Position numbers and translations under genes: made by a program. 64,000 nt of DNA from an uncultured Clostridia bacterium (GTDB lineage Bacteria; Bacillota; Clostridia; Oscillospirales; Ruminococcaceae): the NCBI GenBank assembly GCA_947168885.1, contig CAMVNQ010000004.1, positions 186,001-250,000 on the forward strand, in the 5' to 3' direction. The notes beneath the pieces were generated by a model. It made no database searches. It saw nothing but the letters and a program-made list of their open reading frames with translations, and had not been told where the DNA came from. Of the stretch, positions 1-64,000 are shown in pieces (position 1 is the stretch's first letter; every line of letters starts with the position of its first letter).

Positions 1-366
1 AGACGATTTTGTCTGCGCTTTGAGCTTGCTGCCGGACTTTACGATCGCCGCCACACGGAAATTGTATGTTCCCTTTGCAAGGTTCTTTACGCTTGTGGAT
101 GTGCCCGAAACGTTCTTGAGTGTTTCGTACTCTCCGGACTCGCTGTCGAACTTATAGACTCTGTAAGCGTCTGCGCCCTTTACTGCGTTCCATGTAAGCT
201 TTACTGTCGTTCCGCTGACAGTCGCCTTGAGACCTGTCGGAGCAGCGAGCTTTGAAGCCGCTTCTGCCTCAACGACGAACGGGGAAGAAACACCGGGTAT
301 TACGGAAATGCCCGATACTGCCATTACGCCCGCAAGGAGCGCGCCGAGAATTTTTGTTTTTTTCAT
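1..366 (-). CDS. Secreted fibronectin type III domain protein (C-terminus outside window)
   Basis: The 122 visible codons begin with a Sec signal peptide (MKKTKILGALLAGVMAVSG), followed from about residue 42 by a fibronectin type III module with the pattern LTWNAVKGADAYRVYKF and a closing YNFRVAAI strand. The start is fixed by GGAGGG a few bases upstream of the ATG. It is a paralogue of the next gene downstream on the map (418-1545), with near-identical signal peptide and Fn3 core, which suggests tandem duplication. Fn3 modules in gut Clostridia are usually spacers or adhesion parts of extracellular proteins. The function of this one is unknown because its distal domains lie left of position 1. 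Confidence 0.75.
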   Translation of the reverse strand, partial: MKKTKILGALLAGVMAVSGISVIPGVSSPFVVEAEAASKLAAPTGLKATVSGTTVKLTWNAVKGADAYRVYKFDSESGEYETLKNVSGTSTSVKNLAKGTYNFRVAAIVKSGSKLKAQTKSS

Positions 367-417
367 GGTATTACCCTCCTGTATTCCGGTGCCGAAGCAC
401 ATTGATTGACTGTATAT

Positions 418-1545
418 TTATACTTCCGAGGATGCAATTTCGGCCTTCTTCAAAGCGTCATTAAGTTCATCAAGCATATTTTTCGGGGTGTATTTTTTGC
501 TCACCTCGACATATGCGATCATGCCGCTCTGGAACGTTGCAAGCTTTATATCTTCCTTTGACTCCCAGACGTACATATCTATGGTGTGATCCTTGACAAG
601 TCTCGGCTCACCGTTCTTTTTCTTCAGCGCCGCAAGTATCTTCTTGTCACCCGACGCCGTTGTTTTCATCATCAGAGCGCCATAGTATGCGTCATTGCTG
701 TTTACAAGAAGTCCGATAGTGTTTGCGCTGAGCCCGTAGTTGTGCATAAGATCATCGCCGATGACATACATCGTCCCGTCGTAACTGTATTCGCTGATCG
801 TATAGCTCGATACGCCCATATATTTTATCGCTTCCGCGCCGGTCAGGCCATATTCCGGAAAATCTGGCAGACTGAATTCCGCTCCCTTTACAGGAGAAGC
901 TATTATAACAGGCGTTTTCTCCTGTACGGTGTATTTGCTTCCCGACTTCGCGAGTGAGGCTATCCGGAATTTATAGGTCTTGCCCTCGGTAAGTCCGCTT
1001 ATTGTGCACTGTGTCTCGGTCACGTCCTTGTACTTGACGAACTTGCCTTTTTTACTGCTATATTTGTAAACGCGGTAAGCGGCAGCCTGACTGCTTCTGT
1101 ACCATTTCAGCGTAACGGAATCCGACTCTACGGAAACAGAGATACTGCCCGGAGCTTCTATCCCCTTGGTAGTGACCGTTATGGTTTCCGAACGTGTCTG
1201 CTCGGTGGAATTCCTGCCGCTTGTCCTGAGGGCAGTGACTTTGAACTTATACACCGTTTTGGGTGAAAGTCCCGATATATGGCATTCGGTCGCCATAGTC
1301 TCTGCGAATGTCTCATATTTTCCTGTCTTGCTGCTGTATTTCAGCACTTTGTACGCATCGGCGCCCTTTACAACATTCCATTTTAGTCTTGCGTAATCAC
1401 TCGATACATAATCGACCGTTACCTTCGGCGCGGGCAGCAGATTTTCGGCGGATGCAACAGTCGTGAGCGGCTGTACTATGTACGGAACGCCGGTCACCGA
1501 CATCACTCCTGCGAGAAGGATACCTAAGATCTTCATTTTTTTCAT
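418..1545 (-). CDS. Secreted protein with two Fn3 domains and unknown C-terminal domain
   Basis: 375 residues. The signal peptide is MKKMKILGILLAGVMSVTG. Two Fn3 modules follow (about residues 38-125 and 131-220, each with a W(N/Y) core and a KFKV/KFRI closing strand). A C-terminal domain of about 150 residues, starting near FSLPDFPEYGLTG, is not recognised; its YVIGDD and NTIGLLVN stretches look beta-rich. The reading frame opens ten codons earlier, but GAGGGTA sits seven bases before the ATG at 1545, so that start is preferred. It is exported and probably binds or displays something at the surface; this is inference. A sigma-A promoter and a palindrome lie directly upstream. Confidence 0.8.
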   Translation of the reverse strand: MKKMKILGILLAGVMSVTGVPYIVQPLTTVASAENLLPAPKVTVDYVSSDYARLKWNVVKGADAYKVLKYSSKTGKYETFAETMATECHISGLSPKTVYKFKVTALRTSGRNSTEQTRSETITVTTKGIEAPGSISVSVESDSVTLKWYRSSQAAAYRVYKYSSKKGKFVKYKDVTETQCTISGLTEGKTYKFRIASLAKSGSKYTVQEKTPVIIASPVKGAEFSLPDFPEYGLTGAEAIKYMGVSSYTISEYSYDGTMYVIGDDLMHNYGLSANTIGLLVNSNDAYYGALMMKTTASGDKKILAALKKKNGEPRLVKDHTIDMYVWESKEDIKLATFQSGMIAYVEVSKKYTPKNMLDELNDALKKAEIASSEV

Positions 1546-1613
1546 ATTTATACCCTCATGACGGTCAATGATCATATTTCCTGGTTTCAGTTAAGTTACA
1601 TTTTACTGCATTG

Positions 1614-1634
1614 TTAGTAAATAACATTTACTAA
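1614..1634. promoter_or_regulatory. Perfect palindrome, probable operator of the Fn3 gene
   Basis: Nine-base arms TTAGTAAAT and ATTTACTAA are separated by AAC. The site starts about five bases downstream of the -10 of the 1639-1667 promoter, so a bound dimeric repressor would cover the transcription start. A related palindrome occurs at 1835-1853. No regulator is assigned. Confidence 0.5.
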
Positions 1635-1638
1635 AGCT

Positions 1639-1667
1639 ATAATACCACATATTTTCCGATTTGTCAA
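1639..1667 (-). promoter_or_regulatory. Sigma-A promoter of the two-Fn3 gene
   Basis: On the minus strand TTGACA (1667-1662) is followed by a 17-base spacer and TATTAT (1644-1639), about 95 bases before the start codon at 1545. Confidence 0.75.
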
Positions 1668-1785
1668 TACCTGTATTCGTTTTCATAAAAAAATTACAGA
1701 ACATCGGGTTTCCGGAGATCAATCTGCCCCTCCCGTGAAAAGGGAAGGGCACGCAGCCCCGTTTTTACGGGACGGAATGACGTTA

Positions 1786-1822
1786 TAAAATTATCCCTTC
1801 CGTTTTTCAGGCGGAAGGGATA
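1786..1822 (-). terminator. Probable terminator of degV
   Basis: An 11-bp inverted repeat, TATCCCTTCCG with CGGAAGGGATA and a nine-base loop, is followed on the minus strand by ATTTTAT. It lies 40 bases beyond the degV stop codon. The T tract is short, so termination efficiency is uncertain. Confidence 0.55.
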
Positions 1823-1834
1823 GATTCCGAATAT

Positions 1835-1853
1835 ATGTAAATAATATTTACAT
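1835..1853. promoter_or_regulatory. Palindrome related to the 1614-1634 operator
   Basis: Arms ATGTAAAT and ATTTACAT are separated by AAT. It shares the core GTAAAT-AAY-ATTTAC with the palindrome at 1614-1634 and lies just after the degV stop codon, so two sites for one protein would be about 220 bases apart. Confidence 0.4.
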
Positions 1854-1860
1854 TGCGCTT

Positions 1861-2730
1861 TTATCTGCGCTTTTCACCCTTTATGAAAAGACCGATGAAA
1901 CTTGTGCCCGCATTCGCGCCGACAACACTTCCGACACTGTGCACCATTCCGAGAGGACAGCCCGTCTTTGCCTTGTACTTCTCGATGAACTCGTCTTCAT
2001 ACTCGGTGGCAAGCGAACGGCCTATAAGGAACGGTGTCTTGGGGACTGCGCGGGACATAGCGTACTCGACGAGCTCGGCTATGGCTTTTTTCTCACCGCG
2101 CGGCTTTGCGACAACTTTTGTGTCGTCATCTATCATCTGTACTATCGGCTTTATATTCATAAGTTCGCCCATTACTGCGGAAGCCGCTTTGATACGGCCG
2201 GACTTCTTCGCATGGCGCAGATTGAACAGCATAAGATACAGCTCACAGCTGTCGAACCAGTCCTCCATATATGCTACGACTCGCTCTACGCTCTGTCCGG
2301 CTTCAAGCTTCTTCGCGGCTTCAACGATCGGGTAGCCGTAGCCTAAGCTGTATGTATGACTGTCGAGGATATAGAAACGTGTATCACCGGCACGGCCGTC
2401 TTCTTTAAGCGCTTCGGCAGCACTGACTGCGTTTGCGTAGGTATGGCTTCCCGCACCGTTTATGAGCGCGACGATAACATCCTTGACACCTGACTTTACG
2501 CACTCCTCAAACTTCTCCTCAAAGCGGAACTGTGTTATCTGCGAAGTCTTGGGAAGATCTTCACTCGCCGCTATCTTTTCGAGGAAGTCATGTCCGCTTA
2601 TGTCAATACGCTCACGGATCGTCTCGTTTCCGAGGATAACGTCGAATGACATTATATCTATGCCGTATCTTTCCTCATCTTCGCGGGAAATGTCGCATCC
2701 GCTGTCCGATATTATTCTGTAGTCCTTCAT
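1861..2730 (-). CDS. DegV family fatty-acid-binding protein
   Basis: 289 residues, usual length for the DegV/FakB family. Members hold a fatty acid for phosphorylation by fatty acid kinase. Visible features are the N-terminal DSGCDIS loop, a SHTYANA segment at the place of the family's SGTY motif, the GYPIVEAAKKLEAG helix and the C-terminal MVHSVGSVVGANAG that closes the ligand pocket. AAGGAGC is positioned eight bases before the ATG. No fatty acid kinase gene is nearby, so partner and ligand are inferred from the family. It is followed by a terminator and appears monocistronic or co-transcribed with trmL upstream (54-base gap). Confidence 0.9.
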   Translation of the reverse strand: MKDYRIISDSGCDISREDEERYGIDIMSFDVILGNETIRERIDISGHDFLEKIAASEDLPKTSQITQFRFEEKFEECVKSGVKDVIVALINGAGSHTYANAVSAAEALKEDGRAGDTRFYILDSHTYSLGYGYPIVEAAKKLEAGQSVERVVAYMEDWFDSCELYLMLFNLRHAKKSGRIKAASAVMGELMNIKPIVQMIDDDTKVVAKPRGEKKAIAELVEYAMSRAVPKTPFLIGRSLATEYEDEFIEKYKAKTGCPLGMVHSVGSVVGANAGTSFIGLFIKGEKRR

Positions 2731-2784
2731 GTTGTGCTCCTTTTTTATTTATTTATCTTGCCTCCGACGAAAACGGAGAGACTG

Positions 2785-3294
2785 TCAAGCTTTATCCCAG
2801 TCGAACTTTGTCAGGCTGCCTGAATTCCTGAGCTCGGGGAAGCCCCATTGGCGCAGGACCTCGTAAACCCCTACCGCGACGCTGTTAGAGAGATTAAGGC
2901 TTCTTGCCGCGGGATTGTCTATCATGGGTATGCGCACACAGCGGTCTTTGTTGCGGAACAGAAGCTCTTCGGGAAGTCCTGCGTCCTCGCGCCCGAAAAC
3001 GATATAAACTTTGTCCTTGTACTGCACGTCACAGTAGTTATTGACCGCTTTTGTGGAGAAATAACGGAAATCGCCGTCGGGGTTCCTGGCGAAGAAATCA
3101 TCGAGCCCGTCATAGTATGTAATATCGAGCAGATGCCAATAGTCAAGCCCCGCTCTTTTGAGCTTTTTGTCATCGATCTCAAAACCAAGAGGTTTTACGA
3201 GGTGAAGTCTTGCTCCTGTATTGGCGCACGTCCGCGCGATATTTCCCGCATTCTGCGGTATCCTCGGCTCTACGAGGACTATGTTTAGCTCCAT
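2785..3294 (-). CDS. trmL: tRNA (cytidine(34)-2'-O)-methyltransferase
   Basis: 169 residues, the compact single-domain SPOUT size. It methylates the wobble-position ribose of tRNA-Leu isoacceptors using SAM. The sequence shows EPRIPQNAGNIART (motif 1), VFGREDAGLP (motif 2) and a motif 3 knot reading RSLNLSNSVAVGVYE. An upstream in-frame GTG at 3318 would add eight residues, but AAGGAG lies nine bases before the ATG at 3294, so that start is taken. It has its own strong promoter at 3325-3353. Confidence 0.93.
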   Translation of the reverse strand: MELNIVLVEPRIPQNAGNIARTCANTGARLHLVKPLGFEIDDKKLKRAGLDYWHLLDITYYDGLDDFFARNPDGDFRYFSTKAVNNYCDVQYKDKVYIVFGREDAGLPEELLFRNKDRCVRIPMIDNPAARSLNLSNSVAVGVYEVLRQWGFPELRNSGSLTKFDWDKA

Positions 3295-3324
3295 TTCCGT
3301 ATCTCCTTCCGCTGCCACTTATAT

Positions 3325-3353
3325 ATTATAGCATTTTTGTACATACAAGTCAA
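3325..3353 (-). promoter_or_regulatory. Sigma-A promoter of trmL
   Basis: TTGACT (3353-3348), a 17-base spacer and TATAAT (3330-3325) on the minus strand, about 30 bases before the trmL start. The stretch upstream of it (3354-3490) is GC-rich non-coding DNA. Confidence 0.85.
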
Positions 3354-3573
3354 GAGCGGCGGGCGGCGGGCGAGCGCCCGCGGGCAGTAAGCCGCCCGGG
3401 TCGCTGCAAACTCCGACTCCTCCTATGCGGCTTCTCTCTCCGCGCACCCCCTTAAGATACTGCGACTTTTCTGCTCACGTACAGACTTGGAAGAGAGATT
3501 CCGGCGTCAGTGCAGATCGTTTTTACGCCCCGTCACGATTCAGATATGCGCGGAGCGCAGCCGCAATTGTGCA

Positions 3574-4698
3574 TTATCTGACTACTCCGTAGCGCTCCAT
3601 CCGTATGTCAGCGGTGATATTATACTCAGCAGATCTGAGAATGTCACGATATCTGTTTGCAACAGCACTCCACAGTTCCGGTGAATGTGCCCTTATTGCA
3701 TACCCGAGCCCCGAAACATCCGCGCCGTTATCCGTGAATGTCCGCGATATGAGTCCGATCGACCGCGAACACACTTCGTCCGCACAGATATGCTCTATCC
3801 CTTCACTTTGTTCATACGGTTCGCTTATATTCGTACTCACTATTTTGCAGTCTGCCGTGATATTTATGTCAATACTTAGCTTTCCGCCGTCATATTGCGG
3901 CGTAATATGCGGTTTTACTTTATAAAGCATTACGCGTGTGTCCCCGCCCATATACGAAAGCGTCATTTCGCAGTTTCTTATACTCTCCGGCGCGGGGTCG
4001 AGCATCGCAAGACCGGACATCTCACGGACAGTCAGCTCATCCGTAAACTTTCCGCCTGTACAAAGCGCACCGCCCGCTATGATAACTCCCGAGCCGTCCT
4101 CGGTAAGCTCCGAGCCGCCGTATGCCTGAAAAAGCGGCAGCACAACGCTCTTCGTTTCACCGCAGAGTTTCTCGGAGACTTCATACATCGTTATCCGGCG
4201 CGTAAGACCGAGCTCCTCCGCGTTCCTTAACATATCTTCGAGCTTTTCGACAGATGCGTTTCCTTCTTTGAACCGCACGTTCATCACATCGGAAGCCTTT
4301 CCGCGGGCAGCAGCTATTTCCGCGCGGAGATTGCCGCTGTAATGCGATACCGCCAGCCGAAGTGCGTCCTCAAGCGCGAAAAGCGCACTTTCGCCGAACA
4401 CCATGACAGCAGCCGCGCCGATAGTGATACTGCGTCCGGTCTTGTACGAAAGCGCTTCGAGAGCGCTCTCTATCGTGCTTCCTCTGCCCTCAGCAACGGT
4501 GGCGTTGGGTGCTGTGCTGTCCACAGCAGTGACTCCGCCGGACGAATCGGTATTGAAATACTGCACCGTTACAGTGTATATCCCGTTTTCAAAGTCAACG
4601 CCAACCGCCTCTGCTATCGCGAGCCGCTCAAGCTCTGTGTGCGGGACACAGCCCGAAAGCATTACGACAACGAGAATGACAGCTAATATCTTTTTCAT
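3574..4698 (-). CDS. gerAC: Spore germination protein GerAC, lipoprotein subunit
   Basis: 374 residues from the ATG that overlaps the gerAB stop (TGATG, one base shared). The lipoprotein signal MKKILAVILVVVMLSGC gives the lipidated Cys17. The GerAC family regions follow: RLAIAEAVGVDFENGIYTV near the N-terminus and the C-terminal long helix ELWSAVANRYRDILRSAEY. It is the third gene of a gerAA-gerAB-gerAC operon, the A, B and C subunits of a nutrient germinant receptor in the spore inner membrane. In characterised spore formers such operons are transcribed in the forespore by sigma-G; no confident sigma-G promoter was found here. Confidence 0.9.
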   Translation of the reverse strand: MKKILAVILVVVMLSGCVPHTELERLAIAEAVGVDFENGIYTVTVQYFNTDSSGGVTAVDSTAPNATVAEGRGSTIESALEALSYKTGRSITIGAAAVMVFGESALFALEDALRLAVSHYSGNLRAEIAAARGKASDVMNVRFKEGNASVEKLEDMLRNAEELGLTRRITMYEVSEKLCGETKSVVLPLFQAYGGSELTEDGSGVIIAGGALCTGGKFTDELTVREMSGLAMLDPAPESIRNCEMTLSYMGGDTRVMLYKVKPHITPQYDGGKLSIDINITADCKIVSTNISEPYEQSEGIEHICADEVCSRSIGLISRTFTDNGADVSGLGYAIRAHSPELWSAVANRYRDILRSAEYNITADIRMERYGVVR

Positions 4699-5783
4699 CA
4701 AGCCGCCGCCTTTCTGTTGACCGTGCAGACAAACACCGCCGCCGGAAGTATCATCGCCGAAGCCGCGAGAGGGATACCCGAACCGCATATCCGCTTCATC
4801 GGCTCATAGAGCACGGGATACGCCGTAAACAGCCCGGACACAGTAAGTGCCGCTATGCCGAACACATAAGCTGAAATATCCGCAGCCTTTCCGCTCAGGA
4901 AGCAGTCCCTCACCACAGCGCGGAACGCAAACGCGAACAGAGCCAGCCTTAACAGCCCCGCCATTACCCAGACGATCACATCTATGCCGTTTATACGGTG
5001 CAAAAGCGCGGTGTCAGATATGGACGAGAGTGTATAGAACGGAAACATGAGCCGCGAGGTGAGTTTACCGAAAACAGTGTTGTACAGGAATGTCATCAGC
5101 AGTATCGCTGCACATGACACACCGAGATATACGGGTACCGCTTTAGTGCGCTTACCGCTGATGTTTCCGCAGAGCGCAGCAAAAATAAGATATTCCGAGC
5201 CGCGGGAGAACTCACGCACGGTATCGGCAGTCAGGCGCTCCGGCTTTTCCGCAAGAACAGGGTACAGCCGATCGACCCGTATCTCACGCAGGAGCGTAAA
5301 TACTATCAGAAGCATCAACGCCGCAAACAGCGCCGAGACTATCACGCCTGTCCGCGAAACGGCTTCAAGCCCACAGTGCACCGCAAACAGAAGTGCGGCT
5401 CCGACAAAGACATAGAAGTACGATGCGGGCGCGGAATCGAATACTGTTCCCGATGCATAATAATACGACCGAAGTCCGGTTTCTGCCGCGCAAAAAAACA
5501 GATACACCGAAAATATCACCCCGATAAACCCCGAAAGAAGCTTGCTTTTCGACGCGACAGCACCGAGCGGCGAGCTCCCGCCCGTGCGCTCAAGAACAAG
5601 CAGAAGCGGCAGATATGCAATAAATGCAGTTATAAAGGACAGCGCGACTGCCGTAAAACGCTGCATACCGTATTCCGTGCTCTCCCCCGGGAGCGGCGAG
5701 GCTTCCGTGAATATTCGTGACAGAGCGAGCAGCACCGCTGCACCGCCTATACCTATTTTATTATTTATCATTGTTTGCTCCAT
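4698..5783 (-). CDS. gerAB: Spore germination protein GerAB, permease-like subunit
   Basis: 361 residues with about ten hydrophobic segments, matching the GerAB/APC-superfamily fold that binds the germinant. The N-terminus NNKIGIGGAAVLLALSRI and the mid segment SRGSEYLIFAALCGNISGKRTKAVPVYLG are typical. It lies 48 bases after gerAA and is translationally coupled to gerAC. Which nutrient it senses cannot be read from the sequence. Confidence 0.9.
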   Translation of the reverse strand: MEQTMINNKIGIGGAAVLLALSRIFTEASPLPGESTEYGMQRFTAVALSFITAFIAYLPLLLVLERTGGSSPLGAVASKSKLLSGFIGVIFSVYLFFCAAETGLRSYYYASGTVFDSAPASYFYVFVGAALLFAVHCGLEAVSRTGVIVSALFAALMLLIVFTLLREIRVDRLYPVLAEKPERLTADTVREFSRGSEYLIFAALCGNISGKRTKAVPVYLGVSCAAILLMTFLYNTVFGKLTSRLMFPFYTLSSISDTALLHRINGIDVIVWVMAGLLRLALFAFAFRAVVRDCFLSGKAADISAYVFGIAALTVSGLFTAYPVLYEPMKRICGSGIPLAASAMILPAAVFVCTVNRKAAA

Positions 5784-5831
5784 AGTCTGGGTTTTGCCGT
5801 TCTTTCCAGCCGTAAACAGGAGAGAACACCG

Positions 5832-7301
5832 CTATACATTATAAATATCCGGGTCTGTGCGGGCAAGCTCGCGCCAGCTCCTTCTTATAAAGGTGTCACG
5901 CATTGACTTCAGCGAAAACGGCGCGAGCGGGGAAGTGAACGGGATACCCCACGAGCCCGCCGAGCATACGCTGAGGCAGAACACGAAAGAAATAACAGTG
6001 AGTCCGAAAAGTCCGGACAGTCCGCCTGCGAGAATTAAAGCGAACCGCATAAACGAGACCTGGTTCGATATATCCGACACGATATATCCGGAAATGGATG
6101 CTATCGCTATCGCGAGCAGCATTGGAGCACCCACAAGACCTGCGGAAACAACTATATCACCTATCACGATACCGCCGACTATGCTTACCGCGTGCCCGAC
6201 ATTCGACGGGAGCCGCAGTCCGGCTTCCCGCATTATCTCGTAGAAGATGTCGAGAATGACGCACTCAGTAAGGACACTGTACGGGGTGAGGGATTCGGCA
6301 GCGGCAAGATTGCGCAGCAGCGCGTCCGGAATCAGCTCGGGATGGAAGTTCGCGAGAGCCGTATAAAATCCGGGAAGAAGAATGCTGACAAAAAACGCGA
6401 TCCAGCGTATTAACCTTATGAAAAGCGAAAACATGGGTTTTTCGACATAATCGTCGAGCATTATGAAATTCTCGGTGAAGAGTTTCGGGACATAAAGCGC
6501 GAACGGCGAGCCGTCTATTATAATACCTACACGTCCCTCATAAAGCTTTGAAACAAACACGTCGGGGCGCTCGGAAGCGCCAACTTCCGAAAACATCGGG
6601 TGCTTGTCCTCAAGAAACGGCTGGATAAATCCGCTTTCGAGAACAAGTGAAACGGGAACATTTTCAAGCCGCTTTATCACATTTTCGGCAAGTTTTCCGC
6701 TGTTTGCGCTGTCCATACTGCAAACGCAGACCTCTGTCCCTGATGTCTTCCCGACAGTCATAGTATGCATCACGAGCTCGTTTGACTTGACGCGCCGCCG
6801 CACAAGGCTCATGTTAACGTGCAGGGCTTCAACGAAACCCTCACGCGCCCCGCGGATATTGCGGTGATTTTCGGGCTGAGTTACAGAGCGCGCCTCAAAG
6901 CCCTGAACTCCCACTGCGTAACCTGTTTCCGTGCCGTCCGTGAGAATGACGCAGAAACCGTTCATCGCCGCGGACACGGCTTCCGCGACGGTCCCGACGG
7001 GCTTCCCGTCACAGGCTATGAGAAGCTCTCCGCTTATCTTCGCCGCAAGACGCTCGGGCGTAATACCCGGCTCGTCGAGTTCCGACAGCGGACGATAGAC
7101 AAGATTTGCAAGCTTGTTCGCATCTGTCTGGCCGTCGAACGACACTACGCATACGTCTATGCCGCAGACCTTCGCGTATCTTATCACAAGGTCGCTGCTG
7201 TTCTTCATATACGAACGTATATTCACGATATTATCGGCAAGTTTCTTTCCGAGCACACATATCCGCTCCTTTTCATATAGCGTTGATACAAGTTTATCCA
7301 C
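5832..7301 (-). CDS. gerAA: Spore germination protein GerAA, ion-channel subunit
   Basis: 489 residues. The soluble N-terminal half (NSSDLVIRYAKVCGIDVCVVSF; MHTMTVGKTSGTEVCVCSMD; GRVGIIIDGSPFALYVPKLFTENF) and the membrane half with GFYTALANFHPELIP and GGIVIGDIVVSAGLVGAPM match GerAA/SpoVAF. The start is GTG at 7301; no strong ribosome-binding site precedes it, but the LYEKERICVLGKKLADNI segment before the first internal Met is family-like, so the upstream start is kept. The homologous subunit oligomerises as a nutrient-gated cation channel. It is divergent from the DUF421 gene with only 50 bases between them. Confidence 0.9.
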   Translation of the reverse strand: MDKLVSTLYEKERICVLGKKLADNIVNIRSYMKNSSDLVIRYAKVCGIDVCVVSFDGQTDANKLANLVYRPLSELDEPGITPERLAAKISGELLIACDGKPVGTVAEAVSAAMNGFCVILTDGTETGYAVGVQGFEARSVTQPENHRNIRGAREGFVEALHVNMSLVRRRVKSNELVMHTMTVGKTSGTEVCVCSMDSANSGKLAENVIKRLENVPVSLVLESGFIQPFLEDKHPMFSEVGASERPDVFVSKLYEGRVGIIIDGSPFALYVPKLFTENFIMLDDYVEKPMFSLFIRLIRWIAFFVSILLPGFYTALANFHPELIPDALLRNLAAAESLTPYSVLTECVILDIFYEIMREAGLRLPSNVGHAVSIVGGIVIGDIVVSAGLVGAPMLLAIAIASISGYIVSDISNQVSFMRFALILAGGLSGLFGLTVISFVFCLSVCSAGSWGIPFTSPLAPFSLKSMRDTFIRRSWRELARTDPDIYNV

Positions 7302-7351
7302 AAATGCATAAATTATTACAGAAAGAGAAAAATAGTGCAGAGGTGACGTAA

Positions 7352-7990
7352 ATGCTCATAATCATGATACGGACGGTGATACTTTATGCCGTTATAATAC
7401 TGATGATGCGGCTCATGGGGAAAAAGCAGCTCGGCGAACTTCAGCCGAGCGAGCTCGTGACGACGATACTTGTGTCAAATGTCGCGACCCTTTCGATTGA
7501 GGACCCGACCATACCCATGCTTATCGGGCTTGTTCCGATACTTATGATAGTGTGCATCGACGTGATAATGTCGGTGATAACACTCAAAAGCCCGAGATTC
7601 AGGCGTCTCGTTACCGGCTCACCGAAAATAATCATCTCCGACGGCGTGATCGACCGCAGGGAGCTCGAAAAACTCCGATACACGATAGATGATGTGCTCG
7701 GAGCTATGCGCGAACAGAGCATTTTCGACATAACCGAGGTGCGCTACGCAATAGTTGAAACTACCGGGAAAATAAATTTTTTCAAGAAGACCGACGGCGA
7801 GAATGACCCGCCATGCGTTGTGATAAAGGACGGCATCGTCGAGGAGAGCGGTCTTGCAGTGTCGGGTATGTCCGGAAAAGAAATAAAAAAACTGCTCGAT
7901 GACAACTCCACCGGGCTCGACAACGTATTCCTGCTCACGGTAAAACGCGGCGGGGAATACGACCTTATAAGAAAGGACACGGGAAAATGA
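7352..7990 (+). CDS. DUF421 (YetF-like) membrane protein
   Basis: 212 residues. The first 75 contain about three membrane segments separated by the conserved RLMGKKQLGELQPSELV, and then the cytosolic DUF421 alpha/beta part (GSPKIIISDGVIDRRELEKLRYTIDDVLGAMREQ is the family signature region). GAGGTGAC precedes the ATG. B. subtilis relatives (YetF, YrbG, YdfR) are abundant in spores but of unclear role. The gene overlaps the next one by four bases, which is the usual arrangement with DUF4363. Its position beside gerA supports a spore-envelope role; this is inference. Confidence 0.88.
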   Translation: MLIIMIRTVILYAVIILMMRLMGKKQLGELQPSELVTTILVSNVATLSIEDPTIPMLIGLVPILMIVCIDVIMSVITLKSPRFRRLVTGSPKIIISDGVIDRRELEKLRYTIDDVLGAMREQSIFDITEVRYAIVETTGKINFFKKTDGENDPPCVVIKDGIVEESGLAVSGMSGKEIKKLLDDNSTGLDNVFLLTVKRGGEYDLIRKDTGK

Positions 7991-8349
7991 AACGGGCTGT
8001 TATCTCCGCACTTATCATATCTGTCCTTGCGGCTGCGGGACTGTTTCTGTACGCCGACACCAAAGCCGTGACCGCATACGTTTCCGAACAGCTCGCAGAG
8101 CTTGAAGAAAAGCCGGATCCTGGCTCCGCACAGGCGCTTTCGGAAAAATGGGAGGATTTCTGCTCAAAAAACATCTTCCTCACCAATAACGAATGCGCGT
8201 TCGAGATCTCTCAGGTGCTTGTGAGAATAGCCGCAGGCATAGAGGAGGGCAGGGACATGGCGGATATACGGGAGAACTGCCGCACAGCGCAGGGGCTTCT
8301 CGCCATATACGAACGTAGCTGTACGCCGGCGCCGGAGAATATATTCTGA
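7987..8349 (+). CDS. DUF4363 family protein
   Basis: 120 residues with one N-terminal membrane anchor (about residues 4-23) and a helical extracytoplasmic domain containing WEDFCSKNIFLTNNECAFEIS. It starts inside the stop of the DUF421 gene (ATGA overlap), so the two are translationally coupled, as seen for this pair in other Clostridia. The molecular function is unknown. Confidence 0.8.
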   Translation: MKRAVISALIISVLAAAGLFLYADTKAVTAYVSEQLAELEEKPDPGSAQALSEKWEDFCSKNIFLTNNECAFEISQVLVRIAAGIEEGRDMADIRENCRTAQGLLAIYERSCTPAPENIF

Positions 8350-8736
8350 CTACTTGCGGTTCACGCCGAGTACTGCGCCTGTGCAGGACGATATGACTGC
8401 GGATATGAGCTTGACAAGCGCACTTCCGCCGGAAAACCCGCCGGTGAACAGCGAGCCGATGACCACGGCGGAAGTCATGAGCAGTGCGCAGACAAGCCCC
8501 GCCTTGAGCCCGCCGTGCTGTTTTATACTTCCACAGATAAACCCGGCGAGCAGACACCCGGCTGCAAAGGAAACGAGAGCAAGGACTCCCGCTATCTCCG
8601 GAAGCAGCCCGAGAACATACATAACAGCGGAAAACAAAAGCAGAAGCACACCGCACGAGAGCATTCCGCACAAAACGGAAAACACGAATGTTCCCGCTCT
8701 CTTCACGGTGTCATGCGTCTTCTTGTTTACGGACAA
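8350..8736 (-). CDS. TIGR04086-type four-helix membrane protein
   Basis: 128 residues from TTG at 8736 (GGGGGTG five bases upstream; GTG at 8745 is an alternative and the reading frame opens further at 8808). Four hydrophobic segments with the glycine-rich pattern VSFAAGCLLAGFICGSIKQ and a final SSCTGAVLGVN fit the TIGR04086 family. Function is unknown. It is convergent with and immediately abuts the DUF4363 gene, with no room for a terminator between them. Confidence 0.7.
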   Translation of the reverse strand: MSVNKKTHDTVKRAGTFVFSVLCGMLSCGVLLLLFSAVMYVLGLLPEIAGVLALVSFAAGCLLAGFICGSIKQHGGLKAGLVCALLMTSAVVIGSLFTGGFSGGSALVKLISAVISSCTGAVLGVNRK

Positions 8737-8910
8737 AGCTTTCACCCCCTTTAGATGTATATGGGGTTTTGTCCGCTGATATACATATATCGGCACCGGG
8801 TAAGGCACTGTTTTGCCCCCAGTTTCATAAAGCGAAGAACTAAACCCGAAAAAAATTGCCCCGAACCCTTAAAATAATTGCAAGATTCGGGCAAAATGAC
8901 GATATTCGCC

Positions 8911-8939
8911 TTGACAACCTGCTTATTTTGTTGTATAAT
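8911..8939 (+). promoter_or_regulatory. Consensus sigma-A promoter of the AI-2E family gene
   Basis: TTGACA at 8911-8916, a 17-base spacer and TATAAT at 8934-8939. It lies inside the longest possible reading frame of the next gene, which shows that translation must begin downstream of about 8947. Confidence 0.88.
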
Positions 8940-8982
8940 ATACTATATATTGCTATATATAGTACCAAGTGGGGTGGGGAAA

Positions 8983-10413
8983 TTGAGGTTTTACAGGTGG
9001 AATAAGCATTATCTTGGCTGGGGAATCACCGCCTTTATCGTTATAATCGCTTCCATGCTCGTCTTCACCATGCTCTCGAACCTCGGCAATATAGCTTCCT
9101 CGATTGGCAATTTCATTGCTGTCATAAGCCCGATATTCTACGGATTCGTTATAGCTTACCTCCTTGCACCGATCGTCGAAAAGCTCGAAAAAGGCGTTTT
9201 CGGAAAACTTTTCAAAAATTCCGGCGAGCACTATGAAGACAAGGATATCGAAAACGACGAGAAAAAACACCGTCACCTGAAGATATACGTCAAGAACAAG
9301 CCTGCCCGTATATGCAGCATCGCCGTTACATTCATCGTGTTCATCGGCATAATCGCAGGTATTCTTATAGCAATAATCCCGCAGCTCGTCACGACGATCT
9401 CTCTGCTCGTCGATAACATACCTTCTTATATGAAGAACGTTTCGACGTGGATAACCGAAGCTTTCGCGAACTTCCCCGAAATAGGCGAAGAGATCTCGAA
9501 TATGGTAAACGATCTCGGTACAACGCTGAAAAACTTCCTGAACTCGACGATACTCCCGCAGATAACCGACTATCTCGGCTCCCTGACGAACGGTATCATG
9601 AGCGTTGTCGGCACCGTTCTCAACATAATTTTCGGTATAGTTGTGGCGATATACTGCCTTTACAGCAAGGAGCTCTTCTCGGCTCAGGCTAAAAAGACGC
9701 TCTACTGCATACTTCCGATGAAACGGGCGAACCGCTTTATCGCAAGCATACGCAAGGTTCACCGCTCGTTCGGAAACTTTATCACCGGAACGATAATTGA
9801 CTCGTTCGTGGTATGCTGCATCACATTCATTGTTACAACATTCTCGGGTGTGCCGTTCGCACTGCTCGTTTCGGTAATTATGGGTGTTACGAACATAATC
9901 CCGTATTTCGGACCGTTCATAGGACTCATACCGAGCCTTTTCCTCATATTCATGGAAAACCCGTTCATGTGCATCATCTTCACGATCATCGTTGTGGTGA
10001 TACAGAACGTCAACGGCAACATCATAAGCCCGCGCATACTCGGCGAGAGCACGGGACTTACAAGCTTCTGGGTAATCTTCGCTATCCTTGCCGGACAGGG
10101 CATATTCGGCTTCTGGGGACTTATAATAGGTATCCCGCTGTTTGCCGTTATTTACAGCGCTGCCAAGACATTTATCGCGGATAGGCTCAAGAGAAAGGGG
10201 CTTCCGTCAGGTTCCGACGATTATACGGATATTGATTCGTTCGTAGATCAGGACGGTGAAGCTATGCCGGTGTCGCTTTCCGAGCGGCTCGACGCAGAAC
10301 ACGCGGTCAGGGCGGAAAAAGAAGCTGCGCTCAAGGCGCGTAAAAAGCAGGAGTTCCTTGAAAAGAAGAAAAAAATCACGGATAAGATAAAATCGTTCAA
10401 AAAAAGCAAATAA
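8983..10413 (+). CDS. AI-2E family transporter
   Basis: 476 residues from TTG at 8983, preceded by GGTGGGGA; the longer frame from 8878 is excluded because the promoter sits within it. About eight membrane segments are present, with the family hallmarks GVTNIIPYFGPFIGLIPS and GLTSFWVIFAILAGQGIFGFWGLIIGIPLFAV. A charged loop (about residues 75-105) and a lysine-rich cytosolic tail (KKQEFLEKKKKITDKIKS) are additions. Family members are exporters or Na+/H+ antiporters; the substrate here is not predictable, and autoinducer-2 export should not be assumed. Confidence 0.88.
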   Translation: MRFYRWNKHYLGWGITAFIVIIASMLVFTMLSNLGNIASSIGNFIAVISPIFYGFVIAYLLAPIVEKLEKGVFGKLFKNSGEHYEDKDIENDEKKHRHLKIYVKNKPARICSIAVTFIVFIGIIAGILIAIIPQLVTTISLLVDNIPSYMKNVSTWITEAFANFPEIGEEISNMVNDLGTTLKNFLNSTILPQITDYLGSLTNGIMSVVGTVLNIIFGIVVAIYCLYSKELFSAQAKKTLYCILPMKRANRFIASIRKVHRSFGNFITGTIIDSFVVCCITFIVTTFSGVPFALLVSVIMGVTNIIPYFGPFIGLIPSLFLIFMENPFMCIIFTIIVVVIQNVNGNIISPRILGESTGLTSFWVIFAILAGQGIFGFWGLIIGIPLFAVIYSAAKTFIADRLKRKGLPSGSDDYTDIDSFVDQDGEAMPVSLSERLDAEHAVRAEKEAALKARKKQEFLEKKKKITDKIKSFKKSK

Positions 10414-10528
10414 GCTTATAAACGGTCATAACGCCGTTAAGCGGATAAGACCGACATCAGAATATGCGCGGGTACGAGCTTCCTGACCGCAGTCTGTTAA
10501 CTGTACACTAAAAAGGGGGTAACGCCTT

Positions 10529-10951
10529 ATGAATATGGAAAAGCTTAAAAGAGATTACGGAAATGTGCTCTGGGCGGGAAAGAAATGCATACTCGGTATG
10601 CCTATCTCGTTCACGAGATATATACTTACAGATACGACACTGTACACAAAGATCGGATTCTTCAACATCAGAGAAGACGAGATAGAGCTTTACCGTATCT
10701 TCGATAAAAAAATATCGTTCACACTCGGACAGAGAATATTCGGCTGCGGAACCATAGACCTTGTATCGAAGGATATTGATACGCCGGAAAAAAAGCTCAT
10801 CTCTATCAAGAAGCCGCGTGAGGTAAAGAAAATACTTGACGCTGTCGTAAAAGAACAGCGCGACAAGTACTATGTACGCGGACGCGATATGATTGGTGGA
10901 GCGATAGACTCCCAGGACGAACTTATGCAGGATCATTTTACCGAGATATGA
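10529..10951 (+). CDS. PH-like domain protein (bacterial PH fold)
   Basis: 140 residues with no signal or membrane segment. The alternating strands ILGMPISFTRYILTDTTLYTK, EIELYRIFDKKISFT, TIDLVSK and KKLISIKKPREVKKIL followed by a C-terminal helix fit a bacterial pleckstrin-homology-like (YdbT/bPH_2) domain. AAGGGGGT lies nine bases before the ATG. Role unknown. The 115-base gap upstream has a weak inverted repeat but no clear promoter. Confidence 0.6.
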   Translation: MNMEKLKRDYGNVLWAGKKCILGMPISFTRYILTDTTLYTKIGFFNIREDEIELYRIFDKKISFTLGQRIFGCGTIDLVSKDIDTPEKKLISIKKPREVKKILDAVVKEQRDKYYVRGRDMIGGAIDSQDELMQDHFTEI

Positions 10952-11114
10952 TACGCGATACAGGCTTCCGATTGTGCACATTTCACGAAATATTGCCAGA
11001 ACTTAAAAAAAGCTAAGATTTCGCGTCACCTTCTGAGCCTGAAAATCGTTTATTATATAGAAAGACTGTTTTTCGGTCTTGAAATCCCATCAGAAAAAGA
11101 AAGGAATTAAAAAA

Positions 11115-13457
11115 ATGAACTCGTTTCTGAAAAAGACTGCCGCGTTCATAGCTGCCGGACTTATGGCGACCGCAAGTCTGGGCATTGAATCCTTCGCGGA
11201 CAGTGCAAAGCTGAATCAGACGAAGGTCGAACTGCAGCTGGCTGCAGCGGTAGCAAAGCCCACCTATACGGTAAAGGGCACGCCGGGTGTCAGAAAGGTC
11301 AGATTGTCCACAGCAACAGCAGGCGCGACCATCTACTACACAACGAACGGCACCGTGCCTACCACAAGCAGCAGAGTTTACAACGGTACTCTTATAAAGC
11401 TGACAAGTGACACGAAGATAAAGGCTATCGCGGTAAAAGGCGGCGTTTCCAGCGCTGTAATGACAAAGACGTTCTACATAAAGACAATGGTCGGCGATGT
11501 TACGGGCGACCACCAGATCAACCAGAACGACTATTCCAGACTCAAGAACTTTATCGCCGGCAAGACAAAATACATCTGCACGGACAACGCTGACTGCAAC
11601 GGTAGCGGCGGTATCTCATCGAAGGATCTTACCGTTCTCGGACAGTATCTTAACGGCACCATAAAGACTCTTCCGAGTAAGACGGCGACCTCTTCGGTAA
11701 AGAAGCCCACGGCTACCATGCGCAAAGTTTATGGTGGTATGCAGATAACGTTCGCGCCCAAAACTGCAGGCTCGACCGTCTACTACACGACCGACGGCTC
11801 AACACCGACAACATCGAGCACGAGATACAGCTCGCCGTTCACAGTGACATCGTCTTCGCAGATCCAGGCTATCGCTTATCTCAACGGCGAAGAGAGCGGC
11901 GTTTTCTCGTTCAGCACAACGGTAGGCACGCTTTCCTCTGTACAGGCGGATAAGCCTACAACGACCACTTACTCAGGAGAAACTTCGATAACACTCTACA
12001 ACTCGAACTCTGCAGCACGTATCCTCTACACGACCGACGGTACGGATCCGAGAACAAGCGCTTCTGCAAGCATTTTTTCCTCCACCGTAAAGATCAATAA
12101 GGATACTACCATCAGAGCATATGCTATTGCAAAAGGTTGCGCGGATTCGTCCGTTTCCGACTTCGAGTACAAGGTGGCTTCCTCCTTCTCAATCTCCGGA
12201 AGAGTATGGGATGACACCCCCGGCACAGTAGTGAACTCCAACGGCGTGAACACCGATGACAAGCCCGGTATCGCAAACATAACCGTTTACCTCATCAACC
12301 ACACAACAAGTTCCAAGGATGTTACCACCAATTATATCCAGAAGACCGTTACGGACGTAAACGGAAAGTACTCTTTCAACAACCTCGTAAAGGGCAGCTA
12401 CTATAAGGTAGCTTTCGAGTACAACAGCCAGAAATACCGTGCATACAACGCTATTGTCGCAAACGGCAACCAGGCAACTCCCGTATCCACAACAAACCCG
12501 TTCACGGTAAAGGCTTCCGGTGCTTACGATAAGGTATATACCTCCGTTGCGGCAACAACACCTATCGCAAACTTCGCTACCGCTTCTACGAACGCCTACT
12601 TCAACCAGCTTGCAATCACAAGCTATACATACAGCGAGACTTCAAACGCAGTAGGTCTTGCGCTCATAACCAAGAACTACGGTCAGTTCTTACTTACTCT
12701 TGAATGCTCCGGTTATGACACCAACACAAAGCGCATCGAGAACAACGGCGAACTTTCGTTCAAGCTCACCCTTACAAACAACTCTCCTATGGCCGTGACC
12801 AACCTTACAGATGTCGAGATCGAGCTCTATCTCCCCAATATGCTCTCGATACATCAGTCGAACACCTCAGGATTTGTAGGCTATGCGTGCCACGGTACCG
12901 ATGAAAAGGCTTATCCGGGATACATCAAATACATCATCACCGGTCTTTCCAACACTGGTCTTGCACCCGGAAAATCCGCTACTGTAACGTTCACTGGTAA
13001 TGTTTATGAGCGCGAGAGCTCAACGATCAACGCTATCGCACAGGTAACCCTCTACTCTTACAGCATACCTTGCTACGACTATAACTGCACACCCGGCAAC
13101 TACACTATAGGCTCCACGAGAGTACTTGAAAAGGACGAAGCTGTCACAACAACACTTACCGTTGTAAGCTCCTCAATCCTAACTCAGGAACTTACCGCTG
13201 TCGTTGAAAAAACCACAGTCTCCCTCGGCGGCACAACAAAGGATCTCCTCATAGTTGCTAAGAACTGCAAGAGCCTCGACGCTATCACATTCATCGAGAT
13301 GACCAACCAGGGTATCGCAACATACGAGAAGGAACCCATTCAGAAGGGTGACGACCTTTATATCTATCTGAAGGTCTCCGGCAGGGCTGTCGGCACAACG
13401 CTCATTCCCGTAAAGTACGGTTACGACACAAAATACCTCACGGTAGTTGTTCAGTAA
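11115..13457 (+). CDS. Secreted dockerin-containing multidomain protein
   Basis: 780 residues from the ATG preceded by GAAAGGA; the frame opens twelve codons earlier. After a signal peptide (MNSFLKKTAAFIAAGLM) come a chitobiase C-terminal-like module (YYTTNGTVPTT, about 48-123), a type I dockerin at about 126-185 with two calcium loops (GDVTGDHQINQNDYSRL; DNADCNGSGGISSKDLTVL), two more such modules (YYTTDGSTPTT, LYTTDGTDPRT; about 200-350), an SdrD B-like module (SGRVWDDTPG...VTDVNGKYSFNNL, about 362-440) and an Ig/DUF11-like C-terminal half. A dockerin docks into cohesins of a cellulosome scaffold. It has no catalytic domain, so it is likely structural or carbohydrate-binding. The internal dockerin position is uncommon. 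Confidence 0.85.
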   Translation: MNSFLKKTAAFIAAGLMATASLGIESFADSAKLNQTKVELQLAAAVAKPTYTVKGTPGVRKVRLSTATAGATIYYTTNGTVPTTSSRVYNGTLIKLTSDTKIKAIAVKGGVSSAVMTKTFYIKTMVGDVTGDHQINQNDYSRLKNFIAGKTKYICTDNADCNGSGGISSKDLTVLGQYLNGTIKTLPSKTATSSVKKPTATMRKVYGGMQITFAPKTAGSTVYYTTDGSTPTTSSTRYSSPFTVTSSSQIQAIAYLNGEESGVFSFSTTVGTLSSVQADKPTTTTYSGETSITLYNSNSAARILYTTDGTDPRTSASASIFSSTVKINKDTTIRAYAIAKGCADSSVSDFEYKVASSFSISGRVWDDTPGTVVNSNGVNTDDKPGIANITVYLINHTTSSKDVTTNYIQKTVTDVNGKYSFNNLVKGSYYKVAFEYNSQKYRAYNAIVANGNQATPVSTTNPFTVKASGAYDKVYTSVAATTPIANFATASTNAYFNQLAITSYTYSETSNAVGLALITKNYGQFLLTLECSGYDTNTKRIENNGELSFKLTLTNNSPMAVTNLTDVEIELYLPNMLSIHQSNTSGFVGYACHGTDEKAYPGYIKYIITGLSNTGLAPGKSATVTFTGNVYERESSTINAIAQVTLYSYSIPCYDYNCTPGNYTIGSTRVLEKDEAVTTTLTVVSSSILTQELTAVVEKTTVSLGGTTKDLLIVAKNCKSLDAITFIEMTNQGIATYEKEPIQKGDDLYIYLKVSGRAVGTTLIPVKYGYDTKYLTVVVQ

Positions 13458-13530
13458 TCGGCGAATAACATCACATCTGCCCCGCAGGATAAGACGGGTA
13501 CTCATAAAGAAGTTTTTATGATTTGAAGAT

Positions 13531-13573
13531 AAGGTTGCGTAACCTGAGCGGTTACGCAGCCTTTCTTTTTTTG
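13531..13573 (+). terminator. Terminator of the dockerin gene
   Basis: GGTTGCGTAACC and GGTTACGCAGCC form a 12-bp stem (one G-T wobble) with a five-base loop, followed by TTTCTTTTTTT. It lies 75 bases after the dockerin stop codon. Confidence 0.85.
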
Positions 13574-13758
13574 TCGTACTTCATACTGTCAGCAACAGCA
13601 GTCGTTACGGCAACGTTGAAACGATAGTGAATCTCGATCTCCTGAGTGCGATGACCGCTGCTCTTGTCAGGAGCAAGAACAACGATCTTCTCGATAAGTT
13701 CGTGTATGATCTCAGGTGTCAGCTCCGTGATATCTGCGAAACCCTTATGTTGGCACAT
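13552..13758 (-). pseudogene. C-terminal remnant of a large serine recombinase
   Basis: The 68 codons read ADITELTPEIIHELIEKIVV followed by APDKSSGHRTQEIEIHYRF, the DUF4368-type tail of conjugative-transposon serine recombinases. The resolvase catalytic domain is absent: upstream on the minus strand the frame is lost within about 20 bases. This is a relic of an excised or decayed integrative element. A further open 52-codon tail (about 13785-13943, minus strand) precedes it in a different frame and is not recognised. Confidence 0.6.
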
Positions 13759-14017
13759 TTTTGATCCACAATTCTAGATTGCAGACCTTACGGCGTAGGC
13801 TTTAGCCTGTCGGTAACCAATCCACGTATAACAGAGCGGCTAATGCCGGGAATCTGTTCATCCGTAAACTTCGCATATGCTCTCGAAAGGCTGTTACAAA
13901 ATTTTACTGCGTTTTCTTGCGGTTTTGCTAATTGACAAAAGTCACTTCATAACAGCAGTTCCCCTTATGTGCAGTGTGCACAAATTGGCAAAGAAAACTT
14001 TGTCTAAATTACCGCCC

Positions 14018-14046
14018 TTGTGCAAATCCGTCTTTGCTGATATAAT
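14018..14046 (+). promoter_or_regulatory. Probable sigma-A promoter of the GH94 gene
   Basis: TTGTGC (14018-14023), a 17-base spacer and TATAAT (14041-14046), leaving a leader of about 80 bases before the start codon. The -35 matches only four of six positions. Confidence 0.6.
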
Positions 14047-14130
14047 GGTATTATATGGAGTGGTGTTGAAAGCAATGCAATCGTTTACCTACGCCGCGCC
14101 GGCTGAAAATAATAAGGAGGTAAAAGCTAT

Positions 14131-16512
14131 ATGAATTACGGCTTTTTCGACGAAAAAAACAAGGAATATGTCATTACACGTCCCGATACTCCCTCGGCGT
14201 GGGCAAACTATCTGGGCGACCCCGAATACGGTGCTATAATATCCAATAACGCGGGCGGTTACAGCTTCGTGAAATCCGGCGCAAACGGACGTATAATCCG
14301 CTACCGCTTCAACTCCGTGGCTACAGATCAGCCCGGACGCTACATCTATATCCGCGACGCGGAAACGAACGACTACTGGTCGGCTTCATGGTCACCGGTT
14401 TGCAAGCCCCTCGACAGCTATAAGAGCGAATGCCGTCACGGTACCGCTTATACTATCATAACTTCTGAGTACTCCGGCATAAAGTCCGAAACTCTCTATT
14501 ACGTTCCGAAGAACGCTACCTACGAGGTTTGGCGTGCCAAGATAACCAACACCGGCGACAAGCCCCGTAAGCTCGCCGTAACAGGTTACTGCGAATTCGT
14601 AAACGACAACAACTATGAACAGGATCAGGTCAACCTCCAGTACACTCTGTTCATCACGCATACCTACTTCAAGGGCAAATATATCCTTCAGAAGCAGAAC
14701 GAAAACTTCAGAAACCCGCTCCTCAATCGTTTCCTCGGTCTTGCGGGACAGAAGATAGACAAGTACTGCGGCGACAGAGACAGATTCGTGGGCAGCTACC
14801 ACAGCTATGCGAATCCCGTAGGCGCTGCGGCTGATCTTAACAACGACCTCAACTATAACAGCAACTCCTGCGGCGCACTCCAGTCCGACATCACCCTTGC
14901 GCCCGGCGAGACAAAAGAATTCATCTACCTTCTCGGTCAGAAGCCCGAGGAAGAGGCAGAGAAGATCATCGCAAGATACGAACAAGCGGGTGTATGCGAC
15001 GAGGAGCTCGACGTGCTCAGAAAATACTGGCACAGCAAGCTCGATAACTTACAGGTACACACCCCCGACGAAAACTTCAACAACATCGTTAACGTATGGA
15101 ACGCATACAACTGCTTCATCACGTTCACATGGTCGCGTGCGGCTTCATTCCAGTACTGCGGTCTGCGCAACGGCTTCGGCTACCGCGACACTGTACAGGA
15201 TATACAGGGTATAATCCACCTTGCACCCGAAATGGCAAAGAAGCAGATAGTATTCATGCTCTCGGCACAGGTAACTAACGGCGCGGGACTTCCGCTCGTA
15301 AAGTACACCCATAAGGCTGGACAGGAGAACACCCCAGACGATCCCGATTATGTAAAGGAGACCGGTCATCCGAGCTATCGCGCGGACGACGCTCTCTGGC
15401 TCTTCCCGACAGTTTACAAGTACATCTCCGAAAGCGGCGACAGCGCATTCCTCGATGAAGAGATATTCTACGCAAACAACGGCGAAAAGGGCACAGTATA
15501 TGACCACCTCAAGAGAGCTATCAAGTTCTCTATGGATAATCTCGGCGCACACGGTATGCCCGCCGGTCTGCACGCAGACTGGAACGACTGTCTGCGTCTC
15601 GGAAAGCTCGGCGAATCGACATTCGTTGCTTTCCAGCTCGTATATGCTATCAAGATCCTTCGCGGCTATGCAGAGGAAAAGGGCGACAGCGAATACATCA
15701 AGTACCTTGATGACGTTATGGCAAAGCTTGACAAGATACTCTCCGCCTGCTGGAATGAGGACAGATGGATCCGCGGCTATAAGGAAGACGGCACGGTTAT
15801 CGGTCAGCGCACCGATCCCGAGGCTTCGATGTGGCTCAATCCCCAGTCGTGGTCCGTCATCTCCGGCTATGCTTCTCCCGAACAGGCCGAAAAGGCTATG
15901 GACAGCGTAGAGCGCGAGCTCAACACGCCTTACGGCGCTATGGTAATGTATCCGCCGTATGACAAGCACGGTTTCGACGGTGCTCTCATGCGCTGCTTCA
16001 ACAACTGCACCAAGGAAAATGCAGGTATATTCTCGCAGCCGCAGGGCTGGCTCATTCTCGCGGAATCCAAGCTCGGACACGGCGACAGAGCGTACAAGTA
16101 CTGGAAGGAAGCATCTCCCGCGTCCTATAACGACAAAGCAGAGCTCCGCGTACTCGAACCGTATGTATTCGGTCAGTTCGTTGAAGGCAAGGACAGCCCG
16201 TTCGCAGGACGCGCTCACGTTCACTGGCTCACCGGTACGGCATCTACCGTAATGGTAGGTACGACCGAAGGTATCCTCGGTCTCAATCCCGAGACTAAGG
16301 GTCTGGTTATAGACCCGTCTATCCCGTCGGAATGGAAAGAATACACCATGGACAAGACATTCCGCGGCAAGAAGCTCCACGTTACGGTCAAGAATCCGAA
16401 CGGAAGCCAGCACGGCGTAAAGAGCGTTACAGTCAACGGCGAGAAGATCGAAGGCAAACTCATCGAAGACAAGATACTCAAACCCGAGAATGATATTATA
16501 ATAGAAATGTAA
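14131..16512 (+). CDS. GH94 glycoside phosphorylase, cellobiose phosphorylase type
   Basis: 793 residues, normal length. Cytosolic enzyme that splits a beta-glucoside with phosphate, giving alpha-glucose 1-phosphate and thereby saving ATP. The N-terminus GFFDEKNKEYVITRPDTPSAW and the NNAGGYSF segment are typical of cellobiose phosphorylases. The catalytic region HADWNDCL (residues 481-488) carries the expected acid aspartate, and RAHVHWLTGTA near the C-terminus belongs to the phosphate/glucose pocket. AAGGAGG precedes the ATG. No signal peptide is present. With the dockerin protein upstream this suggests growth on cellulose-derived cellobiose. Laminaribiose or another beta-glucoside cannot be excluded from sequence alone. 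Confidence 0.88.
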   Translation: MNYGFFDEKNKEYVITRPDTPSAWANYLGDPEYGAIISNNAGGYSFVKSGANGRIIRYRFNSVATDQPGRYIYIRDAETNDYWSASWSPVCKPLDSYKSECRHGTAYTIITSEYSGIKSETLYYVPKNATYEVWRAKITNTGDKPRKLAVTGYCEFVNDNNYEQDQVNLQYTLFITHTYFKGKYILQKQNENFRNPLLNRFLGLAGQKIDKYCGDRDRFVGSYHSYANPVGAAADLNNDLNYNSNSCGALQSDITLAPGETKEFIYLLGQKPEEEAEKIIARYEQAGVCDEELDVLRKYWHSKLDNLQVHTPDENFNNIVNVWNAYNCFITFTWSRAASFQYCGLRNGFGYRDTVQDIQGIIHLAPEMAKKQIVFMLSAQVTNGAGLPLVKYTHKAGQENTPDDPDYVKETGHPSYRADDALWLFPTVYKYISESGDSAFLDEEIFYANNGEKGTVYDHLKRAIKFSMDNLGAHGMPAGLHADWNDCLRLGKLGESTFVAFQLVYAIKILRGYAEEKGDSEYIKYLDDVMAKLDKILSACWNEDRWIRGYKEDGTVIGQRTDPEASMWLNPQSWSVISGYASPEQAEKAMDSVERELNTPYGAMVMYPPYDKHGFDGALMRCFNNCTKENAGIFSQPQGWLILAESKLGHGDRAYKYWKEASPASYNDKAELRVLEPYVFGQFVEGKDSPFAGRAHVHWLTGTASTVMVGTTEGILGLNPETKGLVIDPSIPSEWKEYTMDKTFRGKKLHVTVKNPNGSQHGVKSVTVNGEKIEGKLIEDKILKPENDIIIEM

Positions 16513-16522
16513 TAGTCTGTGT

Positions 16523-16548
16523 TTTCCCCCACCGTAAGGTGGGGGAAA
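16523..16548 (+). terminator. Stable hairpin between the GH94 gene and pgsA
   Basis: TTTCCCCCACC and GGTGGGGGAAA form an 11-bp stem with a GTAA loop, ten bases after the GH94 stop. No T tract follows, so it may be a transcript-stabilising or partially terminating structure rather than a full terminator. Confidence 0.5.
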
Positions 16549-16571
16549 TACGACATTAAAAAGGAAAAGTT

Positions 16572-17147
16572 ATGAATTTAGCAAATAAGCTCACTATGTT
16601 CCGCGTGATACTCGTACCGTTCTTCATAGCGGCGCTGATGATACCCGCGGTTCCGGTGAGATACACGATAGCACTTGTGATCTTTGCTCTCGCAAGCATT
16701 ACCGATATGCTTGACGGAAAAGTCGCGAGAAAATACAACATGATAACCGACCTCGGAAAATTCCTCGATCCGCTCGCGGACAAGATACTTGTTGCAGCGG
16801 CGCTGATATGCTTTATCGAACTCGGTTACGCGCCCGCATGGGCAGTCTGGCTCATAATGGCACGCGAATTCATGGTGTCGGGAATCCGTCTTGTAGCGGC
16901 GGGAAGCAGGCAGAAGATCGTAATTGCCGCGAATATCTGGGGCAAACTCAAAACTGCTTCTACAATGGTCGCGATATGCATTATACTGATAATGCATATA
17001 TTAACGGACGATTTCGGCGCTGTATCGGGTCTTCCGACGCAGATCATCACCGATGTGCTTATTTACATCTGCACATTCCTCACCGTTCTTTCCGGCATTA
17101 TCTATCTGTACGACTACCGAGCTGTTTTTAAGGAGACCGAGCATTGA
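16572..17147 (+). CDS. pgsA: CDP-diacylglycerol--glycerol-3-phosphate 3-phosphatidyltransferase
   Basis: 191 residues, integral membrane enzyme. It makes phosphatidylglycerol phosphate, the committed step to phosphatidylglycerol. The CDP-alcohol phosphotransferase motif D-x2-DG-x2-AR-x8-G-x3-D-x3-D is complete (DMLDGKVARKYNMITDLGKF then LDPLADK, about residues 37-63). AAAAGGAAAAG precedes the ATG. It is translationally coupled to the ANTAR regulator downstream by a four-base overlap. Confidence 0.93.
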   Translation: MNLANKLTMFRVILVPFFIAALMIPAVPVRYTIALVIFALASITDMLDGKVARKYNMITDLGKFLDPLADKILVAAALICFIELGYAPAWAVWLIMAREFMVSGIRLVAAGSRQKIVIAANIWGKLKTASTMVAICIILIMHILTDDFGAVSGLPTQIITDVLIYICTFLTVLSGIIYLYDYRAVFKETEH

Positions 17148-17707
17148 AAAATGTTCTTATCGCGGCTAAGACCGCGGAAGCCTGCAAGACCCTCGCGAGC
17201 TTCATCGACGCCGCGGAGTATGACGTTACCACTGCGACCGACGGGATCACCGTAAGAAGCATAGACATAACGCGGTTCGACTTTATCTTCGTGTCCGTGC
17301 CCCTTGAAAACGAGAACGGACTGTCGCTTCTGACAGAGCTCCGTGCTATGACCGAGGCGCACCTGATCGCAATAGTGCGTGAGGACGCGGCGGAAGCTGC
17401 GCTCAAACGCCTCGCGCCGATAGGAGCATATATCGTCACAAAGCCTGTGTTCAAGGGTGCGCTCATGCAGGCGATCCGGTTCTGCGAGACTCATGCCGGA
17501 AGCGAGATCGTTTTCCGTAAACGTATAGCTGAGCTTGAAAAACAGGCGGAGCAGGATAAAAAGCTTACCCGGGCAAAGCTCCTCGTTATGACGAAGGAAC
17601 AGCTTTCAGAAGCTGAGGCCCATAGACGTATCCAGAAACTCGCAATGGATCTTCGCGTATCACAGTACGAAATAGCCGAGGATATAATTAACGGGCTGCT
17701 GATATAA
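17144..17707 (+). CDS. ANTAR-domain RNA-binding regulator with degenerate receiver
   Basis: 187 residues from TTG that overlaps the pgsA stop; AAGGAG lies eight bases upstream. Residues 1-115 look like a receiver domain: the conserved Lys of IVTKPVFKGA is present, but the acceptor position in FDFIFVSVPLENENG carries Ser instead of Asp. A coiled-coil linker (about 122-140) leads to an ANTAR domain (about 145-187; EAEAHRRIQKLAMDLRVSQYEIAEDII). ANTAR proteins bind paired hexanucleotide-loop hairpins in nascent RNA and prevent termination. Because the acceptor Asp is missing, activation by a kinase is unlikely. Targets are not visible in this window. Confidence 0.85.
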   Translation: MKNVLIAAKTAEACKTLASFIDAAEYDVTTATDGITVRSIDITRFDFIFVSVPLENENGLSLLTELRAMTEAHLIAIVREDAAEAALKRLAPIGAYIVTKPVFKGALMQAIRFCETHAGSEIVFRKRIAELEKQAEQDKKLTRAKLLVMTKEQLSEAEAHRRIQKLAMDLRVSQYEIAEDIINGLLI

Positions 17708-17788
17708 AAAATGCACTAAAAACGATTACAAAATATGAGACTATTCCACAAATCGTGCTTAATTGCGCGGTTTAAGCCGCTTATCGTA

Positions 17789-17817
17789 TTGACATAGCGG
17801 TTATAATATGTTATACT
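17789..17817 (+). promoter_or_regulatory. Sigma-A promoter of the two-gene membrane operon
   Basis: TTGACA (17789-17794), a 17-base spacer and TATACT (17812-17817), about 48 bases before the start codon at 17865. Confidence 0.82.
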
Positions 17818-17864
17818 GATATTTGTAGCAGTATGCAATTCTCCAAAGGAAATGGGGTTATAAT

Positions 17865-18371
17865 ATGGCTGAATTTACCAAAGAAGATTTTGATAACGTA
17901 AAGGAAGAAACATACGTCGAAGATGATTTCGGTCTCGGACTAAAGGGCTATCTGCTCGTAAGAGCCGTTTTCTATGCTATCGGCACGTTCATGATACTCG
18001 GCGCACTGCTTGCCGTTGTGCTCGGCGCGACCGACCTCAATGATCTCGTCAGCAACGCGACCGGTTTGAATGCGACATCACCGGTGCTGAACGATATGTT
18101 CAGCGGACTTCAGATATGTATGTTCGCACAGGCGATATATACTATTGGCTCGCTCGTCTGCGTGGTCATGACCTACATAAAGCGCACAAAGCTCTTTGTG
18201 TTCATAGACCTCGGGCTGTTCGTTGTATTCCTTGCCGTATTCTTCATAATGGGCTCTGTTGAGCTCCTCGGAAACGGCTCGGCATGGTGGGTATATTTCC
18301 TGCTTAATCCCGGTTTCTCGTTCGCGGGGATCATGATCGGAAAGCACTGGAATTATATGCCGCTTATGTAA
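17865..18371 (+). CDS. Membrane protein of unknown function, four helices
   Basis: 168 residues. An acidic cytosolic N-terminus of about 28 residues precedes four hydrophobic segments (about 30-53, 82-105, 112-132 and 142-160). AAAGGAAATGGGG lies before the ATG. No family was recognised. It is co-transcribed with the next membrane protein (21-base gap), and both end before a strong terminator, so they probably act together. Confidence 0.65.
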   Translation: MAEFTKEDFDNVKEETYVEDDFGLGLKGYLLVRAVFYAIGTFMILGALLAVVLGATDLNDLVSNATGLNATSPVLNDMFSGLQICMFAQAIYTIGSLVCVVMTYIKRTKLFVFIDLGLFVVFLAVFFIMGSVELLGNGSAWWVYFLLNPGFSFAGIMIGKHWNYMPLM

Positions 18372-18392
18372 TAGAAAGGAAGCGTGTAAAAA

Positions 18393-18866
18393 ATGATATT
18401 AGGACTATTTCTTGATAAACTCGAACTTCCTGTCATCCCGCTCATTGTGATCGTGCTCAGTTTTGTCATGCTCGTCGCGGGATTCGCGTTCATGGTGTTC
18501 AGACACATCTACGAAAAGGGCGAATCCGATATTGATCCCGCTCTTTACAAAAAGATCGCTGACATTGCGGCACTGGCATTCGTGATATACGTTGCAATCG
18601 AGTTCATAGCTGCGTGTGCGTGCGTTGCGGTAAATGAGGCGTGCAGATACGGTTATCACTACGACTTCGCAAAGAGACCGAACGGCGGTCAGATACTCTG
18701 CAAGTTCTGCAGCGGTTTCAAGGATTCCGATGCACACTCCGCTGCTTCCGACTGTCTGATGCTTGGTATCTATTTCGACGCTTTCATCGTGAACTCGTTC
18801 GTAACGAACGCTATCAAGATCTGGCGCGAGAAGATATCCGCGTTTATTATGGCAAAACGCAAGTAA
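18393..18866 (+). CDS. Membrane protein of unknown function with cysteine-rich loop
   Basis: 157 residues with hydrophobic segments at about 8-32, 48-72 and 112-132. Between the second and third lies a loop with CKFC and a further Cys (NEACRYGYHYDF; CKFCSGFKDSDAHS), which may bind a metal or form a disulphide; this is inference. AAAGGAAG precedes the ATG. No family recognised. It is the second gene of the operon starting at 17789. Confidence 0.62.
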   Translation: MILGLFLDKLELPVIPLIVIVLSFVMLVAGFAFMVFRHIYEKGESDIDPALYKKIADIAALAFVIYVAIEFIAACACVAVNEACRYGYHYDFAKRPNGGQILCKFCSGFKDSDAHSAASDCLMLGIYFDAFIVNSFVTNAIKIWREKISAFIMAKRK

Positions 18867-18876
18867 GAACAAACCA

Positions 18877-18910
18877 ACCGCTTCCCGGGGAAGGGAAGCG
18901 GTATTTTTTT
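18877..18910 (+). terminator. Terminator of the membrane-protein operon
   Basis: ACCGCTTCCC and GGGAAGCGGT form a ten-base-pair stem with a short loop, followed by ATTTTTTT. Confidence 0.9.
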
Positions 18911-18920
18911 GCTCCGGAAA

Positions 18921-18957
18921 CAAAAATGCCGCCCACGGAAACACCCGAGGACGGCAT
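18921..18957 (-). terminator. Displaced terminator of the zinc-ribbon gene
   Basis: On the minus strand ATGCCGTCC pairs with GGGCGGCAT (one G-T wobble) and is followed by TTTTTG. The only minus-strand gene that can use it ends at 19233, 276 bases away; the intervening space is almost entirely repeat A1. Without the repeat this terminator would lie about 22 bases after the stop codon, the usual distance. Confidence 0.7.
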
Positions 18958-18979
18958 ACTGTATGTACGTGTTATCTTA

Positions 18980-19233
18980 ATGTCTGCTCATCAGCCAACA
19001 AATGGCTTCATAGCGCAGCTTGAAGCCATTTGTTGGCTGCAAAAGTGCAAGGAAAATTTTTATATTTTAGGATTCTCCTTGCACTTTTGTTCGTCCGAAG
19101 GACGAAATGAGCTTGACATCAAGGAATGTGTCCGTTGTGTAAATGCACCGCAGGCGCATTTACACAACATCTGAAAATCTGTTTTGCAGATTTTCAGTCA
19201 ATAACTGCCAAAAGGCAGTTATTGAGGACACAT
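18980..19233 (+). repeat. Structured repeat family A, full copy 1 (254 bp)
   Basis: The element begins ATGTCTGCTCA and ends TGAGGACACAT, an imperfect terminal inverted repeat (9 of 11). It is flanked on both sides by TATCTTA (18973-18979 and 19234-19240), a likely target-site duplication. Inside are six hairpins: 18993-19010 with 19021-19038 (18 bp), 19041-19053 with 19076-19088 (13 bp), 19090-19096 with 19100-19106 (7 bp), 19135-19146 with 19156-19167 (12 bp), 19171-19181 with 19187-19197 (11 bp) and 19198-19209 with 19214-19225 (12 bp). It differs from copy 2 at 11 positions with no insertion or deletion; six of the changes form three compensated base pairs. No transposase is encoded. Confidence 0.88.
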
Positions 19234-19772
19234 TATCTTATAAGCGTGATCTTTCCGATTATCGGAAGTTCTACCGCTTTTCCGCTGAATGTATTAACCA
19301 TACCGATTATCAGAAGCGCAAGGGTCGCAAGACCACCGAGCGAGCTTACGATGTACGATAACGCCCAGAAGAAACCGGCTACCCAGAAGCCGAGTGAACC
19401 GAATACACTGCTTACTATACTTACCGCAGCACAGACGATAAGGAGCAGAAGTCCCTGATTTGCGTGAAATCTCGCATACTTCGATTCTTTCGGACACGCT
19501 ACAAGCGGAAGGAAGAACAGAAAGCCGAAGTATGCAAAGCCGCATACAACCTTGTTAGCTTCGATGTCTGCCGGATCAAATTCAGATGTGTGATCTGCGC
19601 CGAGACTTGCAGCGACCTGCTTGAACTGTTCACCTGCGTTGCTGCCGCTGTTTGTGTTGGTATTTGCGTTATTTGCGTTTGCGCCTGCCGCACCTGATAC
19701 AGCTGCTCCGCAGCTCGGACAGTTATTAGCGCCGTCGGGTACCTGCGCCCCGCACTGATTACAAAAAGCCAT
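19233..19772 (-). CDS. Zinc-ribbon membrane protein
   Basis: 179 residues. The N-terminal zinc ribbon has CNQCG (residues 4-8) and CPSCG (18-22). A low-complexity Asn/Ala/Gly/Thr linker (about 25-48) leads to a membrane domain with about three helices (CGFAYFGFLFFLPLVACP onward), resembling DUF4870-type proteins. The last stop-codon base lies within repeat A1. It is the last gene of the TetR-recA-recX operon (three-base gap after recX) and its original terminator is at 18921-18957. Function unknown. Confidence 0.75.
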   Translation of the reverse strand: MAFCNQCGAQVPDGANNCPSCGAAVSGAAGANANNANTNTNSGSNAGEQFKQVAASLGADHTSEFDPADIEANKVVCGFAYFGFLFFLPLVACPKESKYARFHANQGLLLLIVCAAVSIVSSVFGSLGFWVAGFFWALSYIVSSLGGLATLALLIIGMVNTFSGKAVELPIIGKITLIR

Positions 19773-19775
19773 TTT

Positions 19776-20261
19776 TTAGTCCTCCTCATTCTGGATCTCG
19801 TCCTGTATTATATACAGGGCAGTTTTTATATCATTATAGCCGTATCCGCGTCTTGCGAGCGCGGCTATGACCTTCTGCATTTCCTTTTTCCCCTCTATTC
19901 CTCCGAGAAAAAGGCGATCGAAGTATTTCTTGCGGAGTATCTCCGCTATTTCACCGGTTATATCGTCTTCGGTATATTTGTCAAGGGCGGTCTCTATCGT
20001 CTGTGCATCAAGAAGCTTCTGCCGCATCATAAGCGCGGCTCTGCTTTTCCCGTACTTACGGACGGTTATGTACTGCTTTGCGAGCTTCTCGGCATAACGG
20101 TCGTCGTTGACGTAACCGTATTCGCACATAAGATCGGCGACGGTAACTGCGGTTTTCTCGCTGTAGTTGTTCTTAAGCTTCTCGATAAGCTCGTTCCTGC
20201 CGTAGTCACGCCCTCCGAGAAGATGCATCGCACGCCGTTTTGCTATATCAAGCTCTTCCAT
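19776..20261 (-). CDS. recX: RecA regulator RecX
   Basis: 161 residues, three RecX three-helix repeats: RRAMHLLGGRDYGRNELIEKL, then VNDDRYAEKLAKQYI, then a C-terminal YGYNDIKTALYII. RecX binds the groove of the RecA filament and modulates its growth and activity. It starts one base after the recA stop, the common recA-recX pairing, so the two are co-translated. Confidence 0.92.
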   Translation of the reverse strand: MEELDIAKRRAMHLLGGRDYGRNELIEKLKNNYSEKTAVTVADLMCEYGYVNDDRYAEKLAKQYITVRKYGKSRAALMMRQKLLDAQTIETALDKYTEDDITGEIAEILRKKYFDRLFLGGIEGKKEMQKVIAALARRGYGYNDIKTALYIIQDEIQNEED

Positions 20262-20262
20262 A

Positions 20263-21477
20263 TCACTCGTCTATCTCGTCGATAGAGAACTCTTCAAAGT
20301 CGTCGTCCGCTGCGACCACAACACTGCTCTTCTTTGCACGTCCCTTCTTCGGCTTTTCGGAGGGCTCTTCGGAAGCCGCGGTTTCGGGTGCCGGTGCAGA
20401 GGCATCGCTGTCGTTTTCTCCTGCTTCCTCGGGAGCCGCGTAGTCGAGCTGTTCCGCGCTCGCCCAGATCTTATCCTCGATCTCCTTCATAACGTCGGGG
20501 TTGTCGTCGAGGAACTTCTTCGTGTTTTCGCGACCCTGACCTATACGCATATCGTTATAGCTGAACCACGCGCCGGACTTCTTGATTATATCGAGCTCGA
20601 TAGCATAATCAAGAACCTCACCGGTGCGGGAGATACCGTGGCCGAAGATCATATCGAACTCACAGCTCTTGAACGGGGGAGCGACTTTATTCTTGATGAC
20701 CTTGCACTTGGTACGGTTGCCTATGGTGTCCGCGCCGTCCTTTATAGCTTCGCCCTTGCGGACTTCGATACGCACAGACGCATAGAACTTGAGTGCGCGT
20801 CCGCCCGGAGTTGTCTCGGGGTTACCGAACATTATACCTATCTTTTCTCGTATCTGGTTGATAAAGATAGCGACCGTATTGGATTTCGAGATGACTGCGG
20901 TAAGCTTCTTCATCGCGCCGGACATAAGTCTCGCCTGTACACCGACAAATGTATCACCCATATCGCCTTCGATCTCGGCTTTCGTTACCATTGCCGCCAC
21001 CGAGTCGAGAACAATTATATCTATCGCGCCGGAACGCACGAGAGCTTCCATTATATCGAGAGCCTGTTCACCGGTGTCGGGCTGGGACACTATGAGCTGA
21101 TCTACATCAACTCCGAGCGCTTTCGCGTAAACGGGGTCGAGGGCGTGCTCAACATCAACGAATGCCGCTATACCGCCACGCTTCTGCGCTTCAGCTATCG
21201 CGTGCAGGGTAACAGTCGTCTTACCGCCGGATTCCGGTCCGAATATCTCAATTATACGACCCTTAGGAAGTCCGCCTATACCAAGCGCCATATCAAGACC
21301 GATAGAACCGGTAGGTATCGCCTCTACATTGAGATTGGTCTTTTCGCCCATTCTCATTACAGAGCCTGCGCCGAACTGCTTTTCTATCTGTGCTATCGCC
21401 GCGTCAAGAGCTTTTTTCTTGTCTTCTGCCGTAACGGGCTTTTCAAGTCCCTTCTTGGGCGCTGCTGCTTTTGCCAT
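20263..21477 (-). CDS. recA: Recombinase RecA
   Basis: 404 residues; catalyses homologous pairing and strand exchange and promotes LexA autocleavage. Walker A reads GPESGGKTT (usual form GPESSGKTT), Walker [11 protein letters not shown], loop L1 around [12 protein letters not shown] and L2 around [20 protein letters not shown]. The C-terminal tail is extended and low-complexity (Asp/Ala/Glu-rich, then [11 protein letters not shown]), longer than the average 350-residue RecA. AAAGGACAG precedes the ATG. The gene begins two bases after a TetR-family gene, so both share a transcript. No LexA-type box was found upstream of that operon. Confidence 0.97.
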
Positions 21478-21479
21478 TT

Positions 21480-22064
21480 TTACTGTCCTTTCTTTTCTTT
21501 ATCGTTTTCCGTAGCCGCACATTTTGCAGCAATCTCTTCTATAACACCTTTTTTAAGTTCACAAAGCCGTATGAACCGCTCCTTTAGATCGCTTTTCATA
21601 CCTTCACGCTGCCAGTCGAGTATTTTACCGAAGCACGCGCATTTGTAGAAATCTATCAGTACCTCGCGGTCGAACTCGTTAATTTTCGTATCACCAAGAA
21701 CGCCGTCTATGTACTTCGTGACTGTGTATTCACATACTCGCCAGAGATACTGCTCATAAACATCGCGGCTTACGGAATTGTATATGTGCATGACCGCTTT
21801 ACGGTTGCTCATAGCGAAACTTACAGCCGCATCAATACACTCTTCAAGCGAGTTTATCGACGGGAACTGCTCAATGATGAGTTCTGCCTGCTCAAGCACC
21901 ATTTCTTCAATAAGCGAGGGCAGATCGCGGAAATGATAGTAGAATGAGTTCCGGTTTATCCCACAGTCCTCGACTATATCTTTTATCGTTATCTGATTTA
22001 CGGGCTTCTCATTCAATAGCTTCAATACCGAAGCCTTTATCGCCCTTTCTGTCAGATTTGCCAA
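21480..22064 (-). CDS. TetR/AcrR family transcriptional regulator
   Basis: 194 residues. The N-terminal helix-turn-helix reads [21 protein letters not shown] (about 25-45), the DhaS-like/TetR_C_7 subtype that binds upstream of its own operon. The C-terminal ligand/dimer domain is helical and family-unspecific. It is the first gene of an operon with recA, recX and the zinc-ribbon protein, which is unusual. The ligand is unknown. Autoregulation would place recA under TetR control; this is inference. Confidence 0.88.
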
Positions 22065-22081
22065 CTCCCGACCTCCAATCA

Positions 22082-22190
22082 GTCGGCGCCTGCGCGCCGA
22101 CGTGGGGACGGGAAACAGAACCCTTTTTGGGAAAAGGGTTCTTTCTCCCTCCCCACACCCCTATCCCTCTTTTTCTCAAAAACTTTTAAT
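22082..22190. repeat. GC-rich intergenic repeat with two hairpins
   Basis: GTCGGCGC with GCGCCGAC (22082-22101, loop CTGC) is followed by GAACCCTTTT with AAAAGGGTTC (22118-22141, loop TGGG), then a C-rich run and AAAACTTTT. The composition differs from the surrounding DNA and the format resembles dispersed intergenic repeats of Ruminococcus and related Clostridia (recollection, not verified). It is upstream of the TetR-recA operon and downstream of nothing on the plus strand. Confidence 0.55.
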
Positions 22191-22276
22191 GCTTCGCGAA
22201 TAAAGGGCGGGTGTTTATATACTTTTTTTATTATATCATAAACAAACAAAAAATACAACTGTTTTTTGTAAGATTT

Positions 22277-22897
22277 TCACACTCCGCCTTCAAGGAAATA
22301 AGACGATTCCATATCCGCAACCGAGAGAGCGAACGCGAGCGGGTACATCTCAAACGCTCTGCCTATAGTATTCCGGTCATTCGGGTCTCCGTAGGAAAAA
22401 CCCATGTGCCAGCGTATCGCCATGGCCTCCTCACGCGTTAGCCGCATAAACCCGCTTATCATATACACGCTCTTCTCGCCGTGGCCGTAGGGAAGGGTGT
22501 CCTCGATCCTGTAGTACGGGACCTTCTCCCATTGCCCTTGTTCGTTTTTTGCATTTCGGTAATCCACTTTATAAAAATCAGTCTTGCAAATATCATGCAG
22601 CAGTGCGACAAGTGCGATCTGTTCGTCGGTATAGCTGTTGACACCATAAGTCTCACGCACTCTCGGTCTCTCAAGATAATCTTTCAGGCAGTGATAAACA
22701 TTCAGCGAGTGCTGAGCAAGCCCGCCCTCGTACGCGCTGTGATACTTAGTGCTTGCCGGCGCGGTAAAAAAATCGCACTTATTCTCCAGATAATCAAGCA
22801 GTCTCTCTGCTCCCTCCCGCTTGATGTTCGCCTTATAAATATCTATAAATTCCGCCTTTATCTCCGCGGCGGAACGCGGTTTGTTGTTTGACTCCAT
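22277..22897 (-). CDS. HD-domain phosphohydrolase
   Basis: 206 residues from the ATG preceded by GGAGGAAAT; the frame opens 38 codons earlier inside the inverted repeat, and that part is not family-like. The HD domain shows HSLNVYHCL, then LLHDICK (the HD pair) and a third His in HGEKSVYMI, with the last metal ligand near VADMESS. Such small HD proteins hydrolyse nucleotides or phosphoesters in the cytosol. Substrate unknown. It stands alone, separated from the ABC gene by the large inverted repeat. Confidence 0.85.
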   Translation of the reverse strand: MESNNKPRSAAEIKAEFIDIYKANIKREGAERLLDYLENKCDFFTAPASTKYHSAYEGGLAQHSLNVYHCLKDYLERPRVRETYGVNSYTDEQIALVALLHDICKTDFYKVDYRNAKNEQGQWEKVPYYRIEDTLPYGHGEKSVYMISGFMRLTREEAMAIRWHMGFSYGDPNDRNTIGRAFEMYPLAFALSVADMESSYFLEGGV

Positions 22898-22930
22898 ATT
22901 TCCTCCGATCCGAAGTGCCAACAGCACACT

Positions 22931-23092
22931 GTTTTCCTTTCCTGGCTTAATTGCCACACATCGCGGTTCTGTACGGCTGTCAAGGGGGAGGCTCCAAATT
23001 TTTTCACCCATATTATTAAGTGAAAAAATTTGGAGTACCCTTTACAGCCGAATAAAACCGCGATATACTGGGTTAAGCCAAAGAAAGAAAAC
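22931..23092. repeat. 162-bp imperfect inverted repeat
   Basis: The arms run inward from GTTTTCCTTTCCTGGCTTAA on the left and the complementary CTTTCTTTGGCTTAACCC on the right. They share ATCGCGGTT and CGGCTGT blocks and meet in a perfect 16-bp stem CTCCAAATTTTTTCAC (22992-23007 with 23020-23035) around a 12-base loop. The whole segment can fold as one long hairpin. It lies between two minus-strand genes and is not coding. It could be a transposase-less element; no target duplication is evident. Confidence 0.7.
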
Positions 23093-23104
23093 CCGATATT
23101 AACG

Positions 23105-23139
23105 TAAAAATGCCGTACCGTTTTTACGCGGTACGGCAT
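23105..23139 (-). terminator. Terminator of the sugar ABC ATPase gene
   Basis: ATGCCGTACCG and CGGTACGGCAT form an 11-bp stem with an eight-base loop, followed on the minus strand by TTTTTACG. It starts 15 bases after the stop codon. Confidence 0.9.
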
Positions 23140-23153
23140 ATAGTCTGTAAAAC

Positions 23154-24296
23154 TTATGAAAGGATAGAGTGTTCGTCTGCCGCATCGAAGAGGTGGATCT
23201 TGTTGGGGTCGATAGCGAGCTTGACAACATCCTGGGGACGAGCAGCGCAGCGAGGAGAAACTCTTGCTGTGATAGGCATACCCTCGCAAGTGAGGTAGAG
23301 GTATGTCTCAGCACCCATCATTTCGGTTACATCGACGTTAGCCTCAATGATACCGGAAGTAGCGGATGTGATGAAGGATTCCTCGTCATGGATGCTCTCG
23401 GGACGAACGCCGAGAACAACGTCCTTATCAACGTAGTAGTTGAGAGCTTCGGGATCAGCCTTAGCGGACGGGATCTCAACATAGAACTTTCTTCCTCTGG
23501 AAGTCTTTGTATCCTCGGAACCGAACTCAACGGTGAACTTACCGTTCATCATGATAAGCTTAGCGTCGATGAAGTTCATCTGAGGTGTACCGATGAAGCC
23601 TGCAACGAACTTGTTAACAGGGTTCTCGTAAAGGTTGAGAGGCGAGTCGATCTGCTGGATGTAACCGTCCTTCATAACGACGATACGGTCACCCATCGTC
23701 ATAGCCTCGATCTGGTCATGGGTTACGTAGATGAATGTAGTACCGAGTTTCTTATGGAGCTTGGAGAGCTCGGTTCTCATCTGTGCACGGAGTTTTGCGT
23801 CGAGGTTTGAGAGAGGCTCGTCAAGTAAGAATACCTGCGGGTCACGAACTATAGCACGTCCGAGAGCCACACGCTGTCTCTGACCACCGGATAAAGCCTT
23901 CGGCTTTCTGTCGAGAAGGTGAGCTATATCGAGGATCTTAGCAGCTTCTTCAACGAGCTTTTTGATCTCATCTTTCGGAACTTTTCTGAGCTTAAGGCCG
24001 AAAGCCATATTCTCAAAAACTGTCATATGCGGATAAAGAGCGTAGTTCTGGAAAACCATCGCTATATCTCTGTCTTTAGGAGCAACGTCGTTAACGAGTC
24101 TGTCACCGATGAAGAGCTCGCCTTCGGATATTTCCTCAAGACCGGCGATCATACGGAGTGTTGTGGACTTACCGCATCCGGAAGGACCAACGAGGATAAT
24201 GAATTCCTTATCCTTGATGTTCATAGAGAAGTCGGATACCGCAACTACGCCGCCGGGGTAGCGCTTATATATGCCTCTTAATGATAAACTTGCCAT
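23154..24296 (-). CDS. Carbohydrate ABC transporter ATPase (MsmK/UgpC/MalK type)
   Basis: 380 residues from the ATG preceded by AGGAGG; the frame opens 19 codons earlier. Walker [10 protein letters not shown] (about 37-45), signature LSGGQRQR, Walker [17 protein letters not shown] and the switch His in [10 protein letters not shown] are all intact, and the last 130 residues form the TOBE/regulatory domain. No permease or binding-protein gene is adjacent, so this is a solitary, probably shared ATPase energising several sugar importers, as MsmK does in streptococci. That fits an organism living on oligosaccharides. It has its own terminator. Confidence 0.92.
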
Positions 24297-24647
24297 TTGG
24301 AGAACCTCCTGATTGAGTAATATTTTACTCATATATAATAACAGAATTTTCAATAAAATGTAAGTACCTAATTGACTAAAATTTTTTTCCCTGCTTTATA
24401 TAATCTGCCTAAACGGGACAAAACCGACCAAATCCCGCACTTGTTTTATGGTTATTATCAACAAACAGAGGTGTCGAAAAAGTGATTTTTAAAGGGTTTG
24501 ACGGGTTTCGCGATTTTATTTTTGGTCACTTTGCTTATTGAAGCCTATACTTTTTGTTGATTATTTCTCATATACTGTACAGAAAGGCAAAATCAAACAC
24601 TATATTTTGTTGAAATTGCAAAGAAAGACCTTGAAAGGAACTATATT
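24297..24647. other. AT-rich divergent intergenic region
   Basis: 351 bases between divergent genes. GAGTAA and TTACTC form a small palindrome at 24315-24330, directly upstream of the ribosome-binding site of the ABC gene. A weak minus-strand promoter candidate (TTTTGT, 17 bases, TATAAA near 24390-24420) is the best seen. No gene or RNA motif was recognised. Confidence 0.5.
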
Positions 24648-25073
24648 ATGAGAAAGATCACTGCACTTATCGCCGGTGCGGCAATTATTGCCGCTATCGT
24701 TCTTTCCTTTTCGTCCTGTGCAAGGACATATCCCGCAAAGACCGAGGAGCAGATCGTCGATATGCTCTCGGACTGCGGGATAGAGACCGCGGGCAGCTGC
24801 ACGAAAAAGACGGTCACTATACCCGACGAGTTCGGCGAAGTATATGAACGTTACAACGAGCTTCAGAAGCGGCAGGGCTTTGACCTGTGCCGCTATCGTT
24901 CGCGCGAAGCTGTTGTATATACTTTCCCGGTAGCGTCTGTGGACGGTGTACATACCGACTTCACCGAAGCACACGTTATGGTCTGCGACGACATAGTCAT
25001 AGGCGGAGATCTTGCAGAAACAGGCCTGAGCGGTGAGATGCTTCCGCTGTTGTCACGAGGCAAAAACAATTGA
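24648..25073 (+). CDS. DUF4830 lipoprotein
   Basis: 141 residues. Signal peptide with lipobox SFSSC gives lipidated Cys24. The remainder (KTEEQIVDMLSDCGIETAG; KTVTIPDEFGEVYERYNELQKRQGFDL) matches the DUF4830 family as I recall it. It would be anchored on the outer face of the membrane. Function unknown. GAAAGGAAC precedes the ATG. It is convergent with sigF with only 13 bases between the stop codons. Confidence 0.72.
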   Translation: MRKITALIAGAAIIAAIVLSFSSCARTYPAKTEEQIVDMLSDCGIETAGSCTKKTVTIPDEFGEVYERYNELQKRQGFDLCRYRSREAVVYTFPVASVDGVHTDFTEAHVMVCDDIVIGGDLAETGLSGEMLPLLSRGKNN

Positions 25074-25086
25074 TCTTTTGCCCGGA

Positions 25087-25737
25087 CTAAACAAGCATCG
25101 CCCGCAGTTCATCAAGTATCTTCTTCTCACGCCGCGAGACCTGGACCTGTGTCATACCAAGAATCCTTCCCGTTTCCGCCTGCGTCTTTTCAAGGCGGTA
25201 GCGCAGATATATGAGCCGTCTGTCCTGTTCGCCAAGCGAACCGAGACATTGCCCGAGCGCAATATACTCCGTGGTGCGCAGCTGCGGAGGTTCAACCGGA
25301 ACATCGAATTCAGAGCCGTCCTCCTCGCCGCTTGTAAGCGAAACCGCCGGGCGGGACGCGGCGATCGCTTCGGTCACGCTTTCGACCGTTTCACCGAGAT
25401 GATCGGCGATCTCGGCAACGGTAGGGCTTTTGCCCTGTGCCGAACATCTCTCGCGGTATGCCGTTATTTTCAGCGAGAGCTCCTTTATCGTCCGGCTCAC
25501 CTTTACCATGCCGCCGTCGCGGAACAGCCGCTTTATCTCGCCGAGGATCACCGGCACTGCATACGTCGAAAAGCACAGTCCCCGCGTTTCGTCAAACCCC
25601 CGGGCTGCTTTCACAAGCCCCATACATCCTGCCGAGACAAGCTCCTCATACTCGATACCGCGCCCGCGGAACCGGTTCGCAAGGGAATGCACAAGCCCCA
25701 TATTCTGTTCGACAAATTCATCGGTAAGTCTGTCCAT
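25087..25737 (-). CDS. sigF: Forespore sigma factor SigF
   Basis: 216 residues, a sigma-70 group 3 factor. Region 2 contains NRFRGRGIEYEELVSAGCMG and FDETRGLCFSTYAVPVILGEIKR; region 3 SRTIKELSLKI; region 4 RRLIYLRYRLEKTQAETGRILGMTQVQVSRREKKIL. The spoIIAA-spoIIAB-sigF order is diagnostic and separates it from sigG, which lacks those neighbours. The ATG follows the spoIIAB stop by two bases. SigF directs early forespore transcription after asymmetric division. Confidence 0.95.
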   Translation of the reverse strand: MDRLTDEFVEQNMGLVHSLANRFRGRGIEYEELVSAGCMGLVKAARGFDETRGLCFSTYAVPVILGEIKRLFRDGGMVKVSRTIKELSLKITAYRERCSAQGKSPTVAEIADHLGETVESVTEAIAASRPAVSLTSGEEDGSEFDVPVEPPQLRTTEYIALGQCLGSLGEQDRRLIYLRYRLEKTQAETGRILGMTQVQVSRREKKILDELRAMLV

Positions 25738-25739
25738 TT

Positions 25740-26177
25740 TTATCCTCTGCGGTGCAGCGTTTTCGTCATCGTCACGGCAGTTCCTTTTCCCGGCTTACTG
25801 CGGACTTTAAGGGTGTCGGTAAAACTCTCCATTACCGCGAAACCGAGCCCCGCGCGTTCGCCGTCGGGACTTGTCGTGAACATAGGCTGCATAGCCTGTC
25901 TGACATCGGCGATACCAACGCCCTTGTCCGATATTTTTATGTACAGGGTATCATCGCCTATAACGCGGAGTTTTATGTCTATATCTCCTATCGTGTCACG
26001 GTACCCGTGAACTATACAGTTCGTGACCGCTTCGGATACGGCGGCTTTTATATCGTTTATCTCCTCGACAGTAGGGTCAAGCTGCGCCGCAAACGCCGAC
26101 ACACACATTCTCGCGAGAGCTTCATTCTTTGAATAGCCCGCGATCGTCATTTTCATCTGGTTTGTCACCGGTCTCAC
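25740..26177 (-). CDS. spoIIAB: Anti-sigma F factor SpoIIAB
   Basis: 145 residues, a GHKL-type protein kinase that holds SigF inactive and phosphorylates SpoIIAA. The ATP-binding boxes are visible: AVSEAVTNCIVHGYRD (N box), IKISDKGVGIADVRQAM (G1) and ERAGLGFAVMESF (G2). It starts with GTG that overlaps the spoIIAA stop by four bases, with GGAGCG eight bases upstream. Confidence 0.95.
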   Translation of the reverse strand: MRPVTNQMKMTIAGYSKNEALARMCVSAFAAQLDPTVEEINDIKAAVSEAVTNCIVHGYRDTIGDIDIKLRVIGDDTLYIKISDKGVGIADVRQAMQPMFTTSPDGERAGLGFAVMESFTDTLKVRSKPGKGTAVTMTKTLHRRG

Positions 26178-26503
26178 TTCTTACGCTCCTTTCCGTCGGG
26201 TCTCGGCGTTATGAGTGACCCGAGCCCCGACATTTTCAGTATCTTTTCCGCCCGCGCGGAAGGGTCTTTTATCCTGACCTTTCCTCCCCACTGCTTCATT
26301 GCTCTTGCGCGGCCAAGGACAAGACCGACCCCGGAGCTGTCCATAAACGTGACCCCGCTCATGTCAAACGTGAGCACCTCCGGCGTGGTGCGCTCAAGTT
26401 CCCCGTCTATCGTTATCCGTATATCCGCCGCAGCGTGGTGATCTATCTCGCCCGTGACAGCCGCCGTCATATTCCTTTTGTCGTGCAGTATCTCAACGCT
26501 CAT
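26174..26503 (-). CDS. spoIIAA: Anti-anti-sigma F factor SpoIIAA
   Basis: 109 residues, STAS domain. The phosphorylatable Ser lies in FMDSSGVGLVLGR (about residues 54-66). In its unphosphorylated form it binds SpoIIAB and frees SigF. AAGGAGGGGG precedes the ATG. In known spore formers this operon is transcribed by sigma-H; no clear sigma-H promoter was identified in the 230 bases upstream. Confidence 0.94.
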   Translation of the reverse strand: MSVEILHDKRNMTAAVTGEIDHHAAADIRITIDGELERTTPEVLTFDMSGVTFMDSSGVGLVLGRARAMKQWGGKVRIKDPSARAEKILKMSGLGSLITPRPDGKERKK

Positions 26504-26601
26504 AATTCCCCCTCCTTACGTCCTTAACAATATACCACTTTTTTTCTGTATTTCTTGTCGAAACCGGTCACCGGCTGATTTTTCGTGCGACAGGAACCAA
26601 C

Positions 26602-26626
26602 AAAAAATGCAGCGCTTTCGCGCTGC
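26602..26626 (-). terminator. Second terminator after the FliD-like gene
   Basis: GCAGCGC and GCGCTGC with a four-base loop are followed on the minus strand by ATTTTTTG. It stands between the FliD-like gene and spoIIAA and isolates the spoIIA operon. Confidence 0.75.
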
Positions 26627-26686
26627 TGCCGGGTTTTAATATCTTACAAATCACTTGACAGGCATACATCAAGTATCGTCGCAATA

Positions 26687-26717
26687 TAAAAAACAGCAGA
26701 CCCGAGGCCTGCTGTTT
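26687..26717 (-). terminator. Terminator of the FliD-like gene
   Basis: AAACAGCAG and CTGCTGTTT form a nine-base-pair stem with a nine-base loop and are followed by TTT on the minus strand. It is 18 bases after the stop codon at 26736. Confidence 0.8.
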
Positions 26718-26735
26718 ACGAAATCTGCTGTTTTA

Positions 26736-27491
26736 TTACACCATAGAGTTGATAAGCGAACTGTAGTAGTCCGACGTGCTTACCGAATCGTTATCAGTTC
26801 CGAGGAAATCAAGAAGGCTGCTGTTCTGCGAACCGGTTATGGACGAAGCGTAGGTCGAGACCGCATCCGCCGCAGTGGCGATGCTGTTCAGAAAGCCCTC
26901 AATTCCAACGCTCACGAACTTGTCTGCGTCAAGCGTAAGCTTTCCGTTGTCTCCGACGGAGATACCTGCCGAAGCAAGGGCATCGGAAGCCGCATTCGCC
27001 GCTGTCGAGAACAGGCGCGAATACATGATGCCCGATGCGGTGGACTGAGCGCCAAGGTCAGTAACGAGGGCATTGTACTTATCTATGAAATCGCTAAGCA
27101 CAGGAAGCGCTTTCTCCTTATCTGCGCCGTTAACGGAACCTGCAAGCGTTACAGCCGAGGAAAGTCCGTCTGCGGCAGCCTTTATGCCGTTGTCGGAGAT
27201 CGGAAGTCCGAGCGCACCTACCACCGCCGATGCTGTCGCATCATCGTTCACATTTGTGAGTGCGTACAGCAGTGTTCGACCATCGGCTTTGGATATGGGC
27301 GAGGTGCTTTGTGATTCGGCTTTCTGTATGCCCACAGTCTTTGGCTGTTCATTTGTATTTATCATCATTGAACGGAGCAGGTCGCTGAAATTTCCGGTGT
27401 CGCTTTTAGTGCCGCTCATAACGGCGCTTCTGGTGCTGTCGAGCTTTGTGCGTACCGCTTCACCTATCATGCCGGACCGGTAGATGTACAT
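26736..27491 (-). CDS. Protein of unknown function with FliD-like segment
   Basis: 251 residues from the ATG preceded by AAAGGAGGAGC; the frame opens 17 codons earlier. No signal peptide or membrane helix. The composition is Ser/Ala/Asp-rich and low in aromatic residues. The region DALASAGISVGDNGKLTLDADKF resembles the C-terminal domain of the flagellar cap protein FliD, but the cap core is missing and no flagellar gene is present in the window. It could be an exported filament-associated or surface protein; the comparison is by eye only. Confidence 0.6.
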   Translation of the reverse strand: MYIYRSGMIGEAVRTKLDSTRSAVMSGTKSDTGNFSDLLRSMMINTNEQPKTVGIQKAESQSTSPISKADGRTLLYALTNVNDDATASAVVGALGLPISDNGIKAAADGLSSAVTLAGSVNGADKEKALPVLSDFIDKYNALVTDLGAQSTASGIMYSRLFSTAANAASDALASAGISVGDNGKLTLDADKFVSVGIEGFLNSIATAADAVSTYASSITGSQNSSLLDFLGTDNDSVSTSDYYSSLINSMV

Positions 27492-27568
27492 ATTTGCTCC
27501 TCCTTCTTTATGCTGCTTATCGTGATGCCTGTCTCGCTGCATAAAGCGTTGAGACGGTCTCTTCTTTA

Positions 27569-27725
27569 GGGCACCTCTAAAAACCGCTTTGAAAAGAGAA
27601 AATGAGATAATTGTGCCGAGAGCAAGGAGAGGCTCCGAAAGCGTGCTGGCGCACGGTGAGGAGGCTTGACGCAGCTATCGGTGCAAGTAGCTCTTTTTCT
27701 CTCAAATGGGTTTTTAGAGGTTCCC
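27569..27725. repeat. Structured repeat family B, copy 1 (157 bp)
   Basis: Terminal inverted repeats GGGCACCTCTAAAAACC and its counterpart ending AGAGGTTCCC continue inward as TTTGAAAAGAGAAAA against TTTTTCTCTCAAA, giving about 30 paired bases with bulges. The centre holds small hairpins, GGAG-AGG-CTCC and CGTGC-TGGC-GCACG. TTTA flanks both ends (27565-27568 and 27726-27729). Copy 2 at 44237-44393 has the same length and differs at six positions, two of them compensating in the GGAG/CTCC stem. No open frame. Confidence 0.82.
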
Positions 27726-27787
27726 TTTATATAACATTATACCATATTTTTCAGAAAAGTCAATCACTTAATGATACGATGTAATAC

Positions 27788-27816
27788 TTGATTTTTCATA
27801 GATGTTGTGGTATAAT
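27788..27816 (+). promoter_or_regulatory. Sigma-A promoter of the P-type ATPase operon
   Basis: TTGATT (27788-27793), a 17-base spacer and TATAAT (27811-27816), about 70 bases before the TTG start codon at 27891. Confidence 0.82.
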
Positions 27817-27890
27817 AGTACAGATGTGTAAATATATAGTATTTTAAAAGGTTGTCCCCAAGGCAGGGAATACAGAAAGGACTGCGTTAA

Positions 27891-30413
27891 TTGGCACATA
27901 TATATGATTTCAAAAATGACTATATCGGTCTTGATAACGACAGAGTCGAGGAAAATATAGGGCTTTACGGCTATAACAGCGACACCAAACTTGACGAGAA
28001 GCACAAGGGCTACAGCCCCCTGCGTACGTTTTTCAGTCTCCGGTTCCTGCTTATGCTTGCGGCAGCAGGTGTCAGCATCTGGCACGGTATAACGGCGACC
28101 GACGACCTCGCCGAGATAATCACGGGAGCTGTTCTGATCATTCTCTGCGCGATATACGCGACTACCGAGATAATCAAGAATACCCGCTGCGACAAGTATT
28201 TCTTCGAGCTCAAGATACGCTCAAAGACCGAATTCCGCATCGTCCGTAACGGCGAGATACAGAATATCCGCCGTGAGCTTATCGTCCCCGATGACATTAT
28301 CATACTGAGTGCCGGCGAAAGCGTACCGGTCGATGCACACCTTCTCGAAATAAAAGACCTGCTCGTCGATGAGGGTATCTTTACCGGAAGCAAGACTCCC
28401 GTTTCCAAGATAATCGGCTCGGACAGCGTCAACGAAGAAATAAAGCGCAGCTGTGTCTATAAGGGCACCAAGGTCGTCGAAGGAATGCTCGTCGCGCGTG
28501 TGACCGGAACCGGCGTTGATACCCGCTTCTTCAAAGAGTTCGGCGCTATGAAGGAGACTGAGGAATACTACACGACCATGGAAAAAACGGTCATGCGTAT
28601 ATCCGGTATCTTTTCGGCTGTCTCTGCGGTAATGCTTCTTATCGGTATTTTCGCGTACATAAATGTGCGTGTGGATATACCATTCGAGGATATGATATTC
28701 AACACCGCATACCCCGCACTGGCGTTCGCACTTTGCTTCATTCCCGCCGAAACAGCGTCGCTCCTGCGTCTTTATTACATAAAAGGGTCGCAAAAACTCG
28801 AAGAAGAGCATATCTGGGTCAAGAACCTTCACACCATAGAATATATTAACGCGACGAGCTGCATACTTATTGATAAGAGCGGTATGGTCACAGAACGCAA
28901 TATGCAGCTTGCGGACGAACTTACGGCAAACCCCGCTATGCTCGCGAACATATCCATTCTCTCCTGCGGACGTACGCCCGACGACCCGTTCGACAAGGCG
29001 ATAATCCTCAACGCGTCATTCAACGGTACGGATACCGAGGCGCTTACCTCCAACGAACATATAAAGGCATACCCCTTCGACGATACCGAAGGCGCTTCGG
29101 GAAATCTCTGGGTGGTTGGCGGAGCCCGTCTGCTCTGCATAAAAGGCACGACCGACAAGCTCCTGCCTCTGTGTGACGTTCCGAACGATATGCTTTACAC
29201 CGTTCAGACCAAGCAGATAGCTTATGCAAAGCAAGGATACAACGTTCTCGCCGTAGCTTATGCGAAGCTCGACGACGACGCGCCCGTCCCCGAGAAGATC
29301 AGCGACGCACATTACAGCTTCATGGGTCTGCTCGCGTTCGACAACCAGACCAAGGATTACATACCCGCAGCGATAATCGGCTGCCGCAAAGCCGGAGTAA
29401 AAGTGATAATGACCACCGGCGACAGCCCCGAAGCGGCACTTGCGGTAGCAAACAAAGTCGGCATAAAAGGCGACAAGGTTGTCACCGGCGATATGCTCAT
29501 GTCGGGTGAGGAGCTCGATCTTGACGGTGTCTGCGCATTCGCACGTATCACCGCGGACATGAAGCCCGAAATAATCCGCCGTCTTCAGAAAGCCGGCGAG
29601 ACCGTCATGATAACAGGTGAGACCGCGTCTGACAGCGACCTGCTCGAACTCGCGGATATAGGAGTTTCAATAGCGAAGGACGTTGTCGGTGCGGCATTTG
29701 AGGAAAGCGACGTTGTCGTCGGAAACGACAGTTTTGAGACAGTCACCGACATAGTTACCACCTCACGCCAGACACATCTCAATATAAAACGCTGCATTTC
29801 GACTTCTCTCGCTGCACTTATAACGATGATAATATTCGCTGTATTCGACATTTTTGTCGGAGGCGGCAAGGTCATATCGCCTATACTGAGTTCTCTTCTC
29901 ACGGTGCTCGTGATACCCGCGGCGGCGATGATGTATTTCGATAATTCAAGCGATATAAAGAATCTTACCGAGCCGTCGGTCTTTATCGGTGCCGGAAAGC
30001 TTCGCGCTGAATTTTTTGTCCGCCCGCTTATACAGGCGATAGGTCTCGGCTTCGCTGAGGTTGTGTACTTCCTCATATCCTCCGGCAAGGAGATAGAGGG
30101 CGCTGATATGACAACACTGACGAGAAGCGGTTTCTTTATAATCTTCGTGTTCGGCCTGCTTCTTATATGCCTTTCAAACCTCGGAAGAAACAGTATAATC
30201 GACACTTTCCGTTCACACCAGACATTTGCGTGGCTTATAGCAGGAGTGACTTTCGCATTTTCGCTCATACTCGTGTTCGTTCCGGTTGTGAACACGATAT
30301 TCGGCTTCGGTTCGCCGGATATAATGTCGCTTCTTATTGCGATAGCGATAGCCGCGCTGCTCCAGCTTCCTGCGGAACTGATAAAAATGACAATGAACAG
30401 ACTGAAAGGCTAA
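27891..30413 (+). CDS. P-type ATPase-like membrane protein with degenerate catalytic motifs
   Basis: 840 residues from TTG preceded by GAAAGGA. The P-type ATPase plan is complete: M1-M2 (about 50-95), actuator domain, M3-M4 (about 235-292), phosphorylation domain, nucleotide domain and a six-helix C-terminal bundle. The motifs are altered: TGES becomes TGSK (165-168), DKTGTLT becomes DKSGMVT (328-334, Asp328 kept), the M4 PEGL region reads PAET, and GDGxNDAPAL becomes GETASDSDLL (576-585). TGD (509-511) is kept. The glutamate that drives dephosphorylation is therefore absent. It is either a very divergent transporter or a pseudo-ATPase. It is followed three bases later by the DUF368 gene. Confidence 0.85.
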   Translation: MAHIYDFKNDYIGLDNDRVEENIGLYGYNSDTKLDEKHKGYSPLRTFFSLRFLLMLAAAGVSIWHGITATDDLAEIITGAVLIILCAIYATTEIIKNTRCDKYFFELKIRSKTEFRIVRNGEIQNIRRELIVPDDIIILSAGESVPVDAHLLEIKDLLVDEGIFTGSKTPVSKIIGSDSVNEEIKRSCVYKGTKVVEGMLVARVTGTGVDTRFFKEFGAMKETEEYYTTMEKTVMRISGIFSAVSAVMLLIGIFAYINVRVDIPFEDMIFNTAYPALAFALCFIPAETASLLRLYYIKGSQKLEEEHIWVKNLHTIEYINATSCILIDKSGMVTERNMQLADELTANPAMLANISILSCGRTPDDPFDKAIILNASFNGTDTEALTSNEHIKAYPFDDTEGASGNLWVVGGARLLCIKGTTDKLLPLCDVPNDMLYTVQTKQIAYAKQGYNVLAVAYAKLDDDAPVPEKISDAHYSFMGLLAFDNQTKDYIPAAIIGCRKAGVKVIMTTGDSPEAALAVANKVGIKGDKVVTGDMLMSGEELDLDGVCAFARITADMKPEIIRRLQKAGETVMITGETASDSDLLELADIGVSIAKDVVGAAFEESDVVVGNDSFETVTDIVTTSRQTHLNIKRCISTSLAALITMIIFAVFDIFVGGGKVISPILSSLLTVLVIPAAAMMYFDNSSDIKNLTEPSVFIGAGKLRAEFFVRPLIQAIGLGFAEVVYFLISSGKEIEGADMTTLTRSGFFIIFVFGLLLICLSNLGRNSIIDTFRSHQTFAWLIAGVTFAFSLILVFVPVVNTIFGFGSPDIMSLLIAIAIAALLQLPAELIKMTMNRLKG

Positions 30414-30416
30414 GAT

Positions 30417-31241
30417 ATGCAGTATTTGCTCGCTGTCCTATATGGACTTGTTTTCGGAATAGCGAATATAATTCCCGGAGTATCGGGCGGAACAATGCTT
30501 GTTGTTTTCGGGTGCTACGACAAGGTTTGCGGGGCTCTCTCGCTTAACTTCAAGGAAATAAAAAAGAACATCGTATTTCTGATCTTCTTCGGAATAGGCG
30601 CGGCGGCAGGTATCGTCGGCTTCTCTTTCGTGATAACGTGGCTGTATGAAAACTTTCCGATCGAGACATATATGTTCTTTATAGGACTTATCGTGGGAAG
30701 TATCCCTCTTGTTATACGCAACGCAACGGTAAAACAGAAGTTCCGTCCTTTGTGCGCGATACCGTTTGTGCTGGCACTTGCTCTGGTAGTAGGACTTTCG
30801 ATGCTTAAAGCAAACGGCGGTGAGACTGCGGCAGTCACCGTGACAGGAATATGGTCGATGGCTCTGTATCTTTTCGCGGGATTTGTCTCAGCGGTGGCAA
30901 TGATAATCCCGGGAGTCTCAGGCTCGTTCGTAATGTTACTTCTTGGCACACACGCGTCGGTCATTGCCGCTATCAAATCACTCGACTTCGCGATACTTAT
31001 ACCGACCGCCATAGGCGTTATCGCCGGACTTGTTCTCGGAGCAAGACTCATCTTATTCCTTATGAAGAGATTCAGATTAATGGTATTTTCGGCTATACTC
31101 GGACTTGTGGTCGGATCGCTGTACGCGATATATCCGACAGGCGCGGGATTGAACGCGGACACATTCATCGGTGTCGCGTTGATGATACTCGGATTTTTCG
31201 TATCGTTCATCGTCGGAAAGCATACAAAAGCTGAAGAATAA
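30417..31241 (+). CDS. DUF368 polyprenyl-phosphate transporter (PopT type)
   Basis: 274 residues with about eight to ten membrane segments. Two inverted-repeat signature loops, NIIPGVSGGTMLVVFG (about 17-32) and MIIPGVSGSFVMLLLG (about 161-176), define DUF368. Published work identifies DUF368 (PopT) and DedA proteins as carriers returning undecaprenyl phosphate to the cytosolic face for wall synthesis. It lies three bases after the P-type ATPase-like gene, and both end before one terminator. Confidence 0.88.
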   Translation: MQYLLAVLYGLVFGIANIIPGVSGGTMLVVFGCYDKVCGALSLNFKEIKKNIVFLIFFGIGAAAGIVGFSFVITWLYENFPIETYMFFIGLIVGSIPLVIRNATVKQKFRPLCAIPFVLALALVVGLSMLKANGGETAAVTVTGIWSMALYLFAGFVSAVAMIIPGVSGSFVMLLLGTHASVIAAIKSLDFAILIPTAIGVIAGLVLGARLILFLMKRFRLMVFSAILGLVVGSLYAIYPTGAGLNADTFIGVALMILGFFVSFIVGKHTKAEE

Positions 31242-31246
31242 AAAAC

Positions 31247-31282
31247 ACTCGCTGAACAACAAAGTTCAGCGAGTATATTTTT
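31247..31282. terminator. Bidirectional terminator between the DUF368 gene and rimO
   Basis: ACTCGCTGAAC and GTTCAGCGAGT form an 11-bp stem with a six-base loop. ATATTTTT follows on the plus strand and GTTTTTTATT on the minus strand, so it can serve both convergent genes. Confidence 0.9.
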
Positions 31283-31297
31283 GCCGTTTTCAGCATT

Positions 31298-32626
31298 TCA
31301 TATCATCTTACCGATAAGATTATTGTCGAGATTATCCGTGAACTTTATCTTCACGAACTCACCGGTCTTAAGGCGGCGTTTTGCCGAGAAATATATCATT
31401 CCGTCGATCTCCGGCGCATACGACTCGTCACGCCCGAAATACATCTCAGATAGCCTGTCGTAGCCTTCACAGACCACCTCGGTCTCTGTGCCGATGAGCT
31501 TTTCAAACATCTCACCGACACGCACCTCCTGCTGTTCCATGATGATCTCGGCGCGGTGCTCGCGTTCACGTTCATCAACCTGATCGGGGAAATCCGCTGC
31601 TGGCGTATCGTCCTCCTGAGAGTACGCAAAGCAACCGAGCCGATCAAACTTTATCTCATTCGCGAACTCTGCAAGCTCGGTGAACTGTGCTTCCGTCTCA
31701 CCCGGGAATCCCGTAATGAACGTTGTACGAAGCGTAAGTCCGGGTATGCGTTCACGAAGCTTCTTTATAAGCGCCGTAAGCTGTTCTCTGTCACCGCCGC
31801 GTCCCATATCCCTGAGTATTTCGGCATCACAGTGCTGCAGCGGCAGGTCGATGTAACTGCATATCTTCGGTTCCGCCGCGATCATATCGATAAGCTCGTC
31901 GGTCATTCTCTCGGGATAGCAGTACAGAAGCCTTATCCACTTAACATCAAGCTTTACAAGTTCTTTCAGCAGGTCGGTGAGCGCAAGCTTTCCGTAAATA
32001 TCCTCGCCGTAACGCGTCGTGTCCTGAGCAACGAGGATAAGCTCCTTTACTCCCTTTCTTACGAGTATTTCAGCCTCTTTGACGATGTTTTCGATCTTTC
32101 TGCTCCTGAACCGACCGCGTATCTGCGGAATAGCGCAGTAGGTACAGCAGTTGTCACATCCGTCCGCGATACGAAGATAAGCGTAATGCGGAAGAGTGGA
32201 CTGAAGCCGCGCGCCCTCCATATCATGTTCGTCGATGCTTCCGAAGTCGATAACGCGCTCTCCGGCAAGGACTTTTCCGATAGTTTCTATGATCGCGTCG
32301 TTCCTGCCTATGCCGAGGACACCGTCTATCTCAGGGAACTCAACGTCCATCTGTTCCTGATAACGCTGCGCAAGGCAGCCGGTGATGATGATCTTCTTGT
32401 TTATACCGTCGTTCTTGCGGTTTATCGCTTCCATTATCTCCTCGATAGCTTCTTCCTTGGCGCTCTGTATGAACCCGCAGGTGTTTATAACTACAACATC
32501 TGCCAGTCCTGCTTCGGGGACGATCTTATATCCCGCCTCGGCTATCTTCGCGAGCATTAGCTCTGCGTCACACTGGTTTTTGGGACAGCCGAGCGATACC
32601 ATTCCTACCTTAGTTTCTTTTGTCAT
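31298..32626 (-). CDS. rimO: Ribosomal protein S12 methylthiotransferase RimO
   Basis: 442 residues. Radical SAM enzyme that methylthiolates the conserved Asp of S12. The N-terminal UPF0004 domain binds a second Fe-S cluster through Cys in VSLGCPKN, NTCGF and TGCLAQ. The radical SAM motif CDNCCTYC (CxxxCxxC) follows at about 150, and a TRAM domain closes the protein. The start VGMVSLGCPKNQCDAE separates RimO from MiaB. The start overlaps the Nudix gene by four bases. Confidence 0.95.
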   Translation of the reverse strand: MTKETKVGMVSLGCPKNQCDAELMLAKIAEAGYKIVPEAGLADVVVINTCGFIQSAKEEAIEEIMEAINRKNDGINKKIIITGCLAQRYQEQMDVEFPEIDGVLGIGRNDAIIETIGKVLAGERVIDFGSIDEHDMEGARLQSTLPHYAYLRIADGCDNCCTYCAIPQIRGRFRSRKIENIVKEAEILVRKGVKELILVAQDTTRYGEDIYGKLALTDLLKELVKLDVKWIRLLYCYPERMTDELIDMIAAEPKICSYIDLPLQHCDAEILRDMGRGGDREQLTALIKKLRERIPGLTLRTTFITGFPGETEAQFTELAEFANEIKFDRLGCFAYSQEDDTPAADFPDQVDEREREHRAEIIMEQQEVRVGEMFEKLIGTETEVVCEGYDRLSEMYFGRDESYAPEIDGMIYFSAKRRLKTGEFVKIKFTDNLDNNLIGKMI

Positions 32627-33330
32627 TGTTTCTTATACTCCGATATATATTTTTCCGCTTTTCCGAGCAGGTCTTTATCCTCGGGGAAATTGAGCAGTCT
32701 CATCGCATCAACGTATGAGAGCAGCCAGTCATCGACGATCTCGTCCTCCTGTATTTTCGGCTCGCGGAAATCGTAATGCCCGATAAAGAATACTCCGGTC
32801 TTTATTGTGTTCTGTTTTGTGGTATAGGTGTATTCTTCGCGAAATTCGCCGAACTGCTCGAACCTGAGCCCGGTTTCCTCAAAAACTTCTCTGTCCGCAG
32901 TCTCGCTCTCCGACTCACCGTAGTCGATATGACCCTTCGGGAAGCCGATGTGTCCGCTTTCATTCTTTATAAGCAGATATTTCCTGAGTCCGTCCTTCTC
33001 GGTGAACATTACCGCGCCGCAGGTCTTTTCAAACTTCGGATACAGTATATCGTCGTTCTGGAGCATATCTCCGAGCTCATGTATAAGGTTGCACTCGTAG
33101 CAGCAGCTCCTGCCGTATTCGTTGTGCGGTACCATAACGGGTATTTCCGCGCCTCTCCGGTCTATGACCGCACAGGGAGTCGCGGCGAATGTTCCGACGA
33201 GTTTCGGCGGAAATTCCACAAGATACGCCGGTTTTCCGGAACGCTCGGCAATGTACACGGTTCCTACCCGTTCTATGACGGTCACAGCCAATGATTTTCC
33301 GTATATAGCAAAATCTTTTCTCGGATGCAA
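32623..33330 (-). CDS. Nudix hydrolase with N-terminal extension
   Basis: 235 residues from TTG at 33330, which has AAGGGTGGTG at good distance; an upstream in-frame GTG at 33387 has none. The C-terminal half is a Nudix domain whose box reads GHIDYGESESETADREVFEE (intact REVFEE catalytic core). The first 100 residues include CCYEC and HPRKDF and are not recognised; CCYEC may bind zinc. Nudix proteins with such extensions hydrolyse varied nucleoside diphosphate derivatives. Coupled to rimO by a four-base overlap. Confidence 0.82.
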   Translation of the reverse strand: MHPRKDFAIYGKSLAVTVIERVGTVYIAERSGKPAYLVEFPPKLVGTFAATPCAVIDRRGAEIPVMVPHNEYGRSCCYECNLIHELGDMLQNDDILYPKFEKTCGAVMFTEKDGLRKYLLIKNESGHIGFPKGHIDYGESESETADREVFEETGLRFEQFGEFREEYTYTTKQNTIKTGVFFIGHYDFREPKIQEDEIVDDWLLSYVDAMRLLNFPEDKDLLGKAEKYISEYKKQ

Positions 33331-33416
33331 AGTAACACCACCCTTTGTCAATGCATAATTATGAAGTAAGTATTTAAGATCCGGCACAATTCTGAACTGT
33401 GTATTATATAAATTGT

Positions 33417-34676
33417 TCAGATGCTTATGATACCCTTATCGAGCAGTCTCTGCGCCGCGAGAATGACTCCCGTTCTTCCGGTATCATAAGTCAGTCCGCC
33501 CTGGAGCCATACAGCGAACGGTTCGCGAAGCGGTGCATCTGCTGACAGCTCTATGGACGCACCCATCGTGAACGCGCCCGCTGCCATGATGACCTGACTG
33601 TCATAACCCGGCATATCCCAAGGCTCCGGCGTTACGAAGCTGTCAACAGGGCTTCCGGACTGTATCCCCTCGCAGAACGCGATGAGTGCGTCTCTCGAAC
33701 CAAGCTTTATCGCGGTTATGATGTCCGTGCGATATTCTCCGTAGTGCGGAAATGCCTCAAATCCGAGCTTTTCAAAGAACGCCGATGCGAATGTAGCGGT
33801 CTTGACTGCGTTTTTAACTGTCTCGGGAGCATAGAACAGACCCATGAAAAGGCTTCGGTTCATATCAAGAGAACAGCCGACTTCCTTGCCCGTGCCTACC
33901 GTCGTCAGACGATAGGAGCAGAGTTCTATCAGATCTTTTCTTCCCGCTATGTAGCCGCCGGTCGGAGCTATACCGCCGCCGAGATTCTTTATAAGCGAGC
34001 CGATTATAAGGTCGGCACCAACGTCGCACGGTTCTATGCGCTCGACAAGTTCACCGTAGCAGTTGTCCACCATGATTATCGCGGTCGGATTTACGCTTTT
34101 TACGGCGTCTATCATCTCGCCTATCTCCGAAACGGTGATCGACGGGCGTAAGCTGTACCCGCGGGAGCGCTGGATATATGCGACCTTGCAGTTCCTTGCG
34201 CGCTCGCGTATCTGTCCGAAGTTCACTCTTCCGTCGGGAAGAAGGTCGATCTGGTCATATTTTATGCCGAATTCCGCGAGCGAACCGCCTTTCTCGGCGA
34301 AGATAACATCATTGAGTGTATCATAGGGCTTTCCCGTGAGCGAGAGCATAAGGTCGCCCGGACGAAGCACCCCGAAAAGCGCGGTTGAGATAGCGTGCGT
34401 TCCGTTCACGAAGTTGTGTCGGACAAGCGCGTCCTCTGCTCCGAGAACTTTCGCAAACACCGCGTCGAGCTTGTCTCTTCCGTCGTCGCCGTAGCCATAG
34501 CCTGTCGTGCCCTTGAGATGCATATCTCCCACACGTTCGTCGATGAACGCTTTGAGGACTTTCTCGCTGTTTATGCGGGCGGTGTGATCTATTCTTGCGA
34601 AAGATTCAGAGGCTTTCGCCTCTGCTTCCTGTGCTATACTTTCAAGTTTCTTGTTTATATCAAAATAACAGCTCAT
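33417..34676 (-). CDS. Methionine gamma-lyase family PLP protein (aluminium resistance protein)
   Basis: 419 residues from the ATG preceded by GAGGAGA; the frame opens twelve codons earlier. It belongs to the Met_gamma_lyase (PF06838) fold-type I family. The PLP lysine is in GSLIKNLGGG (about Lys230), preceded by MVDNCYGE carrying the PLP-binding Asp. The C-terminal GGLTYDTGRTGV is typical. The historical name aluminium resistance protein is not functional evidence; C-S lyase activity is the family inference. Confidence 0.88.
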   Translation of the reverse strand: MSCYFDINKKLESIAQEAEAKASESFARIDHTARINSEKVLKAFIDERVGDMHLKGTTGYGYGDDGRDKLDAVFAKVLGAEDALVRHNFVNGTHAISTALFGVLRPGDLMLSLTGKPYDTLNDVIFAEKGGSLAEFGIKYDQIDLLPDGRVNFGQIRERARNCKVAYIQRSRGYSLRPSITVSEIGEMIDAVKSVNPTAIIMVDNCYGELVERIEPCDVGADLIIGSLIKNLGGGIAPTGGYIAGRKDLIELCSYRLTTVGTGKEVGCSLDMNRSLFMGLFYAPETVKNAVKTATFASAFFEKLGFEAFPHYGEYRTDIITAIKLGSRDALIAFCEGIQSGSPVDSFVTPEPWDMPGYDSQVIMAAGAFTMGASIELSADAPLREPFAVWLQGGLTYDTGRTGVILAAQRLLDKGIISI

Positions 34677-34728
34677 AAACTGTTCTCCTCTGTTTTTGTC
34701 TTTTCTCGCCAATGGCGTGAAAAAGCAG

Positions 34729-35469
34729 TTATATCTTTATTTCGCCGGCATATCCGGCAAGCCCGAATCCTGCGCTTTCATAAAACGGGCGCAGTTCTTT
34801 TTCGCAGAAAACAAATGTCTCTGCGCCGTTTGCCGCGTTTTCTGCACAGATATGCGCAAGAAGCGCTGTCGCGTATCCCGCGCCCCGTGCTTCGGGACGG
34901 GTGCAGACATAGGACACATAGCTTATGCCGCCCGACGCAAACATTCTTATTGCGCAGGCTTTTCCGGCCAAAGTGTACGCACGTGCTATGCTGTGCCGAA
35001 GCATATGACTTGTATCAGTGTACCACATATCGCGGTCAATGTCAAATCCGCTGCTGACAATTTTGTATATTTCACCGAGAGGACTGTCGGTCGCAGGCTT
35101 TTCTTTGTCGTATCCGATAGTCTTTTTTACATCGCCGTTACACTTCATAAGGAAGAGCTTTGAAGCGCTTTCCGAAAGCCCGATCCGCTCACACAGCGAA
35201 AACGGCATCAGAACGCGCTTATACTGCCCGAAAGTAAGGTACGCCGCAAGCTCTGCCGCCTGACCGTCGTTGAGTTCGCAGGTAAGTGCTGCGGTCGCGT
35301 CACCATAGTAGCTGCATATAACGGCGGTGTTGTCCTGCGCCGCGAAGGTGCAAAAATCATAGCCGAAGCCGTATCCCTCCGCAAAAGCGCGTATCTTCTC
35401 GGTATAGACATCCCGCATTGTGCCAAGAAGTGTTTCAAGTGTCGCTCTGTCAGTTACGGCGGTTATCAT
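34729..35469 (-). CDS. GNAT family N-acetyltransferase
   Basis: 246 residues. The C-terminal GNAT fold shows the acetyl-CoA loop in TRPEARGAGYATALL (about 192-206) and the closing FCEKELRPFYESAGF. The N-terminal 130 residues form a second, degenerate GNAT-like half. The ATG overlaps the stop of the M42 peptidase gene (ATGA), so it belongs to the M42-M42-GNAT operon. Substrate unknown; peptides or amino groups released by the peptidases are possible, by context only. Confidence 0.82.
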   Translation of the reverse strand: MITAVTDRATLETLLGTMRDVYTEKIRAFAEGYGFGYDFCTFAAQDNTAVICSYYGDATAALTCELNDGQAAELAAYLTFGQYKRVLMPFSLCERIGLSESASKLFLMKCNGDVKKTIGYDKEKPATDSPLGEIYKIVSSGFDIDRDMWYTDTSHMLRHSIARAYTLAGKACAIRMFASGGISYVSYVCTRPEARGAGYATALLAHICAENAANGAETFVFCEKELRPFYESAGFGLAGYAGEIKI

Positions 35470-36500
35470 AACTCAGCTATCTTCGGGAGCACCGCACGTG
35501 CTACTGCGAGTGTTGCTTCAACGTCCTCTGCTTTCATTACGCAGGCGGGGGAATGGAGGTATCTTGTCGGAACGGAAAGCGCCATAGTCCGGACTCCGCC
35601 TATCGCCTTGTGGATAGCGCCGCTGTCATTACCGCCCGCGACAAGCGTCTTGGTCTGGTTCTTAACGCCGATACTATCGGCTGTCTCTCGTCCGAGCTTA
35701 TAGAGCTCACGGTCGTATATCGTCGATCTGTCCATAAAAGACACAACAACGCCATCGCCGAGCTTACATACCGTCTTTTCGCCGTCCGTGTCCGCAATAT
35801 CGCAGGCGGTCGTCGTTTCGAGCACCACGGCTATGTCGGGTCTTACGGAAAATGCCGCGCACGCAGCGCCGCGAGTACCGATCTCCTCCTGAACGGTGAA
35901 AACGAAATATGTGTCATATTCGGGTTCGTCGCCCAGCATAGTGAGCATTATTGCGCAGCCAACCCTGTCATCGAGAGCCTTGCCCTTTATGAAGCCGTTG
36001 CCGAACGCTTCATATTCGCCGGAAAAATAGCAGCAATCACCCTGTGAGATGTATTTTTTCGCTTCCTCGGCGTTCTCCGCACCGATATCTATCGCAAGGT
36101 CGGATATCTTCGGCTGCTTGTCCTCTTCGTCTGAACTCATGTGGTGAAGCGCTTTAGCGGCAATAACGCCGGTAACTCCGTTCGCAAATATAACGCGACG
36201 CCCGAACACCACCGCAGGCGAGATACCGCCGACTGCGGCAAACCTGAGCCGTCCGTCATCGGAAATATCGGTGACGATGAAGCCCACCTCGTCCATGTGC
36301 GCGCAGTACATTATCTTGTTTTTCGGGGTCTTTTTACCCTTGCGGAACACAATAAGATTGCCGATACTGTCGGTCGTTACGGTGCATTCCGCGGGTATTC
36401 GACTCTTTATAAACTCTCTTACATCATACTCATCACCGCTCGTCCCGCAGAGCTTAGAGAGCTGCTCTATGAGAGCGAAAAGCTCCTTGTTTTCAGACAT
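35466..36500 (-). CDS. M42 family metallopeptidase (second copy)
   Basis: 344 residues from the ATG eight bases after AGGAGG. M42 aminopeptidases are cytosolic dinuclear zinc or cobalt enzymes that trim peptides. Metal ligands are visible in CAHMDEVGF, KALDDRVGC, the catalytic pair in VQEEIGTRGA, and VLETTTA with the last His in RYLHSPA. It overlaps the upstream M42 gene by eight bases; the two are diverged paralogues probably forming a mixed or sequential peptide-degrading set. Confidence 0.93.
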   Translation of the reverse strand: MSENKELFALIEQLSKLCGTSGDEYDVREFIKSRIPAECTVTTDSIGNLIVFRKGKKTPKNKIMYCAHMDEVGFIVTDISDDGRLRFAAVGGISPAVVFGRRVIFANGVTGVIAAKALHHMSSDEEDKQPKISDLAIDIGAENAEEAKKYISQGDCCYFSGEYEAFGNGFIKGKALDDRVGCAIMLTMLGDEPEYDTYFVFTVQEEIGTRGAACAAFSVRPDIAVVLETTTACDIADTDGEKTVCKLGDGVVVSFMDRSTIYDRELYKLGRETADSIGVKNQTKTLVAGGNDSGAIHKAIGGVRTMALSVPTRYLHSPACVMKAEDVEATLAVARAVLPKIAEL

Positions 36501-37518
36501 CGCTCTCACCTCCTGTGATAAATGCCGCCATGAGCCGTCCTACTGCCTTAATATCCTCGGTGTCGGCGACTTCCACGGGCGTATGCATATATTTTATAGG
36601 TATCGAGATAAGTCCCGTGCGTATGCCGCCGTGTGATATGGAAATATGGTCTGCGTCTGTGCCGGTATCGTGACCCATAACTTCGCACTGGTAAGGTATG
36701 CTCTTGTCCTTCGCGAGTTTTTTCAGCTCGTTGGTAACTTCATTGTCGAGCACGGGCGAAATACCTATCATAGCGCCCTTTCCCATTGTACCGCAGTCCT
36801 GCTTCTTATCATCGGAAGTGTAGGCGAAGCTCACGTCCGTTACGAGAGCTATATCCGCGGAGCTGTTGAAAGCGGCAATTATTGCGCCTCTGCCCCTGAC
36901 CTCCTCCTGGGAAGCGAAGAGAACTTCTATGTTATACGGAAGGGTCTTACCCTGTATGAGCTCAAGCGCATAAAGCACAGCCGTAACGCCTGCTCTGTCG
37001 TCGAGTGCCTTTGAGGTCACGCGCGTTCCGCAGAGCTTGGCGAGAGTGTTGTCTATCGTTACACGATCGCCTGCGCTGATGATCTTTTCCGCTTCCTTAC
37101 GGCTCGGAAAGCCCGCGTCTATCGCTATTTCCTCTGTCTTCATGGTCTTTGAGCTGTCCGATGCGACATGGGGCGGAAGAGTACAGATAACTCCCTTTAT
37201 ATCGCCGTTAACGGTGTGTATGGTGACGGTCTGCGCAGCATACAGTCTCCTGTCCGTACCGCCGCAGTTTCCGACACGTAAAAATCCGCTGTCGTCGATG
37301 TATGTCACGATAAAGCCAATTTCGTCGATGTGTGCTTCGAGCATAACGGTGGGCTTTCCGTTGTCCGGGTCTCCTATATATCCGCTCACGCAGCCGAACT
37401 TGTCTGCTTTCGCGTCGGGAGAGTACTTTCTCAGCAGCGAAAGTGCCGCTTCGCAGGCGTTATTCTCCGCTCCGGATACGCCTGATGCCGCGCAGAGCGT
37501 TTCAAGCATTTTTTCCAT
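36493..37518 (-). CDS. M42 family metallopeptidase (first copy)
   Basis: 341 residues, ATG preceded by AAGGAG. Metal and catalytic residues are seen in EAHIDEIGF, KALDDRAGV, SQEEVRGRGA and the terminal KYMHTPVE. A Gly-rich loop SGVSGAENNA near the N-terminus is typical. First gene of the M42-M42-GNAT operon, divergent from the Nif11-like gene. Confidence 0.93.
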   Translation of the reverse strand: MEKMLETLCAASGVSGAENNACEAALSLLRKYSPDAKADKFGCVSGYIGDPDNGKPTVMLEAHIDEIGFIVTYIDDSGFLRVGNCGGTDRRLYAAQTVTIHTVNGDIKGVICTLPPHVASDSSKTMKTEEIAIDAGFPSRKEAEKIISAGDRVTIDNTLAKLCGTRVTSKALDDRAGVTAVLYALELIQGKTLPYNIEVLFASQEEVRGRGAIIAAFNSSADIALVTDVSFAYTSDDKKQDCGTMGKGAMIGISPVLDNEVTNELKKLAKDKSIPYQCEVMGHDTGTDADHISISHGGIRTGLISIPIKYMHTPVEVADTEDIKAVGRLMAAFITGGESDV

Positions 37519-37639
37519 ATTTTTCTCCTTGAATGGTAAGATACTATATATTATATCACCTCAGCGCGTTTTTTACAAGAGAAAAAAATACGCGGCGGCG
37601 AATTTTGCGGGATTTACAATAATTTTGCAGACAACACCC

Positions 37640-37668
37640 TTGACTTTCGCTGTAAAAAGTGTTAACAT
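37640..37668 (+). promoter_or_regulatory. Sigma-A promoter of the Nif11-like gene
   Basis: TTGACT (37640-37645), a 17-base spacer and TAACAT (37663-37668), 24 bases before the start codon, so the leader is very short. Confidence 0.7.
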
Positions 37669-37691
37669 AACATAAACAGGAGAGTGAGAAA

Positions 37692-37931
37692 ATGAAGGAC
37701 TATAAACAGTTTCTCGTGGATACACAGAACAGCGACAAACTTGCCGAACAGATAAAAAACGAAATGAAGCAGCTCGCCGGACTTTATCCGGACAAGACGG
37801 ACAGAGAGCTCATGACCACAGCGGCAAAAGCTCACGGCTATAGCTTCAATGTGCTCGATATAATGAATACAAATGTAGTTGTGAGAGTAAATAACATTAA
37901 TGATAACAGATCGCAGACCCCGCAGACTTGA
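37692..37931 (+). CDS. Small Nif11-like protein
   Basis: 79 residues; AGGAGAGTGAG precedes the ATG. The layout YKQFLVDTQNSDKLAEQI, then TTAAKAHGYSFNVLDI resembles the Nif11 leader fold found in RiPP precursors. The C-terminal tail (NTNVVVRVNNINDNRSQTPQT) has no Cys and no GG cleavage site, so a modified product is doubtful. No RiPP synthetase or exporter is nearby. Its own promoter and terminator mark it as a real monocistronic gene. Confidence 0.68.
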   Translation: MKDYKQFLVDTQNSDKLAEQIKNEMKQLAGLYPDKTDRELMTTAAKAHGYSFNVLDIMNTNVVVRVNNINDNRSQTPQT

Positions 37932-37952
37932 AATAAGTCCGCGGGATTTTTG
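37919..37952 (+). terminator. Terminator of the Nif11-like gene
   Basis: CCCGCAGACTT and AAGTCCGCGGG form an 11-bp stem (one mismatch) and are followed by ATTTTTG. The stem begins within the last codons of the gene. Confidence 0.85.
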
Positions 37953-37973
37953 TTGTTATTCGGATATTAAGAC

Positions 37974-38002
37974 GAATAAATCCCGGATTAATGGCAAAAA
38001 TA
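37974..38002 (+). promoter_or_regulatory. Candidate sigma-F promoter of the SpoIIQ-like gene
   Basis: GAATA (37974-37978), a 14-base spacer and GGCAAAAATA (37993-38002) fit the forespore consensus GHATR and GGNNANANTR. spoIIQ is a SigF gene in B. subtilis, and sigF lies in this window. Confidence 0.45.
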
Positions 38003-38066
38003 CTTCCAAAGGCAGGACGGCTTCGATAGGGACTGCCGAATGACGTTCAGGAAAGGAACAAAGAAT

Positions 38067-38780
38067 ATGAGGAAAGTAAAATTCACAAACGGAGTACAGG
38101 GCAAAGGTTTCGCAGCTGCACTCGCACTCAGCATCTGTGCAGTGGGGCTTTCAACTTACGCGGCGTACACCGGCGTATCGAAAAGCTTCGGAAACAGCAA
38201 GGCAGAGGACTATGAGGACAACGTGTTCGTATTCACCGAACCCGCCGAGACCGTGAATGCAGAGCAGACCGGCATACCGAAAACCGAGGAGGAGGTACAC
38301 ATAATCCCCGATGACAAAGAAGATGAAGCGGAGATAATACCGGCGGACGAAGCCGGACTTTTATTCAAGGAGCCCAAGACCATGCCGATAGCTTCGGGAA
38401 AGGTCATCAACCCGTACAGCGGCGGCGAGCTTGTGAAAAGCGAGACCCTCGGAGTATGGAAGACCCACGACGGTGCTGATATTGCCGCCCCGGCAGGAAC
38501 AGCGGTGTCGTCTATGATGAAAGGTATAGTAAGCGAGATAAAGAACGATCCGCTCTGGGGAGTCTGTGTTGTCATAGATCACGGCAACAGTATTGTCGGT
38601 CACTACTGCAGTCTTGACGAGAGTGTCCGTGTCAAAACGGGACAGGAAGTCGCCATGGGCGAGATAATCGGACAGGTCGGCAACACTGCCGATGCCGAGT
38701 GTAAGCTTGAACCGCATCTTCACTTCGGTGTTACTGTCGCCGGCGCGTGGACGGATCCCATTAAGTTTGTGGAGAAGTGA
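38067..38780 (+). CDS. M23 peptidase-domain membrane protein, SpoIIQ-like
   Basis: 237 residues from the ATG preceded by AAAGGAA; the frame opens nine codons earlier. One N-terminal membrane helix (about 10-32), an acidic linker (about 45-95) and a LytM/M23 domain. The zinc ligands appear kept: H and D in KTHDGADIAA and the HLHFG motif. The run KSETLGVWKTHDGADIAAP resembles SpoIIQ, the forespore partner of SpoIIIAH in the engulfment channel. Clostridial SpoIIQ keeps the metal site, unlike B. subtilis. A general cell-wall endopeptidase is the alternative. Confidence 0.7.
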   Translation: MRKVKFTNGVQGKGFAAALALSICAVGLSTYAAYTGVSKSFGNSKAEDYEDNVFVFTEPAETVNAEQTGIPKTEEEVHIIPDDKEDEAEIIPADEAGLLFKEPKTMPIASGKVINPYSGGELVKSETLGVWKTHDGADIAAPAGTAVSSMMKGIVSEIKNDPLWGVCVVIDHGNSIVGHYCSLDESVRVKTGQEVAMGEIIGQVGNTADAECKLEPHLHFGVTVAGAWTDPIKFVEK

Positions 38781-38916
38781 TCTTTGCTTCACAAACGATG
38801 GGCTCGGATAATCCGTACATCATCTTTAGAGTAAATCCCGGGATATGACCGTATGACAACAAATGGATTCCTGTGAAGAAACGGAACTGACAGAACACGC
38901 TGCATCAGACGATAAA

Positions 38917-38948
38917 AACAGCAGACCCGATAGGATCTGCTGTTTTTT
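38917..38948. terminator. Bidirectional terminator
   Basis: AACAGCAGA and TCTGCTGTT form a nine-base-pair stem, followed by TTTT on the plus strand and TTT on the minus strand. It serves the SpoIIQ-like gene and the convergent membrane protein gene. Confidence 0.85.
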
Positions 38949-38961
38949 GATGTTATGCTTA

Positions 38962-40980
38962 TCAGAATATAAAATCGTCTTTTCCGCCGACATCACTTTT
39001 GCCCGCTTCGGGGAAGCTCGTATCTACCTTCGGGAAGTCCTTGCTCTCAACAGGGAAGCCCATGTTCGGCGTACTCTCTGTCTTTGTTGCGCTGTCCTTG
39101 AAGATGTTATACGAATCACCGCCCGTCTTGAAGATATTATAATCGTCGGGTTCAGTCTTTACGGGCTCAGGCTGGACAGGCTCCGGAGCAGGAGCAGGGG
39201 AATCGGGCTGAGCAGGGAAGGAGGACTGTAAAGGTTCTGCTGTCGGGAACGAAGCGGAAGGAGTTTCGTCTTTCATCGCGTTTTCAAAGCTACGGCGAAG
39301 ATCATCGTCACTCTCACTCTCCGGAATCTCGACACCGCCATTTGAGAGATCGACATTCTTCTCGGTGTACGGATCGACCTCGTTCATCTGACCGCCTGCC
39401 ATGTGATCGTAATTATTACGGGTCTCTCTGTCGGTTTCCTCGACCTGGAAATCGGACTTTATATTGTCCTCCTTTGTCGGTGGATGTATCTCGGTAACTT
39501 CATTAACCGGCTTCTCCGGCTCGGGGGCTGGCGGAGGAGGAGTATGTGTCTCCGCTTCTACCGGAACTATCGTTCCGAACATAGTTGCTGCACTGTAGCT
39601 CTCAGGGTTGATGACCGGAACATCGCCGTTCTTCGGCATAGTCGCGTTGCGCTGTACCCGGTCTTCCCACGAAATACCGCCATTGGACAGATCGACGTTG
39701 TCCTCGGTCTTCGGGTCAACCGACGGCATACTGTCACCGGTAGGCATAGGCTGAACGGGACGGCGAAGATCCTGCATATTGCGGTTCGCATTGGGTGCAC
39801 CGAACGCCGCGTCAATAAGAGTTCTCTTCTCTATCGGCTTTCCGGTGAACGGATCAAAGTTCATCTCACGCCTCGGGGCTGCGGTAGGTGCAGGCCGGTT
39901 GATCTGAGGCATCGGCCGCTCACTGTTGCTGTAATCGGTGCGGTAAGTTCCCGACTGTACGGGTCTTGTATTTGAATTGGCGAGGTGTGGCGGAAGTCCC
40001 GCCTGACCTGTCGTTCCGCCGGCGAGATGCGGGGGCATTCCTGTCTGGCGCGCTGTACCTGCTGCAACATACGGGGGAACGCCGGTCTGTGCAGTACCTG
40101 CGGGTGTCTGCGAGGGACGCACCGCATCCATTGTACCGCCGGTCGGCGCAGCACCTGCATTATTGCTGTAGAACCTGTCGCTTGCGTTGGTAAGTCCGGT
40201 GGGCGAATTGAGGTTCGGGTCGTTGCCGACATAATGCGTCTGTCCGACGTAGGTGATCTGCGGCTCAGCACTTTTGCGCTTCATACGCAGAAGGACAACG
40301 ATAAGTATTATAATGAATATCGAAAGCATAACTATGCCTATCGTAAGCATTATGTTTCCGCCGCCCGCGTTATACTGAATAAGGTAGGGAATGGCTGCAT
40401 CTCTGTACGAGATCTTAAGATAGTCTCTTGTCTGTTTGTCCTGACTGCTGTAATATGCGTCAACGAACTCTTCGAGATAATCGTAGAAAGCGTCCTTTTC
40501 CTGTGAATTCATCTCGACGATCTCTGCGCGGTCAACAGTGACATGCGTAGAAGTGCTGTCTCTCATCTGCGCGTACCAGTACATCGTCTCTTCATTAAGC
40601 TTTTCGAGATCGGACATCTGCTTTTTGTTGCCGGTCTTGTACAGTATGATCTTTTTGGGGTACGGGTCGTCAACGCTGTCGAAATACGGTACGACATAGT
40701 AAACCGAAGACGTATATTTATCGGTCTCAACAACATACATCATGGTTTCCGTGGTCGTTTCCGTTGCAGCACACCCAAGAGTCTCGGTTATCGTACCGTG
40801 GACTATATCGCCGACCTTGAATTCCGTCGCTTCCAGATCTTCGAAATTCCGGTGAGAGCCGAAAGCATCTTTACCGAGATCGATCATTCCCATTACGGTA
40901 AGGATTATGGAGACTATTCCAAGACCGATAAGAAGTCTTATCGCTGCGCTTCCGAAGCCCGGTGTTCTTCCGTAAGCCAT
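38962..40980 (-). CDS. Two-helix membrane protein with long proline-rich cytosolic tail
   Basis: 672 residues. A first membrane helix (about 13-34), an extracytoplasmic domain of about 175 residues (VGDIVHGTITETLGCAATET; VYYVVPYFDSVDDPYPKKI), a second helix (about 213-236) and then more than 430 residues of disordered sequence. The tail has internal repeats: VDPKTEDNVDLSNGG and VDPYTEKNVDLSNGG; three GxPPHLA-like units near 300-335; and DYNIFKTGG with SYNIFKDS near the end. The short repeated peptides suggest protein-docking sites. No family is assigned with confidence. It has its own terminator. Confidence 0.75.
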   Translation of the reverse strand: MAYGRTPGFGSAAIRLLIGLGIVSIILTVMGMIDLGKDAFGSHRNFEDLEATEFKVGDIVHGTITETLGCAATETTTETMMYVVETDKYTSSVYYVVPYFDSVDDPYPKKIILYKTGNKKQMSDLEKLNEETMYWYAQMRDSTSTHVTVDRAEIVEMNSQEKDAFYDYLEEFVDAYYSSQDKQTRDYLKISYRDAAIPYLIQYNAGGGNIMLTIGIVMLSIFIIILIVVLLRMKRKSAEPQITYVGQTHYVGNDPNLNSPTGLTNASDRFYSNNAGAAPTGGTMDAVRPSQTPAGTAQTGVPPYVAAGTARQTGMPPHLAGGTTGQAGLPPHLANSNTRPVQSGTYRTDYSNSERPMPQINRPAPTAAPRREMNFDPFTGKPIEKRTLIDAAFGAPNANRNMQDLRRPVQPMPTGDSMPSVDPKTEDNVDLSNGGISWEDRVQRNATMPKNGDVPVINPESYSAATMFGTIVPVEAETHTPPPPAPEPEKPVNEVTEIHPPTKEDNIKSDFQVEETDRETRNNYDHMAGGQMNEVDPYTEKNVDLSNGGVEIPESESDDDLRRSFENAMKDETPSASFPTAEPLQSSFPAQPDSPAPAPEPVQPEPVKTEPDDYNIFKTGGDSYNIFKDSATKTESTPNMGFPVESKDFPKVDTSFPEAGKSDVGGKDDFIF

Positions 40981-41022
40981 AGTTTTCCCCTTTCTGCCGT
41001 AAAGGCAGCTGAATTACAGATA

Positions 41023-41062
41023 TTCCCCGTGTATTGATCCTATTCTGTCACCACACGGGGAA
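41023..41062 (-). terminator. Hairpin downstream of serS
   Basis: TTCCCCGTGT and ACACGGGGAA form a ten-base-pair stem with a 20-base loop, 39 bases after the serS stop codon. No T tract follows on the minus strand, so factor-independent termination is uncertain. Confidence 0.4.
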
Positions 41063-41101
41063 ATATATTGCATGGATTATTTTATTTATGCGGTATTGCC
41101 C

Positions 41102-42394
41102 TTACTTGTTCGGAACTTCGATCTTGCTCATTCCGCCCATATAAGGTCTTAATACTTCGGGAATATTTATCGAACCGTCCGCGTTCATGTTGTTCTCAAG
41201 GAAAGCGATAAGCATTCTCGGCGGAGCCACAACGGTATTGTTGAGAGTATGTGCAAGGTACTTCTTTCCGTCAGCGCCCGCAATGCGGATCTTTAAGCGG
41301 CGTGCCTGCGCATCACCGAGGTTCGAGCAGCTTCCGACCTCGAAATACTTCTTCTGTCTCGGCGACCATGCTTCAACATCGACACTCTTTACCTTGAGGT
41401 CGGCAAGGTCACCGGAGCAGCATTCGAGCGTTCTGACCGGAATATCCATAGAGCGGAACAGATCTACGGTGTTCTGCCAGAGTTTGTCAAACCACATCGG
41501 GCTGTCCTCGGGCTTGCAGATAACGATCATTTCCTGCTTTTCAAACTGGTGGATACGGTAAACGCCGCGCTCTTCAAGGCCGTGTGCGCCCTTTTCCTTT
41601 CTGAAGCAGGGCGAATAGCTCGTGAGCGTATGCGGAAGTGTCTCTTCGGGAACGATAGTGTCGATGTACTTACCGATCATCGAGTGTTCACTCGTTCCGA
41701 TAAGGTAGAGATCCTCGCCTTCGATCTTGTACATCATAGCGTCCATTTCCGCGAAGCTCATAACGCCTGTAACAACATTGCTTCTGATCATGAACGGCGG
41801 TACACAGTAGGTGAAACCTCTGTTTATCATAAAATCGCGCGCGTAGGAGATAACCGCAGAGTGAAGTCTCGCTATGTCGCCCATGAGGTAGTAGAAGCCG
41901 TTGCCGGCAACACGTCTTGCGGCGTCAAGATCGATACCGTTGAGTTTTTCCATTATATCGGTGTGGTAGGGGACCTCAAAATCCGGAACTTTAGGCTCGC
42001 CGAAGCGTGTTACCTCGACATTCTCGCTGTCGTCCTTTCCTATCGGAACAGAGGGGTCGATGATGTTCGGAATCGTCATCATGATCTTGGTGATCTTTTC
42101 ACCGAGCTCGGCTTCCTTCTGTTCGAGCTCTGCGAGACGGGCAGAAAACTCGCCGACTTTTTTCTTTGCTTCCTCGGCTTCTTCTTTCTTGCCCTGACCC
42201 ATGAGCGCACCTATCTCCTTGGAGATACGGTTACGGTCTGCACGGAGGCCGTCTGCTTCCTGCTGGGTCTTACGGCTTTCGGCATCGAGAGCTATGACCT
42301 CGTCAACGAGCGGAAGCTTCTGATCCTGAAACTTTTTCTTGATGTTTTCCTTTACTGCGTCCGGATTTTCACGGACAAATCTGATGTCAAGCAT
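41102..42394 (-). CDS. serS: Seryl-tRNA synthetase
   Basis: 430 residues, class II synthetase charging tRNA-Ser (and tRNA-Sec where present). The N-terminal coiled-coil arm that grips the long variable arm spans about 25-100. Motif 2 is FRKEKGAHGLEERGVYRIHQF and motif 3 contains LNNTVVAPPRMLIAFLEN. AAAGGAAGG precedes the ATG. It lies downstream of parB on the same strand, with 78 bases between. Confidence 0.97.
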   Translation of the reverse strand: MLDIRFVRENPDAVKENIKKKFQDQKLPLVDEVIALDAESRKTQQEADGLRADRNRISKEIGALMGQGKKEEAEEAKKKVGEFSARLAELEQKEAELGEKITKIMMTIPNIIDPSVPIGKDDSENVEVTRFGEPKVPDFEVPYHTDIMEKLNGIDLDAARRVAGNGFYYLMGDIARLHSAVISYARDFMINRGFTYCVPPFMIRSNVVTGVMSFAEMDAMMYKIEGEDLYLIGTSEHSMIGKYIDTIVPEETLPHTLTSYSPCFRKEKGAHGLEERGVYRIHQFEKQEMIVICKPEDSPMWFDKLWQNTVDLFRSMDIPVRTLECCSGDLADLKVKSVDVEAWSPRQKKYFEVGSCSNLGDAQARRLKIRIAGADGKKYLAHTLNNTVVAPPRMLIAFLENNMNADGSINIPEVLRPYMGGMSKIEVPNK

Positions 42395-42472
42395 TTTTTA
42401 ATACCTTCCTTTATAATTTAACGTGTTGGCCACAAAATGTTTCCGGCTGAAATAACTGCTGAGAGTCAGCGC

Positions 42473-43330
42473 TTATTTCTGTATCTTAGAGAGGAACGCG
42501 ATAAGCTCTTTTAATTCGTCTTCATTCGCGCAGTCTATACTGAACGTATATTTATCCTTGGACTTATCTATTCGTACAGGCTTTCCGATATGATCGGTCA
42601 TGCTTATTTCTGCTTCAACGATGTAGGTATCACGCGGGGGGTGCTTCTTTTCGGGCTTATCGGCAGTCATCTGTTTTGCAAGACGTTCGAGCGCGCGGAC
42701 GCTTATGCCGTCCTTCATAGCCTTATTCGCTAAGATATGCACAATCTCATCGTCCTGAATACCGAGTATGACTTTGCAGTGTCCGACGGAAAGCTCGCCG
42801 TTGCGCACATTTTCCTGTAAGTCGTCCGGCAGGGAAAGCAGGCGAAGCGCATTCGCCACCGACGGACGGGGCTTGCCGACACGCTTGGCGACTTCTTCCT
42901 GTGTCATCTCGAATGTATCCATAAGCTGTTTATAGCCGAGCGCTGTCTCTATCGGGTTAAGATCTTCACGCTGTAAGTTCTCGATGAGCGCGACTACCAT
43001 AGTCTGCTCGTCGCTAAGCTCCATTATCCTTACGGGAACTTCCTTGAGTCCCGCCATTTTTGCCGCTCTCCAACGGCGTTCACCCGCTACTATCTGATAG
43101 CTGTCACCGTAGGGACGCACCGTAAGGGGCTGGATAACGCCGAGCTCGGCGATATTCTCTGCGAGCGCGGTAAGCGCCGCCTCGTTGAAGTCCTTTCGGG
43201 GCTGTTTTTTATTTGGCTCTATGTCCGTGATCTTAAGCTTCTGGGGTGCACCGCTGTCGTCGGAATCGTAAAGTCCGTCGTCGAAAAGTCCGTCGAGAAA
43301 ATCATCGTTGAGCGCTGATTTTTTTGCCAT
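42473..43330 (-). CDS. parB: Chromosome-partitioning protein ParB (Spo0J)
   Basis: 285 residues. CTP-dependent DNA clamp that loads at parS and recruits SMC. The CTP-binding/ParB box reads [20 protein letters not shown] and [16 protein letters not shown], and the parS-binding helix-turn-helix follows ([26 protein letters not shown]). ACGGAGG precedes the ATG. Its sites, TGTTCCACGTGGAACA, occur three times at 53.3-55.7 kb. Confidence 0.95.
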
Positions 43331-43342
43331 TTCCGTCCTCCG

Positions 43343-44137
43343 TTAAAGCATTTCTTCCATAGCCTTGCACTTGCGGGCAATTTCCCTCGCAAGTCTTGCG
43401 TAAGCGTCCGCGCCCTTTGACGCAGGGTCGTAGTACATTATCGGTTCGCCGTGGCTCGGCGCCTCGGTTATCTTTACGTTTCGCGGTATCTCGGTGTTGA
43501 AGAATATATCTTCGGGGAATTTAGTCTTTATCGCGCGCATTACCTCACGGTTTACCTTAAGCTTGCTGTCAACCATTGTGAACGCTATGCCCATTATCTG
43601 TAAATTGCGGTTGGTCGATTTCTTGACGCGCTTAACTATCGCGATAAGCTCAGCGACACCTTCAAGGCTGTACGGTTCGCACTGCATCGGTATGATTATA
43701 CGGTCACAGGCATTGAGACCGTTCAGAGCGAGGACACCGAGCGACGGCAGGCAATCGATGATGATTATGTCATATTCGTCGCGTATCTGGAGTATCGCTT
43801 TTTTGAGCTGCATATTCTTGTTCTCAAATTTAAGCAGCTTTATCTCTGCCTCTGCGAGAGACTGTGTCGAAGGCATAAGCGATAACCCTTTGAACTTTGT
43901 GGCAACGACAGCCTGTGCGGGTCGTACCTCACCCATAATAACATCGTATGTAGTATATTCAAGATCTCGCTTCGCACCGCCGGATATTCCGAGACCCGCA
44001 GTAGCGTTTCCCTGTGGATCGAGATCGACAAGAAGCACTTTTTTGCCCATTGCTCCGAGCGCAGCGGCAACATTTATCGCTGTGGTCGTCTTTGCGACGC
44101 CGCCTTTCTGATTTACTATCGAGATTATAACAGCCAA
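43343..44137 (-). CDS. parA: Chromosome-partitioning ATPase ParA (Soj)
   Basis: 264 residues from TTG with AAAGGACG upstream. The deviant Walker A is NQKGGVAKTTTAINVAAALG, and Walker A-prime reads VLLVDLDPQGNATAG. It moves on the nucleoid and interacts with ParB; in B. subtilis the homologue Soj also regulates DnaA. It forms an operon with parB (12-base gap) under the promoter at 44196-44224. Confidence 0.95.
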   Translation of the reverse strand: MAVIISIVNQKGGVAKTTTAINVAAALGAMGKKVLLVDLDPQGNATAGLGISGGAKRDLEYTTYDVIMGEVRPAQAVVATKFKGLSLMPSTQSLAEAEIKLLKFENKNMQLKKAILQIRDEYDIIIIDCLPSLGVLALNGLNACDRIIIPMQCEPYSLEGVAELIAIVKRVKKSTNRNLQIMGIAFTMVDSKLKVNREVMRAIKTKFPEDIFFNTEIPRNVKITEAPSHGEPIMYYDPASKGADAYARLAREIARKCKAMEEML

Positions 44138-44195
44138 ACTTATCGTCCTTTCGGGTACAGACTGTATCTATACCTTATTTATATTACAAGATATT

Positions 44196-44224
44196 ATTAT
44201 AGCATATTATATATAAAAAATCAA
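44196..44224 (-). promoter_or_regulatory. Sigma-A promoter of parA-parB
   Basis: TTGATT (44224-44219), a 17-base spacer and TATAAT (44201-44196) on the minus strand. Repeat B2 begins 12 bases upstream of the -35. Confidence 0.82.
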
Positions 44225-44236
44225 GTTTTTTATTTT

Positions 44237-44393
44237 GGGAACCTCTAAAAACCGCTTTGAAAAGAGAAAATGAGATAATTGTGCCAAGAGCAAGGAAAGG
44301 TTCCGAAAGCGTGCTGATGCACGGTGAGGAGGCTTGACGCAGCTATCGGTGCAAGTAGCTCTTTTTCTCTCAAATGGGTTTTTAGAGGTTCCC
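44237..44393. repeat. Structured repeat family B, copy 2 (157 bp)
   Basis: Terminal inverted repeats GGGAACCTCTAAAAACC and AGAGGTTCCC are perfect over the outer 17 bases here. TTTT flanks both ends (44233-44236 and 44394-44397). Relative to copy 1 the internal stem changes from GGAG/CTCC to GGAA/TTCC, keeping the pairing, and the CGTGC hairpin changes only in its loop. It lies between the divergent parA and znuA promoters. Confidence 0.82.
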
Positions 44394-44410
44394 TTTTGTA
44401 GAGACTGCCG

Positions 44411-44439
44411 ATTTTCCCGTGAAGTACAGTCGGGAAAAT
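44411..44439. promoter_or_regulatory. Inverted repeat upstream of the znuA promoter
   Basis: Perfect nine-base arms ATTTTCCCG and CGGGAAAAT are separated by 11 bases and end 14 bases before the znuA -35. It could be an operator or the terminal structure of a transcript; no known zinc-repressor site was matched. Confidence 0.4.
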
Positions 44440-44453
44440 GGCAGCGGAAATAC

Positions 44454-44482
44454 TTGATTTTTTCTTGGTTTTATGCTATTAT
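44454..44482 (+). promoter_or_regulatory. Sigma-A promoter of znuA
   Basis: TTGATT (44454-44459), a 17-base spacer and TATTAT (44477-44482), 44 bases before the start codon. Confidence 0.78.
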
Positions 44483-44526
44483 TGTAATATTTGAGAGAGA
44501 AGCGAAATACGATCCAAGGAGATAAT

Positions 44527-45459
44527 ATGAAAAGACTTATAAAATACTCCGCCGTGGGACTCGCAGCAGCCGTTGCCCTTACCTTTTCCGGCTGCACGGG
44601 GAGCAAACCGACAGCACAGAGCGGTGATATAAAGGTCGTGACTGTGAATTTTCCGCCCTATGACTTTGTGAAACAGATAACCGGCGGGGATATAGTGCCC
44701 GAGATGCTGCTTACGGGCGGTCAGGACGCACATACCTATGAACCGACCGCGAAGGACATCATAAGGATAAACGAGGCGGACATCTTCATCTGCACAGGCG
44801 GAGAGAGCGACGCGTGGGTGGACAGGATAGCGGGAAGTCTTGACGGAAATGTCAGGATCGTGAAGATGACTGACTGTATCAACGAGCTTATCGAGGAAGA
44901 TCACGATGAACACGAGCATATCCATGAATACGATGACGGAGAGATCGAATATGACGAACACGTCTGGACATCTCCGGAAAATGCGGTGAAGATTTCCGAG
45001 GGAATAACCGAGGCACTCATAGAAGCAGACCCTGCTAATTCGGAGAAGTACAATAACGGACTTAATGCTTACATTAATGAGCTGCACTCCCTGTCCGAAG
45101 ACCTGCATAAAGCCGCAGAAGCTCTTGACAAGCCGCTCATCTTCGGTGACAGGTTTCCGTTCGCGTATATGGCACGGGACTACGGCATCTCATATTTCGC
45201 AGCTTTCGCAGGCTGTTCTTCGGACACCGAGCCGAGCGCCGCAAAGATGACCGAACTCATCGACAAGGCTAAGGAGACCGGTGTAAAGGTAATCTACCAT
45301 ATCGAATTTTCGACGGAAAAGGTCGCCGCGGCTATCGCGGAAGCTGTCGGAGCGGAGATACGATTGATGCACTCATGCCATACGCTGTCAGACAAGGATC
45401 TCGCCGCAGGCGAAACATACGTCTCTATAATGAGGAAAAATATAGAAGCCATGAAATAA
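44527..45459 (+). CDS. znuA: Zinc/manganese ABC transporter substrate-binding lipoprotein
   Basis: 310 residues from the ATG preceded by AAGGAGATAAT. Lipobox TFSGC gives Cys23. The cluster 9 fold is clear: VTVNFPPYDFVKQITGG, GGQDAHTYEPTAKDI (first metal His), an acidic His-rich loop DHDEHEHIHEYDDGEIEYDEH just before HVWTSPENA, and the IYHIEFST region. The His-rich loop indicates zinc. No permease or ATPase gene follows; it is a monocistron with its own terminator, so the rest of the transporter lies elsewhere. Confidence 0.88.
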   Translation: MKRLIKYSAVGLAAAVALTFSGCTGSKPTAQSGDIKVVTVNFPPYDFVKQITGGDIVPEMLLTGGQDAHTYEPTAKDIIRINEADIFICTGGESDAWVDRIAGSLDGNVRIVKMTDCINELIEEDHDEHEHIHEYDDGEIEYDEHVWTSPENAVKISEGITEALIEADPANSEKYNNGLNAYINELHSLSEDLHKAAEALDKPLIFGDRFPFAYMARDYGISYFAAFAGCSSDTEPSAAKMTELIDKAKETGVKVIYHIEFSTEKVAAAIAEAVGAEIRLMHSCHTLSDKDLAAGETYVSIMRKNIEAMK

Positions 45460-45463
45460 ACAG

Positions 45464-45498
45464 ACCCCGAAGTTACATAAACTTCGGGGTTATTTTTA
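45464..45498 (+). terminator. Terminator of znuA
   Basis: ACCCCGAAGTT and AACTTCGGGGT form an 11-bp stem with a five-base loop, followed by TATTTTTAT. It also faces the convergent response regulator gene. Confidence 0.9.
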
Positions 45499-45527
45499 TA
45501 CGCGTGCAAAGCGTGCTCCAAAACTAT

Positions 45528-46250
45528 TCAATGTTCACTGCTCTCCTCTTCTCCCGTTCCCCACTTGTAGCCGAAGCCCCAGACGGTCTGTATATACCTC
45601 GGGTTTGAGGGATCTTCCTCGATCTTCATTCGTATGCGGCGGATATTCACGTCAACGATCTTGTCGTCGCCGTAGTAACTTTCACCCCAGATCTTGTTGA
45701 GAAGCGTGCGTCGGTCAACAGCGTTCCCGGCATTTCTGATAAAATACTCGATAATGTGATATTCTACCTGTGTAATATCGAGAGGCTCTCCGTTTTTGGT
45801 TATACGACGGCTTTTAACATCAACACGGAACGGTCCGGAAATAAGCTCTTCTTCGTTCTCCTCGGTGCTTCGGGTAATACTTACACGGCGGTAAATAGCA
45901 TCGATACGCGCAATAAGCTCGGACGGTGAGAAGGGTTTTGTCACATAGTCGTCAGCACCCATCATAAGGCAGTTAACTTTATCCATTTCCTGACTTTTTG
46001 CCGAAAGCATTATTATGCCGATCGTGCTGCTCTCGCTCCTGAGAAAGCGACATACCTGAGTGCCGTCCGTTCCGGGCATCATTATATCAAGAAGCGCAAC
46101 ATCAAAACGCTTGCCGCTCTTCCATGCCTCAATAGCCTTATCGCCGCTGTCAACGTCGAAAACGTCGTAGCCGGAGCGTTTAAGATGAATGACTACGAAA
46201 TCACGGATAGCGTCTTCGTCTTCACATACAAGAATTCTTTTTTCTTCCAT
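45528..46250 (-). CDS. OmpR-family response regulator
   Basis: 240 residues from the ATG preceded by GAGGTGCGAT; the frame opens ten codons earlier. The receiver domain has the acidic pair CEDED, the phosphoacceptor Asp in VALLDIMMPG (about residue 52) and the Lys in YVTKPFSP. The winged-helix DNA-binding domain ends with VDVNIRRIRMKIEEDPSNPR and TVWGFGYKW. No histidine kinase gene is adjacent; the upstream co-directional gene is a lipoprotein. It is an orphan regulator with an intact phosphorylation site. Confidence 0.92.
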   Translation of the reverse strand: MEEKRILVCEDEDAIRDFVVIHLKRSGYDVFDVDSGDKAIEAWKSGKRFDVALLDIMMPGTDGTQVCRFLRSESSTIGIIMLSAKSQEMDKVNCLMMGADDYVTKPFSPSELIARIDAIYRRVSITRSTEENEEELISGPFRVDVKSRRITKNGEPLDITQVEYHIIEYFIRNAGNAVDRRTLLNKIWGESYYGDDKIVDVNIRRIRMKIEEDPSNPRYIQTVWGFGYKWGTGEEESSEH

Positions 46251-46323
46251 ATCGCACCTCTTTTTCAATTCATAATTCATAATTATGGTAGTCTGACTTC
46301 GGCAGACAAATATGGATCATGCA

Positions 46324-47628
46324 TTAATATATCTTAAAATTTTTCTTTAGTGTTTCTTCATCAAGAGTGATCAGGCTGTTCGTGGGGACTGCATAATATG
46401 TATATCCCGAAGCTGCGCTTTTTCCGAGGCAGATATAATCTTCGGTATCGTACTTTGCGGTATTTCCTTCCGATGCACCGCAGATACGCAGTATTTCTTC
46501 GCCCTTTGTTCCGGAAATGCTGTCATAGCGGTTGAACACGACCGTGCTTTCCGCAATAGACACCGAAGCCGTGACTCCCATCCAGTTTTCGGGGAATATA
46601 AATATATAATCTCCCTTTGTGCCAACAAAACTTCTGAACTTTTCCGAAAGTCTGACTCCGCCGCGTTCTATCCTGTGCCATACAGTTATATTGACCTGCT
46701 CAGCAGGGGGAAGATCGATATATTCGGAGAACGGGACGGTCGACGGTACTTCGACATAACCGTCATCGTCCGCATCCCTGCACGAGATATACGGCGTAAA
46801 GCTGTTCGAGCTTCGCAGGGTGACATCGGGGTTAAGTGCAGGGGACAGGTAGTAATATTTGCCGCTGTGAATTATGGCGTCGGTACCGAACGAACCGTCA
46901 GAGAATGCATAATCGACGAACACAGCGCGCGTACCCGTCGCGTCACACTCACCGCAGGTAACGTCACGTATCCCCGCGAAGCCGCTGTTCAGAGGAACAG
47001 TAAAACGGCGCGCAAGAACGCCTTCCTTCTCACCGATTATACCCGCCATTGTAATACCGGAGGCACGTTCATTAGTGACCGCAAAAATATCTCTTACACC
47101 GTCGCCGTCCGAATCTATGACATCCATATAGATATTACGGATATTCATGAGCTCGTTCGGTGTGCTGTCCGAGTAGGTCATTATACTCGTGTATCTGTCC
47201 GACGAGCTCTGCATGAGATAATTCACTATCATAGCGGTCGAGCCTATTCCGAGATCCTCAAACCGGACACTCTCGACTTCGCTTCCGGAAGCCGCAAGGT
47301 CATAGACCGACACCCACTTTCCGTCGCGCTTATCAAGAAAGTTCAGACGAAGTGACGAGCCGTCCGTGACATTCGGGATCTCATAGAAAACTATCGCTTC
47401 GTCAGAGGGCTCGCTGTCGAGATCTTTTACGACGAACGCGCTTCGGTACTGGCCACTTTTGGGATATTTCAGGATAATATCGCCGTTGGTGAAATCACGG
47501 AGCGCCGCGTATATATCGGATTGCTCGCCGTCAAGTCGCGGAGGGCTGAGAAGCTCCTCGACCGAAGCCGCGGAACATGAGGAAAGCAGCAACGAAACGG
47601 CTGCCGTCGCGATTATCCGTTTTTTCAA
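46324..47628 (-). CDS. Lipoprotein of unknown function
   Basis: 434 residues. Lipobox SLLLSSC gives Cys18. The body has VCBS/beta-propeller-like pieces such as DVIDSDGDGVRDIFAV and DADDDGYVEVPS, which look like calcium-binding Asp loops, and alternates short strands. It is probably a surface-anchored propeller-type protein. It lies 73 bases upstream of the orphan response regulator on the same strand and may be co-transcribed. No family was identified. Confidence 0.7.
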   Translation of the reverse strand: MKKRIIATAAVSLLLSSCSAASVEELLSPPRLDGEQSDIYAALRDFTNGDIILKYPKSGQYRSAFVVKDLDSEPSDEAIVFYEIPNVTDGSSLRLNFLDKRDGKWVSVYDLAASGSEVESVRFEDLGIGSTAMIVNYLMQSSSDRYTSIMTYSDSTPNELMNIRNIYMDVIDSDGDGVRDIFAVTNERASGITMAGIIGEKEGVLARRFTVPLNSGFAGIRDVTCGECDATGTRAVFVDYAFSDGSFGTDAIIHSGKYYYLSPALNPDVTLRSSNSFTPYISCRDADDDGYVEVPSTVPFSEYIDLPPAEQVNITVWHRIERGGVRLSEKFRSFVGTKGDYIFIFPENWMGVTASVSIAESTVVFNRYDSISGTKGEEILRICGASEGNTAKYDTEDYICLGKSAASGYTYYAVPTNSLITLDEETLKKNFKIY

Positions 47629-47657
47629 GCCCTCACCTCCGATGACCGGTCATTTTT

Positions 47658-47715
47658 AATCTGTTTTGCAGATTTTCAGTCAATAACTGCCAAAAGGCAG
47701 TTATTGAGGACACAT
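47658..47715 (+). repeat. Structured repeat family A, 3'-terminal relic (58 bp)
   Basis: It matches the last 58 bases of family A copies, including most of hairpin 5 and all of hairpin 6 (AATAACTGCC with GGCAGTTATT) and the terminal TGAGGACACAT. The five preceding hairpin-bearing segments are missing. It lies downstream of the terminator of the TIR-like gene. Confidence 0.85.
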
Positions 47716-47749
47716 TAATTATTATACCACACTCCGCATATTTTTGCAA

Positions 47750-47781
47750 GAAAAAAGCAGTACCTTCCCGGTACTGCTTTT
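47750..47781 (-). terminator. Terminator of the TIR-like gene
   Basis: AAAAGCAGTACC and GGTACTGCTTTT form a 12-bp stem with a five-base loop and are followed by TTCTT on the minus strand, five bases after the stop codon. Confidence 0.88.
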
Positions 47782-47785
47782 ATTA

Positions 47786-49291
47786 TCAATCCCAGATGTC
47801 GGGGAACTGTGCTTCGAGGTCTTTGAGGTTCTTCTTGAGAGTCTCTTCCTCTTCCTTGAGCTCTGATCTGCGCTTGGGAGTGATGAATGTCTTGTTGAGT
47901 TCTGCCTGAACTTCGAGAAGTGTCTTTCTCAGAGGATCGCGGCGGCGCTGATAGAGAAGCTTGCGCTCTTCCTTTTCCTGACGCATACGACGCTCGCGCT
48001 CGATAGCTTCCTTTTCCTCGCGCTCTGCCTGGAGCTTTGCACGCTGCTCTGCGATCTCGCGTCTTTCGTTCTCAATTCTCTTCACGATAGCACCGTTGAG
48101 TGCTTCATAATGAGCTTTCTGCTCGGGGGTCGCGAAACGGAGCGCTTTCTTGAAGTTCTTGTCGTCAGTTACTGTCTGCGGGAGGGACGGGATCTCATCT
48201 TCGCTGTGAAGCTTGCACTCTGCAAGGAGTTTTCCGATATATGCACGGGAATCCTCGATGTCTATATCGAGTATCTTGTCGAAATATGAATCCGCAGTCT
48301 CGAACTCGCCGTCTTCAAGGAACATATACGCACGCTTTACAAGGTTCTCCTTGTTTGCGGCAGTAGCTGTAACGAGTGCGTCCGGAACTATAGAGTTGAC
48401 TTCGGGCTTTAATATGCTTTCTACCTTGTCAGATATCTCACGCATGAACTCGTCTTCCGCGCAGTTGAACACATCATCTGCATAAACGAGCTCTTCGGGC
48501 ATCTGCTGGAAATTAAGTACCGAACCGTCAAAGACCGGGAATATGAGCTTTTCCTTGTCGTTCTTCATTTTCTGGGTAAACATTTTTACTGCATACCCGA
48601 GATAACCGTCATGTACATCATCTTTTGTACGGAACGACGGAAGCATTATCTTTGAATTTCCGAGCGCATATACGATCTGCGCGGACTTCTCTACCGCATC
48701 CATATCCTTTAACATCTCGGGAGCGTAGAATGTGCTGAACCCGAGGTTTTCTGTGAATCGCAGATATATTCTGTCACCGTCGAGGTCATCTTCAACGCTT
48801 ACACCCTCACGGCTTAAGACAAAGACATCATACTTCTTTTCCTGTTTTAAGATGTTGAGTGTGATGCTGATGCTGTCTTCAAGCTGTGCACCAAGCTTCT
48901 CGTATGCCGCAAGCTGTTCCTGTTCCGAATAACGGAGAGCGTTCTTATAGTTATTGCTTTCGGAAAGACCAGGAAGAGCAGAAATATCCTTTCTGCATAC
49001 GGCATATCTCATGTTGCCTTCTCTTATGTACTGAACGCCGTATTCACAAAGCAGCGCAGCCCAATGTGCTTCGCAGTCATCAACATTTGCCGCAATAAGT
49101 TCTTCGGCTATCTTTGCAGCCTCATCAAATCTGAAAGTATTTCTAAGGTATGTTATACGGTTGAGTTTCTTTATATCCGACTTGGGATACATAATTGTAT
49201 GTCCGCAGTTATGACACGTTCCGGTCTTGCCGTCTTTTTCTGCACTGACAGCACTTCCACATATATTGCAGATGAGCTTGTTATCGTACAT
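47786..49291 (-). CDS. Zinc-ribbon protein with divergent TIR-like domain and coiled coil
   Basis: 501 residues from the ATG eight bases after GGAGG. An N-terminal zinc ribbon (CNIC and CHNC, residues 8-29), then a helical TPR-like stretch (about 45-135), a central alpha/beta domain (about 155-295) starting KYDVFVLSREGVSVEDDLDG and containing GNSKIMLPSF and KEKLIFPVFDG, a second TPR-like unit (about 320-365) and a C-terminal coiled coil rich in Glu/Arg (about 400-490). The central domain follows the layout of clostridial zinc-ribbon TIR proteins (YDVFISY; SAKVMLAF; HLIPCF), but its usual SRITLED segment is replaced by APEMLKD. Function unknown; NADase or scaffold role is inference. Confidence 0.65.
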   Translation of the reverse strand: MYDNKLICNICGSAVSAEKDGKTGTCHNCGHTIMYPKSDIKKLNRITYLRNTFRFDEAAKIAEELIAANVDDCEAHWAALLCEYGVQYIREGNMRYAVCRKDISALPGLSESNNYKNALRYSEQEQLAAYEKLGAQLEDSISITLNILKQEKKYDVFVLSREGVSVEDDLDGDRIYLRFTENLGFSTFYAPEMLKDMDAVEKSAQIVYALGNSKIMLPSFRTKDDVHDGYLGYAVKMFTQKMKNDKEKLIFPVFDGSVLNFQQMPEELVYADDVFNCAEDEFMREISDKVESILKPEVNSIVPDALVTATAANKENLVKRAYMFLEDGEFETADSYFDKILDIDIEDSRAYIGKLLAECKLHSEDEIPSLPQTVTDDKNFKKALRFATPEQKAHYEALNGAIVKRIENERREIAEQRAKLQAEREEKEAIERERRMRQEKEERKLLYQRRRDPLRKTLLEVQAELNKTFITPKRRSELKEEEETLKKNLKDLEAQFPDIWD

Positions 49292-49333
49292 TTCCCATTC
49301 CTCCACGAATATAATTTAAAAATATACACCAAT

Positions 49334-49362
49334 ATTATATAGTAATTTCTTCCCGCTGTCAA
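49334..49362 (-). promoter_or_regulatory. Consensus sigma-A promoter of the TIR-like gene
   Basis: TTGACA (49362-49357), a 17-base spacer and TATAAT (49339-49334), about 43 bases before the start codon. The gene is therefore expected to be well transcribed in vegetative cells. Confidence 0.9.
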
Positions 49363-49497
49363 TATTTCGGATTCATCTTTGTTACAATTGACTTGTTTTA
49401 CTTCATTTTTTTATATGAAATGTCCATCTTTGACCGAAACATTGGTCATATTGCGGTTTTACAAAGTAAAAATCGTAAGCTTTCATGCTGCCGTCTT

Positions 49498-50499
49498 CTA
49501 CAGTGGCAAAGTAGCTGCGGCATTGAGAGAACCGTCGGCTGTGATACCCGCTTCGGTGTACTCATAATAAGCCTGACTTCCGATCATAGCCGCGTTGTCC
49601 CCGCAAAGCGCGATCGGCGGGATATAAAGCTTTATGCCCCCTGCGGCACAGCGTTCTTCAAGCATCGAACGAAGTCCCGAATTCGCCGCGACTCCTCCGG
49701 CGAGCGCAGCGGTCTTATATCCGAACTCTTTCGCCGCTGCCACAAACTTTGATGTCAGAATATCCGCAACTGTGTACTGGAATGAAGCCGCAAGAGAGTT
49801 TATGTCGAGCTGCTCTCCTTTTTGCTCCGCATTGTGCACAAGATTGATAACGTTGGTTTTAAGACCCGAAAAGCTGAAATCATAAGGCTCGGCGGTGTGA
49901 GGCCTCGGAAGTCTGTACTTCTTCGGGTCGCCGCTCTGTGATGCCTTGTCTATGTGCAGCCCACCGGGATAAGGAAATCCCATAGCCCTCGCCGCTTTGT
50001 CGAACGCTTCGCCCGCCGCATCATCCATTGTCCTTCCGACAGTCGAGAATTTTGTGTAGCTCTCTACCCGCATTATCTGGGAATGTCCGCCCGACGCGGC
50101 AAGACAGATATACGGCGGCTCAAGTTCCGGGTGAGCGATATAGTTTGCCGCTATGTGACCTTTGATATGATGCACGGGAATAAGCGGCTTTCCGGAAGCA
50201 AAAGCCAGTCCCTTAGCAAAGTTTACCCCGACAAGCAGGGCTCCGATAAGTCCCGGAGCGTAAGTCACCGCCACGGCATCTATATCGTCGAGCTTCATCT
50301 CCGCCTTTTCAAGAGCTTCATCTACCACACCGACTATGCTCTCGCAGTGGCGGCGGGAAGCTATTTCGGGAACGACACCACCGTAGAGCTTGTGCTCCTC
50401 GACCTGTGTCGCAATTATGTTCGATATTATTCTGCGCCCGTCCTCAACTACGGCGGCAGCCGTTTCGTCGCACGAGCTTTCGATCGCAAGTATTTTCAT
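49498..50499 (-). CDS. tsaD: tRNA N6-threonylcarbamoyladenosine synthesis protein TsaD
   Basis: 333 residues. Transfers the threonylcarbamoyl group to A37 of tRNAs reading ANN codons, with TsaB and TsaE. ASKHA fold: AIESSCDETAAAVV at the N-terminus, metal ligands in HHIKGHIAAN, CLAASGGHSQI and the closing PIALCGDNAAMIG. The frame opens six codons before the preferred ATG at 50499. tsaB and tsaE are not in the window. Confidence 0.96.
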   Translation of the reverse strand: MKILAIESSCDETAAAVVEDGRRIISNIIATQVEEHKLYGGVVPEIASRRHCESIVGVVDEALEKAEMKLDDIDAVAVTYAPGLIGALLVGVNFAKGLAFASGKPLIPVHHIKGHIAANYIAHPELEPPYICLAASGGHSQIMRVESYTKFSTVGRTMDDAAGEAFDKAARAMGFPYPGGLHIDKASQSGDPKKYRLPRPHTAEPYDFSFSGLKTNVINLVHNAEQKGEQLDINSLAASFQYTVADILTSKFVAAAKEFGYKTAALAGGVAANSGLRSMLEERCAAGGIKLYIPPIALCGDNAAMIGSQAYYEYTEAGITADGSLNAAATLPL

Positions 50500-50547
50500 T
50501 TTCTTACTTTTCTCCACACTTCGGAAAATCCGGGATTACTCCCGATA

Positions 50548-50880
50548 TTATATTTTCTGCTCATTAAGCCAGTCAAGCAGACTCAGCGCGAGAAGCTGTT
50601 TTTCTCTCGGAAGAGCTTCGGTTTTCATTGCAGCTATGCGCCCGACATTCCCGATATTCCCGGACTTCTCCGTACCGAGCAGAAGCTCGTCCGGAGTTGT
50701 CTTCAGGACCGCACATATTTTCATCAGCACATCTATGCTCGGTATCGAGACGGCGCGCTCGATATTCGACAGATACTTGTCACTGAGTCCCGCCATTTCG
50801 TTGACTTTTGTCTGGCTTAGTCCAAGCTGTCGTCGGCGTTTAGCTATCCGTTTTCCAAATTCTTTATAGTCGGTGTACAT
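50548..50880 (-). CDS. XRE-family transcriptional regulator
   Basis: 110 residues from the ATG preceded by AGGAGC; an upstream in-frame start at 50904 lacks a ribosome-binding site. The Cro/CI helix-turn-helix covers about 7-62 (LSQTKVNEMAGLSDKYLSNIERA). The C-terminal 45 residues (NVGRIAAMKTEALPREKQLLALSLLDWL) are helical and may dimerise. Target unknown. It lies in a run of housekeeping genes on the minus strand. Confidence 0.88.
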   Translation of the reverse strand: MYTDYKEFGKRIAKRRRQLGLSQTKVNEMAGLSDKYLSNIERAVSIPSIDVLMKICAVLKTTPDELLLGTEKSGNIGNVGRIAAMKTEALPREKQLLALSLLDWLNEQKI

Positions 50881-50975
50881 CTGTGCTCCTGTGTTTTTCG
50901 ACATACAATAGATATTTCGATTTTAAATGCGATTTAATTCGACTTATAACATACTAAAATCGACTTATAATATCA

Positions 50976-51854
50976 TTATTCGATATTCTGTATCTGCTCT
51001 CTGATCTTTTCGATCTCACTCTTCATATCTACAACAAGACGGGTGATACGAAGATCCTGTGCCTTAGAGCCGGTAGTGTTTACCTCACGGTTCATTTCCT
51101 GCACAAGAAAGTCGAGTTTGCGTCCTATCGGCTCGTCGGAGTTCATCATATCACGGAACTGTACGAAATGGCTCTTAAGACGAACCGTCTCTTCATCGAC
51201 CGCGATCTTCTCAGCGTAGATGCCGGCTTCGAGCAGGATACGCTGCTCATCGATCTGTTTGTTATCGAGGATCTCCTGCATCTTAGCAAAGAGCTTTTCA
51301 CGATAAGCGGTAACAGTCTCCGGTGCGTACTCGCAGACCTGCAAAGTCATCTTCTCAATATTCGCAAGCTTTTCGAGGACATCTTCCTTCATCTTAACGC
51401 CCTCTGCCTCACGCATTGCGACAAATCTTTCAAGAGCAGCTTCGGCAGTCTCCTTTACGGCAGCCCATATCTTATCCTCGTCAGTCTCGGCGCGGACGAT
51501 AGTGAAAGCATCGGTCATGCGGAAGACAGTTGACATGGTAAGGTCGTCTTTCAGTCCGAATTTTTCTCCGGTCGCACGGAGAACGTTGATGTAATTCTCG
51601 ACTACCGCGTCATTAACGGAAACGGCGGTCTCGATACTTCCAATATTGTATATCGAAAGCGAAACCTCGACCTTTCCGCGGCTCATCTTTGATTTAACAA
51701 GGGATTTTAGTTTTTCCTCAAGGAACATATACTGTCTCGGAAGCTTTGCATTGAACTCATAGTAACGGGAATTTACCGAACGAATTTCTACAAGATATTC
51801 TCTGCCGTCAATTATTCTGTGGTCTCTTCCGAAACCGGTCATACTTCTTATCAT
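50976..51854 (-). CDS. yicC: YicC family endoribonuclease
   Basis: 292 residues. The N-terminal MIRSMTGFGR and the C-terminal DUF1732 block, KLDFLVQEMNREVNTTGSKA followed by VVDMKSEIEKIREQIQN, are diagnostic. E. coli YicC is an endoribonuclease affecting small-RNA stability. GAAAAGGAAAAAG precedes the ATG, which overlaps the preceding small gene by four bases. Confidence 0.93.
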   Translation of the reverse strand: MIRSMTGFGRDHRIIDGREYLVEIRSVNSRYYEFNAKLPRQYMFLEEKLKSLVKSKMSRGKVEVSLSIYNIGSIETAVSVNDAVVENYINVLRATGEKFGLKDDLTMSTVFRMTDAFTIVRAETDEDKIWAAVKETAEAALERFVAMREAEGVKMKEDVLEKLANIEKMTLQVCEYAPETVTAYREKLFAKMQEILDNKQIDEQRILLEAGIYAEKIAVDEETVRLKSHFVQFRDMMNSDEPIGRKLDFLVQEMNREVNTTGSKAQDLRITRLVVDMKSEIEKIREQIQNIE

Positions 51855-52147
51855 TGGTCTTTTTCCTTTTCTGTTTTATTGTTTTCTATTGCATTTCTGC
51901 ATTCTTTACATCTGCCGAGTTCGTCCACAGCCATAGGCGAATATAGATATCTGATCTTTTCGGCTATATAGGTAGGGTGATCGTCGTGTCCATACCAACG
52001 CATTGTAAGCACCTCGGGCAGTTTCGGGTTGTATCCGCTTTTCCCGCAACATACGCAGGTATTTATCCATTTTTTTGCGTTTGTATATTCGTCAAGGATA
52101 GACTGTGTCCACCGCTTTTTCTTTTCGTGACGCATTTTACCTGTCAT
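51851..52147 (-). CDS. Small protein with four-cysteine zinc site
   Basis: 98 residues. CVCC near residue 31 and CKEC near residue 80 bracket the probable zinc site. The middle segment YGHDDHPTYIAEKIRYLYSP is not recognised. The ATG overlaps the stop of the Wzz-like gene (ATGA), and its own stop overlaps the yicC start, so it is coupled on both sides. A second ATG four codons in is possible. No function assigned. Confidence 0.6.
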   Translation of the reverse strand: MTGKMRHEKKKRWTQSILDEYTNAKKWINTCVCCGKSGYNPKLPEVLTMRWYGHDDHPTYIAEKIRYLYSPMAVDELGRCKECRNAIENNKTEKEKDQ

Positions 52148-52803
52148 CTTCCGAGATAATCTATCTCATTATCAAAATCCATAAGCTCGCCTATGACGGG
52201 AACACCATACTGCTCGGTAATATTATCGGCGGACGTGATCGTGTTATCGAGCTTCCATATCACAATTATACCAAGCACGGAGATCAGCAGTCCGATCGAA
52301 GCGCCGATGACCGCAAAAACGCGTTCATCCGGAAAAGCAGGTCGCTGAGGCTCTACCGGAGTAGAGATTATCTGAATCTTCGCGTTTGCTTCATACTCAT
52401 CGAGAACGAGCTGAACCTGTCCGAGATATATCTCCGCGAGCTTGTAGGAATCCGACGATGTTTCACAGTCGAAAGTTGCTTTTATTATCTGAGTTCCGTT
52501 CGTCGGAGTCACACTGATCATCTTTTCAAGCTCTGCATACGAAAATTTGGTCACAAGGTTTTCGTTTATCGCGTCGTACATTTTCGGACTTGTAAAAAGC
52601 AGTGCGATGGTCTGCGCTTTTTCTGCCGAGGGTATATTATCAGTGCTTTCAACATACATATCGGAATACGTGATATAATGCTTCGTCATTCCATAAGAAG
52701 CGAGGATATACCCCGAGATTGCAAGCATTATCGTCACGACAAGAGCTATTCTCCAGTTGTTCTTTATAGTTATGCCAAGCTTTTTGACCTCATTCTTCTT
52801 CAA
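52144..52803 (-). CDS. Wzz/YveK-type polysaccharide co-polymerase
   Basis: 219 residues from TTG with AAGGAATG upstream. Two membrane helices (about 17-37 and 163-185) enclose an extracytoplasmic domain (TYSDMYVESTDN; LLFTSPKMYDAINENL), and a short cytosolic end reads TEQYGVPVIGELMD. This is the Wzz domain layout of YveK/CapA proteins that set polysaccharide chain length with a BY-kinase partner. No kinase or glycosyltransferase gene is adjacent. Confidence 0.82.
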   Translation of the reverse strand: MKKNEVKKLGITIKNNWRIALVVTIMLAISGYILASYGMTKHYITYSDMYVESTDNIPSAEKAQTIALLFTSPKMYDAINENLVTKFSYAELEKMISVTPTNGTQIIKATFDCETSSDSYKLAEIYLGQVQLVLDEYEANAKIQIISTPVEPQRPAFPDERVFAVIGASIGLLISVLGIIVIWKLDNTITSADNITEQYGVPVIGELMDFDNEIDYLGR

Positions 52804-52833
52804 TTACACATTCCTTCTTTATCAAGCCAACCC

Positions 52834-53520
52834 TCACAGCGGTTTTTTCGCTATTTTCGCCGAGACGCGGGGATACTGCTGCGGAGTAGGGGAGACCTTC
52901 TTTATTACGATAAGGTTTCGTTTATCACCGCAAGGAAGCGTGTACTTCTTCACGCTTTCTATCTCTCCGCCAAGCTTCTTTACAGCATTTTCAGCTTCAG
53001 ATACTTCATCCTTTTCTCCCTTTAACGCAGCGAATGTTCCGCCAACCTCAACAAATGGCAGACAATATTCACTCAATACGTTAAGTGCTGCAACAGCCCT
53101 TGCCACTGCAAGACCGTACTTTTCTCTGTATTTTTCATTCTGTCCGAGCTCTTCTCCGCGCGCGTGGATAGTTTCACAGGTCAGACCGAGAAGACTGCAA
53201 GCGCTGTCAAGATAGGTTATGCGCTTGTTTGAACTGTCGAGCAGTGTAAATTCAAGATCTGGGCGGTATATCTTCATTGGAAGGGACGGAAAGCCCGCAC
53301 CGGCACCAATATCAATCACTCTTGTTCCACGTGGAACATCAACCATTGTCAGCGGAAGTATGCTGTCAATATAGTGCTTTTCGATTATCTCGTCCGGCTC
53401 GGTTATCCGGGTGAGGTTCACATTTCTGTTGTATTCTACCATATAAGAGGCAAGCTTGTCAAGTTTTGTTAACTGATCTTCGGAAAGGATTATCCCGCAT
53501 TCGCTGTATTTATTATTCAT
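52834..53520 (-). CDS. rsmG: 16S rRNA (guanine(527)-N7)-methyltransferase RsmG
   Basis: 228 residues. SAM-binding motif I is [18 protein letters not shown], motif [16 protein letters not shown], and [10 protein letters not shown] is the family signature. The ATG lies inside the end of mnmG (eight-base overlap) with GGAGG upstream, giving the classic mnmG-rsmG pair. A parS site is embedded in its coding sequence at 53323-53338. Confidence 0.96.
53323..53338. promoter_or_regulatory. parS site 1 (inside rsmG)
   Basis: TGTTCCACGTGGAACA, a perfect 16-base palindrome matching the bacterial parS consensus TGTTTCACGTGAAACA except for one symmetric base-pair change. In rsmG it encodes part of VDVPRGTRV. 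Confidence 0.9.
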
Positions 53521-55390
53521 TCTTTCCTCCGTTCGCGGCAAGCCATATAAGCAGCACCGAAATATCTGCGGGATTAACTCCCGAAATGCGACCTGCCTGT
53601 CCGATGTTTAGCGGACGGTGCTCATTAAGTTTTTCCTGTGCTTCGAGCCTGAGACCGCTTATTTTCGTATAATCTATATTCTGTGGAAGAAGCCTGTTTT
53701 CAAGACGCTGCATCTCTTTTATCTTAGCAAGCTGAGTTTTGATGTATCCTTCATATTTGATGTTTACTTCAAGTTTTTCAGCTATTTCGGGTCTTATATG
53801 AGGATCATTATCATCAAAAACTATAAGATCAGAATATCCGAGCTGCGGACGGCGTAACAATTCAATAAACCTCACAGCCTGATCTATGGGAGATGTACCT
53901 TTTTCAACAAGCATCTTATTGAGTTTCTCAGAAGGACGTAAAGAGGTTTTCTTTATTCGTTCTGTTTCAGCTTCTACTTCTTTCTTCATTCTGAGAAAAT
54001 GTTCAAATCTTTCGTCTGATATAAGTCCGATTTCATGTCCGAGCTCGGTAAGTCGTTCCGGCGCATTATCCTGTCGTATTATCAAACGGTATTCGCTTCG
54101 TGAAGTCATCATACGATAAGGTTCGACACAACCTTTGGTAACAAGATCGTCTATCAGAGTTCCAATATAAGAATTGGATCGGTCAAGTATTATCTGATCC
54201 TTTCCCTGTATTTTTCTTGCGGCGTTTATACCTGCTACAAGACCCTGAGCTGCTGCTTCTTCATAACCCGATGTAGAGTTGAACTGACCTGCTCCGTAAA
54301 GTCCGGATATTTTTTTCGTTTCAAGAGTTGCATAAAGATCAAGCGGGTCAAGACAATCATATTCAATTGCATACGCCGGTCTCATTATCTCTACATTTTC
54401 CAGACCTTTAATTGTCCGCAAAAATGCGAGCTGGACATCTTCCGGAAGGGAAGTGCTCATACCCTGTAAATAGTATTCGTCAGTGTCAAGTCCCATAGGC
54501 TCGACAAAAAGCTGGTGGCGTTCTTTATCTTTAAAACGCATCAGCTTTGTTTCTATACTCGGACAGTAACGTGGTCCTACACCTACTATCTTTCCCGAAT
54601 AAAGTGCTGAACGATCAAGATTATCAAGTATTATTTTATGCGTTCTCTCATTGGTGTATGTTACATAGCACTTTGCTTTGTTTTCAAGCGGAAGTTTATT
54701 ATCGAATGAGAAAGGAGTGATATCTTCATCACCGCCCTGTTCTTCCATAACAGAGAAATCTATTGATCTTTTATGGACTCTCGCCGGAGTTCCTGTCTTA
54801 AACCTTCTTATCCGGAGACCGAGTTTTTTTAAACTTTCGGTAAGTTCAGTTGATGGATTTACATTATCAGGTCCGCTCTTATAAGAGGTAGTACCTATGA
54901 ATATTTCTCCTCCGAGGTATGTTCCGGTAGTGATAATGACTGCACTCGCTTCACAGAATCCGCCGAGTTTTGTTTCAACTCCGGTAACTTTTCCGTTCTC
55001 TACACAAACTTTAGTGACCTCTGCCTGTTTCACATCGAGAAGAGGTTCTTTTTCAAGCGTATGCTTCATATAAGTATGATACTTCACTCTGTCAGACTGT
55101 ACACGAAGAGAATGCACCGCAGGCCCTTTTCCGCGGTTTAGCATACGGGACTGGATAAAAGTTGCGTCTGCTGCTATACCCATTTGTCCACCGAGAGCAT
55201 CTATCTCACTTACGAGCTGTCCTTTTGCACTTCCGCCTATGCTCGGATTACATGGCATATTTGCAATTGTATCGAGCGAGAGCACAAAAACAACTGTTTT
55301 CATTCCAAGACGTGCTGCTGCAAGTGCGGCTTCGCACCCTGCGTGACCTGCACCTACTACAGCAACATCATATTTTCCAAGATTATATAT
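53513..55390 (-). CDS. mnmG: tRNA uridine 5-carboxymethylaminomethyl(34) synthesis protein MnmG
   Basis: About 625 residues if started at the ATA at 55390, normal length for the family. With MnmE it installs cmnm5 at wobble uridines. The FAD-binding N-terminus [20 protein letters not shown] is encoded from 55363 leftward, so the first in-frame ATG (55303) would delete the FAD site. Upstream the frame is open to a TAA at 55103+302 (55405-55403) but contains no ATG, GTG or TTG. Its codons after the stop read GCT GGT GAT ACT ATA TAT AAT CTT GGA AAA; GGTGAT could act as ribosome-binding site for the ATA. Other motifs ([21 protein letters not shown]) are intact. Confidence 0.9.
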
Positions 55391-55424
55391 AGTATCACCA
55401 GCTTAATTAAATTACATTATCTTG

Positions 55425-55440
55425 TGTTCCACGTGGAACA
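55425..55440. promoter_or_regulatory. parS site 2
   Basis: TGTTCCACGTGGAACA, identical to sites 1 and 3. It lies 35 bases upstream of the presumed mnmG start, so ParB spreading from here could influence mnmG transcription. Confidence 0.9.
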
Positions 55441-55652
55441 AGCGTGACGCTTGACCCAATAGCCGCCCGGAGTCACAGTAAAAAACAAGTCACAGTAACG
55501 GCGGCTGCGCTTGCGGCGAATTTCATCTATTTCAACTCACATCAGCACGGCTGTCTCCCGTAAAAGGAGAAAGTGAAATTTGGAGTTTTGTCATTCAATC
55601 AGATTCTATATTTCTGTTATATTATTATAGAAAAGAACTTTTATAGCTCCTA

Positions 55653-55668
55653 TGTTCCACGTGGAACA
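55653..55668. promoter_or_regulatory. parS site 3
   Basis: TGTTCCACGTGGAACA, identical to sites 1 and 2, 44 bases beyond the stop codon of the class II aldolase gene. Confidence 0.9.
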
Positions 55669-55711
55669 CTACTTATTGTATTTGTTAAATTTCTAACGCC
55701 AAAATATATTA

Positions 55712-56458
55712 TCAATCTGAATATTTTTTGAACCCAGGATGTTTCAGTGCATAACCCTTTGATAAGTCACAGGTTTCTTTGAGCATTTCATCAGGTATTT
55801 GTTTTGGTCCGCCGAGAAGTCGGGCGGTAAGAATAGTTTTAGCGTAGAGTTCAAGAGATTCAAGTTTATGGAAAGCCTGTTTCAGATCAGCTCCCACTGT
55901 AATAACTCCGTGGTTAGCAAGAAGTACTGCGTCATGATTTCTGATATACGGAGCAATGCTTTCAGGAACATCATCCGAACCGGGTACAGCATAAGGAGCT
56001 ATTGGAACAGAACCAAAGATCATGACAGCTTCTGAAAGAGCATAATCGTCAAGAGGAATACCTGCCGCTGCAAATCCTGTTGCCGTGGGAGGATGAGCGT
56101 GTATCACGGCGTTTATATCAGGTCTTTCACGATAGCATCTCAGATGCATCTTGAATTCTGATGAAGGTCTGAATAAATATTTGTCCCGGTCATATCCGTC
56201 AGAGGTATCAACATGGATTATCTCATTCGGTTTTGATGTCCTGTCCGGACTCATCTCCGCTTTGCATATTCCCGAAGGTGTAGTCAGATATTCAAATTCT
56301 CCTGTCCTTACAGAGATATTTCCGTCGGTCGCTGCAACAAAACCGAGATCATACATTTTTTTTCCGATATCACAGATCTCCTTTTTTATATGTTCCAGTA
56401 TCTCTTCTTCTTCCATTCCTTTAAAAATAAATTCGTCGTATAATTCTTTGTAAATCAT
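55712..56458 (-). CDS. Class II aldolase/adducin family protein (L-fuculose-phosphate aldolase type)
   Basis: 248 residues. Zinc ligands are the His pair of VIHAHPPTATGF and the later His of LANHGVITVG; the catalytic Glu lies in LSEAVMIFG. ATDGNISVR is the phosphate-binding segment. AAGGAG precedes the ATG. Relatives cleave fuculose 1-phosphate, ribulose 5-phosphate or methylthioribulose phosphate; the N-terminal extension and the lack of sugar genes nearby leave the substrate open. Last gene of the rsmI operon. Confidence 0.88.
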   Translation of the reverse strand: MIYKELYDEFIFKGMEEEEILEHIKKEICDIGKKMYDLGFVAATDGNISVRTGEFEYLTTPSGICKAEMSPDRTSKPNEIIHVDTSDGYDRDKYLFRPSSEFKMHLRCYRERPDINAVIHAHPPTATGFAAAGIPLDDYALSEAVMIFGSVPIAPYAVPGSDDVPESIAPYIRNHDAVLLANHGVITVGADLKQAFHKLESLELYAKTILTARLLGGPKQIPDEMLKETCDLSKGYALKHPGFKKYSD

Positions 56459-56471
56459 TTTATTCTCCTTA

Positions 56472-57332
56472 TCAGAAATCCGGAGTCATATCGAGATTTT
56501 CGCATCCCTTTTCCTGCATAAATCCGTCAAGACCGAGATCAGCACAATATTCCGTGACCTTTTCGTATTCAAATGTCGTCAGCTTTCTATTGATCTCCGA
56601 ATATTTATATGCATTATAGCAGGGTGTGTACTGCCTCATAATGCTTACAAGTGGACGAACCGGAAAAGCTGCGATCTCATCGAGTATTTTCATACTGTCA
56701 TGATAACCTTTAGGAAGGACAAGGTGACGTACGATAACCCCGCTATGTATAATACAGTTATCATCAAATACAGCTTTCGGCTGTTGTCTTATCATTTCTT
56801 TCAGAGCAGGCAGAGCTTTTTCAAAATAATCCTGCGCGCCGGAGTATTTTGCAGACATCTCAGTACTATAATACTTCATATCCGGAAGAAATATATCAAC
56901 AAGACCATCAAGCATTTTTAGTGTCTCTATATTCTCATATCCGCCGCAGTTATAAACTATCGGTATTCCCAGATTTTTCTTATGTTTTTTCAGAACATTC
57001 GCTATCTTATCTGCATAATGTGTTCCGGTAACAAAGTTTATATTATGCGCACCTTTGTCGCGAAGTTCATACATTATTTCCGTGAGACGATCCTCATTTA
57101 CCGTCTCACCTTTAAGTTCATGACTTATCGGATAATTCTGGCAGAATACACAGCGAAGACTGCAGCCGGAAAAAAATATTGCACCGCTTCCGTTTTTACC
57201 GCTTATGCAGGGTTCTTCACCAAAGTGCAGCATATATTTTGCAATTTTTATTTCATCTGTACATCCACAGTAACCGGTTTTTTCTTTTCTGTCAACACGG
57301 CAGTTCCGCGGACAAAGCCTGCACTCATTCAT
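56472..57332 (-). CDS. Radical SAM protein, pyruvate formate-lyase-activase-like
   Basis: 286 residues. An N-terminal Cys-rich segment CRLCPRNCRVDRKEKTGYCG (residues 4-23) may hold a further metal or cluster. The radical SAM motif CSLRCVFC (CxxxCxxC) follows at about 57-64 with QNYPIS after it. NCGGYE and LPDMKYY match the PflA-like subfamily. AAGGAG precedes the ATG. Target protein unknown; no glycyl-radical enzyme gene is adjacent. It overlaps the preceding gene by eight bases. Confidence 0.88.
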   Translation of the reverse strand: MNECRLCPRNCRVDRKEKTGYCGCTDEIKIAKYMLHFGEEPCISGKNGSGAIFFSGCSLRCVFCQNYPISHELKGETVNEDRLTEIMYELRDKGAHNINFVTGTHYADKIANVLKKHKKNLGIPIVYNCGGYENIETLKMLDGLVDIFLPDMKYYSTEMSAKYSGAQDYFEKALPALKEMIRQQPKAVFDDNCIIHSGVIVRHLVLPKGYHDSMKILDEIAAFPVRPLVSIMRQYTPCYNAYKYSEINRKLTTFEYEKVTEYCADLGLDGFMQEKGCENLDMTPDF

Positions 57333-58542
57333 CTTTGTTCAGCTCCTTCGCGAATTTTTCCGCACGTTCGAATGCGTATAATATTTCGCCCTGATATTCC
57401 GGATCTTCACGGTAGAGCATAGGATCGAAATGAGCAAGTTTATAACAGAATGTTACAATGATTGCGTACTGCTTCATCAAAAGCAGTCTATCCATTGATG
57501 TCCAGTAATTTTCTATGGTATGCTTCTTTATGTATTGTCTTAGTTCGCCATTCAGACCGTCATATTTGAATATGCTCTCACATACCGACGCAAGAGAAGC
57601 AGTCGCGTAATACATTGAATAATTATCCATGACTTCCGCGAGGTCTTTCATATTCACAGGAGGAAGTTCTGTCTGTGAAAATTTGGTTATTATGTGTATG
57701 AACATATTTGCTATCTCTATTCCGTTACCGTTATACACAATTGTAACAAGATCTCCGGATAGGTCGCAGAGCCTTTTTTCTTTATCGAAGCTCTTTATAT
57801 CAAATACAGTATTCTTTTCGTATAAATCTTCAAGCGTAAATCCGCCGTAAGCTATCGCAAAAAGAGACGAAAAACTTATGCGCGTTTTCGGGTCGGAAAG
57901 ATCGGTGAGACACTTATCCTTTTTTGCGGAAAGAATAGCATTCATCTCATCAAGAGAGATCGGGCGGTTATTAAGTTTCAGATTTGAACTGAAACGCCGG
58001 AAGTTATATTTGTCAATAAGTTCTTTATACTTTATAGTATTCTGCATCCCGAATTTTACTGCCGCAAGACGAACAGATTCAAGTATTATCTTTGCTTTTT
58101 TATTGAGATTCAGACTTTTTTTGTTTTCTTTAACTGAAACGGTTTTTTTCTTTTTTGTTTCATCGTTCAGGAGACTTAAACTGGCATTTTCGGGTTCTTT
58201 TACATATGCCTTATCTGTGTCGCACATAAGACCGGAGATACGTACATGATCTCCGTTATACATTTTTTTGAGAAGGAATGCTGTCTTAATAACTTCTTTA
58301 TCACGATCCCTTATTTTTTTCAGATAAAACTCACAGCACTCAGAAAAAGATTTATCGCCTACAAAAACAAGATCAAACACATCGATCCCTATCTTTTCGG
58401 CAGACTGAATACACGGGCTTCCAAAGATATATTCTTTCATACGAAGGAGATATTCTATCGTTGTTTTTTCGGAAAGGATGACACGCGGAGAAAAGAAAAA
58501 TGTTTTGATACATTTCGGAACATCTGTTACTGCTATTTCCAC
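57325..58542 (-). CDS. Protein of unknown function in the rsmI operon
   Basis: About 406 residues from GTG at 58542, which is nine bases after GGAGGG; the ATG at 58551 is too close to that site. No signal peptide or membrane helix. A Lys-rich linker (about 125-150) divides an N-terminal part (TFFFSPRVILSEKTTIEYLL; VFDLVFVGDKSFSE) from a helical C-terminal part that includes SLFAIAYGGFTLEDLYEKNT and KQYAIIVTFCYKLAHFD. No family recognised. Tight packing between rsmI and the radical SAM gene suggests joint expression. Confidence 0.65.
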   Translation of the reverse strand: MEIAVTDVPKCIKTFFFSPRVILSEKTTIEYLLRMKEYIFGSPCIQSAEKIGIDVFDLVFVGDKSFSECCEFYLKKIRDRDKEVIKTAFLLKKMYNGDHVRISGLMCDTDKAYVKEPENASLSLLNDETKKKKTVSVKENKKSLNLNKKAKIILESVRLAAVKFGMQNTIKYKELIDKYNFRRFSSNLKLNNRPISLDEMNAILSAKKDKCLTDLSDPKTRISFSSLFAIAYGGFTLEDLYEKNTVFDIKSFDKEKRLCDLSGDLVTIVYNGNGIEIANMFIHIITKFSQTELPPVNMKDLAEVMDNYSMYYATASLASVCESIFKYDGLNGELRQYIKKHTIENYWTSMDRLLLMKQYAIIVTFCYKLAHFDPMLYREDPEYQGEILYAFERAEKFAKELNKDE

Positions 58543-58579
58543 AATTATCATCCCTCCTTTTTTCAATTCAATCGCTGAA

Positions 58580-59407
58580 TTATTTTTCTTCTATTATAAT
58601 AGTATATATCTCACTTTTTGAGAATCCGAATTTCTTTGCAGCCTCTTTACAAGCTTCTGATGCCTTTTTACCGTTCTCTATTTCTTTTTTTGCAAATTTC
58701 ACAGCATCCTCAATATCTCCGGACTTTTCTTCTTCTTCCAAAGCACCTTCAACAACAAGTACATACTCGCCCTTCGGAGTTTTATCCGAATAATAATTTA
58801 TCATCTCAGAGATTTTACCGCGCAGTACCTCTTCATGTATTTTAGTAAGTTCGCGGCAAAGTGATATTCTTCTGTCTCCAAGTGCCGAAAGAAGATCGTC
58901 AAGAGTATTTTTCAGTTTATGCGGAGCTTCATAAAAAATAAGTGTTCGTTTATAATCCTTTATTTCATCAAGATGAGCATTTCTTTGTTTTTTTGTGACA
59001 CTCAGAAATCCTTCAAAAGAGAAACGTGATGTAGAAAGTCCCGATATAGCAAGCGCTGACATTGCAGCGGTAGGGGAGGGAACAACGTTCACTTCTATTC
59101 CTCGCTCTGCACAAAGCCTTACAAGATCTTCTCCCGGATCGGAAATACAAGGCATTCCTGCGTCGGTAACTATTGCGCAGGTTTCACCCGCACTGATACG
59201 GTCAACGATATATTCTCCCTTTTCACGAAGATTATGTTCATAGTAGCTCACAAGAGGTTTGTGTATATCAAAATGGGTTAGAAGTTTCATTGTAACTCTT
59301 GTATCCTCGGCTGCAATAAAATCCACGGATCCGAGTATCTCAAGAGCACGCGGACTCATATCCGAAAGATTTCCTATCGGAGTTCCTACCACATACAGCT
59401 TAGACAT
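58580..59407 (-). CDS. rsmI: 16S rRNA (cytidine(1402)-2'-O)-methyltransferase RsmI
   Basis: 275 residues. Tetrapyrrole-methylase fold with LYVVGTPIGNLSDMSPRALE at the N-terminus, AAEDTRVT and VTDAGMPCISDPG as SAM-binding signatures, and FYEAPHKLKNTL. It 2'-O-methylates C1402 in the decoding centre, partner of RsmH. AAAGGGTG precedes the ATG. First gene of a four-gene minus-strand operon. Confidence 0.96.
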   Translation of the reverse strand: MSKLYVVGTPIGNLSDMSPRALEILGSVDFIAAEDTRVTMKLLTHFDIHKPLVSYYEHNLREKGEYIVDRISAGETCAIVTDAGMPCISDPGEDLVRLCAERGIEVNVVPSPTAAMSALAISGLSTSRFSFEGFLSVTKKQRNAHLDEIKDYKRTLIFYEAPHKLKNTLDDLLSALGDRRISLCRELTKIHEEVLRGKISEMINYYSDKTPKGEYVLVVEGALEEEEKSGDIEDAVKFAKKEIENGKKASEACKEAAKKFGFSKSEIYTIIIEEK

Positions 59408-60047
59408 TTGTATTCACCCTTTTTACGGCAGCACAATAAATTACTGCTTTATAATTCAACATACTTTTATAAAAAATTTACATGTTCATAACAAATCAAC
59501 GATACTTTTTATTTTAACATTAATACCTATGTTGAAAACCGCATAAACAAGCCTTATTTTAACAAATTCAACCAAGTTTTCAACTGTTCATAGCATTCTT
59601 AAAGTTCAAAACTGGCTTTTTTCAACAGATTCAACCGAAATTATGTTAAAAAAAATCTTTTTACAGTTTGTATTTTAGTATTACATAAATATACCTGATA
59701 ATGATATAAAAAAATATTTTTTATGTCTCTGCAAACCCTATTGTTTATCGACTTTTGAAGCATACTAAAATTGTATATAAAACACATACTAAATTGTGCA
59801 TATTATACAAATAAAATGAGTTCGTTTACAGTTGAAAAAAATACTGTGTTAAAAAATCCTCAAAGTCTCTTGTTTAGAGACAATCTAACACTTTCAACCA
59901 AGTTTTCAACAAAAATATCGGTTGAAAACTTAATTTCAACTTTTTCTGTTGAAAGAGACTTTTACGGGGAATAAATTTTGATTTAAGTTACATTTAAGTG
60001 ACAATAATACAAAATGTAGATAAAAACTTCTTGACAAATCATATTTA
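59408..60047. other. AT-rich non-coding region with repeated GTTGAAAAC motifs
   Basis: 640 bases, strongly AT-rich, without a credible gene. TTCAACCAAGTTTTCAAC occurs twice exactly (59567-59584 and 59893-59910). GTTGAAAAC recurs in the opposite sense at 59531 and 59921, with further TTCAAC or GTTGAAA at 59455, 59620-59636, 59831, 59935 and 59949. Sites with one mismatch to the DnaA box occur (for example TGTGCATAT at 59795), but none is perfect. The clustering suggests binding sites of one protein. Confidence 0.65.
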
Positions 60048-60301
60048 ATGTCTGCTCATCAGCCAATAAATTGCTTCTTAGCGCAGCTTGAAGCAATTTA
60101 TTGGCTGCAAAAGTGCAAGGAAAATTTATATATTTTAGGATTTTCCATGCACTTTTGTTCGTCCGAAGGACGAAATGAGCTTGACATCAAGGAATGTGTC
60201 CGTTGTTTAAATGCACCGCAGGCGCATTTAAACAACATCTGAAAATCTGTTTTGCAGATTTTCAGCCAATAACTGCCAAAAGGCAGTTATTGAGGACACA
60301 T
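60048..60301 (+). repeat. Structured repeat family A, full copy 2 (254 bp)
   Basis: Same length and ends as copy 1, with TATTTA on both sides (60042-60047 and 60302-60307). All six hairpins are kept. Compared with copy 1, three stem pairs change on both strands: C-G to T-A and G-C to T-A in hairpin 1 and G-C to T-A in hairpin 4. Single unpaired changes lie mainly in loops, or cost one pair each in hairpins 1, 2 and 6. It lies 21 bases upstream of the 88-residue gene, so it would form part of that gene's leader. Confidence 0.88.
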
Positions 60302-60322
60302 TATTTACAGAAAGGATAAGCA

Positions 60323-60589
60323 ATGAAAGGTGTTAACAAACTTGTAATCGAGGTCAGACCGGAAAATGGAAATTTTGAAAAAGCACTTCTTTTTCTCAAA
60401 CCTGATAAACAGGAACTTCCCCAAAAACAGATCTCAGACAGCGCAGAAAAATTACTGAACGAAATAGATGACAAGAATATCAACAAAACGTATAAAGAGA
60501 AAATACCTATCTATCTGCTTCTGACTGGGATAGCTACCGGTTCGGCTGCATCATGGCTTATGATGCTCGCAATAGGACTAATGAGATGA
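60323..60589 (+). CDS. Small tail-anchored membrane protein of unknown function
   Basis: 88 residues, AAAGGAT before the ATG. A soluble part with a beta-strand start (NKLVIEVRPENGNFEKALLF) and a helical middle leads to one C-terminal membrane helix (about 66-86, LLLTGIATGSAASWLMMLAI). It is the only plus-strand gene in this part of the origin cluster and converges with remB, overlapping it by 12 bases. No promoter other than sequence within or upstream of repeat A2 is available. Confidence 0.6.
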   Translation: MKGVNKLVIEVRPENGNFEKALLFLKPDKQELPQKQISDSAEKLLNEIDDKNINKTYKEKIPIYLLLTGIATGSAASWLMMLAIGLMR

Positions 60590-60838
60590 TACAAGTAAGT
60601 TTATCTCATCAAACCGCCTTCTTAACGTAAGGCAGCTGACATTGCTGATATATACAATATCGCTGCAAACTATAATACTTTTCGGCATATCAAGTGACAC
60701 ATAGTATATCTTACCATTCTTTTGACAAAATGATAAATAATCGTTCATGTATTTCTGAACCGTCACTTTTTCAATATCAAAAATTCCTACGATCTCTTTC
60801 ATAGGAACAGAAATATCATTTCCGAGATGAAGATACAT
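60578..60838 (-). CDS. remB: DUF370 protein RemB (YaaB)
   Basis: 86 residues. The N-terminus MYLHLGNDISVPMKEIVGIFDIE and the PKSIIVCSDIVYISNVS segment match the DUF370 family member found directly after recF in Firmicutes. The homologue in B. subtilis is linked to regulation of matrix genes. GAGGTG precedes the ATG, overlapping the recF stop region, so it is co-translated with recF. Confidence 0.88.
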   Translation of the reverse strand: MYLHLGNDISVPMKEIVGIFDIEKVTVQKYMNDYLSFCQKNGKIYYVSLDMPKSIIVCSDIVYISNVSCLTLRRRFDEINLLVSSH

Positions 60839-60840
60839 TT

Positions 60841-61974
60841 TTACACCTCAATAAGATCAAAAGTACCGTTTTTTACGTTCCATATTCTTCCGTCTGAGAA
60901 TTTATCCGTATCGGCAAGATTACATGACGTAATAAATACCTGAAAGTTTTCTATATGATTAATTATAAAACCTCTTCTGTAACCGTCAAGTTCACTTAAA
61001 ACGTCATCAAGAATAACAATAGGAACATCATCGCTCTTATCTTTTATCATTTTTGCCTCAGCGAGCTTCAATGCCACAGCTATACTTCTTATCTGACCCT
61101 GAGACGCGAAATCTTTTGCAGGCATATTATCTACAAAAAAAGAGACATCATCCCTGTGTGCTCCTACGACTGTATATTTCATACGAAGCTCGCGGTCTGA
61201 TGTTTCTCTGAGCTTCTTCATGTAAATGTCATACATCATCTCAAAATCTTCGGCTGTGAACTTTTTGTCACCCATTACCGAGCTTTCATAACAAAGTGAA
61301 AGCTTTTCATTTCCGCCGTTTATCATGTCATAATAATCAGCAGCAGCTTCCGAAAGCATATCGAAATACTTTATGCGTCCGCACATAACGTTAACTCCGA
61401 GCTTAGCGAGAGTTTCATTCCAGCTTTCAAGCATGATACCGGCGTTATTATCATAAATCGACATATTCATCAGAATATTATTCTTTTGTTTAAGAGCTTT
61501 ATTGTATTCATAGAGTTTTAAATTATGAACACGATTTATCATATTTGAAACAAAATCAATATAATCTCGTCTTTTTGAGGGATCTCCCTTTACTATATAG
61601 AGATCTTCTGGTATAAATAATACATATCTTAACGCACCGTATAACTTTTCTGCGTCTTTCATATCTATACCGTTGAATTTAAGATCAGCAGTATTTTTCT
61701 TCTGAGTATATCTGATCGTGTTTTCTTTTTCGCTGATATTGTCGAAAGTAAAACACATTTCTATCGACGTTTCTTTTTCTGTTGAACCAAACGGAAGCAG
61801 CTCACCGGTCTTAGGGTTTCTGAAACTTTTTCCAAAACAGACGGAAATAGCCTCGCACAGATTAGTTTTACCCTGAGCATTATTTCCCGTGAAAATATTC
61901 ACCTTTGGGTCAAAGATAAAATCTGCAGAGGCTATATTCCTGAAATTCCTTACCGATAAAGATTTTATTATCAT
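60841..61974 (-). CDS. recF: DNA replication and repair protein RecF
   Basis: 377 residues. Walker A is FTGNNAQGKTNLCEAI (about 28-43), the ABC signature region is FASQGQIRSIAVALKLAEA and Walker B reads PIVILDDVLSELD. RecF loads RecA at gaps together with RecO and RecR. The order dnaN-yaaA-recF is the standard Firmicutes origin arrangement. Confidence 0.96.
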   Translation of the reverse strand: MIIKSLSVRNFRNIASADFIFDPKVNIFTGNNAQGKTNLCEAISVCFGKSFRNPKTGELLPFGSTEKETSIEMCFTFDNISEKENTIRYTQKKNTADLKFNGIDMKDAEKLYGALRYVLFIPEDLYIVKGDPSKRRDYIDFVSNMINRVHNLKLYEYNKALKQKNNILMNMSIYDNNAGIMLESWNETLAKLGVNVMCGRIKYFDMLSEAAADYYDMINGGNEKLSLCYESSVMGDKKFTAEDFEMMYDIYMKKLRETSDRELRMKYTVVGAHRDDVSFFVDNMPAKDFASQGQIRSIAVALKLAEAKMIKDKSDDVPIVILDDVLSELDGYRRGFIINHIENFQVFITSCNLADTDKFSDGRIWNVKNGTFDLIEV

Positions 61975-62077
61975 TCTCTGAATTCTCGCCGCTTACTTAT
62001 TTATTACAAATAGTTATTTTTTATAAATTATTAACAATTTTCATAGCAATTATTCATATTATAGAACAATATGAACA

Positions 62078-62305
62078 TTATTCTTTTATCTTACAGATAT
62101 ATTCTTCCGTTCCTTCATCAAAATTTACTGCAACTACATCATCATTATACAGCTTTTTTCCGCGCATTGTACATATCTCACCGTTTACCTCGACTATACC
62201 GTCGAGGATCATCATCTTTGCCATTCCACCGGTCTCGGCTATATTCGCAAATTTTAGGAACTGTTCAAGCTTTATGAAAGGAGGAGCTGCTTCAATCTCT
62301 GTCAT
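62078..62305 (-). CDS. yaaA: S4-domain RNA-binding protein YaaA
   Basis: 75 residues, single S4 domain: FIKLEQFLKFANIAETGGMA followed by KMMILDGIVEVNGEICTMRGKKL. AAGGTAAT precedes the ATG. The family sits between dnaN and recF in most Firmicutes and has been linked to ribosome assembly. Confidence 0.92.
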   Translation of the reverse strand: MTEIEAAPPFIKLEQFLKFANIAETGGMAKMMILDGIVEVNGEICTMRGKKLYNDDVVAVNFDEGTEEYICKIKE

Positions 62306-62347
62306 AATATATTACCTTATGTATTATAATAATCAATTTTTACAGAA

Positions 62348-63448
62348 TTACTTACTTCTTACAGGAAGAACAATGCCAACAAAGCTGTCATCTTCAAGAG
62401 GACGTACTCTTATCGGGAACAAAGCTCCTGTAAAGTCTATACGTACTTCGTCACATTCGCTGTTTTTAAGCGCATCTATCATATACCGTGCGTTAAAAGC
62501 TATTTCAAGTTTATCTCCTGTATATTTTATAGGAAGATCGCTGTTCATCTTACCAATAGAAGTTTTTATTTCAATATGAAGCATATCGTTATCGAAAGTG
62601 CAGATAACAGGGCATTTATACTTGTCGGTATTAAGTACAAGTGTTCTGTCGAGAGCAGTCGAGAACTCCGTCGCATTGACAATAGCCGACGATTTTTCTT
62701 CAAAATTCATTATCTTTTCATAATCTATGAAATTGCCTTCCAATAGACGGGAAATTATGATGTAATCTTCTTTTGAAAAGCATATCTGATTACGATCAAT
62801 GCAGATAGTGATTTTCTTATCATTAGGTTCATCTGAGAGCATCTTCATGAATTCATCGAGTGTCTTTTTAGGAACAACGAAGTCAATGTCATTATACTCA
62901 ACAGGCTCTACGCGCTTTGCCATTCTTACTCCGTCAACGGAAACAACGCTTAAAACATTATTTTCGATATGGAACTTGCTTCCCATGTGAACAGGTTTTA
63001 TATCGGTAACGGCAACGGCATGGATAGTCTGACGTATCATACTCTTCATGACGGATTCATCTACCTGGAAAGATATGTCCTTTTTGAGCTCGGGTATATT
63101 AGGATAATTATCACCGGAAACACCGATAATATTGAATTCGACAGAGCCCGACCTTATTATTACATTATCACCCTCAGCAGTTATTTCAACAAGTCCTGCG
63201 GGCATTTTTCTTATCATTTCACCGAAAATCTTGGCGTTAACAACGATCTCTCCGTCTTCAATGGATTCGGTAGGCAGGATTATACACTTAATACCCATTT
63301 CGAGATCATAGCCTGTAATAGTTATCTCATTATTTCTCAGGCAGATAAGAACGCCTTCGAGAGCAGGAATAGTTGAACGTACCGCGCTCGCTTTGGAAGC
63401 ATTAGTAAGTGCTTCGGATAATGTTGTCTTGTCGATAGTAAATTTCAT
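62348..63448 (-). CDS. dnaN: DNA polymerase III beta subunit (sliding clamp)
   Basis: 366 residues, three clamp domains. The N-terminus MKFTIDKTTLSEALTNASKA, the mid-protein EFNIIGVSGDNYPNIPEL and the terminal GIVLPVRSK are canonical. GAAAGGAAAAATAG precedes the ATG. Second gene of the dnaA-dnaN unit. Confidence 0.97.
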   Translation of the reverse strand: MKFTIDKTTLSEALTNASKASAVRSTIPALEGVLICLRNNEITITGYDLEMGIKCIILPTESIEDGEIVVNAKIFGEMIRKMPAGLVEITAEGDNVIIRSGSVEFNIIGVSGDNYPNIPELKKDISFQVDESVMKSMIRQTIHAVAVTDIKPVHMGSKFHIENNVLSVVSVDGVRMAKRVEPVEYNDIDFVVPKKTLDEFMKMLSDEPNDKKITICIDRNQICFSKEDYIIISRLLEGNFIDYEKIMNFEEKSSAIVNATEFSTALDRTLVLNTDKYKCPVICTFDNDMLHIEIKTSIGKMNSDLPIKYTGDKLEIAFNARYMIDALKNSECDEVRIDFTGALFPIRVRPLEDDSFVGIVLPVRSK

Positions 63449-63918
63449 ACTATTTTTCCTTTCTGTCGGTAAATAATATGTGCAGCAAGTTTTTTACGGA
63501 AAAAACAAACAGATAATATTGATTTTTTAGTATTAGTTATAGGGACGGGCAATCCGTGGAAAATGTTACCAAAGCCTGTCCATAAAAGAAAATGCGATGT
63601 TGATTATTTGGTCGATAAAAAGTTGACAAAGTTGAATCGGTTTTTAACTTATTCACATTTGAACTATTTCCGGAAGACCGGTAAATGAATGTTGATAAAA
63701 CTGTGAATAAATAATTAAGAAATCAAATCTGATGATGTTCTGAAATATATGTTAAAATTACAGAACCAACAGTTTTATACAGATGACATTAGTACATAAT
63801 GCATAGTTAAAATATGATCTTCATTTAGGTTGAACGCAATTCAACACTTTAGCCTTTTCGGTTTTCTGGTAATATTGCAGAAGTATGCACTATGATATTG
63901 GACATGAGGGGAATATGT
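63449..63918. other. dnaA-dnaN intergenic region with DnaA boxes (part of oriC)
   Basis: 470 AT-rich bases. Two full matches to TTATNCACA occur: TTATTCACA at 63649-63657 and, on the other strand, at 63702-63710 (TGTGAATAA). One-mismatch sites lie at 63577-63585 (TGTCCATAA) and 63776-63784 (TTATACAGA). In many Firmicutes the origin is split by dnaA, with boxes on both sides; the other half would be right of the window. Confidence 0.7.
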
Positions 63919-64000
63919 TTATACGTTGCTGATATTTTTTATCAGGTCCTCGACAGTAGCACGGTATGCCGGATCGGTCTGCATGACTTTCTTAACCTTA
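63919..64000 (-). CDS. dnaA: Chromosomal replication initiator DnaA (C-terminus only)
   Basis: The last 26 codons and the stop: KVKKVMQTDPAYRATVEDLIKN, ending ISNV. This matches the helical end of DnaA domain IV. The position directly upstream of dnaN supports the call. The rest lies beyond position 64000. Confidence 0.85.
   Translation of the reverse strand, partial: KVKKVMQTDPAYRATVEDLIKNISNV

Follow-up and report, generated by a model that had tools for sequence, protein, structure and literature searches.

The stretch of DNA analysed here, a window of 64,000 nucleotides from an uncultured Clostridia bacterium, carries two complete copies of a 254-bp repeat that represents a new and unusual structured MITE family, found here within one genus. 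The repeat is probably a non-autonomous, MITE-like transposable element, the fold of which seems to be kept through propagation and which inserts in a fixed orientation at promoter-like sites. The initial annotation of the window had proposed either a mobile repeat or a non-coding RNA; mobility, structure and the existence of many homologues were borne out, but the element is better described as MITE-like than as a non-coding RNA.

Copies, ends and target sites

The two window copies (Table 1) are of identical length and differ at 11 positions, which agrees to the base with the annotation, as do the three double changes that convert C-G to T-A at 18999/19032 and G-C to T-A at 19004/19027 and 19139/19163. 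Of the remaining five differences, 19075 is unpaired, while 19010, 19060, 19079 and 19198 are uncompensated and each occupy one side of a predicted pair. The annotated 58-bp relic is an exact match to bases 197–254 of copy 1, and a left duplication matching its 3' TAATTA is absent. Neither complete copy contains an ORF of transposase size, and neither sits at an evident promoter.

Table 1. Coordinates of the element copies, the relic and their parts in the window
Feature	Position	Strand	Details
Copy 1 of the element, 254 bp	18980–19233	+	Covariance models R1 and R3, fold, sequence comparison
Copy 1 left target duplication, 7 bp	18973–18979	+	TATCTTA
Copy 1 right target duplication, 7 bp	19234–19240	+	TATCTTA
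Copy 1 left terminal inverted repeat	18980–18990	+	ATGTCTGCTCA; overlaps 5' arm of domain I closing stem
Copy 1 right terminal inverted repeat	19223–19233	-	ATGTGTCCTCA; contains 3' arm of domain II closing stem
Domain I cloverleaf, copy 1	18980–19119	+	Closing stem ATGTC.GCTCAT / ATGAGC..GACAT
Domain I hairpins, copy 1	18992–19039, 19040–19089, 19090–19106	+
Interdomain linker, copy 1	19120–19125	+	CAAGGA; within conserved stretch, conservation biased by locus selection
Domain II cloverleaf, copy 1	19126–19233	+	Three hairpins; closing stem ATGTGTCC / GGACACAT
Copy 2 of the element, 254 bp	60048–60301	+	About 20 bp upstream of ORF at 60323
Copy 2 left target duplication, 6 bp	60042–60047	+	TATTTA
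Copy 2 right target duplication, 6 bp	60302–60307	+	TATTTA
3' relic, 58 bp	47658–47715	+	Followed by TAATTA; R1 match 47638–47710

Covariance-model searches across the genomes of the genus returned many homologues, in line with the proposal that the repeat belongs to a family. Domain I was found in 18 and domain II in 21 of 71 genomes, the domain I list stemming from model R2, in which hairpins 2 and 3 are one column off so that the matches are valid but score lower (model R3 replaces it for the domain I pair counts). The source genome holds 14 full-length copies in addition to fragments, and a chance palindrome in two copies is rejected on the many copies in this genome and the genus. In a sample of 394 genomes of the order, nothing outside the genus qualified as a convincing member; the weak matches of R1 to G271 and G041 were discarded as the folded stretch shows no double cloverleaf. 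Searches by blastn identified no family member in phages or plasmids, and an exact 20-base word of the element is absent from viral contigs; on these negatives a phage or plasmid passenger is rejected. Loci were picked by the exact 20-base linker (at least 101 stretches), which biases both the conservation of the linker and the choice of copies.

The terminal inverted repeats are imperfect and 11 bp long. A search of the source genome for the end pattern yielded 41 matches compared to a single one with a reversed control, and all 41 exact ends are those of copies, relics or contig ends; among the near-matches listed, those at 12 places comprise some relics or small relic palindromes and others that look chance-like. 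Exact target duplications of 6 bp (59 copies) or 7 bp (four copies) occur among the 85 copies with both flanks, and several distinct 6-mers have been duplicated; a duplication of at least 6 bp is thus present in 63/85, against a mean of 15.9 and a maximum of 25 after random re-pairing of the flanks. In the 22 copies with unequal flanks, 19 pairs differ by one base, 12 of them at the two variable positions of the target motif, and 10 of the 22 combine two different valid motifs, a pattern that fits recombination between copies and also a coupling-sequence mechanism. The site of copy 2 is empty in six of seven aligned relatives, the seventh alignment being too short to reach the junction, and no empty site was seen in relatives at the copy 1 locus. 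Inverted ends and target duplications therefore indicate a MITE-like mobile element, and the family combines them with the other attributes of MITEs in being short, multicopy, dispersed and devoid of a transposase gene, and in having an unoccupied copy 2 site in relatives. Elements of the IS200/IS605 (Y1) type, REP and their relatives are not known to duplicate their target; the duplications seen here speak against placing the family in this group.

The double cloverleaf and pair-preserving change

The six hairpins of the element form two tandem three-arm cloverleafs, and this double cloverleaf, including its branching pattern and closing stems, is kept across lineages of different sequence. 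The fold of copy 1 has z-scores of -18.7 as RNA and -17.5 as DNA, with none of 200 shuffles as stable, and that of copy 2 a z-score of -15.9 as RNA. Two-sided change is seen at 31 pairs and the covariation score is 0.223 versus 0.100 for shuffled controls; one of five covariation measures, the number of further pair types, does not exceed the shuffles (72 versus 75.8). Of the three double changes, two have a mismatched intermediate in other copies (C.A in 9 and G.A in 1 of 44 copies, four poorly paired or variable pairs being excluded from the 44-copy counts as from the 50-copy and cluster counts), so that these two could have arisen stepwise.

The distribution of the changes is informative as to the level at which the fold is maintained. 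With five poorly paired or variable pairs excluded, variant pair types seen once are compensated in just 1 of 82 cases, whereas 38 of the 73 types seen in at least two copies are Watson-Crick. Since private changes break pairs freely and shared ones are often compensated, the constraint seems to act on propagation, each copy drifting after its insertion. The annotation had read the double changes as a signature of selection on a folded single strand; pair-preserving change is indeed strong, but the signature is not one of selection acting on every inserted copy. Shortened (51–213 bp) and enlarged (322–323 bp) forms also have the element ends, many of them with duplications, and the hairpins behave as modules that are gained and lost as units. 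Derivatives without domain I persist with duplications, and the whole fold is therefore not required.

Insertion at promoter-like sites

Insertion is oriented at TWNTTATA, the reverse complement of the sigma-A -10 box, the minus strand of the element reading TATAAWNA. All 35 asymmetric, non-palindromic duplications matching TWHTTA, directly or as the reverse complement, point in the same direction (p = 6e-11), and four further asymmetric duplications in neither class (TAGTTA, AAATTA, CAATTA and GAATTA) all end in TTA. At the right end, 31/85 copies carry TATAAT on the minus strand. At a spacing of 17 bp, a -35-like hexamer matching in at least five of six positions is present in 11 of 72 right flanks, flanks beginning another element and duplicates being excluded, versus 2.1 averaged over offsets; a left-flank control rises at the same offset, to 4/76 at the same threshold (mean 1.7) and 17/76 at four or more of six. 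By crude gene calls, a ribosome site plus start codon of a minus-strand gene lies at most 250 bp to the left of 7/8 strong -35 copies versus 27/56 others, and a plus-strand start at most 250 bp to the right of 6/8 versus 21/56; some strong -35 copies may thus lie between divergent gene pairs. Wherever a single duplicate fails to conform to TWNTTA, the left one is affected and the right one remains valid (11/11), as expected if the right duplicate still acts as a -10 element. Judging by these motifs, a subset of copies likely sits in promoters; in the -35 subset the host promoter would stay intact at the right end of the element, and minus-strand transcription would begin right at the element's boundary.

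Mode of propagation and relation to known systems

In the source genome PF01609 and PF00872 are represented by no gene and PF00665 (rve) by two, neither of which has matching element ends; among the matches listed there is no autonomous copy with matching ends, and no mobilising enzyme was found within PF01609, PF00872 and PF00665. In G002 (L086), a 3.3-kb stretch bounded by two left ends was considered as a candidate autonomous element and dismissed on its unequal flanks and on ORFs that appear host-like by eye. We infer that an enzyme supplied in trans moves the element, probably by way of a 6-bp staggered cut and of a DDE-like kind. An oriented site-specific insertion with a 6-bp overlap, tyrosine-recombinase-like or otherwise, could account for the strictly one-way insertion at an asymmetric 8-bp site, the one-base differences between unequal flanks and the consistently valid right side, yet it sits poorly with identical flanks in 59/85 copies, with the variety of duplicated 6-mers and with the four exact 7-bp duplications, and we regard it as unlikely.

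Two further explanations concern the origin of the paired changes. A functional structured RNA family, a regulatory 5' leader or small RNA dispersed by transposition and selected for its RNA fold, would be consistent with the strong covariation, and a subset of copies may be transcribed as 5' leaders. On the plus strand G.U exceeds A.C among shared variant pair types (17 versus 6), in the sum over the 16 cluster consensuses (37 versus 20) and across domain II lineages, but not among types seen once (18 versus 21), which are almost uncompensated, nor in the consensuses of the five clusters with at least three copies (5 versus 5); the cross-lineage counts, made on chosen rows of model-fitted alignments that lean towards the structure (14/36 for domain II and 13/25 for domain I, leaving out the weaker matches on the reverse strand, one overlapping duplicate locus and part of the further main-family copies), are 27 versus 9 in domain II, copy 1 included, and 14 versus 13 in domain I. 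With the poorly paired or variable pairs kept, the numbers are 121 versus 92 cells. The RNA-strand bias is hence inconsistent across tests; the plus strand is the better-folding one in just 26/50 copies with RNA and 22/50 with DNA parameters, and in promoter copies the transcript would be that of the minus strand, with C.A wherever the plus strand has G.U. The annotation's statement that no known RNA motif explains the repeat is upheld, since Rfam gives no match at gathering score in the window and for copy 1 nothing better than snR82 at E 0.3; a known RNA family is rejected, and an RNA function for the family appears improbable. Alternatively, the arms of each palindrome might correct one another by template switching, in which case paired changes need no selection. 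Inverted hairpin tips, in 1/44 copies for hairpin 1 and 1/44 for hairpin 4, are what within-hairpin events should produce. Against this, copies at least 97% identical carry 324 one-sided versus 4 two-sided stem changes, so correction is not fast, though a slow clock is possible; 5–8 mismatched pairs of other types occur in several of the most strongly diverged single copies, hairpins are missing from an apparently old relic, and local correction of arms does not account for the retention of closing stems and branching pattern. We give this homogenisation little credence.

On the preferred reading of a MITE-like element with a propagated fold, the hairpins would be kept since folded elements propagate better, each copy drifting after insertion; the folded form may act at the DNA level, as a hairpin or cruciform during transfer, or else serve as a structured leader by which promoter insertion is rendered harmless. 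A bolder version, in which the double cloverleaf, as single strand or extruded cruciform, is the working form and an enzyme outside the common transposases delivers it in one orientation into -10 boxes that RNA polymerase has opened, strikes us as rather doubtful; if true, it would constitute a new promoter-directed mode of transposition in which the element is marked by structure and not just by its end sequence.

Promoter-directed insertion is known from a TnGBS-linked system, which the element resembles in this respect and from which it differs in that the target it duplicates overlaps with the -10 box itself and in the lack of PF00872 genes in the source genome. BOX elements of Streptococcus pneumoniae are modular, palindrome-rich, structured repeats with an RNA fold and are, by description only, comparable to our modular, palindrome-rich element. 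A possible T-box-like motif in BOX elements is mentioned in PMC10969869. The same account portrays prokaryotic MITEs as small and gene-free, with terminal inverted repeats, direct repeats, AT-rich intergenic targets and stable predicted stem-loops (PMC10969869); measured against that description, the element shares the small gene-free body, inverted ends, direct repeats, AT-rich intergenic targets and stable predicted stem-loop fold, but is set apart by its two tandem three-arm cloverleafs, cross-lineage pair-preserving change, modular gain and loss of hairpins, oriented insertion and the lack of a recognised parental IS. The bcr1–bcr18 repeats of the Bacillus cereus group are described as dispersed and intergenic, some families having conserved secondary structure (PMC3446304; see also PMC2267715), and bcr1–bcr3 as MITE-like and often part of UTRs (PMC3446304); they are likened to the element by these descriptions only, both being dispersed, intergenic and structured, and the host group differs. 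Such a MITE in the present host group was not found among the matches listed in the open-licence PMC literature.

Structured mobile repeats are common, but the level of selection that keeps their fold can rarely be assigned. In this family private and shared changes separate clearly, and the level they indicate is that of the propagating lineage. As to how repeats may settle in promoters without killing them, a testable idea is provided by the oriented insertion at -10-like sites together with the adherence of the right duplicate to the motif.

Architecture, mobility and spread of the element

Renewed comparison of the sequences bears out the two 254-bp copies of the initial annotation: they differ at 11 positions, six of which make up three compensated Watson–Crick double changes, and the 58-bp 3′ relic is identical to the corresponding bases of copy 1. 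Folded alone, copy 1 reaches a z-score of −18.7 under RNA parameters and −17.5 under DNA parameters, and none of 200 shuffles was equally stable. The six hairpins described earlier are present, not in a simple row but grouped 3 + 3 on two closing stems. Hairpins 1–3 (domain I) are carried by a stem that includes the left end (ATGTC.GCTCAT paired to ATGAGC..GACAT), and hairpins 4–6 (domain II) by a second that includes the right end (ATGTGTCC paired to GGACACAT). The whole forms a double cloverleaf, with the element's own ends built into its closing stems. The boundary of copy 1 coincides with the stop codon of a minus-strand ORF (19233–19772), and a plus-strand ORF at 60323 begins about 20 bp downstream of copy 2.

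Features of the window and of related element loci (G000, the window's own genome; C, contig; L, locus)
Feature	Position or locus	Description
Copy 1	18980–19233	254 bp; compared pairwise with copy 2
Copy 2	60048–60301	254 bp; compared pairwise with copy 1
Relic	47658–47715	58 bp; bases 197–254 of copy 1, no mismatch
Second repeat family	27557–27728, 44225–44396	172 bp; 94% identical; ends like GTTTTTAGAGGTTCCC
Palindrome TGTTCCACGTGGAACA	53323–53338, 55425–55440, 55653–55668	three copies
RecF/SMC-like gene	60841–61974	
Extra structured module within hairpin 4	L088, L094, L095	
Adjoining elements or relics	L101 (G000:C8:57953–58022), L232 (G000:C11:13441–13748)	common target motif
Palindromes of ~45 bp	L221 (G000:C11:30467), L232 (G000:C11:13699)	hairpin 6, right-type ends on both sides

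The proposal of a mobile structured repeat is upheld by flanking duplications and by element-free sites. Among 87 distinct copies extracted, both flanks were present for 85; exact target duplications of 6 bp occur in 59 and of 7 bp in 4 further copies, so that flank repeats of at least 6 number 63/85 versus a mean of 15.9 and a maximum of 25 on random re-pairing of flanks. At copy 2, eight related genomes (G002, G089, G071, G077, G088, G060, G076 and G033) give one alignment across the joined flanks; of the seven realigned closely, six run through the site without the element, the seventh alignment being too short to show the junction, and the empty site is not readable to the base because the intergenic sequence has diverged. 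No relative's alignment spans the copy 1 junction. The element has the MITE-defining features that were tested.

Its own genome (3.78 Mb, 32 contigs) contains 53 blastn matches to copy 1, some of them reverse images of the palindromes; 14 span bases 1–254, six at 95–100% and eight at 73–78% identity. Including this genome, 9/60 were blastn-positive, all from the same genus and one on the strength of a single 28-base match. Covariance models, the search proposed in the initial annotation, recovered domain I in 18/71 and domain II in 21/71 genomes of the genus, own included (the 347 domain II matches may count weaker reverse-strand images). Among 394 sampled genomes of the order, five had a match: the own genome, two more of the genus and two weak ones elsewhere, which were rejected as the architecture was absent from the stretch read. 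Records sharing an exact linker word were, among the matches listed, MAGs labelled Ruminiclostridium, Ruminococcus, Ruminococcaceae or uncultured Clostridia, many titled rumen or other ruminant stomach. The element was not found in viral contigs searched by exact word or in phages and plasmids searched by blastn. In G000, contigs C9, C11, C13, C17, C19 and C28 end inside element copies, so draft genomes give only minimum copy numbers.

Conservation and decay of the fold

Across 27 non-redundant copies, two-sided changes occur at 31/107 pairs. The alignment has a covariation score of 0.223, versus 0.100 (sd 0.004) in shuffles and 0.035–0.056 with partners slid; one of five covariation measures, further pair types, was not above shuffles (72 versus 75.8). 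In non-independent comparisons of 44 unique full copies, two-sided versus one-sided stem changes number 4 versus 324 at ≥97% identity, 63 versus 443 at 93–97%, 1021 versus 943 at 85–93% and 7878 versus 4974 below 85%. The signature of selection on a folded strand, as originally claimed, appears in shared variants and not in those seen once: in 50 unique full copies, pair types found at least twice comprise 38 Watson–Crick, 17 G.U, 6 A.C and 12 other, versus 1, 18, 21 and 42 for singletons. We read this as copies drifting once inserted, with constraint acting in lineages that go on spreading.

More diverged elements (genomes G024, G025 and G018) have partly different ends and retain domain I followed by domain II, three arms each; in L251, a G018 copy, domain I is partly lost. 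Their duplications, read by eye, are of the main-family type: TACATA and TAATTA in G018, TAATTA in G024 and the near-duplication TAATTG/TAATTA in G025. Relative to copy 1, two-sided versus one-sided pair changes number 136 versus 50 in domain II (13 other sequences) and 110 versus 63 in domain I (12 sequences), counts that lean towards structure because the alignments are structure-fitted and related copies are included (copy 2, one further main-family copy, several from one genome).

Which strand is folded was approached through G.U versus A.C pairs. The plus strand is favoured by shared pair types (17 to 6), all 16 cluster consensuses (37 versus 20) and domain II across lineages (27 to 9), but not by the five clusters of at least three copies (5 to 5) or domain I across lineages (14 to 13), and it folds better in just 26/50 copies with RNA and 22/50 with DNA parameters. 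These tests disagree, and either RNA or DNA may be the selected form.

The hairpins are modular. Copies of 51–213 bp lack hairpins and retain both ends, many with duplications, so that persistence does not require the full fold and movement probably does not either; 126-bp copies consist of domain II only, and those of 322–323 bp carry an additional hairpin module inside hairpin 4. Locus L180 falls in the same length class as the module-bearing loci. The ~45-bp palindromes are minimal relatives or relics. Hairpin tips inverted relative to other aligned copies (L060 and the minus-strand copy L087, in hairpins 1 and 4) suggest an event internal to one hairpin, either recombination or template switching. 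In G024:C74 (L049) two same-orientation copies lie about 0.46 kb apart.

Oriented targets and neighbouring repeats

In element orientation the target is TWNTTATA, which starts the right flank in 44/85 copies. All 35 non-palindromic duplications fitting TWHTTA or its reverse complement point one way (p = 6e-11); four in neither class (TAGTTA, AAATTA, CAATTA, GAATTA) all end in TTA, and in 20 copies with palindromic TAATTA the following TA is on the right in 15 and on the left in 2. Where only one flank is off-motif it is the left (11/11); other unequal pairs have two valid motifs in 10 cases and none in one. Read on the minus strand, the target is a predicted −10 box, with exact TATAAT in 31/85. 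A −35-like hexamer at 17-bp spacing is enriched, being present in 11/72 right flanks at ≥5/6 (2.1 averaged over offsets) and 27/72 at ≥4/6 (9.8), versus 4/76, itself somewhat over its own mean of 1.7, and 17/76 at the same offset in left flanks. A minus-strand gene start with ribosome site lies ≤250 bp left of the element in 7/8 scored copies with a strong −35 versus 27/56 others, and a plus-strand start on the right in 6/8 versus 21/56; a crude ORF call places the left neighbour on the minus strand in 41/62. We infer a subset, on these figures perhaps one-sixth to one-quarter, that lies between the −10 of a promoter and the gene it serves; the two copies in the window do not belong to it.

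Strings similar to the ends of the window's second repeat family occur in element flanks in related genomes (L176, L191). The three-copy palindrome resembles parS sites and, with the RecF/SMC-like gene, suggests a region near the replication origin.

Place among known elements

In the own genome, copies, relics and contig ends account for all 41 exact matches to the end pattern, and no parent element was found there by these or, among the matches listed, with mismatched ends or across the genus. DDE_Tnp_1 and Transposase_mut had no match in the own genome at E 0.001 (9/14 and 6/14 control genomes matched in the same searches); rve had two, neither with matching ends. Structured MITE-like repeats are well known (PMC3446304, PMC10969869, PMC2267715), and promoter-directed transposition is described for some mutator-type elements. 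The double cloverleaf, its persistence across lineages, its modular hairpins and its oriented −10 targeting are, as far as we know, unusual.
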